Below are positions 1-41,986 of a stretch of 41,986 bases of DNA, in pieces; position 1 is the first letter of the stretch, and each line of letters begins with the position of its first letter. Below the pieces are notes generated by a model. That model saw only the letters and a list, made by a program, of their open reading frames with translations, was not told the origin of the DNA and ran no database searches. This DNA is from an uncultured Bacteroidales bacterium. GTDB taxonomy: Bacteria > Bacteroidota > Bacteroidia > Bacteroidales > UBA932. Location: positions 1 through 41,986 of the forward strand of contig CASFSL010000008.1 of the NCBI GenBank assembly GCA_949297365.1, given 5' to 3'. A program made the position numbers and the translations under genes.

Positions 1-1
1 C

Positions 2-1387
2 GAAAAGTTCATAGCCGACAAGGAGAGGACCGCATGGCACAACCAGGCCCTGTGGTTCGTCCGCGAGAAAAGGGACCGCATGGCCCGGTCCGTCCCCGAA
101 TGGGAGGCCCTGCGGGAGGCGGCGGCCCGCACCAAGATACATACCGTCACGCATCTGGCCCATTACCTCGAGATGTTCGAGCGCAATGCCACGGCCAACG
201 GCATACACGTACACTGGGCCAAGGACGCCCAGGAGCACAACGAGATAGTCTACGGCATCCTCAAGGAGCACGGAGTCAGGCATCTGGTCAAGAGCAAGTC
301 CATGCTCGCCGAAGAATGCGGCCTGTCCCCCTATCTGGAGGAGCGCGGCATCGAGGCTGTAGAGAGCGACCTCGGAGAGCGCATCATGCAGCTTATGCAC
401 CGGCCACCCAGCCACATAGTCCTTCCGGCCATACACGTCAAGAGGCAGGAAGTGGGAGAGCTCTTCGAACGCGAGATAGGCACAGAGCACGGCAACAGCG
501 ACCCGACCTACCTCACCCACGCCGCCAGAGAACACCTGCGCGACAAGTTTCTCCATGCCGACGCGGCCATGACCGGAGTCAATTTCGCCGTAGCCTCGTC
601 CGGAGCCTTCGTCGTATGCACCAACGAGGGCAACGCCGACATGGGCACATCCTTCCCCAAACTGCATATAGCCATCATGGGCCTCGAGAAAGTGATTCCC
701 GACTACGACGCCCTCGCCATATACCACCGGCTGCTCGCCCGCTCCGCCACAGGACAGCATTCCACCACCTACACCACACACTACAAACGGCCCGTGGAAG
801 GCCAGGAGATGCACATTGTCATCGTGGATAACGGCCGCAGCCGGATACTCGGCAACCCCGTCCACCGCAACATGCTCAAATGCCTGCGCTGCGGAGCCTG
901 CATGAACACCTGCCCCGTCTACCGCCGTTCCGGAGGCTATTCCTACTCCTACTTCATCCCCGGACCGCTGGGCATCAACCTCGGGATGCTCGCCGACCCC
1001 AAACAGTACAGCGGCAACGTCTCCGCATGCAGCCTCTGCATGTCCTGTTCCAATGTCTGCCCCGCCAAGATCGACCTCGGAGAGCAGATCTACTCCTGGA
1101 GACAGGAACTCGATTCCCTCGGACTGGCCAATCCGGTCAAGAAGGGCATCGTCAAGGTGCTCAACACCGCCCTGCGCAGTCCCGGCATGTTCCATTTCTG
1201 CGTCAGGGCCGGGCGCCTCGGAGAGAAAATCGCTCCGCGCGGTCTGCTGTACTGCGGGGCCAATGCCTGGGGACGCGACCGCGAGCTGCCGGAGTTCACC
1301 TCCCGCACATTCGAACAGATCTGGAAAGAAGAGCTGTCCTCCTCTGCCCCGGCCGGCCAGGACAGACACGGGGATACCGGGAAATAA
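2..1387 (+). CDS. lutB: Lactate utilization iron-sulfur protein LutB (5' partial)
   Basis: The reading frame is open from base 2, so the gene starts upstream of the window; the first internal ATG (80) is not the true start. LutB is the iron-sulfur subunit of the LutABC complex that oxidises L-lactate to pyruvate in the cytoplasm. The N-terminal two thirds is an LUD-type (DUF162) domain. It is followed by two ferredoxin-like 4Fe-4S clusters: CLRCGACMNTCP, then CSLCMSCSNVCP about 50 residues later. The C-terminus ends in a short Pro/Ser/Gly-rich tail. lutC follows 30 bp downstream on the same strand, supporting an operon; lutA would be expected just upstream, outside the window. The family call is firm; the exact substrate rests on family knowledge. 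Confidence 0.93.
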   Translation, partial: EKFIADKERTAWHNQALWFVREKRDRMARSVPEWEALREAAARTKIHTVTHLAHYLEMFERNATANGIHVHWAKDAQEHNEIVYGILKEHGVRHLVKSKSMLAEECGLSPYLEERGIEAVESDLGERIMQLMHRPPSHIVLPAIHVKRQEVGELFEREIGTEHGNSDPTYLTHAAREHLRDKFLHADAAMTGVNFAVASSGAFVVCTNEGNADMGTSFPKLHIAIMGLEKVIPDYDALAIYHRLLARSATGQHSTTYTTHYKRPVEGQEMHIVIVDNGRSRILGNPVHRNMLKCLRCGACMNTCPVYRRSGGYSYSYFIPGPLGINLGMLADPKQYSGNVSACSLCMSCSNVCPAKIDLGEQIYSWRQELDSLGLANPVKKGIVKVLNTALRSPGMFHFCVRAGRLGEKIAPRGLLYCGANAWGRDRELPEFTSRTFEQIWKEELSSSAPAGQDRHGDTGK

Positions 1388-1389
1388 CA

Positions 1390-1404
1390 GTTTTACAGTA
1401 AAAC
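1390..1404. repeat. Perfect 7-bp-arm palindrome between lutB and lutC
   Basis: GTTTTACAGTAAAAC is a perfect inverted repeat with one central base, filling half of the 30-bp lutB-lutC gap. It may be an operator half-site, an mRNA processing or stabilising hairpin, or chance. No T-run follows, so it is not an intrinsic terminator. Confidence 0.4.
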
Positions 1405-1417
1405 AAGCATCTACGAC

Positions 1418-2104
1418 ATGAGCAGCAAGGAAACAATATTCGAGGCCCTCAAGGCCAATAGCCCCGCACCCGTAGAAAGAGGGCCGCTGGACTTCACCCC
1501 CATGACATTCTCCGACCCTTTAGCGGAGTTCCGGGAAAGAGCGGTCAAGGCCGCAGCGGCCCGGTGCATCCTGATCGAAGAAGAGGACGGTACGGCATCC
1601 GCCGGCACAGAGCCCTCGGCAAACCGCACCACAAGCTCCGGCGACTCCGACGACAGGACTCCGGAAGAGGACAAATCCAGCATCCAGGAACGCATAGCCT
1701 CCATTGTCCGTCGGACCTACCCTGAAGCCAGACGCATAGCCTCCAATCTGCCCGAGGCCGCATCCTGCGCCACATTCAACCCCGACGAGCTGGAAGATCC
1801 CCGCGATCTCGCCGGCACCGATGTCGCCATGGTCCGCGGAGCCTTCGGAGTAGTCGAGAACGGCGCCGTCTGGATACCCCGCGCATTCCGGCACAAGGCC
1901 ATGCTCTTCATCCCCGAGGCCCTCGTCATCCTGCTGGACAGAAAGCAGATAGTGAGCAACATGCACGAAACCTACGCCCGAAAGGACTTCGACACCTACG
2001 ACTTCGGCAGCTTCATCGCCGGCCCCTCCAAGACCGCTGACATCGAGCAGGCCCTTGTCATCGGCGCCCACGGTCCTCGCGATGTCTCCGTCATCCTCCT
2101 GTAG
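1418..2104 (+). CDS. lutC: Lactate utilization protein LutC (LUD domain)
   Basis: A 228-residue protein of the LutC/YkgG family, the third component of the LutABC lactate-oxidising complex. The LUD-domain signature is seen in the C-terminal half: VAMVRGAFGVVENGAVWI and, near the end, AGPSKTADIEQALVIGAHGPR-like sequence (GPSKTADIE plus GAHGP), typical of the family. Residues about 55-85 are a Ser/Thr/Asp/Glu-rich stretch that looks like a flexible insertion between the N-terminal helix and the core. The start is ATG at 1418 without a Shine-Dalgarno sequence, as usual in Bacteroidetes. It lies 30 bp after lutB and probably ends the operon. The next 300 bp hold REP-like repeats rather than a gene. 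Confidence 0.92.
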   Translation: MSSKETIFEALKANSPAPVERGPLDFTPMTFSDPLAEFRERAVKAAAARCILIEEEDGTASAGTEPSANRTTSSGDSDDRTPEEDKSSIQERIASIVRRTYPEARRIASNLPEAASCATFNPDELEDPRDLAGTDVAMVRGAFGVVENGAVWIPRAFRHKAMLFIPEALVILLDRKQIVSNMHETYARKDFDTYDFGSFIAGPSKTADIEQALVIGAHGPRDVSVILL

Positions 2105-2109
2105 CCAGC

Positions 2110-2405
2110 GCTCCTCCTATCCCGACCTTCTGCGGGCATTCCCCATCCGCTTCCACCACAACGGCAGCAAATCATCCGATTCCCTGCCGTTGCGGAACTG
2201 CATTTTCCCCGGCACCCCTGCTACAGCCCTTCTGTGCGGCATCCCTTCTTCGTCCTCCTACCACAACGGCAGCAAAACCCGCGATTCTCTGCCGTTGCGG
2301 AACAGCATCTTTCTCGCCACCCCTACCACAGCCCTTCTGAGCGGCATCCCTGCTTCATTTCCCTACCACAACGGCAGCATTTCCTGCGATTCTCTGCCGT
2401 TGCGG
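2110..2405. repeat. REP-like array A1: three tandem ~105-bp units
   Basis: Three palindromes have left arms CCACAACGGCAG at 2156-2167, 2261-2272 and 2366-2377, and right arms CTGCCGTTGCGG at 2184-2195, 2289-2300 and 2394-2405. Left-arm starts are exactly 105 bp apart. Arms match at 11 of 12 positions and enclose a 16-nt loop close to CAAAACCCGCGATTCT. The spacers between palindromes are also repeated: CACCCCT, then CCTTCTGNGCGGCATCCC. A similar spacer core precedes the first palindrome. There is no convincing gene here; the small ORFs crossing the array follow its periodicity. Confidence 0.88.
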
Positions 2406-2422
2406 CAAGCCCACTAAGCCCC

Positions 2423-3379
2423 CTATCCCTTTTTCTTATACGGCAGGGCAAGACACCTGCACACCTGCGCCTCTGTGGCATTGAAATTTTCCATAAGCCA
2501 TTTCGCCGTCTCTTTCTTTTCATCCTCAGTCAGATGCCAGTAACTTTTCCGCCTATACCGATTTATGATATCCGTGTCAATTATCCGGCACAGTTCCATA
2601 TCCGAGACAGCCTCCTCCCTATACCAGTGCTTGCTCTTCCGCTCGAATGCCTCAACTTCCTCCCGGGACATCCACGGCTCTATAGACCCCAGTGTAACAG
2701 GCTCATCATCTGTACCATCCTGCTTCTGCTGCTGTTTCCATTCCTCATAGTCGCGCCTGTGAAGATTATATTGAAATGCATTGTATGTACCGAATATCGT
2801 TTCAACTGCCTTGTACTCCACAAATGACGCCGGGTCGATACTTCCCCGGTCATCCAGTCGAAGCAGGTCCGTCAATGGCTTGCTGCGCCTGAGCAGTTTC
2901 CTGGCAAGGGTCTCATGCACCCGCTCTTTTTGTGTCAGAACCGTTCCGGATCCACATCCGGCCTTTCCGACCGCACTGCCAAAGTACAGGCCCGCGGTAC
3001 TGTACGGATAACTGAAAGGATTCACGCATACCTGATGATGCACGGGATTTTTCAGAACATAGCTGATTGCTGCGGCCTTATGTTCTATGCCGCGAAGTTC
3101 TAGACTGAAGAAATTCTTCTCTCCCAAAGGCCCTTTCCGATGATATTTCTTGTTGAAAGTACTTGTGTACGAATGCCTGAGCCGCCTCGAGAACTCAGGC
3201 AGGTTATCAGTTTCGATAATCTGATGCGCATGAGTGGACATCAACGCGTACGCGAAAATACCCGCGTTCATGGTCTCCGATATCTGCGCGATCCTGCACA
3301 GAAGCCGGCAAAAATCTTCATCGTCCCGGCAAAGCACCTCTCCATGAGAAGTGTAGCAATAGTGATACGGTGCTCTCAT
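2423..3379 (-). CDS. REP-associated tyrosine transposase A (Y1/HUH family)
   Basis: A 318-residue protein with an N-terminal Y1_Tnp (IS200-like) domain. The HUH metal-binding motif is STHAH (His50, His52) and the likely catalytic tyrosine is Tyr107 in AAISYVLKNPVHHQV, the arrangement of RAYT proteins. Such enzymes nick and join single-stranded DNA at REP hairpins. About 190 residues follow the Y1 domain, longer than classical enterobacterial RAYTs. They include DYEEW (middle) and a C-terminal SDMELCRIID plus helix-turn-helix-like end that is shared with the second RAYT in the window. The start ATG (3377-3379) has no Shine-Dalgarno sequence; TATCTTTA at 3428-3435 (minus) is a weak -7 candidate. 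Activity is inferred from intact motifs only. Confidence 0.88.
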   Translation of the reverse strand: MRAPYHYCYTSHGEVLCRDDEDFCRLLCRIAQISETMNAGIFAYALMSTHAHQIIETDNLPEFSRRLRHSYTSTFNKKYHRKGPLGEKNFFSLELRGIEHKAAAISYVLKNPVHHQVCVNPFSYPYSTAGLYFGSAVGKAGCGSGTVLTQKERVHETLARKLLRRSKPLTDLLRLDDRGSIDPASFVEYKAVETIFGTYNAFQYNLHRRDYEEWKQQQKQDGTDDEPVTLGSIEPWMSREEVEAFERKSKHWYREEAVSDMELCRIIDTDIINRYRRKSYWHLTEDEKKETAKWLMENFNATEAQVCRCLALPYKKKG

Positions 3380-3538
3380 TTTATTATGTTTAAGGATTTG
3401 TACGCTAAGTACTGCAGGGACGTGACGTAAAGATACTGTATTATTCCGGATTATCCCGGAAAATGTTATCGGGCAGATAAAATATTTTTACCGAAAGTGC
3501 AATTGGTCAGGCTAAGTCCCTTCCACAATCATAGCCCC

Positions 3539-3688
3539 TTCCACAACGGCAGTGAATCACGGGTTTTGCTGCCGTTGTGGAAAGGAGGTAGAAGGACAAT
3601 GCCGCCCAGAAGGCCTGCAGAGAGGGGTGGAGCATGAACGGTGGTGCCACAACGGCACCTATTCGCGGGTTTTGCTGCCGTTGTGGAA
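3539..3688. repeat. REP-like array A2: two units, inverted relative to A1
   Basis: Palindromes at 3541-3580 (perfect 12-bp arms, extended by TT/AA to 14) and 3647-3686 (the left arm diverges after 11 bases). Their starts are 106 bp apart. Read on the minus strand they give the same arm and loop sequence as array A1 (CAAAACCCG in the loop), so orientation is reversed. The spacer, also read on minus, carries CACCCCT and CCTTCTGGGCGGCAT as in A1. A fragment (CCCTTCCACAA) at about 3518-3527 may be a degenerate extra copy. The 350-bp gap between RAYT A and exonuclease III holds nothing else clear apart from a small TTCCGG/CCGGAA hairpin at 3444-3461. Confidence 0.87.
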
Positions 3689-3731
3689 AAAGAAAGATGC
3701 CAGGAGAGAGAGGCCCGGTGAGTGAGCTGTG

Positions 3732-4487
3732 TCAGATGTCGAGGGTGAGTTCGACGGGGCAATGGTCGGAGCCGAATATCTCGTTGTGGATGGCGGCACC
3801 GAGGAGCCTGGGCTGCAGGCGGTTGGATACGAGGAAATAGTCAATGCGCCACCCGGCGTTCTTCTCGCGGGCCTTGAAACGGTAGGACCACCAGGAGTAG
3901 GCGCCCTCGGTGTCGGGATAGAAATGGCGGAAGGTATCGGTGAATCCGGCGGCGAGCAGGTCGGAGAACTTGCCGCGCTCCTGGTCGGTGAATCCGGCGT
4001 TCATCCGGTTGGTCTTCGGGTTCTTCAAGTCGATTTCCTTGTGGGCCACATTCAGGTCGCCGCAGACGATGACGGGCTTGACGGCATCCAGACGCAGCAG
4101 GTAGGCGCGAAACTCATCCTCCCAGGTCATGCGGTAGTCCAGCCGCCGCAGCTCATCCTGCGAGTTGGGCGTATAGACCGTTACCAGATAGAAATCCGGC
4201 ATCTCGAGGGTGATGACGCGGCCCTCGGTATCGTGCTCCTCCAGCCCGAGTCCGTAAGTAACCGACAACGGCTCATGGCGCGAGAATATCGCAGTCCCCG
4301 AGTAGCCCTTCTTCTGAGCGTAGTTCCAGTACGAGCGGTAGCCCTCGAAGGCCATGTCCAGCTGTCCCTCCTGCAGCTTGGTCTCCTGCAGGCAGAAAAA
4401 GTCCGCGTTCAGTGCCAGGAAAGAGTCCTCGAAACCCTTGCCGCAGCAGGCCCTCAGGCCATTCACGTTCCATGAGATGAATTTCAT
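3732..4487 (-). CDS. xth: Exodeoxyribonuclease III
   Basis: A 251-residue AP endonuclease / 3'-5' exonuclease of the ExoIII (xth/exoA) family acting in base-excision repair. The full motif set is present: [10 protein letters not shown] at the start, QETKLQ (metal-binding Glu), GDLNVAH (catalytic Asp/Asn), the [12 protein letters not shown] loop and SDHCPV at the C-terminus (Asp-His pair). The frame is open further upstream to 4574, overlapping sufB, but family alignment sets the start at MKFISWN, ATG 4485-4487. It lies 31 bp after sufB on the same strand and could share its transcript. Confidence 0.96.
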
Positions 4488-4518
4488 ATCCTGTATTATT
4501 CTTGATTTAAAACTAAGA

Positions 4519-5955
<1,437 letters not shown>

Positions 5956-6016
5956 ATTGTCCTTGCCTTCTGCAAAAGTCAGACCGCAAAGATGAGGATT
6001 TTTCCGTTATCTTTTG

Positions 6017-6051
6017 CCTTGACCGACCGATTTTCGGAATGTCAGTCAAGG
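6017..6051. other. Hairpin over the tlpA-like stop codon
   Basis: CCTTGAC at 6017-6023 pairs with GTCAAGG at 6045-6051, with an inner CCGA/TCGG stem at 6027-6037. It spans the end of the TlpA-like gene and precedes sufB. It lacks a T-run on the minus strand, so a transcript-stabilising or weak terminating hairpin is possible but unproven. Confidence 0.35.
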
Positions 6052-7262
6052 TGCTGCTGAAGATATGCCTTGACGGAAGCGATATCCTTGACTTTCTCGA
6101 CTATCCTGCCGTCACTGTCTATCAGGAATATACCTCCGCCTCCGCCGTCAATACCGTAAAGTTCCCAGATACCCTCTGCCCTATCCAGATCATAAAGCTG
6201 AATCCAGGGATAACCGTCGGTTTCTATGGCCTTATGCAAATCGTCGAGAGAATTGAACTCCCCGGCCACGCCTATGACTGTAAAACCTTTATCCTTATAT
6301 TGCTCATAGACCGGTATCAGTTCTATTGAGTGTCGTCTGCACGGCAGGCACCATGATGCCCAGCAGTCCAGCACGGCTATCCGGCCTTCAATCAGTTCCG
6401 AAAGCGAATATCTCTCACCGTCCAGAGCCAGAGCACTGAAATCCGGAGCCGGCATCCCGGGACGGGTCCGTTCCATTGACGCCAGGAGTCTGTCCATACT
6501 GTTGACCGAACCGTTTCCCGGATATTTTTTACGGTACCTGTCAAGCAGGTCAAGTAAAAAAGTATCGACAGAGTCAGCTCCTCCCTGCATAAACATCTGA
6601 ATCTGCGAAGATAGTAGCGTTTGAAGTTCTGTCAGTCCGGCTAAAGTCAGGTGTGCGCTCATCCGGTCCCTCCTCCACCGCTCATAATCGGATACAGCTG
6701 TAATACTGTCATAAACAGCATCGAGACGTTCATTCATAGCTATTACGACAGCCTCATTCTCCGAGCCTTCCTCAGGCCAGCCTCCGTGTGCGGATATCCA
6801 TTTGTCTACATCATAGCTCAGTCTGTTGTAAGGTTCGTATATTCTATACCACTCATTTCTGTAAAGATACAGTTCCTCATTGTCACTGCTTCCGGTCACT
6901 GCAGCACAGATGTCGCCATACTTGCTGGTGAAATGGAATTTTACGGGAACTTTGTCCGAAATAAAAGGAAATGTATAAAATGTATTGTCGGCGAAATCCG
7001 GCTCAAAGAACATCTCGTATTTTACGGCCGACGAGTCCTTGAAAGATATGCTGAATGCGCCCTTGTCAAGATAGGCATAAGCGACCGGCTCGTCAAAGCG
7101 GATATCGGCACCGTCCCTGTAAATGAGCACCAGCGAGCTGTCTGGATAGAAGTCCGCACCCTCGCCGCTGACGTTGACAGTATACACCTTAGATCTTTCG
7201 CAGGAAACAGCCATGAGCACAACTGCCGCCATGACCGACAATAACCGAATAGTCCTTTTCAT
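6042..7262 (-). CDS. TlpA/ResA-like thioredoxin-fold lipoprotein
   Basis: A 406-residue predicted lipoprotein: signal peptide with lipobox MAVSC (Cys21), a long N-terminal region of the type found in Bacteroidetes TlpA-like disulfide reductases (DUF4369-like, uncertain), and a C-terminal thioredoxin domain. The active site is WCLPC (Cys305, Cys308) in LDCWASWCLPC. Such proteins sit in the periplasm or at the inner face of the outer membrane and handle thiol-disulfide exchange. Oddly, the loop that normally holds the conserved cis-proline reads YGIDGGGGGIFLID, with glycines instead of proline. Base composition is more AT-rich than the neighbours. The start is ATG 7260-7262, directly abutting a tandem repeat that carries its promoter elements. 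Confidence 0.85.
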   Translation of the reverse strand: MKRTIRLLSVMAAVVLMAVSCERSKVYTVNVSGEGADFYPDSSLVLIYRDGADIRFDEPVAYAYLDKGAFSISFKDSSAVKYEMFFEPDFADNTFYTFPFISDKVPVKFHFTSKYGDICAAVTGSSDNEELYLYRNEWYRIYEPYNRLSYDVDKWISAHGGWPEEGSENEAVVIAMNERLDAVYDSITAVSDYERWRRDRMSAHLTLAGLTELQTLLSSQIQMFMQGGADSVDTFLLDLLDRYRKKYPGNGSVNSMDRLLASMERTRPGMPAPDFSALALDGERYSLSELIEGRIAVLDCWASWCLPCRRHSIELIPVYEQYKDKGFTVIGVAGEFNSLDDLHKAIETDGYPWIQLYDLDRAEGIWELYGIDGGGGGIFLIDSDGRIVEKVKDIASVKAYLQQHLD

Positions 7263-7330
7263 AGAAAATGAATTTTAAATTTTGCCAAATATAGAAAATG
7301 AATTTTAAATTTTGCCAAATATAGAAAATT
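7261..7330 (-). repeat. 30-bp exact tandem duplication carrying tlpA-like promoter elements
   Basis: Bases 7261-7290 and 7291-7320 are identical and a partial third copy begins at 7321. On the minus strand each junction gives TATATTTG (CAAATATA on plus at 7286-7293 and 7316-7323), the Bacteroidetes -7 element. The TTTG of the distal copy lies 22 bp upstream of the proximal -7 element and could act as its -33 box. The first unit includes part of the gene's ATG. Confidence 0.8.
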
Positions 7331-7359
7331 TTTGCCCGGCTTCTGTTAAAAAAAAGATG

Positions 7360-7367
7360 TATCTTTG
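7360..7367 (+). promoter_or_regulatory. -7 element for the thiL-like/fucosidase pair
   Basis: TATCTTTG fits TAnnTTTG and lies 18 bp before the ATG at 7386. A TTTG at 7331-7334 is 25 bp upstream, longer than the usual spacing of about 19-21, so the -33 box is uncertain. Confidence 0.55.
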
Positions 7368-7385
7368 GCTTTCAATCTGAAAAAT

Positions 7386-8390
7386 ATGGCTACGGAAATA
7401 TCTTCTATAGGCAAGGAGGCTCTTTTGTCACGGCTTTTTGAAGGCAGCGGCTGGATAAATGAGCGGGGCTGCGCGTTCTCCGGCGACGGGGATTTCAGCA
7501 CGGTTCACAAGGTATTCATGGAAAAGGTGGATTTCGACCTGACGTACAATCCTCTGCGGCATCTCGGGCACAAGCTCGCCCTGAACGTCATCGGAGAGCT
7601 GTACGCCCGTTTCAGTTCTCCTGTGGGACTGGACGTTACGGTGGCCCTGTCAAACCGTTTCTCAGTTGAGGACGTACAGGATCTCTGGGAGGGCATCTCC
7701 GCTGCAGCCAAGGAACACGGCGCGGGGCATCTGGCCCTGGACTTGATTCCCTCGGCGGCCGGAATGGTGGTGAGCATCGCGGCCTGGGGCTCCACCGCTA
7801 AGGAGGTGACTGAAAAGCGGAAGAAGGCTCAGTCAAAGGATCTTCTGGTGCTCAGCGGAGATCTCGGGGCGGCATACATGGGACTGCACGTGCTGGAAAG
7901 GGAGAAAGCCGCTTTTCAGGGCACTCCCGCCGGTGCGGCTCCCAAGCAGCCTGATCTGTCCCAGTACAAATACATCGTGGGCGAATACCTCAGTCCGTAT
8001 CTCAAGCCGGATATCCCCGGACGTTTCTCGGAGGCCGGAATCATCCCCTGCGGAGGGTATTTCGTCAGCCGCGGACTCGGTGACGCCGCCAAGCGCATTG
8101 CCGCCGATACGGGCCTCGGAGTCAAGATTTACATAGGCAGGATCCCCATTGCCTCCAAGACATTCGAGATGGCACAGGAACTGAACCTTGACCCCGTCAC
8201 GGCTGCTGTCAACGGCGGGGACGACTACCGCCTTCTGTACATTGTCCCCCTGGAGTTCCACGAGACGCTGCGCCGCGACTTCCAGGACTGGGACATCATC
8301 GGTCACCTCGCCCATTCAGATGTAGGCGAAGTCCTGGTCACTCCCGAAGGAGCCGAAATCGGCATCCACGCCCAGGGCTACGAACAATAA
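7386..8390 (+). CDS. ThiL-like / AIR synthase-related kinase
   Basis: A 334-residue protein of the PurM/ThiL ATP-binding superfamily, most like thiamine-monophosphate kinase, which makes thiamine diphosphate from ThMP and ATP. Seen in the sequence: FSGDGDFST near residue 30 (ThiL normally has GDDAAV), VDFDLTYNPLRHLGHKLALNVIGE (the HF-dl-y-p-iG-KalavN pattern), and VNGGDDYRLLYIVP near the C-terminus, equivalent to the HGGEDYELL motif. The altered N-terminal metal-binding motif makes exact activity uncertain. The start is ATG 7386; the TTG at 7365 lies inside the -7 element and is rejected. The fucosidase follows after 15 bp. No other thiamine gene is near. Confidence 0.72.
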   Translation: MATEISSIGKEALLSRLFEGSGWINERGCAFSGDGDFSTVHKVFMEKVDFDLTYNPLRHLGHKLALNVIGELYARFSSPVGLDVTVALSNRFSVEDVQDLWEGISAAAKEHGAGHLALDLIPSAAGMVVSIAAWGSTAKEVTEKRKKAQSKDLLVLSGDLGAAYMGLHVLEREKAAFQGTPAGAAPKQPDLSQYKYIVGEYLSPYLKPDIPGRFSEAGIIPCGGYFVSRGLGDAAKRIAADTGLGVKIYIGRIPIASKTFEMAQELNLDPVTAAVNGGDDYRLLYIVPLEFHETLRRDFQDWDIIGHLAHSDVGEVLVTPEGAEIGIHAQGYEQ

Positions 8391-8405
8391 TTTTACTGAG
8401 ATACA

Positions 8406-9752
8406 ATGAAAAAGCATTTACTGTCCATTGCGGCTCTGTCCCTGCTGGCAGCTGCCGCCTCTCCTGCCTCGGCGCAGGAGGATTATCAGCCTTCACCTGA
8501 GATCGTTCAGTCGCAGGAGCAGTTCCGCGGGAACCGTTTCGGAATTTTCATCCACTGGGGTATTTACTCCATGTACGGCCAGGGCGAGTGGGCCCTGAAC
8601 TACAACGGACTGACCCACGAGGAGTACAGCAAGATGGCCGGGGGCTTCTATCCCGCCGATTTCGACGCAGCCGAATGGGTGAGTGCCATCAAAGCCTCCG
8701 GAGCCAGGTACATCTGCATCACTACCCGTCACCACGACGGCTTCTCGATGTTCGACAGCAAATGCACTGATTACGACATCATGGATGCCACCCCGTTCAA
8801 GCGCGACATCATAGCCGAGCTGGCCGCCGAGTGCGAGCGTCAGGACATGCCTCTGCATTTCTACTACTCGCTGATAGACTGGGGCCGCACCGATGCTCCG
8901 CGCGGACGTACCGGACAGGAGACCGGACGGCCAGAGGCCACCGACCCGGATACGTATTTTGACTTCATGAAGTGCCAGCTGACCGAGCTGCTGACCAGTT
9001 ACGGCAAGGTGGGCTGCATCTGGTTCGACGGCAACTGGGACCATGAGGAGTGGGAGCAGCCCCTTGACTACCGTTACGACGAGCTCTACCCGTTGATTCA
9101 TGAGCTCCAGCCCGGGTGCCTTATCGGCAACAACCATCACATCACTCCCTATCCCGGCGAGGATATCCAGATATTCGAGCGCGACATCCCCGGGGAGAAT
9201 ACAGCCGGATGGCACAGCGGCGGAGTCAGCACGACCCTTCCTCTGGAGACCTGCCAGACCATGAACGGCTCCTGGGGCTACCGTATGCGCGACCAGAACT
9301 ACAAGAGTGTGGACGAGCTGATACGCTACCTCGTCTCCACCGCCGGCCGTGATGCCAACCTGCTGCTCAACGTCGGTCCTCAGCCTGACGGCAATATCCC
9401 TGCAGCGGCTCTGGAACGCTTAGCCGCTATGGGCGAATGGCTCGCAGTCAACGGCGAGACCATCTACGGCACCCGCAGCACACTGGTGAAACCTCAGCCC
9501 TGGGGAGTGACCACCCACAAGGACAACAAGATGTGGCTGCATGTATTCCCTGAGGATGCATTCAAGAACGTACCCGACGGCCAGATCTACGTGCCCTACA
9601 AGGACGGCCGGAAAGTCGCCTCCGTCACCCCGTTCGGCTTCTCTGATGTGAAGCTGGCCTTCAAGCAGTACAAGGAAGGCATCTTCGTCACCCTCCCTTC
9701 CGACATGCCCTCCGACACCCCCGACTACATCGTCGAAGTCACCTTCAGATAA
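8406..9752 (+). CDS. Alpha-L-fucosidase, GH29 family
   Basis: A 448-residue secreted glycoside hydrolase predicted to release terminal alpha-L-fucose from host glycans in the periplasm. A type I signal peptide (residues 1-24, ending SPASAQ) has no lipobox. GH29 motifs: FGIFIHWG (45-52), TRHHDGF (107-113) and WFDG with Asp208 as the likely nucleophile. The general acid is not assignable by eye; Glu-containing stretches FERDIPG and LETCQTMNGSWGY are candidates. A small C-terminal beta domain follows about residue 350. It lies 15 bp after the ThiL-like gene, so co-transcription is likely, and a strong hairpin follows. There is no SusC/SusD pair or other CAZyme nearby. Confidence 0.93.
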   Translation: MKKHLLSIAALSLLAAAASPASAQEDYQPSPEIVQSQEQFRGNRFGIFIHWGIYSMYGQGEWALNYNGLTHEEYSKMAGGFYPADFDAAEWVSAIKASGARYICITTRHHDGFSMFDSKCTDYDIMDATPFKRDIIAELAAECERQDMPLHFYYSLIDWGRTDAPRGRTGQETGRPEATDPDTYFDFMKCQLTELLTSYGKVGCIWFDGNWDHEEWEQPLDYRYDELYPLIHELQPGCLIGNNHHITPYPGEDIQIFERDIPGENTAGWHSGGVSTTLPLETCQTMNGSWGYRMRDQNYKSVDELIRYLVSTAGRDANLLLNVGPQPDGNIPAAALERLAAMGEWLAVNGETIYGTRSTLVKPQPWGVTTHKDNKMWLHVFPEDAFKNVPDGQIYVPYKDGRKVASVTPFGFSDVKLAFKQYKEGIFVTLPSDMPSDTPDYIVEVTFR

Positions 9753-9760
9753 TGATGATT

Positions 9761-9808
9761 TTTTACAGAAATGGTAAAACCGCTGCAGTTTTTACCATTT
9801 CCGTAAAA
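9761..9808. terminator. Terminator-like hairpin after the fucosidase
   Basis: TTTTACAGAAATGGTAAAA (9761-9779) pairs with 9790-9808 at 18 of 19 positions around a 10-nt loop. It begins eight bases after the fucosidase stop. The stem is AT-rich and flanked by A/T runs, so it could end transcription in either direction. Confidence 0.65.
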
Positions 9809-9832
9809 TAATGATACTCAGCAGCAAAAATA

Positions 9833-9864
9833 TTGTCGAAGCTGTCGGATTTTCCATATATTTG
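9833..9864 (+). promoter_or_regulatory. Promoter of the Rpn-family gene
   Basis: TTG at 9833-9835 and TATATTTG at 9857-9864, 21 bp apart, match the Bacteroidetes -33/-7 pattern. The predicted start near 9871 leaves a leader of about 22 nt before the ATG at 9893. Confidence 0.7.
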
Positions 9865-9892
9865 CTTCCGTTAACCAATAAATTTTCTAAAG

Positions 9893-10804
9893 ATGAGCAA
9901 GTATTTGGATCCAAAGGCCGACCTTACATTCAAGAAAGTGTTCGGTGAGCACCGGGACCTGGTTGTCAGTTTCCTGAATGCTCTGTTGCCCTTCGATTCA
10001 CCGGAGGAGGAGATTAAGGAAGTATTGGAATATCTGGACCCTGAGCTGATGCCCCGTAACCCGCTGAAGAAGTACAGCGTGGTGGACCTTCGCTGCAGGG
10101 ACGCAAGGGGTCGGCAGTTCGTGGTGGAGATGCAGATGATGTGGACCTCGGCGTTCAAGCAGCGGGTGCTGTTCAACGCCTCCAAGGCATATGTGAGCCA
10201 GCTGGAGACGGGCGAGGAGTATGAACTTCTCCAGCCGGTGTACTCGCTGAATATAGTGAACGATGTCTACTGCGACAGTAAGAGTTATTACCATGACTAC
10301 CGTATAGTTGCAATAGAGGAGACCGATGAGGTCATAGACGGCCTACGGTTTATCTTCATAGAGCTGCCTAAGTTCAATCCTCAGACTTACAGCGATAAGA
10401 AGATGCAGGTACTGTGGCTGCGCTTCCTGACCGAAATCAATGCCAAGACGCGCGAGGCTCCTAAAGAACTGATGGCTGTTCCGGTGATACGCAAGGCCGT
10501 GAAGCAACTGGAGGAGGGTGCTTTCACAGACCAGCAGCTGCTTCTCTATGACAGGTTCTGGGATATGGTCAGCACCTCAAGGACATTGATCAACGGAGCT
10601 GTAAGGGAGGCTACGAGAAAAGGTCTTCAAAAAGGTATTCAAGAAGGCATCCAGCAAGGTCTCCAGCAAGGTTTGCAGCAGGGCATACAACAAGAGCGCC
10701 TGAAGATAGCGGAGAATATGAAACGAGCCGGCATTCCAACAGAATCGATAGCACAGATAGTAGGCATGACATCTGACGAGATTGCTGAATTGCCTGCTGT
10801 CTAG
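9893..10804 (+). CDS. Rpn-family recombination-promoting nuclease (PD-(D/E)XK)
   Basis: A 303-residue member of the Rpn/YhgA-like family. Members are DNA endonucleases that promote RecA-independent recombination in E. coli; some act in phage defence. The N-terminal LDPKADLTFKKVFGEH motif is the family hallmark. The nuclease core shows Asp65 (VVDLRC) and Glu79/Gln81 (VVEMQM), a D...ExQ variant typical of Rpn. Residues about 243-268 form a low-complexity run of G-(I/L)-Q-x-G repeats, followed by a C-terminal helix (GIPTESIAQIVGMTSDEIAEL) resembling a small helix-turn-helix. It has its own promoter and is insulated by hairpins on both sides, so it is a stand-alone gene. Older databases label it transposase; no transposase domain is present. 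Confidence 0.85.
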   Translation: MSKYLDPKADLTFKKVFGEHRDLVVSFLNALLPFDSPEEEIKEVLEYLDPELMPRNPLKKYSVVDLRCRDARGRQFVVEMQMMWTSAFKQRVLFNASKAYVSQLETGEEYELLQPVYSLNIVNDVYCDSKSYYHDYRIVAIEETDEVIDGLRFIFIELPKFNPQTYSDKKMQVLWLRFLTEINAKTREAPKELMAVPVIRKAVKQLEEGAFTDQQLLLYDRFWDMVSTSRTLINGAVREATRKGLQKGIQEGIQQGLQQGLQQGIQQERLKIAENMKRAGIPTESIAQIVGMTSDEIAELPAV

Positions 10805-10809
10805 ATTTC

Positions 10810-10842
10810 AAAAGCAAAGTGCAAAAATTGCACATTGCTTTT
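10810..10842. terminator. Bidirectional terminator between the Rpn gene and the PKD lipoprotein
   Basis: AAAAGCAAAGTGCAA (10810-10824) pairs with TTGCACATTGCTTTT (10828-10842) around three A's, with one A-A mismatch. It sits exactly between two convergent stop codons and has T-runs on both strands. Confidence 0.85.
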
Positions 10843-10845
10843 ATG

Positions 10846-12510
10846 TTACAGATGCAGGTCGCGGATGAGGGTGAGTTCGGTGGACTGCTCGCCGGTCCAG
10901 CCACCCTTGGCCTGAACACCGCACTGGATCTTGACGAAGTCGATGTATTTCAGGCCGGCCGGTTCTCCGTCCCAGCGCACTGCATCGGATATGCTGAACT
11001 TGTCGATGTCGGGGTCTGTCTCGCTCCAGTTGTCGGCATAGCCCCAGTCAAACGGATGTCCTATCCACAGCGAACCGTTGCCATTCTGATCTTCAAGACG
11101 GTCTTCGAGGCGGGTGCCGCGCAGAGTATATCTGTCAGCGGCAATCCATGCCGGGTAATAGGTGTCCTGATGATGGTAGGCCGGAAGGTAGTCTATGGTT
11201 CCGGAGCCTCCGCGGTTGTCGGTCCATTCGACGCTCATCCCGTTCTCAGCAGGTCTGTAATAGGTGACGGCATAGTCCTGCCAGGTCTCCGGCTTGTCGT
11301 ATTCGGAGCCGCGCAGCTCGTACCATGTGTCGTCGGGCAGGCCGTTGCCGTTCTCGTCCTGACTGACCCAGATGATGCCGGGCTCTGAGGATGAACTGTG
11401 GGCGTTGCCGGTAATCTGCAGGTCCAGGGCTCCCTCACCGCCGCTTTCCACGCTGTGGTCGAAGCCGACTACGATATAGCCGCCGAAAGCTCCGAGCGAT
11501 ACGAACTGACCTTCCGACAGACGCTGAAAGGCATAGTCACAGGCCTCGGCCGACGTGGCTGCGGTATAGCCCTCGTTGATGAACTGACCGGGGGCAGGGG
11601 TATATTCGTAGACCTGTGAGATCAGCGGGCTGCTGGAGCCGTCAGCCGGACGGAAATAAGTGCCCTCGGCAGGCAGTACAGTCACCGTCAGGTCCTGCGA
11701 GGCAGTGGTATAGGAGTTCCGCATGGTCACATTCACGGTATGGCAGCCCTCGGAAGTAATGTCAAACACGTACTCCGGTGCCTGACCGCCCTGCACCTCG
11801 TTCCCGTCCACGCTCCAGGTGTACACGGCATCGAAAGGATACTTGATATCCAGTGGCCGCAGCAGCAGGCTCCGTCCGGAACTTATGCCGTATTCCGTCC
11901 GGTCAAATGTCCAGGAGAAAGCATCCCCGGGACTGAGCACCTCTACGGCAAACTCTATCTCGTCAGCTCCGTCGCGGTTCTCCGCGCTGAAGCTTACCTC
12001 AAACAGTCCCGCCTCATCTGTAGGGAATGTCAGGACAGAATCAGCGGAGACAGGCGTCCCGTCAATACTCCACGAATATGTGACTGGCAGAGCGGACCGG
12101 ACTTCCGGAACCAGCACCAGGGACGAATCTTTCAGGACCGAGAATCCGGCAGCCGCTCCAGGCAAGGATATCTCGGGAGGAGCTACGTCATAGACATCGA
12201 TACGGATCTCCGCCCTGTCCTCTCCGGCGGAATTGCCTACAGTCAGCTGTATCCAGTATTCTCCCCGCACATTCCGGGAAAATGTCAGGGACGGCTCCGT
12301 GGACAGAGTCTCCCCGTCACAGGTCCAGAGGTACACTGTCCCGTCCCCGCAGTTCTCATACTGGGGTGTAACAGTTACCGGCTCTCCGACAACTGTCTCG
12401 TACAGCTGCTGTTCAAGCACAATTACCGGAGGCAGAGAGCCGCGTTGCTCCCTGCACCCGGTAAAAACAAAAACTATTGAAAATATGAATGCAGAAAAAT
12501 AATTTCTCAT
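10846..12510 (-). CDS. PKD-repeat surface lipoprotein of the B12 locus
   Basis: A 554-residue predicted lipoprotein (lipobox VFTGC, Cys19). Three Ig/PKD-like repeats cover roughly residues 28-275, each centred on a Y-x-W-x-(C/V/I)-D-G motif (YLWTCDGE, YSWSIDG, YTWSVDG). A C-terminal domain of about 270 residues contains Asp/Gly-rich turns (DENGNGLPDD, EDQNGNGS) suggestive of calcium binding. The first repeat resembles the N-terminus of the next protein upstream: TVVGEPVTVTPQYENC against IVVGEELTITPVYKNC. It is the last gene of the riboswitch-led operon, 10 bp after the DUF4465-like gene, so a role in capturing cobalamin or cobinamide at the cell surface is inferred from context. I do not recognise a characterised homologue. 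Confidence 0.75.
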   Translation of the reverse strand: MRNYFSAFIFSIVFVFTGCREQRGSLPPVIVLEQQLYETVVGEPVTVTPQYENCGDGTVYLWTCDGETLSTEPSLTFSRNVRGEYWIQLTVGNSAGEDRAEIRIDVYDVAPPEISLPGAAAGFSVLKDSSLVLVPEVRSALPVTYSWSIDGTPVSADSVLTFPTDEAGLFEVSFSAENRDGADEIEFAVEVLSPGDAFSWTFDRTEYGISSGRSLLLRPLDIKYPFDAVYTWSVDGNEVQGGQAPEYVFDITSEGCHTVNVTMRNSYTTASQDLTVTVLPAEGTYFRPADGSSSPLISQVYEYTPAPGQFINEGYTAATSAEACDYAFQRLSEGQFVSLGAFGGYIVVGFDHSVESGGEGALDLQITGNAHSSSSEPGIIWVSQDENGNGLPDDTWYELRGSEYDKPETWQDYAVTYYRPAENGMSVEWTDNRGGSGTIDYLPAYHHQDTYYPAWIAADRYTLRGTRLEDRLEDQNGNGSLWIGHPFDWGYADNWSETDPDIDKFSISDAVRWDGEPAGLKYIDFVKIQCGVQAKGGWTGEQSTELTLIRDLHL

Positions 12511-12520
12511 CAGGAGCCGG

Positions 12521-13522
12521 TTACATTCTGACGGTCACGTCATCGTAGGCAAAGTAGCCCGGTGCAGCCATGCCGTATTCGTTCTGGATCGAGGAGGTGA
12601 TGTCGAACTCTACCTTTACGGGAGCTCCTAGCCCTGTAAGATCCCACAGGGTCCAGGCGTTGATGCTCTGGCCGTTCTCAGTCAGGTAGAACTCGCTGGT
12701 ACCAGTAACGGTTCCGGCTGCATCGTATCCTGTGGCAGTCACTTTGGTCCAGTCGTCTGCCCCCGCCAGAGTCTCTACTGTTCCGAGATAGTAGGAGGTG
12801 TTGGTCACGTACATGCTCTCAATAGTACGTCCTACCCCGTCCTTGAAGTAAAAATATCCGACATTCTTGGAGTACTCGCTTTTAAATCCGTTGTGTACGC
12901 AGAAGTTGCTGCCGGAGTGACCTCCGCTCAGGGGAATGGCCAGCTGGAGAGTGTAGTCTGTGGTCGCAGCCTGGTCAGTGTAGTTGGAGACTGCGTGGCC
13001 GCCGTTCCAGTAGATTGCAGCACCGTTGCTCTCGCAGAGTTCCGATGCCAGCTCCGTATTGTCCTGATCGTGCCAGCTGTAATCCGTACCGAGATATGTG
13101 AAGCCGGCCTCGTCATACTCTCCGTAAAGCAGCGGGCCTCCGTACTGAGGGTCATCGATAAGAGCATCCCAATACTCGCCCTCGAATGTCAGGACAGCGG
13201 TATTCTCTTTTACCTTGACATTAGTGGAAGCCTGTGCGTTGCCTCCTTCCGTCTCAACGCTCACCGACACAGCGAAATCTCCTGCTTCCGGGAATGTATA
13301 AACGAGACTGGCCTCATTGCCTATGACTTGTTCATTGAGTGTCCACGTATAGACTGCTCCTTCGCAGTTCTTGTAGACAGGAGTTATTGTCAGTTCTTCA
13401 CCTACCACAATCTCGTAACTGCTTTCAAGAGTTACTGAAGGGGCGGGAATCTCTTTCTGGCAGGATGCGGCCAGTACAACTGCGGCAGCTGCCGCAAGGG
13501 AAATTTTAAGAATGTGGTTCAT
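12521..13522 (-). CDS. DUF4465-like surface lipoprotein, candidate B12-binding protein (BtuH-type)
   Basis: A 333-residue predicted lipoprotein (lipobox LAASC, Cys21). An N-terminal PKD-like repeat (about 27-105) precedes a DUF4465-like beta domain starting at TFEGEYWDALID, with TDYSWHDQ, WNGGHAVSNYTD, GHSGSNFCV and the C-terminal WTLWDLTGLG and FAYDDVTVRM that characterise the family. DUF4465-type lipoproteins occur in Bacteroides cobalamin loci and, as I recall, include the B12-binding BtuH proteins; this equivalence is from memory and context. It lies 20 bp after btuG and 10 bp before the PKD lipoprotein, all downstream of the cobalamin riboswitch. Confidence 0.78.
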   Translation of the reverse strand: MNHILKISLAAAAAVVLAASCQKEIPAPSVTLESSYEIVVGEELTITPVYKNCEGAVYTWTLNEQVIGNEASLVYTFPEAGDFAVSVSVETEGGNAQASTNVKVKENTAVLTFEGEYWDALIDDPQYGGPLLYGEYDEAGFTYLGTDYSWHDQDNTELASELCESNGAAIYWNGGHAVSNYTDQAATTDYTLQLAIPLSGGHSGSNFCVHNGFKSEYSKNVGYFYFKDGVGRTIESMYVTNTSYYLGTVETLAGADDWTKVTATGYDAAGTVTGTSEFYLTENGQSINAWTLWDLTGLGAPVKVEFDITSSIQNEYGMAAPGYFAYDDVTVRM

Positions 13523-13542
13523 TTTTATAAAATTTTAAAAAT

Positions 13543-14721
13543 TTAAATTTGTTCCAATGGTTTTAACTGTTTGTTGGTAAATACTATGTGACCGGGAATA
13601 TCGCCTGTGCGTGCCGACCACTTGCAGACACCGTCCTGCCCGTAGCAGTGTATGTAGCCGGGAGTCACGTGATCCTTGGCATCGGTCAGGAAGATGTCTC
13701 CGTTTGCAGGATTGACGGCTATACAGTAGGGTGTGGTTATCCCGTCCTCGGTGCCGTCGGTGATAAAGTTGCGGGTCACCGTCACCCCATCCCGGGTATC
13801 GAACACTGCGTAACCGGTCCGATAGTCCAGCGATACGTTGCTCCATGAGTGAGAGATAACGTACAGATAATCGCCGTAGACTGCCATGTCGCTGTTCTGC
13901 AGTAGTTCCAGCTCCTCTACTACCTCATCAGTGGAAGGGTCAATGATATATGTGGAGGACTGAAGGCCGTAATAGTCTCCCCGGGACGACACGTAAAGCA
14001 TACCGTCACCTCCCAGCTTTACCTGATGCAGGTTGGGAGCCACCTCTATCTCATTGATCACCTCAAATGTGGCCAGGTCTATGACCGACACCGTACTGTC
14101 GTAGTCCGGAGCCATATATCCGCCGGAGTTGGCCACATAGAGCCGGCCCGACACCACTGCCATCTCCTCCGGCTGGTAGCCTACGCCGCAGGTATCGACC
14201 ACCTGCATCGTCACCGTATCTATCTTGGCCACATAGCCCCGCCGGTACTCCGGGTCCAGCTCCACCGCCCCAGCGTAGGAGCTGACATACGCATATCCGC
14301 CGTCAAATGCTATATACCGGCAGTTTGGGATAGACACCTGAGCAGCATGTACGGCTGTCTCCACATCCATGACTTCCACGAGGTTGGAGCAGTTGATGAC
14401 TGCATAGAGCTTACCGCCGTAGATGCCCAGGTCATTGCCCACATCCCCAAGTTCCAGAGCCACACCTGGATTGCGCTCGGGATAGATATTGCGGGTATAG
14501 TCCCCCGTCCCGTAGTCGTAATAGTCCAGCGTGGCCTTGTTGCTGCCCATATTGCCCTCGTTGAGCAGGAAGAATCCCTTGATCTCTCCACTCTCTCCGC
14601 CTCCGACATGGTCGCCCTCGTCCCGCAGGACAGGATCTTCCTTACGGCAGGAGGACAGACATCCGGCAAGACAGACGGACAGCAGTCCGATAAAAATGAT
14701 ATTCGCTGCGTTTATTCTCAT
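13543..14721 (-). CDS. btuG: Surface cobalamin-binding beta-propeller lipoprotein BtuG
   Basis: A 392-residue lipoprotein (LAGC at Cys21 or LSSC at Cys25) followed by a YncE-like beta-propeller. Repeated blades read like YGGKLYAVIN, DGGYAYVSSYAG, VSGRLYVANSGG, GDGMLYVSSRGD, YGDYLYVIS. In Bacteroides, BtuG binds cobalamin very tightly at the cell surface and passes it to BtuB as a lid. Here it overlaps the btuB stop by 4 bp (ATGA), a sign of translational coupling. Its size, lipid anchor and place directly after btuB under a B12 riboswitch make the assignment strong although ligand residues cannot be checked by eye. Confidence 0.9.
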   Translation of the reverse strand: MRINAANIIFIGLLSVCLAGCLSSCRKEDPVLRDEGDHVGGGESGEIKGFFLLNEGNMGSNKATLDYYDYGTGDYTRNIYPERNPGVALELGDVGNDLGIYGGKLYAVINCSNLVEVMDVETAVHAAQVSIPNCRYIAFDGGYAYVSSYAGAVELDPEYRRGYVAKIDTVTMQVVDTCGVGYQPEEMAVVSGRLYVANSGGYMAPDYDSTVSVIDLATFEVINEIEVAPNLHQVKLGGDGMLYVSSRGDYYGLQSSTYIIDPSTDEVVEELELLQNSDMAVYGDYLYVISHSWSNVSLDYRTGYAVFDTRDGVTVTRNFITDGTEDGITTPYCIAVNPANGDIFLTDAKDHVTPGYIHCYGQDGVCKWSARTGDIPGHIVFTNKQLKPLEQI

Positions 14722-16859
14722 ATTATGAAATTGACTTTAATCATGAAATTGGTGCCCGGCATCGGGTAGCACTGGACTACCTCGTACTGCTGGTTGAGTA
14801 TGTTGTTTATCAGAAGCGTGGCCCTCAGTTCCCAGCCGTTGAACTCAAACGACTTGGTCAGGGATACATCGTGGGTATACCAGGGCTGGGAATAATTCTC
14901 CGGGATGTTGGCGACGGACTCATACCGTTCTCCGGTGTAGATGAAGCTGTAGTTGAGCGACCAGCTGCGCAGGGCCGCACCCACAGTCACCGAACAGCTG
15001 TGCAGGGGTATGTAAGGCACCTGTCCGCCGTACCACTCCGATGAGGGATCCGACAGGTCCCGGGCCCGCTGAAAAGTGTAGCTCACCCTCGGAGACACAT
15101 CCACCGGCCCGAAGCGGAAATAGCCCTGGGCCGCGATGTCCGCACCCAGTATCTCCACATACCCGAGATTCATCATCGTCCAGCAGAACTGGTTGGAGGT
15201 GGGCATGGCCACTATCTTATTGTCTATCTGGTTGAAATAAAAGTCACCCTGCACGTCCACGCCTCTGAACCATCCGCTGCGGCGTATCAGCGACCAGGTG
15301 GCCCCGAAATCGTACTGGACGGTCTCCTCCGGCTCCAGCCATTTAGGCACCACAGTGGTATAATACATATCGTTAAATGTGGGCATACGGTAGGACTTTT
15401 TGTAAAACGCCCTGAGTTCCAGGTCTATGTTGCGGAACGGCTTCCATGAGGCAATGACCGACGGTGACAGATTGTGCCTGTCATCCACCCTGCCGCTGCC
15501 CGAGCGCAGCACGTCGTGGACGAATATGTACAGAAGCGAGGCCGACAGCTTGAAGCCCCCGAATTCAAAGGCCGTCGCTGCCGCTCCGTATGCCGAGTAG
15601 CGCATGGGATAAACGAAGTCGCGCATATCGGCATCCAGACTGTTCCACTGAAAGTCCGTCGCCAGGGACAGTTCCCACCACTTGAAAGGCTTGAACCGAT
15701 GCGCAGCGGAAAAATACGCCTCCTGCTGGTAGTAACGGTTGTCCACATACATAGTAGTCACATCCAGACGCGGATCTGAAAGGAAATGCAGATAGTCGTA
15801 TGCGTATTTGCCGTTGAGCAGCAGGGAATACCACGAAGTGAAATCCTTCTTGAAAGAGCCCTGTACGAAAAGATTGTCATCCCACTGCCGGTCCTGATTC
15901 TTGACTTCTCCTTTGACTTCTCTAACTACGGCTCCGGGATAGCCGCGTTCGGAGTCGTAGAAATAGGCCTTGGCTTTCCACCAGCCGTTCTCGATGTCTC
16001 CGAAGAGGGCCACCTCGGCCCGGGTCATGCGGATATCCCCGTTCTGCCTGATACCTGTCGTGTCGTAACCGTTCTGCCTGATACCTGTCGTGTCGTAACC
16101 GTTCTGCTTGGCATACGTGAACTTATACCGGCCCGAGGTATAGAGGAACTCCGTACTGGCCGAGAGCGATACACGGTCCGATATCCTGTGCTCCCATAGC
16201 ACTGACGGATTGACAGTTGCAAAAGAGCCGCCCTTTAGGCCGAAGTTCCAGTTGTTGCGCTTGCCGTCCTCGAAGCGGGGCCTCTTGGTCTGCAAATAGA
16301 CCGCCGTCGCCGAGGCGTAGTCCTTGGCTGACTGGAGTGTCGAGCTTTTCTGACCGTTGTACAGTGATACTGACTCCATATTGTCTAAGGAGAACCGCCC
16401 CAGGTCCACTATTCCGTTCTGCGCATTGCCCAGCTCCACACCGTCGTAGAACACTCCCACATGCTGGCTGCCTAGGCTGCGGACATTTATCGTCTTGAGC
16501 CCGCCGATACCGCCGTAGTCCTTGATCTGTACCCCGGAAAAATACCTGATCGCATCGGCTATGGAATGTGTGCCCAGAGTGCGCAGCTTCTCTCCCGAGA
16601 GCATCTGCACCGGCACTATCTCCTGCGAGGTGCGGGTCGCCACCACCATCAGTTCGTCCAGAGCATAGACAGTATCCGCTTCGGGAATCGTATCTAACGC
16701 ACATTCAGGCATATCGTATATGGCAGCAGCCTGTACTCTCTCAGCCGGGCACACCTGCGCTCCGTACGCTACAGGACCGGCCAACGACAGAAATACCGTC
16801 AGGGCCGACACCGTCAGCACTAAGGAAAACATCATTCTATCTATGAATCGCACTGCCAT
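14718..16859 (-). CDS. btuB: TonB-dependent cobalamin receptor BtuB
   Basis: A 713-residue outer-membrane receptor. A signal peptide (about 1-34, ending AYGA) is followed by a plug domain with a TonB-box-like start (DTVYALDELMVVATR), LRTLGTHSIADAIRYFSGVQIKDYGG and GLKTINVRSLGSQHVGVFYDG. Beta-strands then lead to a C-terminal FMIKVNFII ending in an aromatic/hydrophobic strand. Substrate assignment rests on the cobalamin riboswitch upstream and BtuG downstream. An extracellular or periplasmic loop near residues 250-275 contains an exact in-frame duplication of ten residues (QNGYDTTGIR). The start may be ATG 16859 or the nearby internal Met-Met (residues 9-10); 16859 is used. Confidence 0.92.
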   Translation of the reverse strand: MAVRFIDRMMFSLVLTVSALTVFLSLAGPVAYGAQVCPAERVQAAAIYDMPECALDTIPEADTVYALDELMVVATRTSQEIVPVQMLSGEKLRTLGTHSIADAIRYFSGVQIKDYGGIGGLKTINVRSLGSQHVGVFYDGVELGNAQNGIVDLGRFSLDNMESVSLYNGQKSSTLQSAKDYASATAVYLQTKRPRFEDGKRNNWNFGLKGGSFATVNPSVLWEHRISDRVSLSASTEFLYTSGRYKFTYAKQNGYDTTGIRQNGYDTTGIRQNGDIRMTRAEVALFGDIENGWWKAKAYFYDSERGYPGAVVREVKGEVKNQDRQWDDNLFVQGSFKKDFTSWYSLLLNGKYAYDYLHFLSDPRLDVTTMYVDNRYYQQEAYFSAAHRFKPFKWWELSLATDFQWNSLDADMRDFVYPMRYSAYGAAATAFEFGGFKLSASLLYIFVHDVLRSGSGRVDDRHNLSPSVIASWKPFRNIDLELRAFYKKSYRMPTFNDMYYTTVVPKWLEPEETVQYDFGATWSLIRRSGWFRGVDVQGDFYFNQIDNKIVAMPTSNQFCWTMMNLGYVEILGADIAAQGYFRFGPVDVSPRVSYTFQRARDLSDPSSEWYGGQVPYIPLHSCSVTVGAALRSWSLNYSFIYTGERYESVANIPENYSQPWYTHDVSLTKSFEFNGWELRATLLINNILNQQYEVVQCYPMPGTNFMIKVNFII
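16041..16110 (-). repeat. 30-bp in-frame tandem duplication within btuB
   Basis: Bases 16041-16070 and 16071-16100 are identical, and a third partial copy covers 16101-16110. Each unit encodes QNGYDTTGIR, so the receptor loop can gain or lose ten residues without a frameshift. Confidence 0.9.
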
Positions 16860-16949
16860 ATTCTTTTCCTAAAATGGACAGCAGCTTGAAGGGCAGAAAC
16901 GCCGCGAAGACCTCTAGAGTCCGGAGCCTAAACACCCGTAGGCCGCTGA

Positions 16950-17130
16950 TCCGTGTGCAAGGCAGGTCTTCTGACTTGTTCCGCTCCGGACGCCTTCCCG
17001 AATCCCGGCAGACGGTCTATCTCCCAGGGCATCAGTGGCAAAAGTGCCGGAACATCATTGGAACTCACAGCAGCGGGAACTGTCCGGGACTCTCACCCGG
17101 TTCCCTTTTAATCCTATACGGAACCGTTGC
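16950..17130 (-). ncRNA. Cobalamin riboswitch
   Basis: On the minus strand the order of conserved elements fits the B12 riboswitch: GGTTCC then AAAAGGGAACCGGGTGAGAGT (written here as AAAAGGGAACC plus GGTGAGAGTCCCGG), ACAGTTCCCGCTGCTGTGA, the B12 box GCCACTG, GGGAAGGC and GTCAGAAGACCTGCC. It lies in the leader about 90 bp before btuB and should repress the whole btuB-btuG-DUF4465-PKD operon when adenosylcobalamin or another corrinoid is abundant. The remaining 90 bp before btuB would hold the expression platform. Limits are approximate. Confidence 0.95.
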
Positions 17131-17135
17131 GACCG

Positions 17136-17166
17136 CAAATATATGCATTTTTCAATATCCATACAA
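17136..17166 (-). promoter_or_regulatory. Promoter of the cobalamin operon
   Basis: On minus, TTG (17166-17164) and TATATTTG (17143-17136) are 20 bp apart, a good Bacteroidetes promoter. Transcription would begin near 17130, just where the riboswitch fold begins. Confidence 0.75.
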
Positions 17167-17289
17167 TATCCGTCTGCAACCACTCCGGCGGGACGGCAGT
17201 ATTGATTGTAGCGGGGCAAGCTTGCAAGTCCGTATATCGCTGACTGTCTTTTAGTTAGTTTAGCAACATATCCTTTTCCCATAACTCAG

Positions 17290-17766
17290 TCAGAAAAGAT
17301 GACCGCCGGTAAAGGCAATGAGGTCAGCGGGAGAGATTTTGAGCTGGAGACCGCGTATACCCGCACTGACATAGACATACGGCAAGTCTGCGATTGAGGC
17401 CTGGTAATAGGTGGGAAACGGCTTTTTCATACCGACCGGAGAACAGCCGCCGCGTATGTAGCCGGTCAAAGGCAGGAGTTCCTTGACATGAATCAGTTCG
17501 GCCCGCTTATTGCCGGAGATACGGGCTGCTTCCTTGAGGTCTATCTCACTGTCTCCACGCACCACACACACGAAGTATCCGTTACGGTCACCGCGCAGGA
17601 CAATAGTCTTATAGACATAGGCAATATCTTCACCCAACTTTGCTGCCACCTCATCAGCCGACAGGTGATTCTCATCCACCTCATAGGGTATCAGTTCATA
17701 ATGAATTCCGGCCTGATCCAGCAGGCGGGCGGCATTGGTTTTTCTCGCACTCTCTGACTTTTTCAT
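17290..17766 (-). CDS. ybaK: YbaK/EbsC family Cys-tRNA(Pro) deacylase
   Basis: A 158-residue trans-editing protein that hydrolyses mischarged Cys-tRNA(Pro) (and possibly other aminoacyl-tRNAs) in the cytoplasm. Family marks are YVYKTIVLRG with the likely catalytic Lys, the DLKEAARISGNKRAEL helix and TGYIRGGCSPVGMKK (the GGxSPxG loop). Length matches the family (about 155-160). The start is ATG 17764-17766. It is monocistronic by position, between the riboswitch region and miaA. Confidence 0.92.
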   Translation of the reverse strand: MKKSESARKTNAARLLDQAGIHYELIPYEVDENHLSADEVAAKLGEDIAYVYKTIVLRGDRNGYFVCVVRGDSEIDLKEAARISGNKRAELIHVKELLPLTGYIRGGCSPVGMKKPFPTYYQASIADLPYVYVSAGIRGLQLKISPADLIAFTGGHLF

Positions 17767-17785
17767 ATCTCACTGATTTTCCCTG

Positions 17786-17793
17786 CAAAGGTA
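17786..17793 (-). promoter_or_regulatory. -7 element for ybaK
   Basis: CAAAGGTA on plus reads TACCTTTG on minus, fitting TAnnTTTG, 20 bp before the ybaK start. No clear -33 TTG was found. Confidence 0.5.
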
Positions 17794-17908
17794 CACTATT
17801 CACACCGAATACCCTTACCACTTCCGTAAAAACTTCACGCCACCATCAAGATTTTCCGAGAGGGTGAATGCAGACAGAGTATGGCCGTAAGTTCCCGATG
17901 TCCGCTTA

Positions 17909-18805
17909 CTAAATACTTACCCAGTCAATGTGGATGCCGCGGCGTTCCATACCCCGGAACCAGGTCATTTGCCGCTTGGCGAACTGATGAATGGCTATAG
18001 CCAGACGGGCCCGCATCTCGTCGTAGCTCATCTGCCCTGTAAGATACAGGGTCACGAACTTATATTCAAGACCGTAATAGATAAGATCATCGGGTGAGAG
18101 ACCGCTGTCGAGCAGACGGCGCACCTCATCCACCATTCCTTCCTTAAGCCTGGCATCCAGACGGCGGTCAATACGGGCATTGCGTTCATCCCGGCTGACA
18201 GACAGACCTATATAATGCACCTCGTCCGGAGCGAACTCCACCATGCTCTTGCCGAACACTCCGGTATCCTCAGGATGCTCCTTTTGATACACGGCTATCT
18301 CTATGGCCCGTATGAGCCGCTTGCGCGTATCGTAGTCCGTCGTGTTGTGCGGAGTCGTCAGGGACTTGAGCATATCTATCAGATATTCGTCGGAGTGCTG
18401 CTCCAACTCGGCGCGGAGAGCCGGATTGGAAGGCACCTCGGGAATGGCGTAATTGCGGGTCACAGACTCGATGTACAGACCCGAGCCTCCGCAGAGTATG
18501 ACCGGACGGCCACGGGACACGATGTCATTGTACGCAGCCGCAAAATCTCTCTGGTAACGGAAGATATCGTAGCGCACCCCGGCATCCACGATGTCTATCA
18601 GATGATAGGGCACCGGCGTCCCCTCGTACACATATTCTCCGAGGTCCTTCCCGGTACCGATATCCATTCCGCGGTATATCTGCCGTGAATCAGCCGAGAT
18701 AATCTCAGCTCCTGTCTTTCCGGCCAACTGCACCGCATAGCGGGTCTTGCCCGAAGCCGTAGGCCCCAGGACTACTGTAAGCCTGTATTTTTCCACATCG
18801 TTCAT
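17909..18805 (-). CDS. miaA: tRNA dimethylallyltransferase MiaA
   Basis: A 298-residue enzyme that transfers a dimethylallyl group to N6 of A37 in tRNAs reading U-initial codons. The P-loop GPTASGKT lies near the N-terminus, then SADSRQIYRGMDIGTGK, the catalytic-region GGSGLYIES, and YDTRKRLIRAIEI and QFAKRQMTWFRG, all standard MiaA motifs. The frame can begin with GTG at 18811, overlapping the AraC stop, but ATG at 18803-18805 (MNDVEKYRLT) is the more usual start and is chosen. It is the distal gene of the holB-EFR1-araC-miaA run, overlapping or nearly touching the AraC gene. Confidence 0.95.
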   Translation of the reverse strand: MNDVEKYRLTVVLGPTASGKTRYAVQLAGKTGAEIISADSRQIYRGMDIGTGKDLGEYVYEGTPVPYHLIDIVDAGVRYDIFRYQRDFAAAYNDIVSRGRPVILCGGSGLYIESVTRNYAIPEVPSNPALRAELEQHSDEYLIDMLKSLTTPHNTTDYDTRKRLIRAIEIAVYQKEHPEDTGVFGKSMVEFAPDEVHYIGLSVSRDERNARIDRRLDARLKEGMVDEVRRLLDSGLSPDDLIYYGLEYKFVTLYLTGQMSYDEMRARLAIAIHQFAKRQMTWFRGMERRGIHIDWVSI

Positions 18806-18807
18806 AT

Positions 18808-19662
18808 TCACTGTTGTTCTCGTTTCAACCTGTACTCCTTAGGAGACATACCGGTATTGCGCTTGAAGAAACGGCTCATGGAAGTATGCTCGGGAAAATT
18901 AAAATACTCGGCTATTTCACTTACGGTAAGCATAGGGTTGTCCAGCTGCACCTTTATCTCCGCTGTCAGCTGAGCGTCTATCAGCTGCTTGGGTGTCTTC
19001 CCGTCAAAATTCTCAGCTACTATTCCGTTCAGATACCTGGGCGATATTCCGAGTTTGCCGGCATAAAACGGCAGCATATGCTCTTTCGCGCTGTTCTCCC
19101 TGACAAGCCGCACAAACTGGTGGCTTATAAGGCTCTTACGTTCATTTCTCCGGGCCTCGGCCATACGCTTGAGCGGGATGGAGCTGTGCAGGCACATAAG
19201 CATACTCTGGAGAAAATTCTGTTCTATGTACTTGCGGAAGCGGGGCATCGGACGGGAAAACAGCATCGCCGCCATATCCATCCACAACATGACTCCTTTC
19301 CATTCATCAGGTTCAGCTCCAGCATCCAGATGGTCAAAATAAGGATATTCGTGCAGATAATTGAGGAAATCCGTATCCAGCGGGATCAATACTTTCATCA
19401 TCAGGTCTTTCGGATACAGCAGCATCCTGACCCTGAAGTCCGGTGACGGCTCCACCACCTGCACAAGACCGCCGCCGAGCAGAAACAGGCCGGTCCCCCT
19501 CCGCATACTGTAACTCTGTATCCCGGTAGATATCACGGCACTGCCATGAGTACACACGATCTGGATATGACAACCGAAACGGCAGGGATTGCGCACCAGT
19601 TCCGCCATATCCGTCTCTCCGTATTGTATTTCAGGAGTATCTGAATAAAATGATTTCCTCAT
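18808..19662 (-). CDS. AraC-family transcriptional regulator
   Basis: A 284-residue regulator with an N-terminal cupin-like sensory part (about 1-175, including YSMRRGTGLFLLGGG) and a C-terminal AraC double helix-turn-helix. The second half reads LTVSEIAEYFNFPEHTSMSRFFKRNTGMSPKEYR, the typical family end in which FPEHTSMSRFFKR forms the recognition helix region. The target is unknown; the adjacent EFR1-type gene upstream (50 bp) is the obvious candidate. It touches miaA downstream. Start ATG 19660-19662. Confidence 0.88.
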   Translation of the reverse strand: MRKSFYSDTPEIQYGETDMAELVRNPCRFGCHIQIVCTHGSAVISTGIQSYSMRRGTGLFLLGGGLVQVVEPSPDFRVRMLLYPKDLMMKVLIPLDTDFLNYLHEYPYFDHLDAGAEPDEWKGVMLWMDMAAMLFSRPMPRFRKYIEQNFLQSMLMCLHSSIPLKRMAEARRNERKSLISHQFVRLVRENSAKEHMLPFYAGKLGISPRYLNGIVAENFDGKTPKQLIDAQLTAEIKVQLDNPMLTVSEIAEYFNFPEHTSMSRFFKRNTGMSPKEYRLKREQQ

Positions 19663-19712
19663 CAGTCAAAACTTTTCACAATCTGGTTTACTGCAAACAT
19701 TCACAGATAACC

Positions 19713-20504
19713 TTATATTAAATCCGGATGATGGTAGCGGCCCTGGCCCTGAGTAATACCGCCGTAATCAATCGCACGTACAGGGCACCGGTTGATGCAG
19801 GCCGTACACTGCACGCAGCCGCGTCCCCACTCCGGCCTCCCGTCCTTCATCGTCACCGTGCCGGTCGGACAGACGCGCTCACACAGACCGCAGCCGATAC
19901 AGGCCTCGTTGACACGGAACTTAGTCCGGCTGTCAGGCCCGGCCAGAAAACGGCGGAAAAGCGGACTGATCAGTCTGCTTTTCAACCAGGGCTGAGTGCC
20001 CACGGTCAGATGGACACCCGTATCGCCATTCCGTATGGCTGCAGCCACAGCGTCCACCGCAGCCGGAGCCGCTGCCAGCTTGACCTCACGCACATCGTCG
20101 GGATCCACTCCGAAACCCTTCATCAGTATGTAGTTGTTCGGCATCCGCACCGACCAGCAGCCGGTAAGGGGCAGATGACGCTTTCTCAAAGCCTCTCCGA
20201 GTATCCGGTCCGTCCAGCCGCAGGTATCTCCGCAGGTGCAGACGGCATAGACTTTCTGACCGGCATAATCCCGTACACTCAGACGGGACACGAAGCGCAG
20301 CATCATCTCCGCAGGTCCCCACGAGTGCACCGGAAAGACCAGTATCAACGGCTCGCCCTGACGCAGGGCATATTCGCACACCGCATCACCGGCATGTCTT
20401 CTGAGTTCATCCGCCACAGACACAGGCTTTGCCTGACCCAGGGCCTGGGAAAGCCGCCCGGCAACCCAAAGAGAATTGCCTGTTCCTGAAAAATATAGAA
20501 TCAT
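19713..20504 (-). CDS. EFR1-type flavodoxin-ferredoxin fusion
   Basis: A 263-residue electron-transfer protein. It starts with a flavodoxin-like fold (FSGTGNSLWVA phosphate-binding loop, FPVHSWGPAEM, CTCGDTCGWTD) and ends with two 4Fe-4S motifs, CIGCGLCERVCPTG and CVQCTACINRCPVRAID. This architecture is called EFR1 family ferrodoxin in databases; the physiological partner is unknown. It overlaps the holB stop by 4 bp (ATGA), so expression is translationally coupled to a replication gene, which looks like an arrangement of convenience. Start ATG 20502-20504. Confidence 0.9.
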   Translation of the reverse strand: MILYFSGTGNSLWVAGRLSQALGQAKPVSVADELRRHAGDAVCEYALRQGEPLILVFPVHSWGPAEMMLRFVSRLSVRDYAGQKVYAVCTCGDTCGWTDRILGEALRKRHLPLTGCWSVRMPNNYILMKGFGVDPDDVREVKLAAAPAAVDAVAAAIRNGDTGVHLTVGTQPWLKSRLISPLFRRFLAGPDSRTKFRVNEACIGCGLCERVCPTGTVTMKDGRPEWGRGCVQCTACINRCPVRAIDYGGITQGQGRYHHPDLI

Positions 20505-21640
20505 ACCCGGAAATTATATAAGGCAAACAACACATTGACCAGATTACAGAAGACCATCTTGGCATTGACATTGGACTCCACCGCCGTCCTGGCTCCCTCA
20601 AAAGCCGCAAAGGCCTTCTCATAGAAACTCTCCGGCAAAGCTGACGAGAAACGCATGACAGCGTCTTTCTCAGAAGGGAGTACGTCGGCAATAGAGCCCA
20701 GTCCGCGGCGGTGCATCATAGCCTTGCGCAAAAACACCTCCGAATACAGACAGAAGTCCTTCTGCCGCTCCCGGCCCAGAGCCAGCACGGCGTCATTGCC
20801 CTCCAGCAGAGCCGGAAGATCCTTCCCGACCACACTTTCCAGCATCGATGTCAGCAAAGGCAGATAGGCCTCCGATGCGGAACTGCCCTGTATCATATTG
20901 AGAGCCAGCCCAGGACTGCCTCCGCTGGTCCTGGCATACAACACGGCCTCATCAGGCGTCACTCCGGTCCTGACGGACAGAAACGGAGCCAGTTCCCCTT
21001 GGGAGACAGGATAAAGCCGTATCATCTGGGAACGGGAACGTATCGTGGAGATTATCCGCTCAGGCGCATGAGTCACGAATATGAAATAGGTATCCGGGGA
21101 CGGCTCCTCGACTATCTTCAGCAGCCTGTTCGCCGCCTCGACGTTCATCCTCTCCGGCAGCCACACAAGCATGAACTTGCTGTAGCCCTCGTATGACTTA
21201 AGGCTCAGCGAGTCCAGTATTTCCTTGGCCTCCGCCACGCTTATCACGCCCACCTTGTCGGCTATGCCTATCCGCTCGTAAAGGTCCGGTTCCGTAAAAT
21301 AAGGATTGGCCTTGTAGAGTTCCCGCCACTGCTGCATGAAAGAGCCGCTGAGCGGCTTGCCCGAGCCGGACTTTGAAGCCGAGTTGACCGGAAAGGCAAA
21401 ATGAATATCGGGATGCATCATCTCCGATACCCTGCGGCAGGAAGGACATACTCCGCAGGAATCCTCCCCGGCTTTCCGGTTACGGCACATCATGTACTGA
21501 ATCAAGGCCATGGCCAAAGGCAGGGCACCGTATCCGTCTTTCTCCACAAACATGAGGGAATGTCCGGTACGTCCGCTGTCCACCATATTGATCAGACGGG
21601 ACTTAAGTTCTCCGTTTCCTAATACTTCTTTAAATTGCAT
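20501..21640 (-). CDS. holB: DNA polymerase III subunit delta' (HolB/DnaX-like ATPase)
   Basis: A 379-residue clamp-loader subunit. The zinc-binding cysteines are in CGVCPSC, preceded by MCRNR. The helicase/clamp-loader core shows RIGIADKVGVISVAEAKEI (shortened here to VISVAEAKEIL), MNVEAANRLLKIVEEPS and FIFVTHAPERIISTIRSRSQ, the sensor-1 and arginine region of delta'. As in other delta' subunits, there is no canonical Walker A lysine motif at the start. The frame extends to a TTG at 21652, but ATG 21638-21640 (MQFKEVLGN) is the family-like start. It heads a run with the EFR1, AraC and miaA genes, divergent from ricT. Confidence 0.9.
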   Translation of the reverse strand: MQFKEVLGNGELKSRLINMVDSGRTGHSLMFVEKDGYGALPLAMALIQYMMCRNRKAGEDSCGVCPSCRRVSEMMHPDIHFAFPVNSASKSGSGKPLSGSFMQQWRELYKANPYFTEPDLYERIGIADKVGVISVAEAKEILDSLSLKSYEGYSKFMLVWLPERMNVEAANRLLKIVEEPSPDTYFIFVTHAPERIISTIRSRSQMIRLYPVSQGELAPFLSVRTGVTPDEAVLYARTSGGSPGLALNMIQGSSASEAYLPLLTSMLESVVGKDLPALLEGNDAVLALGRERQKDFCLYSEVFLRKAMMHRRGLGSIADVLPSEKDAVMRFSSALPESFYEKAFAAFEGARTAVESNVNAKMVFCNLVNVLFALYNFRV

Positions 21641-21649
21641 ATCCAGATT

Positions 21650-21671
21650 CAAAGATAAATAATTATCTTTG
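21650..21671. promoter_or_regulatory. Symmetric divergent -7 elements between holB and ricT
   Basis: CAAAGATA (21650-21657) and TATCTTTG (21664-21671) form a perfect 8-bp inverted repeat with a 6-bp centre. Each half is a Bacteroidetes -7 element, one reading towards holB (ATG at 21640) and one towards ricT (ATG at 21687). Both leaders would be very short (under about 12 nt). No clear -33 TTG was found for either. Confidence 0.6.
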
Positions 21672-21686
21672 TAATTTATCTACAAT

Positions 21687-22862
21687 ATGGAAGAAAAAAA
21701 CACAATATACGACTGTTCCAGGGGTTGTCTCACGGAGAGAGCCGAGAACGGAGAACTTATCTGCAATTACAGCCGGGGCTGCTGCAAGCTGGCCGACTTC
21801 GACTGGCTGGAGGGCATATCCGACCCGAAATTCAGCAACATATACGAAGTACGTTTCAAGAACACCCGAAAGGGATTCTATGAGAACACATCCCACCTGC
21901 TTCTGAAAGCCGGCGACCTTGTCGTAGTAGAGGCTGCTACCGGACATGACGTGGGCATCATAACCCTGAGCGGCCCCGTGGTCGGCAGACAGATGGCCCG
22001 GAATCATTTTGACATGGAGACCAAGGAGCTCAAGAAAATATACCGGAAGGCCCGCCCGCTGGATCTGGAGAAATGGCAGGAAGCCATAGCCCGGGAGAAC
22101 AGCACCATGATAAGGGCCAGACAGATCGCCGCCGACCTCGGACTGGATATGAAGATAGGCGACGTGGAGTTCCAGGGAGACGGGACAAAGGCTATCTTCT
22201 ACTATATCGCTGACGAGAGGGTGGATTTCCGCCAGCTCATCAAGGTATTCGCCGAGGAGTTCCGCATCAGGATAGAGATGAAGCAGATAGGTGCCCGTCA
22301 GGAGGCCGGCCTCATAGGCGGTCTGGGAGTCTGCGGAAGGGCACTGTGCTGCGCCAAGTTCATCACCAACTTCCAGTCCATATCCACTCAGGCCGCCCGC
22401 TGCCAGGATCTGTCGCTGAACCCGCAGAAACTCGCCGGCCAGTGCGGCAAACTCAAGTGCTGCATCAATTACGAGGTGCCTGTATACGTGGACGCTCACA
22501 ACCGCATACCGCAGGTCAACGCTCCGCTGGAATTCATGGACGGACAGGCATGGCTGGTCAAGACCGATGTACTGAAAGGCATCATGTGGTTCTCCTACGA
22601 GCAGGGCAATGCCTCAAAGGTCTCTCCTCTGACAGTTGAAGAAGTGCGCAGGATCAAGGCTGCCAATCAGAAAGGCAGCAAGCCGGCGACGATGCTGAAA
22701 GACACGGATGAGAGTGAGGCCATAGACTTCGTGTCCTCCATAGGCGACGACAGCATTGACCGCTTCGACAAAAAGAAGAAAAGGAAAAAGAAAAAAAGAC
22801 CGGTCCGCAATACCGGTGACAAGGAAAAGCCCAACGGTAATAAAAAACCTGAACGGAAATGA
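21687..22862 (+). CDS. ricT: RicT/PSP1 family regulatory iron-sulfur protein
   Basis: A 391-residue PSP1 C-terminal-domain protein, homologous to B. subtilis YaaT/RicT, part of a cluster-bearing complex that affects RNA processing. Cysteine motifs: CSRGC and CNYSRGCCKL near the N-terminus, GVCGRALCCAKF and GQCGKLKCCINYE in the core. The core also shows IGARQEAGLIGGLGVCGR and LKCCINYE typical of PSP1. The last about 70 residues are a disordered Lys/Arg-rich tail (DKKKKRKKKKRP), probably nucleic-acid binding. The order holB / ricT / gldH is common in Bacteroidetes. It overlaps the next gene's ATG by 4 bp. Confidence 0.9.
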   Translation: MEEKNTIYDCSRGCLTERAENGELICNYSRGCCKLADFDWLEGISDPKFSNIYEVRFKNTRKGFYENTSHLLLKAGDLVVVEAATGHDVGIITLSGPVVGRQMARNHFDMETKELKKIYRKARPLDLEKWQEAIARENSTMIRARQIAADLGLDMKIGDVEFQGDGTKAIFYYIADERVDFRQLIKVFAEEFRIRIEMKQIGARQEAGLIGGLGVCGRALCCAKFITNFQSISTQAARCQDLSLNPQKLAGQCGKLKCCINYEVPVYVDAHNRIPQVNAPLEFMDGQAWLVKTDVLKGIMWFSYEQGNASKVSPLTVEEVRRIKAANQKGSKPATMLKDTDESEAIDFVSSIGDDSIDRFDKKKKRKKKKRPVRNTGDKEKPNGNKKPERK

Positions 22863-23374
22863 ACTTGCGTACCGTAACGGCACTTCTGACGGTCACGGCC
22901 TGCATGATAATGGTCTCATGTTCCGGCAAGGGACGCAGCGATGATCAGGATTTCTATTTCACTACCATGAAGACCGGCGGGGAAGACCAAGTCTCCTTTG
23001 ACATCGACCTGAGCGATACCACGCGCGTATACGCCATCAGCCTGGTCTCCAGATTCAAGAAAGACGCAGAATGCAGGAACGTGACATTCACCGTCAGCCT
23101 GACATCTCCGTCAGGACAGTCAGGTTCAGAGAGGGTCACACTTCCCTCTGACTACCGCACTGTCAAGGACTATATCAATAACAATCCTGAGGACGGCAGG
23201 ATACAAGCCGCCTCTGCACCCGGATATTACGACATCACCTGGCTGTACCGCAGCAATATCCGGCCTCAGGAATATGGAGAATGGACAATGACTGTATCAG
23301 CTGTTCCGGAAGCCGGCACCGGAATCATCGGAATAGGAGTCATCATCAATAAGATACCGCTGGCAGGACAATAA
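22859..23374 (+). CDS. GldH-like lipoprotein
   Basis: A 171-residue predicted lipoprotein (lipobox MVSC, Cys21) with a beta-rich body. The pattern FYFTTMKTGGEDQVSFDIDLSDT... through GEWTMTVSAVP and a C-terminal GIIGIGVIINK resembles GldH, a lipoprotein needed for gliding or the type IX secretion system in gliding Bacteroidetes but kept in non-gliders. The assignment relies partly on position after ricT, where gldH is usual. It overlaps ricT by 4 bp and trmB follows after 4 bp, so the three form a tight operon. Confidence 0.6.
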   Translation: MNLRTVTALLTVTACMIMVSCSGKGRSDDQDFYFTTMKTGGEDQVSFDIDLSDTTRVYAISLVSRFKKDAECRNVTFTVSLTSPSGQSGSERVTLPSDYRTVKDYINNNPEDGRIQAASAPGYYDITWLYRSNIRPQEYGEWTMTVSAVPEAGTGIIGIGVIINKIPLAGQ

Positions 23375-23378
23375 ACTT

Positions 23379-24044
23379 ATGGGCAAGGACAAAATACGCA
23401 AATTCAAGGAAAACGAGACTTTCAGATGCCTCATCCAGCCCCCGATGGACGAGGTGCTGGGCAAGGAGCATCCGCTGAAAGGCAACTGGGACAAAGAGGT
23501 ATTTCACAACGGCAACCCGATAGTGCTGGAGCTGGGCTGCGGCAAGGGAGAGTACACCATCGCCCTGGCTGAGCGGTTCCCGGAGAAGAACTTCATCGGT
23601 GTGGACATCAAGGGTGCCAGGCTATGGAAAGGAGCGAAATACGCCCACGAGCACAATATGCCGAATGTGGCGTTTCTCCGTACACGGATAGACTTCATCG
23701 ACTCGCTTTTCGGGCCGGACGAGGTGTCGGAGATATGGCTGACCTTCTCGGACCCCCAGCCCAAGAAACCCAACAAGAGACTTTCCAGTCCCATATTCCT
23801 GGAGCGGTACTCTCATTTCCTTAAAAAGGACGGCATAATGCACCTTAAGACCGACAGCCAGCTCCTGCACGAATCCACTCTGGAAGTCATAAAAGAGGGC
23901 GGTCACATCCTGCTGGAAGCCGACAATGACATCTACGGCTCCGGCCTGGCCGAGAGAGAGCCGCTGCTGTCCATCAAGACATTCTACGAGTCGATGTTCC
24001 TTGCCGAAGGCAAGCCGATCACATATGTAAGGTGGAGACTATAG
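23379..24044 (+). CDS. trmB: tRNA (guanine-N7-)-methyltransferase TrmB
   Basis: A 221-residue SAM-dependent enzyme that methylates G46 of tRNA. The SAM-binding motif is VLELGCGKGEYT, followed by NFIGVDIKGARLWKGA, the TFSDPQPKKPNKR substrate-loop signature and a C-terminal TYVRWRL. Length matches the family. It is the last gene of the ricT operon and its stop overlaps by 6 bp the stop of the convergent polyprenyl synthase gene. Confidence 0.96.
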   Translation: MGKDKIRKFKENETFRCLIQPPMDEVLGKEHPLKGNWDKEVFHNGNPIVLELGCGKGEYTIALAERFPEKNFIGVDIKGARLWKGAKYAHEHNMPNVAFLRTRIDFIDSLFGPDEVSEIWLTFSDPQPKKPNKRLSSPIFLERYSHFLKKDGIMHLKTDSQLLHESTLEVIKEGGHILLEADNDIYGSGLAEREPLLSIKTFYESMFLAEGKPITYVRWRL

Positions 24045-25031
24045 GCCGCCGACGTAAGCGGCTATGGACATGAGGCCGTCCCTGCACTGGGAGGGCTTAA
24101 GCACTTTCAGATATTCCTGAGCCTTGAGAGCATAGTCCCGCAGCACTCCACGGGCCGAGTCAAGTCCGCCGTGAGAGAGGACAAAACTGCGTATCTCTGC
24201 GGCGACTTCCCTGTCCTGCTCCACTCTGGACGGATCACAGGTAATGTCACCCATACGGCGGCGGATACGCTCTTCCTCTTCCGGAGCGTTACGCATGGCA
24301 CAGAGCAGAGGCATGGTGATCTTGCGTTCCATGATATCGCAGTCGCTGTCCTTGCCGGTCTCGGACGTAGGACGGTAATCGAGGATATCGTCCCTTATCT
24401 GGAAACTGCATCCCAACCAGTAAGCGTACTGCTCCATGGCAGACACAACCTCGTCAGAGGCTCCGGACACTATGGCCGGTCCCTTGACAGAGGCGATGAA
24501 CAAGGACGCTGTCTTGCGCCGGATGACCTGAATATAATCGTCCTCCGTCGTCCTCAGGCTGTCCGCCAGCTCCATCTGGATGATCTCGCCTTCGGAGAGC
24601 TCCTCCAGGGACTTGGAATAGATACTCAGCACTTCATAAGGACAGCCGTATGCGATAAGTAAGTGAATGGCCCTGGTCAGCCAGTAATCCCCCATAAGCA
24701 GAGACGCCCCGGAAGAAAAGAGTTTCCTGACCGTCAGCTGCCCTCTGCGGTGGTCACTGCCGTCCACCACATCGTCGTGCAGAAGAGTTGCCGTGTGTAT
24801 CAGCTCGGACACAGCCGCACAGGCCACGGCTTTCGGATTAATGAAACCGCTGCAGGCCTTCGCGGTTACGAGGGCCAGCAGCGGTCTGAGTTTCTTGCCC
24901 GAATTCCCGAGCAGATAGCCGTTGATACGGTTCAGGAGGTCACTGCGGGAGGTAAGCGAGTCAGCCATAAGCCTCTCGAATCCTTCCCATTCCGTGGCTA
25001 CCGCACTTCTGAGTTCTTCGGTCAGTGTCAT
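24039..25031 (-). CDS. All-trans polyprenyl diphosphate synthase
   Basis: A 330-residue enzyme of the trans-isoprenyl diphosphate synthase family that extends allylic diphosphates with IPP; in Bacteroidetes the product is likely the menaquinone side-chain precursor. Motifs: GKKLRPLL, the first Asp-rich motif LLHDDVVD, GDYWLTRA, KTASLFIAS and the second Asp-rich motif IRDDILDY. Chain length cannot be read directly; octaprenyl or similar is inferred from length and family. Start ATG 25029-25031. The beta-barrel gene upstream ends 3 bp before it, so they probably share a transcript. Confidence 0.93.
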   Translation of the reverse strand: MTLTEELRSAVATEWEGFERLMADSLTSRSDLLNRINGYLLGNSGKKLRPLLALVTAKACSGFINPKAVACAAVSELIHTATLLHDDVVDGSDHRRGQLTVRKLFSSGASLLMGDYWLTRAIHLLIAYGCPYEVLSIYSKSLEELSEGEIIQMELADSLRTTEDDYIQVIRRKTASLFIASVKGPAIVSGASDEVVSAMEQYAYWLGCSFQIRDDILDYRPTSETGKDSDCDIMERKITMPLLCAMRNAPEEEERIRRRMGDITCDPSRVEQDREVAAEIRSFVLSHGGLDSARGVLRDYALKAQEYLKVLKPSQCRDGLMSIAAYVGGL

Positions 25032-25034
25032 CTG

Positions 25035-25658
25035 CTAAAAGAAGAATGCCAATGAAAGCTCACCTCCGTTGAACTTCTTGTCTTTCAATTCACCGAAATG
25101 AGGAAGATCCATCTCACTGTTCTCCTTGATAACAGTATTGAGATCCCAATTCCACTTGAAAGACACCTGGAAACGCCAGATATAGACTCCCGCTCCTATA
25201 CCGACTCCGTACTGAAGGCGGTTGATAAACTTCTCTTCTATATCGAGCATCCCTGTTCCTTCACTGAACAGAACACCTCCAATATAAGGAGAGAACACCA
25301 CATACGGTTTAACTACCCCTAATAAGCGGATGCCCCACTGTATATTGACAGGAAGCCTGAGCGAACCTGTCTTAAGAGATGCGGGGACACCGTCTTTCTT
25401 AACACCTGACTGCACATAAAGCAACTCAGGATTGAGTTCAAAACCGAGAGGCAGGTTGAAATTGAACACCAGACCGGCATTGAATCCGGTATACGTCTTC
25501 AGAAAGCCGTCCTGTCCCATATCCTTAATGCCGCTCATATTGGAGAAATTGAGACCGCCTCTTACTCCGAGATTGAAAAAATCCTCTCCCGGCTGGGCCT
25601 TTACCGGCATCAAGGCCACAACAAAGGCCATTGATAAAACTGCAAAAATCTTTTTCAT
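25035..25658 (-). CDS. PorT-like outer-membrane beta-barrel protein (copy 1)
   Basis: A 207-residue protein with a signal peptide (about 1-21, ending PVKAQ) and alternating beta-strands: LGVRGGLNFSNMSG, YTGFNAGLVFNF, ELNPELLYVQSG, LPVNIQWGI, PYVVFSPYIGG, YGVGIGAGVYIW, terminal LSLAFFF. This is the outer-membrane beta-barrel family with a C-terminal Phe (PF13568-like). The frame runs open to 25697, but ATG 25656-25658 (MKKIFAVLSM) gives the signal peptide. It lies 19 bp after trxA and is clearly paralogous to the barrel on the other side of trxA. Function is unknown. Confidence 0.82.
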   Translation of the reverse strand: MKKIFAVLSMAFVVALMPVKAQPGEDFFNLGVRGGLNFSNMSGIKDMGQDGFLKTYTGFNAGLVFNFNLPLGFELNPELLYVQSGVKKDGVPASLKTGSLRLPVNIQWGIRLLGVVKPYVVFSPYIGGVLFSEGTGMLDIEEKFINRLQYGVGIGAGVYIWRFQVSFKWNWDLNTVIKENSEMDLPHFGELKDKKFNGGELSLAFFF

Positions 25659-25677
25659 AACTTTACTTTTTTGTGTG

Positions 25678-25998
25678 TTACATATTCTCCACCTCATTCA
25701 TCTTGGCAACGATAGAGGCTTTTGTAGTAGAACCTACAAGCTTGGCCTTCATCTCACCGCCCTTGAAGAAAAGCAGGGTCGGGATGTTGCGGATACCGAA
25801 CTTCATGGGAACATCAGTAGCCTCGTCCACATTGCACTTTGCGATGAGCCATTTGCCCTCATACTCACCTGCAAGTTCTTCCACGATGGGAGATATCATA
25901 CGGCAGGGGCCGCACCATGTTGCCCAGAAATCCAGAAGTACGGGAACCTGAGAGTTCACTACGAGTTCTTCGAAATTAGAATCATTAATCGCTAACAT
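25678..25998 (-). CDS. trxA: Thioredoxin
   Basis: A 106-residue classical cytoplasmic thioredoxin: DFWATWCGPCRM active site (Cys29, Cys32), the NVDEATDVPMKFGIRNIPTLLFF region with the cis-proline in IPTLL, and no signal peptide. It reduces protein disulfides and receives electrons from thioredoxin reductase. It sits between two related beta-barrel genes on the same strand, about 19 bp from the downstream one and 44 bp from the upstream one. Confidence 0.96.
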   Translation of the reverse strand: MLAINDSNFEELVVNSQVPVLLDFWATWCGPCRMISPIVEELAGEYEGKWLIAKCNVDEATDVPMKFGIRNIPTLLFFKGGEMKAKLVGSTTKASIVAKMNEVENM

Positions 25999-26042
25999 AA
26001 TTTTAAAATTTTATTGTTGTTTATATTACTTGATAATTGTTC

Positions 26043-26717
26043 TCAGAAGAAAAATACCAGATTGACCTCCAGACCGCGGTAGTTGCCCATACGTACCGGT
26101 CCCTCGGCGTCAATGCTGTCTGTATCGCGTGCCAACTGGCCTATGTTCCAGTTGTACTTGACCTGCAGCTGGAATTTCCAGAAATCCACACCGCCTCCGA
26201 TGCCTATACCATACTCGAAGCGGTTGGTATTGTCCCAGGAAACTATCCCGGGCTCCTTATACACCGCATATCCGATATAAGGGGATACCATCAGATAAGG
26301 ACGGAGCAGTATTAAATCCAGACCAAACTGGAAATTGACCGGAACTTCTATATAGTCCGTTCTGAACCGGGCATTCTCAGAACCGCCCTCAAGATTTTTC
26401 CCTCTGTACATCGTACCTTTTGAGACATAGTTGAGCTCCGGCTGTATCGTCATCCCCCTCAGCGGCATGTCGAAACTGAATGCCACGCCGGCGGTAAAGC
26501 CCGTGTAGTTGCTCACCGATTCGGATATATATCCCAGTTCAAAGCGGCTCATGGATATGAAGTCTATACCGCCCTTGACTCCGACCTTGAAGAAAGACGA
26601 GGCATAGGACCTGTCCTTATTGCCGTCTCCTTTTCCGTCCTGGGCCGATGCAGGCACCGGTCCTGCGACTGCCAGCATAAGAACTGCTGCGGAAAATATT
26701 TCTGCAAAACGTTTCAT
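26043..26717 (-). CDS. PorT-like outer-membrane beta-barrel protein (copy 2)
   Basis: A 224-residue protein with signal peptide (ending PASAQ) and the same strand pattern as copy 1: VGVKGGIDFISMS, YTGFTAGVAFSFDMPL, IQPELNYVSKG, VPVNFQFGLDL, PYLMVSPYIGYAVY, FEYGIGIGGGVDFWKFQLQVKYNW, terminal VNLVFFF. Similarity to copy 1 is obvious by eye along the whole length. ATG 26715-26717. TATCTTCG on minus, just upstream, is an imperfect -7 element. No function is recognised; the shared architecture suggests an adhesion, porin or assembly role at the outer membrane. Confidence 0.82.
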   Translation of the reverse strand: MKRFAEIFSAAVLMLAVAGPVPASAQDGKGDGNKDRSYASSFFKVGVKGGIDFISMSRFELGYISESVSNYTGFTAGVAFSFDMPLRGMTIQPELNYVSKGTMYRGKNLEGGSENARFRTDYIEVPVNFQFGLDLILLRPYLMVSPYIGYAVYKEPGIVSWDNTNRFEYGIGIGGGVDFWKFQLQVKYNWNIGQLARDTDSIDAEGPVRMGNYRGLEVNLVFFF

Positions 26718-26735
26718 CTTGCGAAGATACTAAAT

Positions 26736-27947
26736 TTATCGTTTATTGTGTATCAAATTGGCCAGTCCGCCCTCGGATGTCTCCTTATAAAGGCTGGGCA
26801 GGTCGTGACCGGTCTGCTTCATCGCCTCTATTACTGCGTCAAACGGCACAATGTGACTCCCGTCCGACATCAGCGCGTACTGAGCCGCATCCATCGCCCT
26901 CGCAGCTGCTATCGCATTGCGTTCTATACAGGGTATCTGCACCAGACCGCAGACAGGATCGCAGGTCAGTCCGAGGCAATGCTCCATACCCATCGAGGCC
27001 GCGCACTCTATCTGGGGAGGAGTCCCGCCGAGAATCCTCGTCGCAGCCGCACAGGCCATGGCACAGGCCGTGCCGACCTCTCCCTGACAACCCACTTCCG
27101 CACCCGATATCGAGGCATTCTCCTTGATGAGGGCCCCGACCAGTCCCGCCGTCGCCATCGCATTGACTATCTTGTTCTCCGTAACTCCATACGAGGTATG
27201 GAAGAGATACAGCACCGCCGGCAGCACACCGCAGGAGCCGCATGTCGGAGCCGTGACTATAGTACCGCCGGAGGCATTCTCCTCCGAGACGGCCAACGCG
27301 TATGCGAACAGCAGTCCGCGCCGCTGCATGGAACTGTTGTAGCTCTTGGCGTGCTGATAATAGGCATAGGCCTTGCGGCGCACGTTAAGTCCACCGGGCA
27401 GTACGCCCTCATGATCCAAGCCGCGGGCTATGGAGTCCTTCATGACCCCCCAGCGCTCAGCCAGATAGTCCCAGATGTCCGGATCCTCGTATTTCGCCAC
27501 ATACTCCCAGAAATAGGAATTGTTCTCATTGCACCAGCCCAGGATATCCTTCATCTTGCTGAACGGATAGACATCCTTATGCGCATCCCGCCGGCCGGTC
27601 TCGCTGATATCGCCGCCGCCCACACTGAAATAGGTCTTATCGCACAGCATTTCGCCCTGCGCATTGTAAGCCTTGAAATTCATACCGTTGGGATGCTGGG
27701 GCAGGAACTCCTTGGGCTTCCAGACTATCTCTATGCCCGTATCTGAGCCTCCTGTCAGGGCCTCCTTCAACGCCACATCGGTCAAGTGCCCCTTGCCGGT
27801 GGCCGCCAGACTTCCGTACAGGGTAACGACAAACGAAGATGCCCCGGGGCACAGGCCCTTGAACATCTCCGCCGCTTTCTTGGGGCCCATCGTATGACTG
27901 CTCGACGGTCCCTTGCCTATCTTGTATATCTCCTTAATGCTCTCCAT
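26736..27947 (-). CDS. sdaA: L-serine ammonia-lyase (iron-sulfur dependent)
   Basis: A 403-residue single-chain L-serine dehydratase converting serine to pyruvate and ammonia. The N-terminal beta domain begins with KIGKGPSSSHTMGPKKAA, the family signature. The alpha domain has cluster cysteines in APTCGSCGVLPA, GCQGEVGTACAMA, and CDPVCGLVQIPCIERN. Length fits the fused alpha-beta type. Start ATG 27945-27947. TATCTTTG on minus at 27979-27986 provides a -7 element about 30 bp upstream. No serine transporter is adjacent. Confidence 0.95.
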   Translation of the reverse strand: MESIKEIYKIGKGPSSSHTMGPKKAAEMFKGLCPGASSFVVTLYGSLAATGKGHLTDVALKEALTGGSDTGIEIVWKPKEFLPQHPNGMNFKAYNAQGEMLCDKTYFSVGGGDISETGRRDAHKDVYPFSKMKDILGWCNENNSYFWEYVAKYEDPDIWDYLAERWGVMKDSIARGLDHEGVLPGGLNVRRKAYAYYQHAKSYNSSMQRRGLLFAYALAVSEENASGGTIVTAPTCGSCGVLPAVLYLFHTSYGVTENKIVNAMATAGLVGALIKENASISGAEVGCQGEVGTACAMACAAATRILGGTPPQIECAASMGMEHCLGLTCDPVCGLVQIPCIERNAIAAARAMDAAQYALMSDGSHIVPFDAVIEAMKQTGHDLPSLYKETSEGGLANLIHNKR

Positions 27948-27978
27948 CGCAGTATGTGCAGTAACTCAAATGAAGGCA

Positions 27979-27986
27979 CAAAGATA
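27979..27986 (-). promoter_or_regulatory. -7 element for sdaA
   Basis: CAAAGATA on plus is TATCTTTG on minus, matching TAnnTTTG, 31 bp before the ATG. No TTG box at the usual distance was seen. Confidence 0.5.
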
Positions 27987-28014
27987 TACAAAATCAAAAA
28001 TTGTATTTAAAAAA

Positions 28015-28308
28015 TCAGACTGTCTGCTCGATATTCCAGACGAAGGCCCGCACGCCCACCTCGCGGTTGCGGTTGTCGAGCTTGCGGACGGTCTGAAGGA
28101 GCTCGTCCACCCTGTCATCCTCCACGACGGTCATCATGGCGGAGTTCATCTCCGGCCAGGTGTGGGTGCCGCGGCGGGGCTCACCGTCCCGGCTGCCGCG
28201 TCCCTGCACCTGCTCGAAGAAAGTGAAGCCACGGATACCCAGCTCGTCGAGCATGTACTCCACCCTCTCTGTATTGGCCTGGTTATATACGATAAACACA
28301 CATTTCAT
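28015..28308 (-). CDS. PII-like small protein of the efflux operon
   Basis: A 97-residue protein that starts MKCVFIVYNQANTERV and ends VRAFVWNIEQTV, with a central GRGSRDGEPRRGTHTWPEM loop (about 37-53) and MMTVVEDDRVDELLQTVRKL. The beta-alpha-beta layout, a disordered T-loop-like middle and the ferredoxin-like ending resemble PII-type proteins found next to RND efflux genes (for example DUF3240-type). It lies 17 bp after the RND pump gene and is the last of the five-gene operon. It may sense a ligand or metal and modulate the pump; this is inference. The family call is by fold pattern, not by a decisive motif. Confidence 0.62.
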   Translation of the reverse strand: MKCVFIVYNQANTERVEYMLDELGIRGFTFFEQVQGRGSRDGEPRRGTHTWPEMNSAMMTVVEDDRVDELLQTVRKLDNRNREVGVRAFVWNIEQTV

Positions 28309-28325
28309 ACTTCATTCCTCCTTCT

Positions 28326-31300
28326 TTACTGATTAAGTTCCCTGCTCCGGCGCAACTCGGGATCATCTCCTTCGGGGTTGGGCGAGAGCTGCATGAATAT
28401 GAACTGGGCACGGGTCTTCTTGTCCTTATTCCTCTCACCGTGACGCGAGAGAAGGGCGTAGAAGACAGGCACCACCACGAGGGTCACGACCGTGGACACC
28501 AGCAGACCGCCGATGACCACGATACCCATGGGCTTCCACATCTCGGCACCCTCGCCGTTGCTCATGGCCATAGGCAGCATACCGAGGAAGGTAGTGATGG
28601 CCGTCATCAGCACAGGACGCAGACGGGAGGCTCCGGAGAGGGCGATGGCCTCGTTGAGCTCGTATCCGCGGTCGCGCATCAGGTTGGTGTAGTCCACCAG
28701 CACGATGGCGTTCTTGGTGGCGATACCCACCAGCATGATGAATCCGAGCGAGCCGATCATATCGAGGGTAGTACCGGTAATCCACAGGGCCAGCACCACG
28801 CCGGAGAGGGCGAAAGGCACGGCTGTCATAATCATCACCGGCTTGACAAAGGATTCGAACTGAGATGCCAGCACGATATATATCAGCATAATGATCAAGG
28901 CCAACAACAGCAGCAGATCCTGGAAGGTGTCCTGCTGATCCTCGTAATTACCGGCCAGACGGACAGTGATGCCGCTCGGCACGCCCATCTGATCGATGGT
29001 CTGCTGGATACCGGCAGCCAGCTCTCCAAGGGATGTCTCATAAGGAGTCACCGATACCGTGACTACCCTCTGACGGCTCTTGCGCTCAATGGTAGGCGGT
29101 GCGAAATACTCCTCTATCCTGCCGAGCTCCTTTATCTTGATCATGGAGCCGGTCGCGGTAGGAATAGTCATGTTCTCGATGTCAGAGATGGAGTTGCGGT
29201 CCTCCTCCTGCAGGCGCACCACTATGTCGTACTCGTCTCCGTCCTCCTTGAGGTAGCCCGAGGCCATACCGTTCACGCGATTGCGCACGTAAGTTGAGAC
29301 TGTCGAGGAGTTGAGGCCGTGGTAGGCCAGTTTCTCCTTGTCGAGGTTGATCTTTATCTCCGGACGGTCCTTCTCGCGGCTGATGTCGATGTCGCGGGCC
29401 CCGTAGACATTGTCCCTTATGGCAGCCCTTACCTCCTGGGCAAAGGCATTGGTCTCATCGAAGCTGTAGCCGTAAATCTCCACATCGACAGTGGACGAAG
29501 CCCCGCCCATGAAGCTGGAGACACCGCACTGGTAGTCGATAATCTCAGGATAGGAGGCCAGTTCCTGACGCAGCACCTCAGCTATCTCGAAGATGGAGCG
29601 GTCACGCTCGTTCTTCTTGTTGCAGACCACGGTCATGGACATGGTGTTGTTCATGGTGGTGGAGAACATGGCCGAGACACCGTCGTCGTCCGTGGTACCG
29701 GCAGATGTCGATATCAGCTCTATCTCGGGCACCAGCTCGTAGAAACGGCTCTCGATGTAGCGGGCCATCTTGGCGGTCTCCTCGATACGGTAGCCGGTGG
29801 CCAGCTCTATGTCCACTGTCAGACGGCCGTTGTCGGTCTCCTGGATGAAGTCCGTACCGACCTTGCCCATGAGGAACGGCATGATGGAGGCTATGAAGAA
29901 CAGCGATATCGCAACCAGAGTCCAGGCCTTGTGCCGCAGGCAGAAGCGCAGCAGACGGGCGTAGGCCTTGTCCAGACGGTCCAGCAGGGGAATGACATAC
30001 CGCTGATACCAGTTGCGCTTGGGCGGGATGTTCTCGATCACTCCGCGCTCGTTGACACGCACGGGACGGGCCTTGAGCAGCTTCGAGCAGAGCATGGGAG
30101 TCAGTGAAATGGCCACTACGGTAGAGGTACATACCATGATGGTCACCAGCCAGCCGAGCTCCTTGAACATGATGCCGGCCATACCGGTAAGCATTGTAAG
30201 CGGCACGAACACCACCACTATCACCAGGGTCGTGGCGATGACCGACACCCACACCTCGTTGGTCGCATAGATGGACGCTTCCCTCGGTGACGAGCCCCTC
30301 TCAATATGCTTGGTGATGTTCTCCAGCACCACTATGGCATCGTCCACCACCATACCGATGGCCACGGTCAGGGAACTGAGCGATATGATGTTCAGCGAGC
30401 TGTCCGCCAGCATCAGGTAGATGAAGGCCACTATCAGGGATATGGGGATCGTCAGGGAAATAATCAGGGTCGAACGCCACTCTCCCAGGAAGAAGAGCAC
30501 CACGAGCACCACGAAGAGCAGAGCGTACAGAATCGACTCCTCCAGAGAGTTGATGGAGTTGACGATATCCTCCGACGAGTCGTAGATTACCTCTATCTTG
30601 ATATCGTTGGGCAGAGTCCGCTCGATACGGGCCATCTCCTCCTCCAGATCCTCGCAGATCTGTACTGTATTGGCTCCTGTCTGCTTGGTAACCATCAGGC
30701 GGACGCTCTCACGGCCGTTGGTCTTCTCGTCGAGGCTCAGGTCCTTGATCGTGTCGCGCACTGTGGCAAGGTCGCGTACGAAGACCTGCCGGCCCTCGGG
30801 AGTCACCGTCACCACGATGTCGTTGATCTCGGAGCTCTCGACATACTCGCTGCGCACCTCCAGCTGATACTGCTCCTTGTTCATCTTGACGGTACCGGAG
30901 GAGAGGTTCAGATTGTTGGCGGCTATCGCGCTGCCGACAGTCTCCAGCGGAAGACCGTAGGCATCCAGCTTCTGCTGGTCGATGTCCACGTACACATAAC
31001 GCTCCGGGGAGCCGGAAAGGGTAAGGTTTCCGATACCGTTCACCATGCTCAACTGCGGGATAATCTCGTCGTTGAGCAGTTTGTCCAGACCTGGATAGCT
31101 CTCGTCCGCAGTAATCGAATACTGGAGGATAGGCATGGAGCTGGTGCTGAACTTGAAGATGAAAGGATTGGTGCAGCCGTCGGGCAGCTCGTCCTTCACC
31201 ATGTCTATATATGACCGGACGTCGTTGATAATCTCGTCCAGGTCCGTACCCCACTCCAACTCCAGAAGCACCACGGAAATATTGTCCTTGGTAGTGGAGG

Positions 31301-31541
31301 TTATCTCCTTCAGGTAGTCTACGGAGTTGAGGTTGTTCTCTATGATCTTGGTGACATTGGTCTCTATCTCGGACGCGCTGGCTCCCGGATAGACAGTAAG
31401 CACGGAGATGTAGGGCGGATCCATCTCCGGGAACTGGTCGATAGGCAGTCTCAGAAATGAGAATATGCCTATCACTATCACGGCGACGAACACCAGAAGG
31501 GTCGTCACCGGACGGTTGATCGCTGATTTGTAGATACTCAT
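28326..31541 (-). CDS. RND efflux permease, AcrB/HAE1 type
   Basis: A 1071-residue inner-membrane pump. The N-terminus (MSIYKSAINRPVTTLL) leads into TM1; the duplicated 12-TM architecture with two large periplasmic domains fits the length. Proton-relay Asp400-Asp401 lie in TM4 (GMVVDDAIVV), equivalent to AcrB Asp407-Asp408, which indicates a hydrophobe/drug pump rather than a metal (CzcA) pump. Motifs FLGEWRSTLI, PTATGSMIK and the second-half GIATKNAIVLVDY are typical. Substrate is unknown. It follows the membrane fusion gene by 12 bp and precedes the PII-like gene by 17 bp. Confidence 0.95.
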   Translation of the reverse strand: MSIYKSAINRPVTTLLVFVAVIVIGIFSFLRLPIDQFPEMDPPYISVLTVYPGASASEIETNVTKIIENNLNSVDYLKEITSTTKDNISVVLLELEWGTDLDEIINDVRSYIDMVKDELPDGCTNPFIFKFSTSSMPILQYSITADESYPGLDKLLNDEIIPQLSMVNGIGNLTLSGSPERYVYVDIDQQKLDAYGLPLETVGSAIAANNLNLSSGTVKMNKEQYQLEVRSEYVESSEINDIVVTVTPEGRQVFVRDLATVRDTIKDLSLDEKTNGRESVRLMVTKQTGANTVQICEDLEEEMARIERTLPNDIKIEVIYDSSEDIVNSINSLEESILYALLFVVLVVLFFLGEWRSTLIISLTIPISLIVAFIYLMLADSSLNIISLSSLTVAIGMVVDDAIVVLENITKHIERGSSPREASIYATNEVWVSVIATTLVIVVVFVPLTMLTGMAGIMFKELGWLVTIMVCTSTVVAISLTPMLCSKLLKARPVRVNERGVIENIPPKRNWYQRYVIPLLDRLDKAYARLLRFCLRHKAWTLVAISLFFIASIMPFLMGKVGTDFIQETDNGRLTVDIELATGYRIEETAKMARYIESRFYELVPEIELISTSAGTTDDDGVSAMFSTTMNNTMSMTVVCNKKNERDRSIFEIAEVLRQELASYPEIIDYQCGVSSFMGGASSTVDVEIYGYSFDETNAFAQEVRAAIRDNVYGARDIDISREKDRPEIKINLDKEKLAYHGLNSSTVSTYVRNRVNGMASGYLKEDGDEYDIVVRLQEEDRNSISDIENMTIPTATGSMIKIKELGRIEEYFAPPTIERKSRQRVVTVSVTPYETSLGELAAGIQQTIDQMGVPSGITVRLAGNYEDQQDTFQDLLLLLALIIMLIYIVLASQFESFVKPVMIMTAVPFALSGVVLALWITGTTLDMIGSLGFIMLVGIATKNAIVLVDYTNLMRDRGYELNEAIALSGASRLRPVLMTAITTFLGMLPMAMSNGEGAEMWKPMGIVVIGGLLVSTVVTLVVVPVFYALLSRHGERNKDKKTRAQFIFMQLSPNPEGDDPELRRSRELNQ

Positions 31542-31553
31542 CGCAGGCGGGGA

Positions 31554-32567
31554 TTATTTTACAACATTCAGTCTGACTCCGTCCACGAGCTTGGCCTGAC
31601 CGGTGGTGACTATCGGGTCGCCCACTTTAAGGCTGTCGCTGGATATCTCTATGGTCTGGTCGTGACGCTCGCCGATCTCCACGAAGACCCTCTTGGCGAC
31701 TCCACCGTCGTCCACAAATACGTACCGGTTGTTGGAGCCTATAAGTCTGAGCACCGACTGATAGGGCACCACCAGAGCCTCAGTCCGGCCCAGGTCGAGC
31801 ACCGTACTCACATACATACCAGGACGTATCAACTCGCTGCGGTTGGGAATCCTCAGCTTGAGGGTAAATGTATGCGAGGCCGGGTCAATGGTCGGATATA
31901 CTATCTCTATCGTAGCCGGGAACACCTTGTCGGGATAGATGTCGGAGTAGACATTGACCTTCATGCCCTTCTTGACCAGGGGAAAATAAGTCTCGGGGAC
32001 ATTGACATAGGCTTTCAGTTCATTAATCTGGGTCAGACGGAGAATGGGCTGCGCTCCGGCGTACAGCTCCCCGTCCTCGTAGCTCTTGGCCGAGATGACT
32101 CCGTCGTACTGGGCGAGCACAAATGTGTTCTCCTCCAGAAAGCGCAGGGACTCGGCGGTCTGGTCGAAGCTCAGTTTGGTCTGGTCGTATGTCTGCTGCG
32201 AGATGGCCTCGCTTTCCAGCAGCATCCGGACGCGGTTCATCTCTATCTGCAGATTGGCGTATGCCAGACGGGTGGTATTGAGCTGGTTCTGGTCCATCCG
32301 CACCAGAGTGTCGCCCTTACGGACCCTGTCGCCCACCTCCACGTATATTTTCTCAATAATACCCGTAAGCGAGGGCGAGATGTTCATCTCCTCGTAACCC
32401 TGAAGGGTCGTCGAAAGCTCAATCTGCCGCGACACCTCCTGATAGGCCAGCGGAGTGGTACGCACCTGCTCCACCCTGTCCTGGGAGACTTCCTCAGTGT
32501 TGGCTCCGCAGCCGCTCAGCAGCGCGGCGGCGGTGATAATTGCGATTGCCTTTATTTTCATATCCAT
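31554..32567 (-). CDS. RND periplasmic adaptor (membrane fusion lipoprotein)
   Basis: A 337-residue HlyD/AcrA-type adaptor with lipobox LLSGC (Cys20). The barrel-sandwich hybrid halves are visible: ISPSLTGIIEKIYVEVGDRVRKGDTLVRMD and, after the coiled-coil hairpin (about 95-145), FVLAQYDGVISAKSYEDGELY. The beta-barrel (RPGMYVSTVLDLGR) and membrane-proximal domains follow. It bridges the RND pump and the TolC-like channel. ATG 32567 is used; MKIKAI two codons later is possible. It starts 3 bp after the channel gene stop. Confidence 0.93.
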   Translation of the reverse strand: MDMKIKAIAIITAAALLSGCGANTEEVSQDRVEQVRTTPLAYQEVSRQIELSTTLQGYEEMNISPSLTGIIEKIYVEVGDRVRKGDTLVRMDQNQLNTTRLAYANLQIEMNRVRMLLESEAISQQTYDQTKLSFDQTAESLRFLEENTFVLAQYDGVISAKSYEDGELYAGAQPILRLTQINELKAYVNVPETYFPLVKKGMKVNVYSDIYPDKVFPATIEIVYPTIDPASHTFTLKLRIPNRSELIRPGMYVSTVLDLGRTEALVVPYQSVLRLIGSNNRYVFVDDGGVAKRVFVEIGERHDQTIEISSDSLKVGDPIVTTGQAKLVDGVRLNVVK

Positions 32568-32570
32568 AAT

Positions 32571-33947
32571 TTATTTCTGTTCCTGTATTGATTGTCCGTA
32601 AGTATTCTTGTTGAGAAGCTTCTCCAGCTCGATCTGGGCCGTCACGTAGTCCAGGGCGGCCTGCACATAGGTGCTCTGGGCAGTGATGAGGGTTGTGGCG
32701 GCGTTGGTCACGTCCAGACTGGAAGCGTGACCGAACTCGTATTTCTTGCCGATATTATCAAATACGGCCTGGGAGACCTCTACGTTCTTCACCTGTGTCT
32801 GATAACGCTCGTATGCGGAGGAGAGGTTGTACTTGAGCTGACGGTGCTGGATGTTCAGGGCCATCTTGGTGTTCTCCAAGGTGTTGAGCTGCTTCTGATA
32901 ATCCAGTTTGGCCTTCTGGAAAGAAGTATAGTTGCGGCCCGAGGAGAATATGGGGATGGACAGAGTAAGGCCGATCATGTTCGGGGGAGTCATGTTCATG
33001 GTCATCTCGTCGGAGAAATACTTCCTGCCCGTGTACTGGTAGAATGCGCTCAAGGTAGGTCCGTAGGCCCATCCCGCAAGGTTTTTCTGCTTCCTGTACA
33101 GCTCGGTGCTCTGCAGGGCCAGCTGATAGGAGAAATTGTTCTCCAGGATAAAATCATCATAGAGCAGGTCCAGCGAATGTTCCACGTCCATCAGATCGTC
33201 CAGGGTCTGGGTCAGGACTATCTCCTTGTCGAAACCGACGTTCATCTGCAGGCGCATGGAGTTGTAGATCATCTCCAGTCCGCGCTCGGCCTCGTTGATG
33301 GAAGTTTCCAGAGTGGAGACCTGTACCAGAATCTGGTCTGCGTCCACCTGCTCGGCCACTCCTGCGTCCACCGACTTCTGGGACAGCTCGTGCAGCTTGC
33401 GCACGGTACCGAGGTTGCGCCGGAGCAGTTCCACCGTCTGCGTACTGACCAAAGCGGAAAAATACAGCAGCCGCACCTGCTCGGCCACCTCCTGCTGCGA
33501 CTGACGGTGCGAGACATCCGCCATCTCTATGGACAGCTTGCCGATGAGCGCGCTTATGATCTGGGCTCCGCTCACCGACATGGCGGCATTGACACCTATT
33601 GAACCGTAAGGCGGCATGGCTATAGCCAGTCCGGTCTCACCGAACTCCATCTCATATCCCATGTAGTTGGAATAGTCCAACGTTCCATTAACTTGCGGAA
33701 GCATGGTCGCAATCGCTCCCCAGCGGTCGGCCTCGGCCTGACGCACGGCCAGCGACGAGTTCTGCAGATCCCAGTTGTGCTCCAGCGCGTAAGTCATCGC
33801 CTCGTCCAGCGTGAAATACATCACCGAGGTATCCGCATCCGGCACTGACGGAGCCTGAGCGGCAGCCTTAAACGGAACAGCCCCGGCAATCAGGAAGAGA
33901 GCCGAGGCACAGCATACAACTACCGCTGTTTCTAATTGTTTTCTCAT
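32571..33947 (-). CDS. TolC-family outer-membrane efflux protein
   Basis: A 458-residue OEP protein with a signal peptide (about 1-31, ending KAAAQ). Two long helical repeats of the TolC barrel are evident: LDEAMTYALEHNWDLQNS and YTSFQKAKLDYQKQLNTLENT, with ASSLDVTNAATTLITAQSTYVQAALDYVTAQIELEKLLN near the C-terminus (family signature, shortened). It forms the exit duct of the RND system. Its ATG overlaps the regulator's stop by 1 bp (TAATG). Confidence 0.94.
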   Translation of the reverse strand: MRKQLETAVVVCCASALFLIAGAVPFKAAAQAPSVPDADTSVMYFTLDEAMTYALEHNWDLQNSSLAVRQAEADRWGAIATMLPQVNGTLDYSNYMGYEMEFGETGLAIAMPPYGSIGVNAAMSVSGAQIISALIGKLSIEMADVSHRQSQQEVAEQVRLLYFSALVSTQTVELLRRNLGTVRKLHELSQKSVDAGVAEQVDADQILVQVSTLETSINEAERGLEMIYNSMRLQMNVGFDKEIVLTQTLDDLMDVEHSLDLLYDDFILENNFSYQLALQSTELYRKQKNLAGWAYGPTLSAFYQYTGRKYFSDEMTMNMTPPNMIGLTLSIPIFSSGRNYTSFQKAKLDYQKQLNTLENTKMALNIQHRQLKYNLSSAYERYQTQVKNVEVSQAVFDNIGKKYEFGHASSLDVTNAATTLITAQSTYVQAALDYVTAQIELEKLLNKNTYGQSIQEQK

Positions 33948-34570
33948 TATCGTAACAGTGATTTATTATTTTTCAGATATTCGTCAATATACTCCCGGCC
34001 CTTCTCCGTCGCAATACCTCTTATAAGGAAAAGCATCAGGCAGTCCGAGCCACGGTCGTGCTTGATCTCCAGATAATTGCGCACCGCCCTGTCCGTAACC
34101 GCCACAGAAAGCTCGAAGAGCTGCAGGGACAACTGATGCGCGTCCAGGATATCCGTTATGAACAGATCCTCCTTCTGCCCCTGCCTAATTACTCTCTCCA
34201 GCAGCTCGCAGTGCCATCTGTTCACATCCTGCACCACATTCATGAACACCTCCGGATAATACCGCTTGACCTCCGTAAAGAAGTCATAATAGAAACTCAT
34301 GCGCTTCTCGTCCTTGTTCTCCAGCGAGCGCATGAACCACTCGAGAACATTGTCCGCCCCTGCGAGTTCCTCTTCCATCCGGACCATATTGCCCTTGTGC
34401 ATCAGAAGGATACATTCCCTCAACAGGCCTGCCTTGTCGTGAAACATCTCGTACAGCGTGCGCTTGGACATACCGTTGGCCGAAGCCACATCATCCATAG
34501 TCAGCGACTTGCAGCCACGCTCCAAAAAAAGTGCGGAGGTATTTCTCAGTATTTGCTCCCTGTTCGTCAT
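33947..34570 (-). CDS. TetR/AcrR-family regulator of the efflux operon
   Basis: A 207-residue regulator with an N-terminal TetR helix-turn-helix: REQILRNTSALFLERGCKSLTMDDVASANGMSKRTLYEMFHDKAGLL (read here in pieces: LFLERGCKSLTMDD, ANGMSKRTLYEMF). The helical C-terminal half is the ligand-binding and dimer domain. As first gene of the efflux operon it probably represses its own promoter and responds to a pump substrate. Start ATG 34568-34570, only about 5 nt from the predicted transcription start. Confidence 0.92.
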   Translation of the reverse strand: MTNREQILRNTSALFLERGCKSLTMDDVASANGMSKRTLYEMFHDKAGLLRECILLMHKGNMVRMEEELAGADNVLEWFMRSLENKDEKRMSFYYDFFTEVKRYYPEVFMNVVQDVNRWHCELLERVIRQGQKEDLFITDILDAHQLSLQLFELSVAVTDRAVRNYLEIKHDRGSDCLMLFLIRGIATEKGREYIDEYLKNNKSLLR

Positions 34571-34580
34571 AATCAGGATG

Positions 34581-34611
34581 CAAAACTAAAAAAACTTCCG
34601 CAGTTTCCAAA
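34581..34611 (-). promoter_or_regulatory. Promoter of the TetR-RND efflux operon
   Basis: On minus, TTTG (34611-34608) and TAGTTTTG (34588-34581) are 19 bp apart, a near-ideal Bacteroidetes promoter. Predicted start is near 34575, giving an almost leaderless mRNA. The divergent kbl promoter is 50 bp away; a TetR operator is expected here but no clear palindrome was found. Confidence 0.72.
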
Positions 34612-34640
34612 TTTTTATCACAACTGAACGGCTTATTTAC

Positions 34641-34648
34641 TAACTTTG
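34641..34648 (+). promoter_or_regulatory. -7 element for kbl
   Basis: TAACTTTG matches TAnnTTTG, 24 bp before the kbl ATG. No good -33 TTG was found. Confidence 0.55.
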
Positions 34649-34672
34649 CGTCCAAACTAAATACACAGCATT

Positions 34673-35863
34673 ATGTACAAAGATTTTCAAGCCTATCTTC
34701 AGAACGAGCTGAACAGCATCAAGGAAGCCGGTCTGTACAAGGAGGAGCGCGTAATCGTCACTCCCCAGGGTCCTGAGATCACACTCCAGGACGGCACCAA
34801 AGCTCTTAACTTCTGCGCCAACAACTATCTCGGCCTCGCCGACAGCAAGGAGCTTGTGAACGCAGCCAAAGAGGCCCTTGACACTCACGGCTACGGTATG
34901 GCCAGCGTGCGCTTCATCTGCGGTACCGGTGACCTGCAGAAGACCCTCGAGGCCAAGATCGCAGAGTTCTTCGGCACTGAGGACACCATCCTCTACGCCG
35001 CATGCTTCGATGCCAACGGCGGTGTGTTCGAGCCTCTTCTGAACGAGCAGGACGCCATCATATCCGACTCTCTCAACCACGCCTCCATCATCGACGGCGT
35101 GCGTCTGTGCAAGGCCAAGAGATACCGTTACGCCAACGCTGACATGGCCGAGCTGGAGAAATGCCTCCAGGAAGCCCAGGCCCAGCGTCACCGCATCATC
35201 GTTACCGACGGCGTATTCTCCATGGACGGCAACGTATGTCCTCTGGACAAGATCCACGCCCTCGCCGAGAAGTACAACGCCATGGTTATGGTCGATGAGT
35301 CGCACTCAGCCGGTGTCGTAGGAAAGACCGGACGCGGTGTGACCGAGCGTTACAACCTCCGCGGCCAGATCGAGATCATCACAGGTACTCTCGGAAAGGC
35401 ATTCGGCGGCTCCGTAGGCGGATTCACCACCGGTAAGAAGGAGATCATCGCCATGCTGCGCCAGAGGTCAAGGCCGTACCTCTTCTCCAACTCGATTCCT
35501 CCCATGATCGCAGCCGCAGGTATCCGCATGTTTGACATGATGAAGGAGTCCAACGAGCTTCAGGACCGTCTGCACGAGAACACCGACTACTTCATAAGCA
35601 GGATGAAAGCCGCCGGCTTCGACATCAAGCCCACCGAGTCAGCTATCTGCGCTGTCATGCTGTACGACGCCAAGCTGTCCCAGGAGATGGCCGCGCGCCT
35701 GCAGGACGAAGGCATCTTCGTAACCGGATTCTACTACCCTGTAGTGCCTAAAGACCAGGCCCGTATCCGTGTACAGGTATCCGCCGGCCACAAGAAGGAG
35801 CACCTTGACAGATGCGTCGCAGCCTTCACCAAGATCGGCAAGGAACTCGGCGTCCTGAAATAG
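34673..35863 (+). CDS. kbl: Glycine C-acetyltransferase (2-amino-3-ketobutyrate CoA ligase)
   Basis: A 396-residue PLP enzyme of the alpha-oxoamine synthase family. It cleaves 2-amino-3-ketobutyrate with CoA to glycine and acetyl-CoA in threonine degradation. Motifs: FCANNYLGLA, GYGMASVRFICGT, DSLNHAS (His136 stacking on PLP), DESHSAG and TGTLGKAFGG with Lys242 as the PLP Schiff-base lysine (E. coli Kbl has Lys244). Length and the SVRFICGT motif favour Kbl over serine palmitoyltransferase, but Bacteroidetes also have SPT, so a sphingolipid role is a minor alternative. tdh, the usual partner, is not next to it. Codon use is strongly biased to C/G, suggesting high expression. An intrinsic terminator follows. 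Confidence 0.88.
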   Translation: MYKDFQAYLQNELNSIKEAGLYKEERVIVTPQGPEITLQDGTKALNFCANNYLGLADSKELVNAAKEALDTHGYGMASVRFICGTGDLQKTLEAKIAEFFGTEDTILYAACFDANGGVFEPLLNEQDAIISDSLNHASIIDGVRLCKAKRYRYANADMAELEKCLQEAQAQRHRIIVTDGVFSMDGNVCPLDKIHALAEKYNAMVMVDESHSAGVVGKTGRGVTERYNLRGQIEIITGTLGKAFGGSVGGFTTGKKEIIAMLRQRSRPYLFSNSIPPMIAAAGIRMFDMMKESNELQDRLHENTDYFISRMKAAGFDIKPTESAICAVMLYDAKLSQEMAARLQDEGIFVTGFYYPVVPKDQARIRVQVSAGHKKEHLDRCVAAFTKIGKELGVLK

Positions 35864-35894
35864 GCCCGCCCCGCTCCACAACACACACAACCAC

Positions 35895-35928
35895 AAAAGA
35901 CCGCGTCCTTTCCCGGACCCGGTCTTTT
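35895..35928 (+). terminator. Intrinsic terminator after kbl
   Basis: AAAAGACCG (35895-35903) pairs with CGGTCTTTT (35920-35928), with an inner GTCC/GGAC stem, and is followed by T's. It lies 32 bp after the kbl stop. Confidence 0.88.
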
Positions 35929-36040
35929 TCATTTCCCCTCCATTAGATTGCCGTTCCCGTTTTCTTCATATTTTCCGTCCTTTATCTGATTCCCGCCCAA
36001 TTTCCTCCCTAGCCTTCATCCCCCATCCCTTCTGCCATCG

Positions 36041-36384
36041 GAGAGTGTACCATTCCTCCACATTATCCGTACACCCTCGCCCATAGATTCTATACGCACC
36101 ACACTCATAAGCACTTCTCAGCAGCATACCCTACTCCTCCCCCACGAGAGTGTACCATTTTCCCATGCTTCACGTACACTCCCCATCTTGCCAGCCATCC
36201 ACAAGCCACTACAAACGGCACAGCATCCATTTCCCAAATAAGAGTGTACCATTTTCCCACCCTCGTGGTACACTCTCGTGGAAAGGGGAGATGTAAATGC
36301 CGACGAGAATGGGTTGCGGAGGCGACAAGACAGGATAGCATCTACGAGGGTGTACCGATATCTCGGGGAAATGGTACACTCCCG
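36041..36384. repeat. REP-like array B1: four GAGAGTGTAC palindromes
   Basis: Units: 36041-36079, 36146-36181, 36240-36278 and 36346-36383. Left arms are GAGAGTGTAC or close, right arms GTACACTCTC or close. Starts are 105, 94 and 106 bp apart. The first three share ACCATT(TTCCC) after the left arm; the fourth has it complemented before the right arm (GGGGAAATGGTAC), so it is inverted. Spacers carry a core such as ACTTCTCAGCAGCATACCC that resembles the spacer core of family A. The rest of the 546 bp between kbl and RAYT B holds only the kbl terminator and CT-rich sequence without a credible gene. Confidence 0.86.
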
Positions 36385-36409
36385 CATCATCAGTCTCCAC
36401 AAAACAAAA

Positions 36410-37336
36410 CTAAGAATATGGCAAACACCTCTCCAACTGCCCCTGCGATACCCGTAACGCATCTGCAAGGCTCTGGCGCACATCATCCACCTCGGAATGG
36501 GAAAACTGCACATAACTGACTTTTCCATAACGCGGTACACACTGATGGTCTATAATATCGCACAACTCAATATCCGAAACACGTTTCTCGTTGACCCAAT
36601 GCTGATTCTGCTTCAAAATCAACTGCACCTCACTATCCGGCAGAAAAGCCTCTACAGTTCCCAGCGTAACCGGCGGCAGACCATCGTCATCTTCCTCCTG
36701 CTCCCGCATCCATCGCTCATAGTCATTACGGTTAAGACCGAACAGAAAAGCGCGGTACGATCCGAAATAACCCTCTACCAAAACACTGTCTACCACATCG
36801 TCATATGAGATCATGCCGGTTGACCTCAAAACATCAACGTCATCGGGCAGATGATTTTTTATCCGGATAATATCCGACTTTTTCCTTCGAAGCACAGCTT
36901 CCGTTACGGGAGAAAAGGATTGTATTTTATTCTTAAAATACTGATTGACGGAAGAGAACGGATAGGAGTAAAGGTTTGCGCACACTTCGTGATGGTAGGG
37001 ATTGCGTATGACATAACTTATCGCGGCTGCGATATGACGCCGTCCTTCAAGCTTACTGCAGAAGAAAGCCTTGTCCCCCAATGCTCCCTTGCGCTTGTAA
37101 CGGTGATTGAACATCTGTGTATACGAAGTTCTTATCCGCATTACCAGATTGGACGGATCAGCACATACGGCAATCATGTGTACGTGCGTAGACATTATGG
37201 CATGAGCCAACAGACTGCTGCCAGTCTTGAACACAGCCTGTGCAATGCAGTTGAACATCATGCAGTAATCCTTATAACTTCGGCAAAGTACCTCATTGTG
37301 AGAGGTAAAACAGATATGATACAATCTCCTGCCCAT
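36410..37336 (-). CDS. REP-associated tyrosine transposase B (Y1/HUH family)
   Basis: A 308-residue homologue of RAYT A. The HUH motif is STHVH (His51, His53), and Tyr109 in AAISYVIRNPYHHEV is the likely catalytic residue. The 190-residue region after the Y1 domain is shared with RAYT A: FGSYRAFLFGLNRNDYERW and HWVNEKRVSDIELCDIID align with FGTYNAFQYNLHRRDYEEW and HWYREEAVSDMELCRIID, ending in a helix-turn-helix-like RVSQGQLERCL. Identity is only moderate, so the two are old paralogues. It has a near-ideal promoter and, unusually here, a strong Shine-Dalgarno sequence AAGGAGG 8 nt before ATG 37334-37336. Composition is more AT-rich than most neighbours. Confidence 0.88.
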   Translation of the reverse strand: MGRRLYHICFTSHNEVLCRSYKDYCMMFNCIAQAVFKTGSSLLAHAIMSTHVHMIAVCADPSNLVMRIRTSYTQMFNHRYKRKGALGDKAFFCSKLEGRRHIAAAISYVIRNPYHHEVCANLYSYPFSSVNQYFKNKIQSFSPVTEAVLRRKKSDIIRIKNHLPDDVDVLRSTGMISYDDVVDSVLVEGYFGSYRAFLFGLNRNDYERWMREQEEDDDGLPPVTLGTVEAFLPDSEVQLILKQNQHWVNEKRVSDIELCDIIDHQCVPRYGKVSYVQFSHSEVDDVRQSLADALRVSQGQLERCLPYS

Positions 37337-37344
37337 GTCTCTCT

Positions 37345-37351
37345 CCTCCTT
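37345..37351 (-). promoter_or_regulatory. Strong Shine-Dalgarno sequence of RAYT B
   Basis: On minus, AAGGAGG lies 8 nt upstream of the ATG. Most starts I examined in this window have no such element, as expected in Bacteroidetes, where the anti-SD is largely unused. Confidence 0.7.
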
Positions 37352-37375
37352 GTAATCATTTAACTAAAGTCTTTG

Positions 37376-37407
37376 CAAATATACTAAGAAGCCGAGAGGA
37401 GAACAAA
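37376..37407 (-). promoter_or_regulatory. Promoter of RAYT B
   Basis: On minus, TTTG (37407-37404) and TATATTTG (37383-37376) are 20 bp apart, a near-perfect Bacteroidetes promoter with a leader of about 33 nt. Confidence 0.75.
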
Positions 37408-37435
37408 TTTATTTGCTCTACGAAGTTTCACTTCG

Positions 37436-37560
37436 GAGAGTGTACCTTCTTTTCTGAAAAATAGTACACACTCCTAGTAAAAACATTCCTATATGGGGCA
37501 AATACCGCAAAATCCCTCGAAGAGTGTACTACTATCAAGCATCTGTGGTACACTCTCGCG
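37436..37560. repeat. REP-like array B2: two GAGAGTGTAC palindromes
   Basis: Units at 37436-37473 (arms GAGAGTGTAC / GTACACACTC, one extra base) and 37521-37558 (AGAGTGTAC / GTACACTCTCG). The first has AAAATAGTAC before its right arm, so it is oriented like the fourth unit of array B1. AAGCATCTA just after the second unit (about 37587) also occurs, as TAGCATCTA, just before the fourth unit of B1. The rest of the gap to the propeller gene is AT-rich and contains that gene's promoter. Confidence 0.8.
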
Positions 37561-37649
37561 ATGTAGCGAAATGCAGGAAAGAAAGCATCTAGAATACGGG
37601 GAAAAATGGGGAAAACACAACTAATTTTTTTGGTTATGACGATTTTTCA

Positions 37650-37657
37650 TATCTTTG
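37650..37657 (+). promoter_or_regulatory. -7 element for the propeller lipoprotein
   Basis: TATCTTTG fits TAnnTTTG, 28 bp before the ATG. A TTTG at 37629-37632 lies 17 bp upstream, slightly short for a -33 box. Confidence 0.6.
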
Positions 37658-37685
37658 ACAGCGCAAAACACTAACATCAAGTACC

Positions 37686-38867
37686 ATGAGAACAAAATCG
37701 CACTTACTGAAAGCCATTGCCGCAGGAGCGGCCGCCGTCATCGCAACCGCATGCGGACAGAAAAATGACGGAGAACTCATCAGCGTCAATTTCAACCGGG
37801 TCAGCCAGGCTCCGGCAATGAATATCTCCGAACTGACAGGAGAGCCTGAGTTCATAGCCCTGGACAGCAGGGTCGAGGCATTCGCCACCGGCTACACCTA
37901 CGCATTCAGCGACCACTACATCTGCATCGGCGCATCCATGCGCGGCCCGGCCAAGCTCTACGACCGCGCGACCGGCAAATTCCTCCGTGACGTAGGGGCC
38001 ATCGGACGCGGCCCGGGCGAATACCTCAACACCTACGGCTCTCCGAGGATAGACGAGGAGGACGGCACGATATGGCTCCTGCCCTGGCAGACCAAGACTC
38101 TCCTGGGCTTCGACATCGCTACCGGCAAGTTCAAAAAGGAGGTTCCCCTGAAATACGGCGTGCCCAAGGGACAATTCCAGGTAGACTCGAAGGCCGGCAC
38201 AGTAACCGTCGCCGCTCTGCCGTTCAGGGATATGGTACCGGTGATCGCATGGCAGCAGGACATGCAGGGCAATGTACTCTGGGAGATACCTGCCGGCCAC
38301 CTGACCATGACACCCGAATTCAGCAATGAGATAGAGAGCAGCGGCAACGTGGAAGAAATCTTTGACCTGTCGCTCATAACCTGGGGCGGCGGACAGGACT
38401 CACTGTATGTAATCAATAAGGGTGCCGTCAATCCGGTCTACACTATAGACTTCCACACCAAGGAGGTGGAATCCGAGGACTACAACCTCAACGTCAACGA
38501 GGATGCCCCCATCCACTCCTATATCATGCTGCCCGGACACTTCATCACCAGCGTAAGCTACCCCGTACAGACCGAATGGGGATTCGGCACCGGCAAGCCC
38601 GAATACGTCATCACCGACCGGCGCACGGGAGAAAGCATCAGAACGACATTCTACAACGACTACCTGGCCAAAGAAACCGACTACGTATCCTTCACCGGCG
38701 GCTACTGGTACACTGTCCTCGACCCGGAGACCTTTATCGAAGTTGCGGAGAACGCTCTGAAAGAAGGCAATCTCTCCGAGAAAAACAAGGTCCGCATCCA
38801 GGAAATCCTCGACGGCCTCACCCCCGAGAACAACAACATCCTGATAATAGCTCCGTTAAAAAAGTAG
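37686..38867 (+). CDS. 6-bladed beta-propeller lipoprotein
   Basis: A 393-residue predicted lipoprotein (lipobox ATACG, Cys23) of the Bacteroidales 6-bladed beta-propeller family (PF17170/DUF4934-like). Blade motifs include FIALDSRVEAFATG, KLYDRATGKFLRDVGAIGRGPGEY (the G-x-GPGEY hallmark) and TLLGFDIATGKFKKEVPL. The function of this family is unknown; members are often cell-surface or periplasmic. It has its own promoter and a terminator and appears monocistronic. Confidence 0.85.
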   Translation: MRTKSHLLKAIAAGAAAVIATACGQKNDGELISVNFNRVSQAPAMNISELTGEPEFIALDSRVEAFATGYTYAFSDHYICIGASMRGPAKLYDRATGKFLRDVGAIGRGPGEYLNTYGSPRIDEEDGTIWLLPWQTKTLLGFDIATGKFKKEVPLKYGVPKGQFQVDSKAGTVTVAALPFRDMVPVIAWQQDMQGNVLWEIPAGHLTMTPEFSNEIESSGNVEEIFDLSLITWGGGQDSLYVINKGAVNPVYTIDFHTKEVESEDYNLNVNEDAPIHSYIMLPGHFITSVSYPVQTEWGFGTGKPEYVITDRRTGESIRTTFYNDYLAKETDYVSFTGGYWYTVLDPETFIEVAENALKEGNLSEKNKVRIQEILDGLTPENNNILIIAPLKK

Positions 38868-38885
38868 GCACAGCCTCACAGTCCA

Positions 38886-38918
38886 AGCCCCGACCGCCAC
38901 TTACCGGCAGCCGGGGTT
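38886..38918 (+). terminator. Terminator after the propeller lipoprotein
   Basis: AAGCCCCG near 38885-38892 pairs with CGGGGTT (38912-38918), followed by ATTTTATT on plus. Confidence 0.7.
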
Positions 38919-38956
38919 ATTTTATTCACCGGCACTCTCACAGCGCACTGGAGAAT

Positions 38957-38985
38957 AAAAAAGCCCGGCAACAATATACCGGGCC
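38957..38985 (-). terminator. Terminator of the rplM-rpsI-rpsB-tsf operon
   Basis: On minus, GCCCGG (38985 side) and CCGGGC (38963 side) form a stem followed by TTTTTTATT (plus 38954-38962). It lies about 40 bp after the tsf stop and faces the plus-strand terminator of the convergent gene. Confidence 0.85.
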
Positions 38986-39021
38986 TTTCAGATATATGTA
39001 CCGGACACTGCCGGCTATGGA

Positions 39022-40017
39022 TTAGTCTACGAGGGAGATGCGCTTGAAGACGGTCACCTTGGCCTCTTTGTCTACGGCTGCGATGGCGGCCTTGACAGAG
39101 GTCTTGCCGTCGCCCATCTGGTACTCCTGCTCCTCAAGGGTATTCTCCTTGAAGAACTTGTTCAGACGGCCGTTGGCAATATTGTTGACCATAGCCTCCT
39201 GGAGATTGGCGGCCTTCTCAGCTGAGACGGTCTTGATAATCTCACGGGCCTGGTCAGCCTGCTCGGGAGTGAGCCAGCCTTTGGCGGTGTTGGACTGGAT
39301 ATGGTCCTCGCTGTCCACGTGGGCGGGATTGATGCCGGCTTTAGAGAGAGCTGCGTCAACAGCCTTCTTCACCAACTCCTCCTTGGTCTTCTCGACAGCC
39401 ACCTTGAGCTCCTCGTCAACAACACTCTGAGGCACGGCCTCCTTGTTGACTGCGACGGGATTCATGGATGCTACCTGCATGGCTACGCCCTTGGCGAGCT
39501 CTACGGGCACTTCCTTGCTGAAGCCGACGATTGCGCCGAGCTTACCGTTGATGGTGTGGATGTAGGAGATGATATAGGGAGCCTCGACTTTCTCGTAAGC
39601 TACGAGGGAGTGCTTCTCACCGGTCTTGCCGATCTGTTCTGTGATGGCGGCCTCTACTGTGCGGCCGTCAGCGATGGCGCAGGCCTTGAGAGCCTCCATG
39701 TCGGCGGGCATGGCCTTGATGGCTGCATCGGCGATGGCGTTTGCAAGAGCCTGGAACTCCTCGTTCTTGGCCACGAAGTCAGTCTCACAGCCAAGGCACA
39801 GGAGGATACCCTTGCTGCCGTCCACCTTGGCTACGACAGCACCCTCGGAAGTCTCGCGGTCAGCTCTCTTGGCAGCCACGAGCTTGCCTTTCTCACGGAT
39901 GATCTCCTTTGCTCTCTCATAGTCACCGTTGGCCTCTACGAGAGCCTTCTTGCAGTCCATCATTCCGGCTCCGGTCATCTTGCGGAGCTTCTGAACGTCT
40001 ATTGCTTTAATTTCCAT
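39022..40017 (-). CDS. tsf: Translation elongation factor Ts
   Basis: A 331-residue EF-Ts, the nucleotide-exchange factor for EF-Tu. The N-terminal UBA-like part reads [19 protein letters not shown], followed by the core [15 protein letters not shown] (the ETDFVA motif that contacts EF-Tu) and MQVASMNP. Length is slightly larger than E. coli Tsf (283) as usual in Bacteroidetes. It lies 16 bp after rpsB and ends the operon. Confidence 0.97.
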
Positions 40018-40033
40018 GGTTACCTTATTTTAA

Positions 40034-40891
40034 TTACTCCTTTACTTCTGCGGGTTCAGCGGGAGCTGCGGGAGCCTCTTCTGCCACAGGCTCAGCTGCA
40101 GGTGCGGCCTCTGCCTTGGGAGCGGCACCCTTGCGGGGACGCATCTTCTTGCCGGAAGCGGCATTGTCAGCCTCGCGAGCCTCTTCCTCTTTGTCCTTCT
40201 CGAGCTTTCTCTCTTCCAGTCCCTCCTTGATGGCTCCGCAAAGAGCATCGAGGATCACTGATACGGACTTGGCGGCGTCGTCGTTACCGGGAATCACATA
40301 ATCAATAGGTGTGGGATCGCAACATGTATCAACAACTGCGATAACCGGGATGTTGAGACGGTTGGCCTCCTTTACGGCGTTCATCTCTTTCTGTACGTCC
40401 ACTACGAAAAGGGCTGCAGGAAGACGGTTGAGGTCAGCTATGGAACCGAGGTTCTTCTCAAGCTTGGCTCTCTGACGGGTAATCTGGAGACGCTCACGCT
40501 TTGCGAGGGTCTCGAAGGTACCGTTGGTCATCATCTCGTCGATGGTGTGCATCTTCTTGACAGCTTTACGGATGGTGGGGAAGTTGGTAAGCATTCCACC
40601 GGGCCATCTCTCTGTCACATAAGGCATACCGACACCCTGCGCATATTCTGCGACGATGTCCTTAGCCTGTTTCTTGGTAGCCACGAAGAGGATACGGCGG
40701 CCCGCACGGGCGAGCTGCTTCATTACGTTCGCGGCCTCGTCTATCTTGACAACAGTCTTATGCAGGTCTATGATATGGATTCCGTTCTTCTCCATAAAGA
40801 TGTAAGGAGCCATCTTGGGATTCCATTTTCTCTTCAGGTGACCGAAGTGAACACCTGCATCAAGTAAATCTTGGAAATTTGTTCTGGGCAT
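40034..40891 (-). CDS. rpsB: 30S ribosomal protein S2
   Basis: A 285-residue S2. Start MPRTNFQDLLDAGVHFGHLKRKWNPKM (ATG 40889-40891) fits the family; an in-frame upstream ATG at 40924 would add a poor 11-residue extension and is rejected. Core motifs: NGIHIIDLHKT, FVATKKQAKD, ERWPGGMLTNF, NRLNIPVIAVVDT. A Bacteroidetes-type C-terminal tail rich in Ala/Glu/Pro follows residue 240. A 175-bp leader separates it from rpsI; it holds no recognisable gene. Confidence 0.97.
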   Translation of the reverse strand: MPRTNFQDLLDAGVHFGHLKRKWNPKMAPYIFMEKNGIHIIDLHKTVVKIDEAANVMKQLARAGRRILFVATKKQAKDIVAEYAQGVGMPYVTERWPGGMLTNFPTIRKAVKKMHTIDEMMTNGTFETLAKRERLQITRQRAKLEKNLGSIADLNRLPAALFVVDVQKEMNAVKEANRLNIPVIAVVDTCCDPTPIDYVIPGNDDAAKSVSVILDALCGAIKEGLEERKLEKDKEEEAREADNAASGKKMRPRKGAAPKAEAAPAAEPVAEEAPAAPAEPAEVKE

Positions 40892-41066
40892 TGTTTTGTT
40901 AAATTTTGTCTCTGTGTTATACAAGAGTTCTCTTTGTTAATCTCGAAGTAGCGGCTATGCTGCCGGTCTTCCAAATTTCTCGCAGCAGGACAAACGCGCA
41001 GTAACCTTTACAGGGGTCTGTCCGTTTTGAATCCTGACTGTGCATTCTGAATGTTCTACGTAAATA

Positions 41067-41456
41067 CTAACGTTTGCTGAACTGGAAGCGTCTACGTGCA
41101 CCGGGCTGTCCGGGTTTCTTCCTCTCGACCTCGCGGGCATCGCGGGTGAGGAAACCGTTGGACTTCAGAACCGGACGATAGGCCTCCTTGTTTATCTCGC
41201 AGAGTGCGCGGGATATGGCAAGGCGGAGTGCCTCGGCCTGACCTTTGATTCCACCGCCGTCAAGATTGACTTTGATGTCGAAATCGGTCAGAGTCTCAGT
41301 CACATTCAGAGGCTGTCTCACGATATAACGGAGAGTCTCCTCCTTGAAGTACTCCTCAAGGGTACGGCCGTTGATGGTGATGTTGCCTTTGCCTGTAGTC
41401 ACATAAACGCGAGCGACAGCAGATTTACGTCTTCCAAGGGCGTTGATTACTTCCAT
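41067..41456 (-). CDS. rpsI: 30S ribosomal protein S9
   Basis: A 129-residue S9 with [17 protein letters not shown] at the N-terminus, the conserved [19 protein letters not shown] middle and the classical C-terminal tail [16 protein letters not shown] that reaches the P-site tRNA. It follows rplM by 7 bp, the conserved L13-S9 pair. Confidence 0.98.
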
Positions 41457-41463
41457 GCTCTGT

Positions 41464-41919
41464 TTACTTTTGTTCGTTAATGTTGATTAATACTGGAGAT
41501 TGAGCCTGATGAGGATGCTCGGGACCTGCATATACATGAAGGTTCCTGTACATCTGCGCACCCAGGCGGGTCTTGGGGAGCATCTTGCGGATGGCCTCCC
41601 TAACTACGGCTTCCGGCTTGCGGGCGAGAAGTTCCTTGGGGGTAGCGAAACGCTGACCTCCGGGATAACCGGTGTGACGTACATAGACCTTATCGGTGAG
41701 CTTCTTTCCGGTGAAACGGACTTTCTCGGCGTTGATTATGATGACATAATCACCGCAGTCCATGTTCGGAGAGTAGTACACCTTGTTCTTGCCACGCAGC
41801 ATGATTGCCACTTTGGAAGCAAGGCGGCCCACGATCTGGTCTGTTGCATCAACCACTACCCATTTCTTCTCGATCATGTTCGGGTTAGCCGACACTGTTT
41901 TGTAGCTTAATGTGTCCAC
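41464..41919 (-). CDS. rplM: 50S ribosomal protein L13
   Basis: A 151-residue L13: [42 protein letters not shown], the [10 protein letters not shown] motif and [21 protein letters not shown] near the C-terminus (motifs shortened here). It is first of the rplM-rpsI-rpsB-tsf operon. Start ATG 41917-41919 by family alignment. Confidence 0.98.
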
Positions 41920-41953
41920 TGTGTTGATTTTTAAGTTAATACATTAAATTTTG

Positions 41954-41986
41954 TTGCAATCCCCCTATTATAAGGGGGTGCAAAGA
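41954..41986 (-). promoter_or_regulatory. rplM leader hairpin and edge of its promoter
   Basis: CCCCCT (41961-41966) pairs with AGGGGG (41973-41978), extended by TTGC/GCAA (41954-41957 and 41980-41983). The last bases, CAAAGA, read TCTTTG on minus, the right size and position for the end of a -7 TAnnTTTG element cut by the window edge. If so, the hairpin sits at the very 5' end of the rplM mRNA and could be a ribosomal-protein leader; alternatively it ends an upstream gene. Confidence 0.45.

What the first reader, a model, noticed from the sequence alone, without database searches (positions are those of the whole stretch)
2110..37560. The two palindrome families share one spacer core
Spacers in family A carry CCTTCTGNGCGGCATCCC and end in CATTTCCC or CTCCTTTCC. 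Family B spacers carry ACTTCTCAGCAGCATACCC (36110s), TTCTCGTCGGCATT (minus strand of about 36298-36312) and CATTTCCC (about 36228-36235). Both families also have periods near 105 bp. So the repeat is a composite of a variable hairpin and a conserved spacer of about 65 bp. That spacer is not explained by known REP or BIME structure and could be a second recognition site, a binding site for a host protein or part of an RNA.
Basis: seen in the sequence. Interest (0 to 1): 0.75.

Follow-up and report, generated by a model that had tools for sequence, protein, structure and literature searches.

The report
Shared core between transposase-linked DNA hairpins
Several families of repeated DNA hairpins, each next to its own transposase-like gene in a gut bacterium, differ in the hairpin but share a short sequence between hairpins, which suggests that the working unit is two hairpins plus this core.

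Summary
Both palindrome families flank their own RAYT-like Y1 transposase gene (39% identical) in a Candidatus Coprenecus genome, and their spacers share a core, roughly CTACAGGC-n-TTCTnnnCGGCAT, near the spacer's middle. With models trained without the tested family, spacers beat shuffles at p<=0.05 in A 22/25, B 6/7, F 9/13, but D only 2/11; real DNA near arrays, the fairer control, gives 2/30 to 4/30. A model of A spacers from other genomes, run on the window genome, gave 19 matches at E<=0.11. All 19 lie between two hairpins, one of them between hairpins of another family; no B spacer was reached (150 of 610 candidates scored). Family A units are mostly head-to-tail and 105 bp apart. No RNA structure was predicted in the spacer. 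The families with the clearest core belong to one RAYT clade, but a core outside it (families C, J) is not excluded. I read the unit as a RAYT-mobilised doublet, hairpin-core-hairpin, with the core as a second cis site for these RAYTs. That function is inferred; a host-protein site and a relic of descent remain open. New variant of the REP/RAYT kind.

The parts
2423..3379 (-). RAYT A, Y1/HUH transposase, 318 aa (HuH THAH, Y motif YVLKNP)
   Evidence: NF047646 E=5e-10, 39.4 bits, below the cut-off of 80; AlphaFold model mean pLDDT 84.2, best Foldseek match 4er8, RAYT bound to a REP hairpin, E=2.7e-5
36410..37336 (-). RAYT B, 308 aa, 39% identical to RAYT A
2156..2195 (.). family A hairpin 1 (CCACAACGGCA..TGCCGTTGCGG)
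2261..2300 (.). family A hairpin 2
2366..2405 (.). family A hairpin 3
3541..3580 (.). family A hairpin 4
3647..3686 (.). family A hairpin 5
2221..2244 (+). core in A spacer 2196-2260
   Evidence: model match E=1.9e-12
2326..2349 (+). core in A spacer 2301-2365
   Evidence: model match E=2.7e-7
3597..3620 (-). core in A spacer 3581-3646
   Evidence: model match E=7.3e-10
2125..2155 (+). half spacer at the outer left border of the RAYT A locus, beginning in mid-core (ACCTTCTGCGGGCAT)
   Evidence: comparison with G013; G013 carries other DNA there, so it is not a clean empty site
36043..36076 (.). family B hairpin 1 (GAGTGTAC..GTACACCC)
36148..36181 (.). family B hairpin 2
36242..36275 (.). family B hairpin 3
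36348..36381 (.). family B hairpin 4, inverted relative to 1-3 (read by eye)
37438..37473 (.). family B hairpin 5, degenerate
37522..37555 (.). family B hairpin 6
36106..36129 (+). B core, spacer 36077-36147
   Evidence: A HMM p=0.015 against shuffles; not reached at E<=5 in the genome scan
36295..36318 (-). B core, spacer 36276-36347
   Evidence: A HMM p=0.065 against shuffles
36200..36223 (+). weak B core in the shortened 60-bp spacer 36182-36241
   Evidence: A HMM p=0.114; ungapped matrix p=0.050

Best explanation
The arrays are non-autonomous mobile repeats of RAYTs. The unit is a mostly head-to-tail doublet: hairpin, about 65 bp with a central core, hairpin. Each RAYT recognises its own hairpin stem; the core, shared by related RAYT families, is a second cis site that these RAYTs use when they excise or join units. 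Arrays grow and shrink by whole units, and single hairpins are mostly leftovers. SHOWN: the shared core in families A, B and F and probably E, G and H; its place between two hairpins in the window genome; the near-constant spacing and head-to-tail order of family A; array-length differences at orthologous sites. INFERRED: binding or cleavage at the core, mobility by RAYT, dependence of the core on RAYT rather than host, and the origin of single hairpins.
For: (1) Held-out HMMs, orientation chosen without the A core, against real-DNA controls: A 22/25 vs 2/30, B 6/7 vs 4/30, F 9/13 vs 2/30; E 2/3, G 1/1, H 2/2 vs 9/60 (one H spacer had itself been found by the core model, so 4/5 for E, G and H without it). 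(2) Genome scan with a model of 33 A spacers from other genomes: 19 matches at E<=0.11, all between two hairpins, 18 of family A and 1 of another family 106 bp apart; the twentieth, E=4.15, has no inverted repeat near it. Outer flanks of arrays: 4 of 211 with core score >=15 against 2 of 211 farther out. (3) Tree of 28 RAYTs, midpoint root: the 12 rows of families A, B, D, E, F, G and H lie in one clade of 13 (support 100/99), the extra row being family I. (4) Family A spacing exactly 105 in 97 of 113 neighbour pairs before filtering, although 75 non-redundant 65-bp spacers average 50% pairwise identity. (5) Neighbouring A hairpins, judged by their loops: direct 91, inverted 7, tie 3 of 101. 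(6) Orthologous sites: L006 site 2 hairpins against 1 in G010, G013 and G009; L012 site 4 against 1, 1 and 0; L008 site 3 against 6 in G014 and none in G013 and G009. (7) Mixed arrays: 38 of 218 neighbour pairs join different families.
Against: No binding, cleavage or transposition data exist. Family D, inside the clade, is not above control in the leak-free test (2/11 vs 3/30), although it was with the A-only model (6/13) and (8/11, where training spacers had been oriented with the A core). Family I shows no core (0/3). Families C (2/2, p=0.029 against control) and J (2/5, p=0.2) outside the clade may carry one, which would untie the core from the clade. Most array ends resemble spacers only within about 10 nt of the outer hairpin, so the core is not the usual outer border. 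The hairpin's strand asymmetry is not fixed relative to the core: 88 AC against 49 GT hairpin slots on the core-forward strand. The C-terminal helices of the RAYT are less conserved between clade families than the HUH domain (0.37 against 0.58), so I cannot say which part would read the core. No B spacer was reached in the genome scan.
Confidence: 0.42

Rival explanations
1. Relic of descent: all families come from one ancestral doublet; stems changed with their RAYTs, and the core is what has not yet decayed, without a function of its own.
For: The families with the clearest core are related RAYTs; tandem units are near-copies, so copying preserves length; mixed arrays would allow exchange.
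Against: In 75 A spacers the core columns carry more information than the rest of the same spacers (spacers were oriented by the core), and the 105-bp spacing persists at 50% mean identity; both point to constraint.
Confidence: 0.25
2. The core binds a host protein as dsDNA (nucleoid protein or gyrase, as for some E. coli BIMEs), and a unit length of about ten helical turns sets the phase between sites.
For: REPs bind IHF and gyrase (PMC6006769, passages). A possible core in family C, outside the clade, would fit.
Against: In the window genome no match at E<=0.11 lay outside hairpin doublets; families J (2/5), K (0/1) and L (0/1) are not above control (L compared by eye with 9/60), on few spacers.
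Confidence: 0.18
3. The arrays act as RNA (terminators or mRNA stabilisers) and the spacer is part of that RNA.
For: The hairpins could fold in RNA; 53 of 65 classified arrays lie between tandem or convergent genes.
Against: No consensus structure in the spacers; no Rfam match over the arrays; 12 of 65 arrays are between divergent genes, and the mix resembles other gaps of the same loci, 30/13/6 (naive ORF calls).
Confidence: 0.05
4. The core is mainly an insertion target or joint: RAYTs join new units into cores of existing arrays, which makes mixed arrays and keeps the sequence in common.
For: 38 of 218 neighbour pairs are mixed; in 6 junctions with a recognisable A-type part (at least 20 columns and 11 bits, a criterion set afterwards) of 19 junctions with an A hairpin, that part ends at columns 29-49, core 28-51; the RAYT A locus border lies in mid-core.
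Against: Few independent junctions; detection is best in the core; in L172 the break can be read at the core's left edge; no insertion into a clean empty site was resolved.
Confidence: 0.2

Closest known systems
REPINs (REP doublets, Pseudomonas fluorescens; PMC3116915, passages)
   Same: Doublet rather than single REP as the unit; preferred spacings (71, 110 bp); each family beside its own RAYT; tandem clusters; singlets seen as remnants; clusters of unrelated REPINs.
   Different: 93% of REPIN doublets are inverted and fold through the spacer into one hairpin. Here family A partners are mostly head-to-tail, no folding is predicted in the spacer, and a sequence core is shared across families with unrelated stems.
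BIMEs of E. coli and TnpAREP (PMC8266576, passages)
   Same: Hairpins plus linker in tandem copies, beside a Y1 transposase of the 4er8 fold.
   Different: BIMEs pair a REP with an inverted REP and carry GTAG at the foot; here GT[AG]G lies within 6 nt of the foot in 16 of 448 flanks, near my own chance estimate of 2-3%.
TnpAY1 subclass 2.6 / RAYT group 5 of Bacteroidetes with atypical structures (PMC6006769, passages)
   Same: Bacteroidetes; hairpins without GT[AG]G; copies elsewhere in the genome.
   Different: HuH-Y distance 57 in RAYT A and B against a median of 82; Y motif YVLKNP/YVIRNP against YIH[QN]NP; 318 and 308 aa against a median of 179.
IS200/IS605 ends (IS608, ISDra2)
   Same: HUH fold; as I recall, both end hairpins lie on one strand there, that is in direct order.
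   Different: In the doublets no transposase gene lies between the two hairpins; cleavage sites are unknown.

Membership tests
REP/RAYT systems (REPtrons) | Y1/HUH transposase with HuH and Tyr motifs | tested here: met
   HxH and YxxxNP in RAYT A and B; 4er8 and IS608 by fold; NCBIfam match below cut-off
REP/RAYT systems (REPtrons) | gene flanked by its own palindrome family, copies dispersed in the genome | tested here: met
REP/RAYT systems (REPtrons) | GT[AG]G at the hairpin foot | tested here: not met
   family A: 16 of 448 flanks; also lacking in subclass 2.6 (PMC6006769, passages)
REPIN / BIME | two REPs in inverted orientation | tested here: not met
   family A: direct 91, inverted 7, tie 3 of 101 pairs; one inverted B pair in the window, read by eye; other families not counted
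REPIN / BIME | doublet folds into one long hairpin through the spacer | tested here: inconclusive
   no pairs within spacers by RNAalifold; whole doublets were not folded
TnpAY1 subclass 2.6 | HuH-Y distance about 82 and YIH[QN]NP | tested here: not met
   57 residues, YVLKNP/YVIRNP
Known RNA families | match to an Rfam model over the arrays | tested here: not met
   gathering scores
REP/RAYT systems (REPtrons) | RAYT binds and cleaves its hairpin as ssDNA | not testable with these tools
   needs purified protein

The most novel reading that the evidence does not exclude
The core is a common currency of a group of RAYTs: a RAYT reads its private hairpin and the shared core, so related RAYTs can join, swap or mobilise one another's units. 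This would explain mixed arrays and the A hairpins in genomes where no RAYT A was found: 11 of the 15 genomes with A hairpins, all incomplete assemblies.
Probability: 0.18. Interest if true: 0.75.

Novelty: new variant of a known kind. Interest (0 to 1): 0.5.

Why it matters
REP elements are usually defined by the palindrome. Here the palindrome is the variable part, and a sequence between two palindromes is what several families have in common. If the core is read by the RAYT, the system has two separable specificities, one private and one shared, which can be tested with purified protein and short DNAs, and which would help explain how new REP families arise and why families mix in one array.

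Tried and rejected
Tried and led nowhere or weakened: an ungapped core matrix handled family D badly (1-base shift); hmmscan of the C-terminal ends against Pfam gave nothing; a C-terminal helix-turn-helix as reader of the core is not supported by conservation. Flank comparison rejected the core as the ordinary outer border of arrays. No RNA structure was found in the spacer. The RAYT A locus in G013 is not a clean empty site. The helical-phase idea rests on seven related families and is a hint only. A coding role of the 105-bp units (35 codons) was not tested.

Mended on checking: one search used B, D and F spacers that had been oriented with the A core; I repeated it without that help. A and F stayed, B rose from 3/7 to 6/7, D fell from 8/11 to 2/11, and C and J went to 2/2 and 2/5. 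I therefore lowered the best explanation from 0.50 to 0.42 and the novel case from 0.20 to 0.18, raised the host-protein rival from 0.12 to 0.18, and set interest at 0.50 instead of 0.55. In some searches I read the G013 and G009 loci at the L006 site on the wrong strand; mend that.

Selections: family names A-M are mine. One search kept 115 of 137 arrays after an arm filter. The 75 spacers and the 33 aligned ones (34 were listed, one left out) were chosen at exactly 105-bp spacing, the 33 also for core score, so their equal length and gap-free alignment are partly by choice. Searches used 20 and 25 of the 75. In one search, 50 of 115 arrays could not be classified, and 67 of 115 overlapped a naive ORF call.
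Full report
WHERE. The window is contig C8 of a 2.28-Mb genome in 51 contigs. The genus is taken as Candidatus Coprenecus: contig C80 of the congener G002 has the length and match coordinates of DVGV01000017.1, Candidatus Coprenecus merdigallinarum. Two RAYT-like genes lie in the window, 2423-3379 (A) and 36410-37336 (B), 39% identical. Each is flanked by its own palindrome family. A third RAYT with another palindrome (family C) is on contig C48.

THE OBSERVATION. By exact patterns, A hairpins occur at 13 places in the genome and B at 6. The four pairs of neighbouring exact A hairpins outside the window are 105, 105, 105 and 210 bp apart. In the A-family loci fetched from this and related genomes, 97 of 113 neighbour distances are exactly 105, 6 are 104, 3 are 106, 1 is 103; the other 6 were seen before filtering and are probably loose pattern hits.

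THE CORE. Of 99 A spacers at 105-bp spacing, 91 have their best core match at column 25 of 65. The 75 non-redundant ones have the consensus CTACAGGCCTTCTGGGCGGCATTG at columns 25-48, the most conserved block of the spacer, while whole spacers average 50% pairwise identity. Consensus strings of the matching region in other families: D CTACAGGcgGCTCTCGgGGCGG, F TCAGAGGccnCTCTCGccGGCCC, B tCAtAAnCcCTTCTCGaCgGnCaT.

STATISTICS. First run, 300 dinucleotide shuffles per spacer: p<=0.05 in A 18/20, D 8/11, F 9/13, B 3/7, E 1/3, G 1/1, H 1/1, I 0/3, J 1/5, L 0/1, C 1/1; real stretches 250 bp outside arrays 6/52. Training spacers of B, D and F had been oriented with the A core, a leak. Repeat without it: A 22/25, B 6/7, F 9/13, D 2/11, E 2/3, G 1/1, H 2/2, I 0/3, J 2/5, K 0/1, L 0/1, C 2/2. 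Controls with the same models were 2/30 (A), 4/30 (B), 3/30 (D), 2/30 (F) and 9/60 (all families). The controls exceed 5%, so shuffles alone flatter the case. Against controls: A p=4e-10, F 6e-5, B 6e-4, E, G and H together 5/6 p=0.001, C p=0.029, J 0.2, D 0.41. One H spacer had been found by the core model itself. The A-only HMM gave B 3/10, D 6/13, F 6/11, E 2/3 and none of 1, 1 and 3 for I, H and J. So the core is well supported in A, F and B, probable in E, G and H, uncertain in D, and open in C and J.

BETWEEN HAIRPINS. A sequence-only model of 33 A spacers from other genomes gave 20 matches in the window genome at E<=5; the tool scored 150 of 610 candidates. The 19 at E<=0.11 all lie between two hairpins. 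Eighteen are between A hairpins, several of them variants missed by the exact pattern. One (C49:20819-20873, E=0.046) lies between hairpins of a different family, GGAAAGTG..CACTTTCC, 106 bp apart. The twentieth (E=4.15) has no inverted repeat near it. No B spacer was reached. Outer flanks of A arrays carry the core no more often than stretches farther out (4 against 2 of 211 at score >=15; 12 against 14 at >=14), and similarity to the array's own spacers fades about 10 nt outside the hairpin. Longer stretches (20 nt or more) occur at 4 of 60 right and 8 of 60 left ends.

ORIENTATION. Judged by loop similarity, neighbouring A hairpins are direct in 91, inverted in 7 and tied in 3 of 101 pairs. 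[quoted passage not shown] Near the foot, 172 of 224 A hairpins have a G.T pair on one strand and A.C on the other, which suggests that one strand is recognised; its orientation is not fixed relative to the core.

RELATION TO RAYTs. In a tree of 28 RAYTs (midpoint root, with warnings about long branches) families A, B, D, E, F, G and H plus I form one clade, support 100/99. Families C, J and K of the same genus and L and M of other Bacteroidales lie outside. Their spacers are few (C 2, J 5, K 1, L 1, M none scored), and C and J may carry a weak core, so restriction to the clade is not established. This is the main gap between the RAYT-site and the host-protein readings.

DYNAMICS. Orthologous sites differ in hairpin number: L006 site 2 against 1 in G010, G013 and G009; L012 site 4 against 1 in G013, 1 in G008, 0 in G014; L008 site 3 against 6 in G014 and none in G013 and G009. 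In G013 and G009 the left flank of the L010 array and the right flank of the L008 array are neighbours without an array, 37 bp apart, whereas in the window genome they lie on different contigs, each next to an A array; this looks like a rearrangement or a large insertion at A arrays. Of 218 neighbouring hairpin pairs, 38 join different families. Of 23 A/D/F mixed junctions analysed, 19 involve an A hairpin; in 6 of these an A-type part is recognisable and ends at columns 29-49, core 28-51. This is suggestive only. A hairpins occur in 15 of 19 genomes, but a RAYT A (94% identity or more) was found in 4.

PROTEIN. The AlphaFold model of RAYT A (mean pLDDT 84.2) has an N-terminal HUH domain closest to 4er8, a RAYT bound to a REP hairpin, and to IS608 TnpA, and a C-terminal helical part without a Pfam match. 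Between clade families the HUH domain averages 58% identity and the C-terminal helices 37%, so I do not assign the core to the latter.

WHAT IS NOT SHOWN. Binding, cleavage and movement are inferred. No RNA structure is predicted in the spacer. Gene context, from naive ORF calls, was 34 tandem, 19 convergent and 12 divergent for 65 of 115 arrays, against 30, 13 and 6 for other gaps in the same loci.

LITERATURE. Library searches and passages of five papers (PMC6006769, PMC8266576, PMC3116915, PMC3733652, PMC12306157) gave no description of one spacer core shared by REP families of different RAYTs. The library holds part of the literature only, and the RAYT classification paper of Bertels et al. 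2017 is not held.

Noticed in passing
window 16944-17144 (-): Cobalamin riboswitch, 95.4 bits.
   Followed up: no
window 7261-7329 and 16039-16107: Two 30-bp tandem repeats of 2.3 copies each with 100% matches.
   Followed up: no
L028 / G000:C48:7535-8407: Third RAYT with its own palindrome TACAGAC..GTCTGTA, two copies 218 bp apart, about twice the usual period; its spacer may carry a weak core.
   Followed up: partly
G011 and ten other genomes of the genus: A hairpins are present (59 + 50 pattern matches on the two strands in G011) although no RAYT A was found there.
   Followed up: no
L010 and L008 (G000:C30 and C23) against L280 (G013) and L281 (G009): Left flank of one A array and right flank of another are adjacent, 37 bp apart and without an array, in G013 and G009: a possible rearrangement or large insertion at A arrays in the window genome.
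   Followed up: partly
L272 (G014:C3), about 1385-1510: A long GC-rich inverted repeat, arms about 27 bp by eye, sits at the site where G000 has an A array.
   Followed up: no
L012 2535-2581: A stretch of about 40 bp of the query matches ten other places in G009, G010 and G013; nature not checked.
   Followed up: no
hairpin loops of families A, B, D, E and F: Loops look alike between families (TTTCCCGC-like) although the stems differ; not tested statistically.
   Followed up: no
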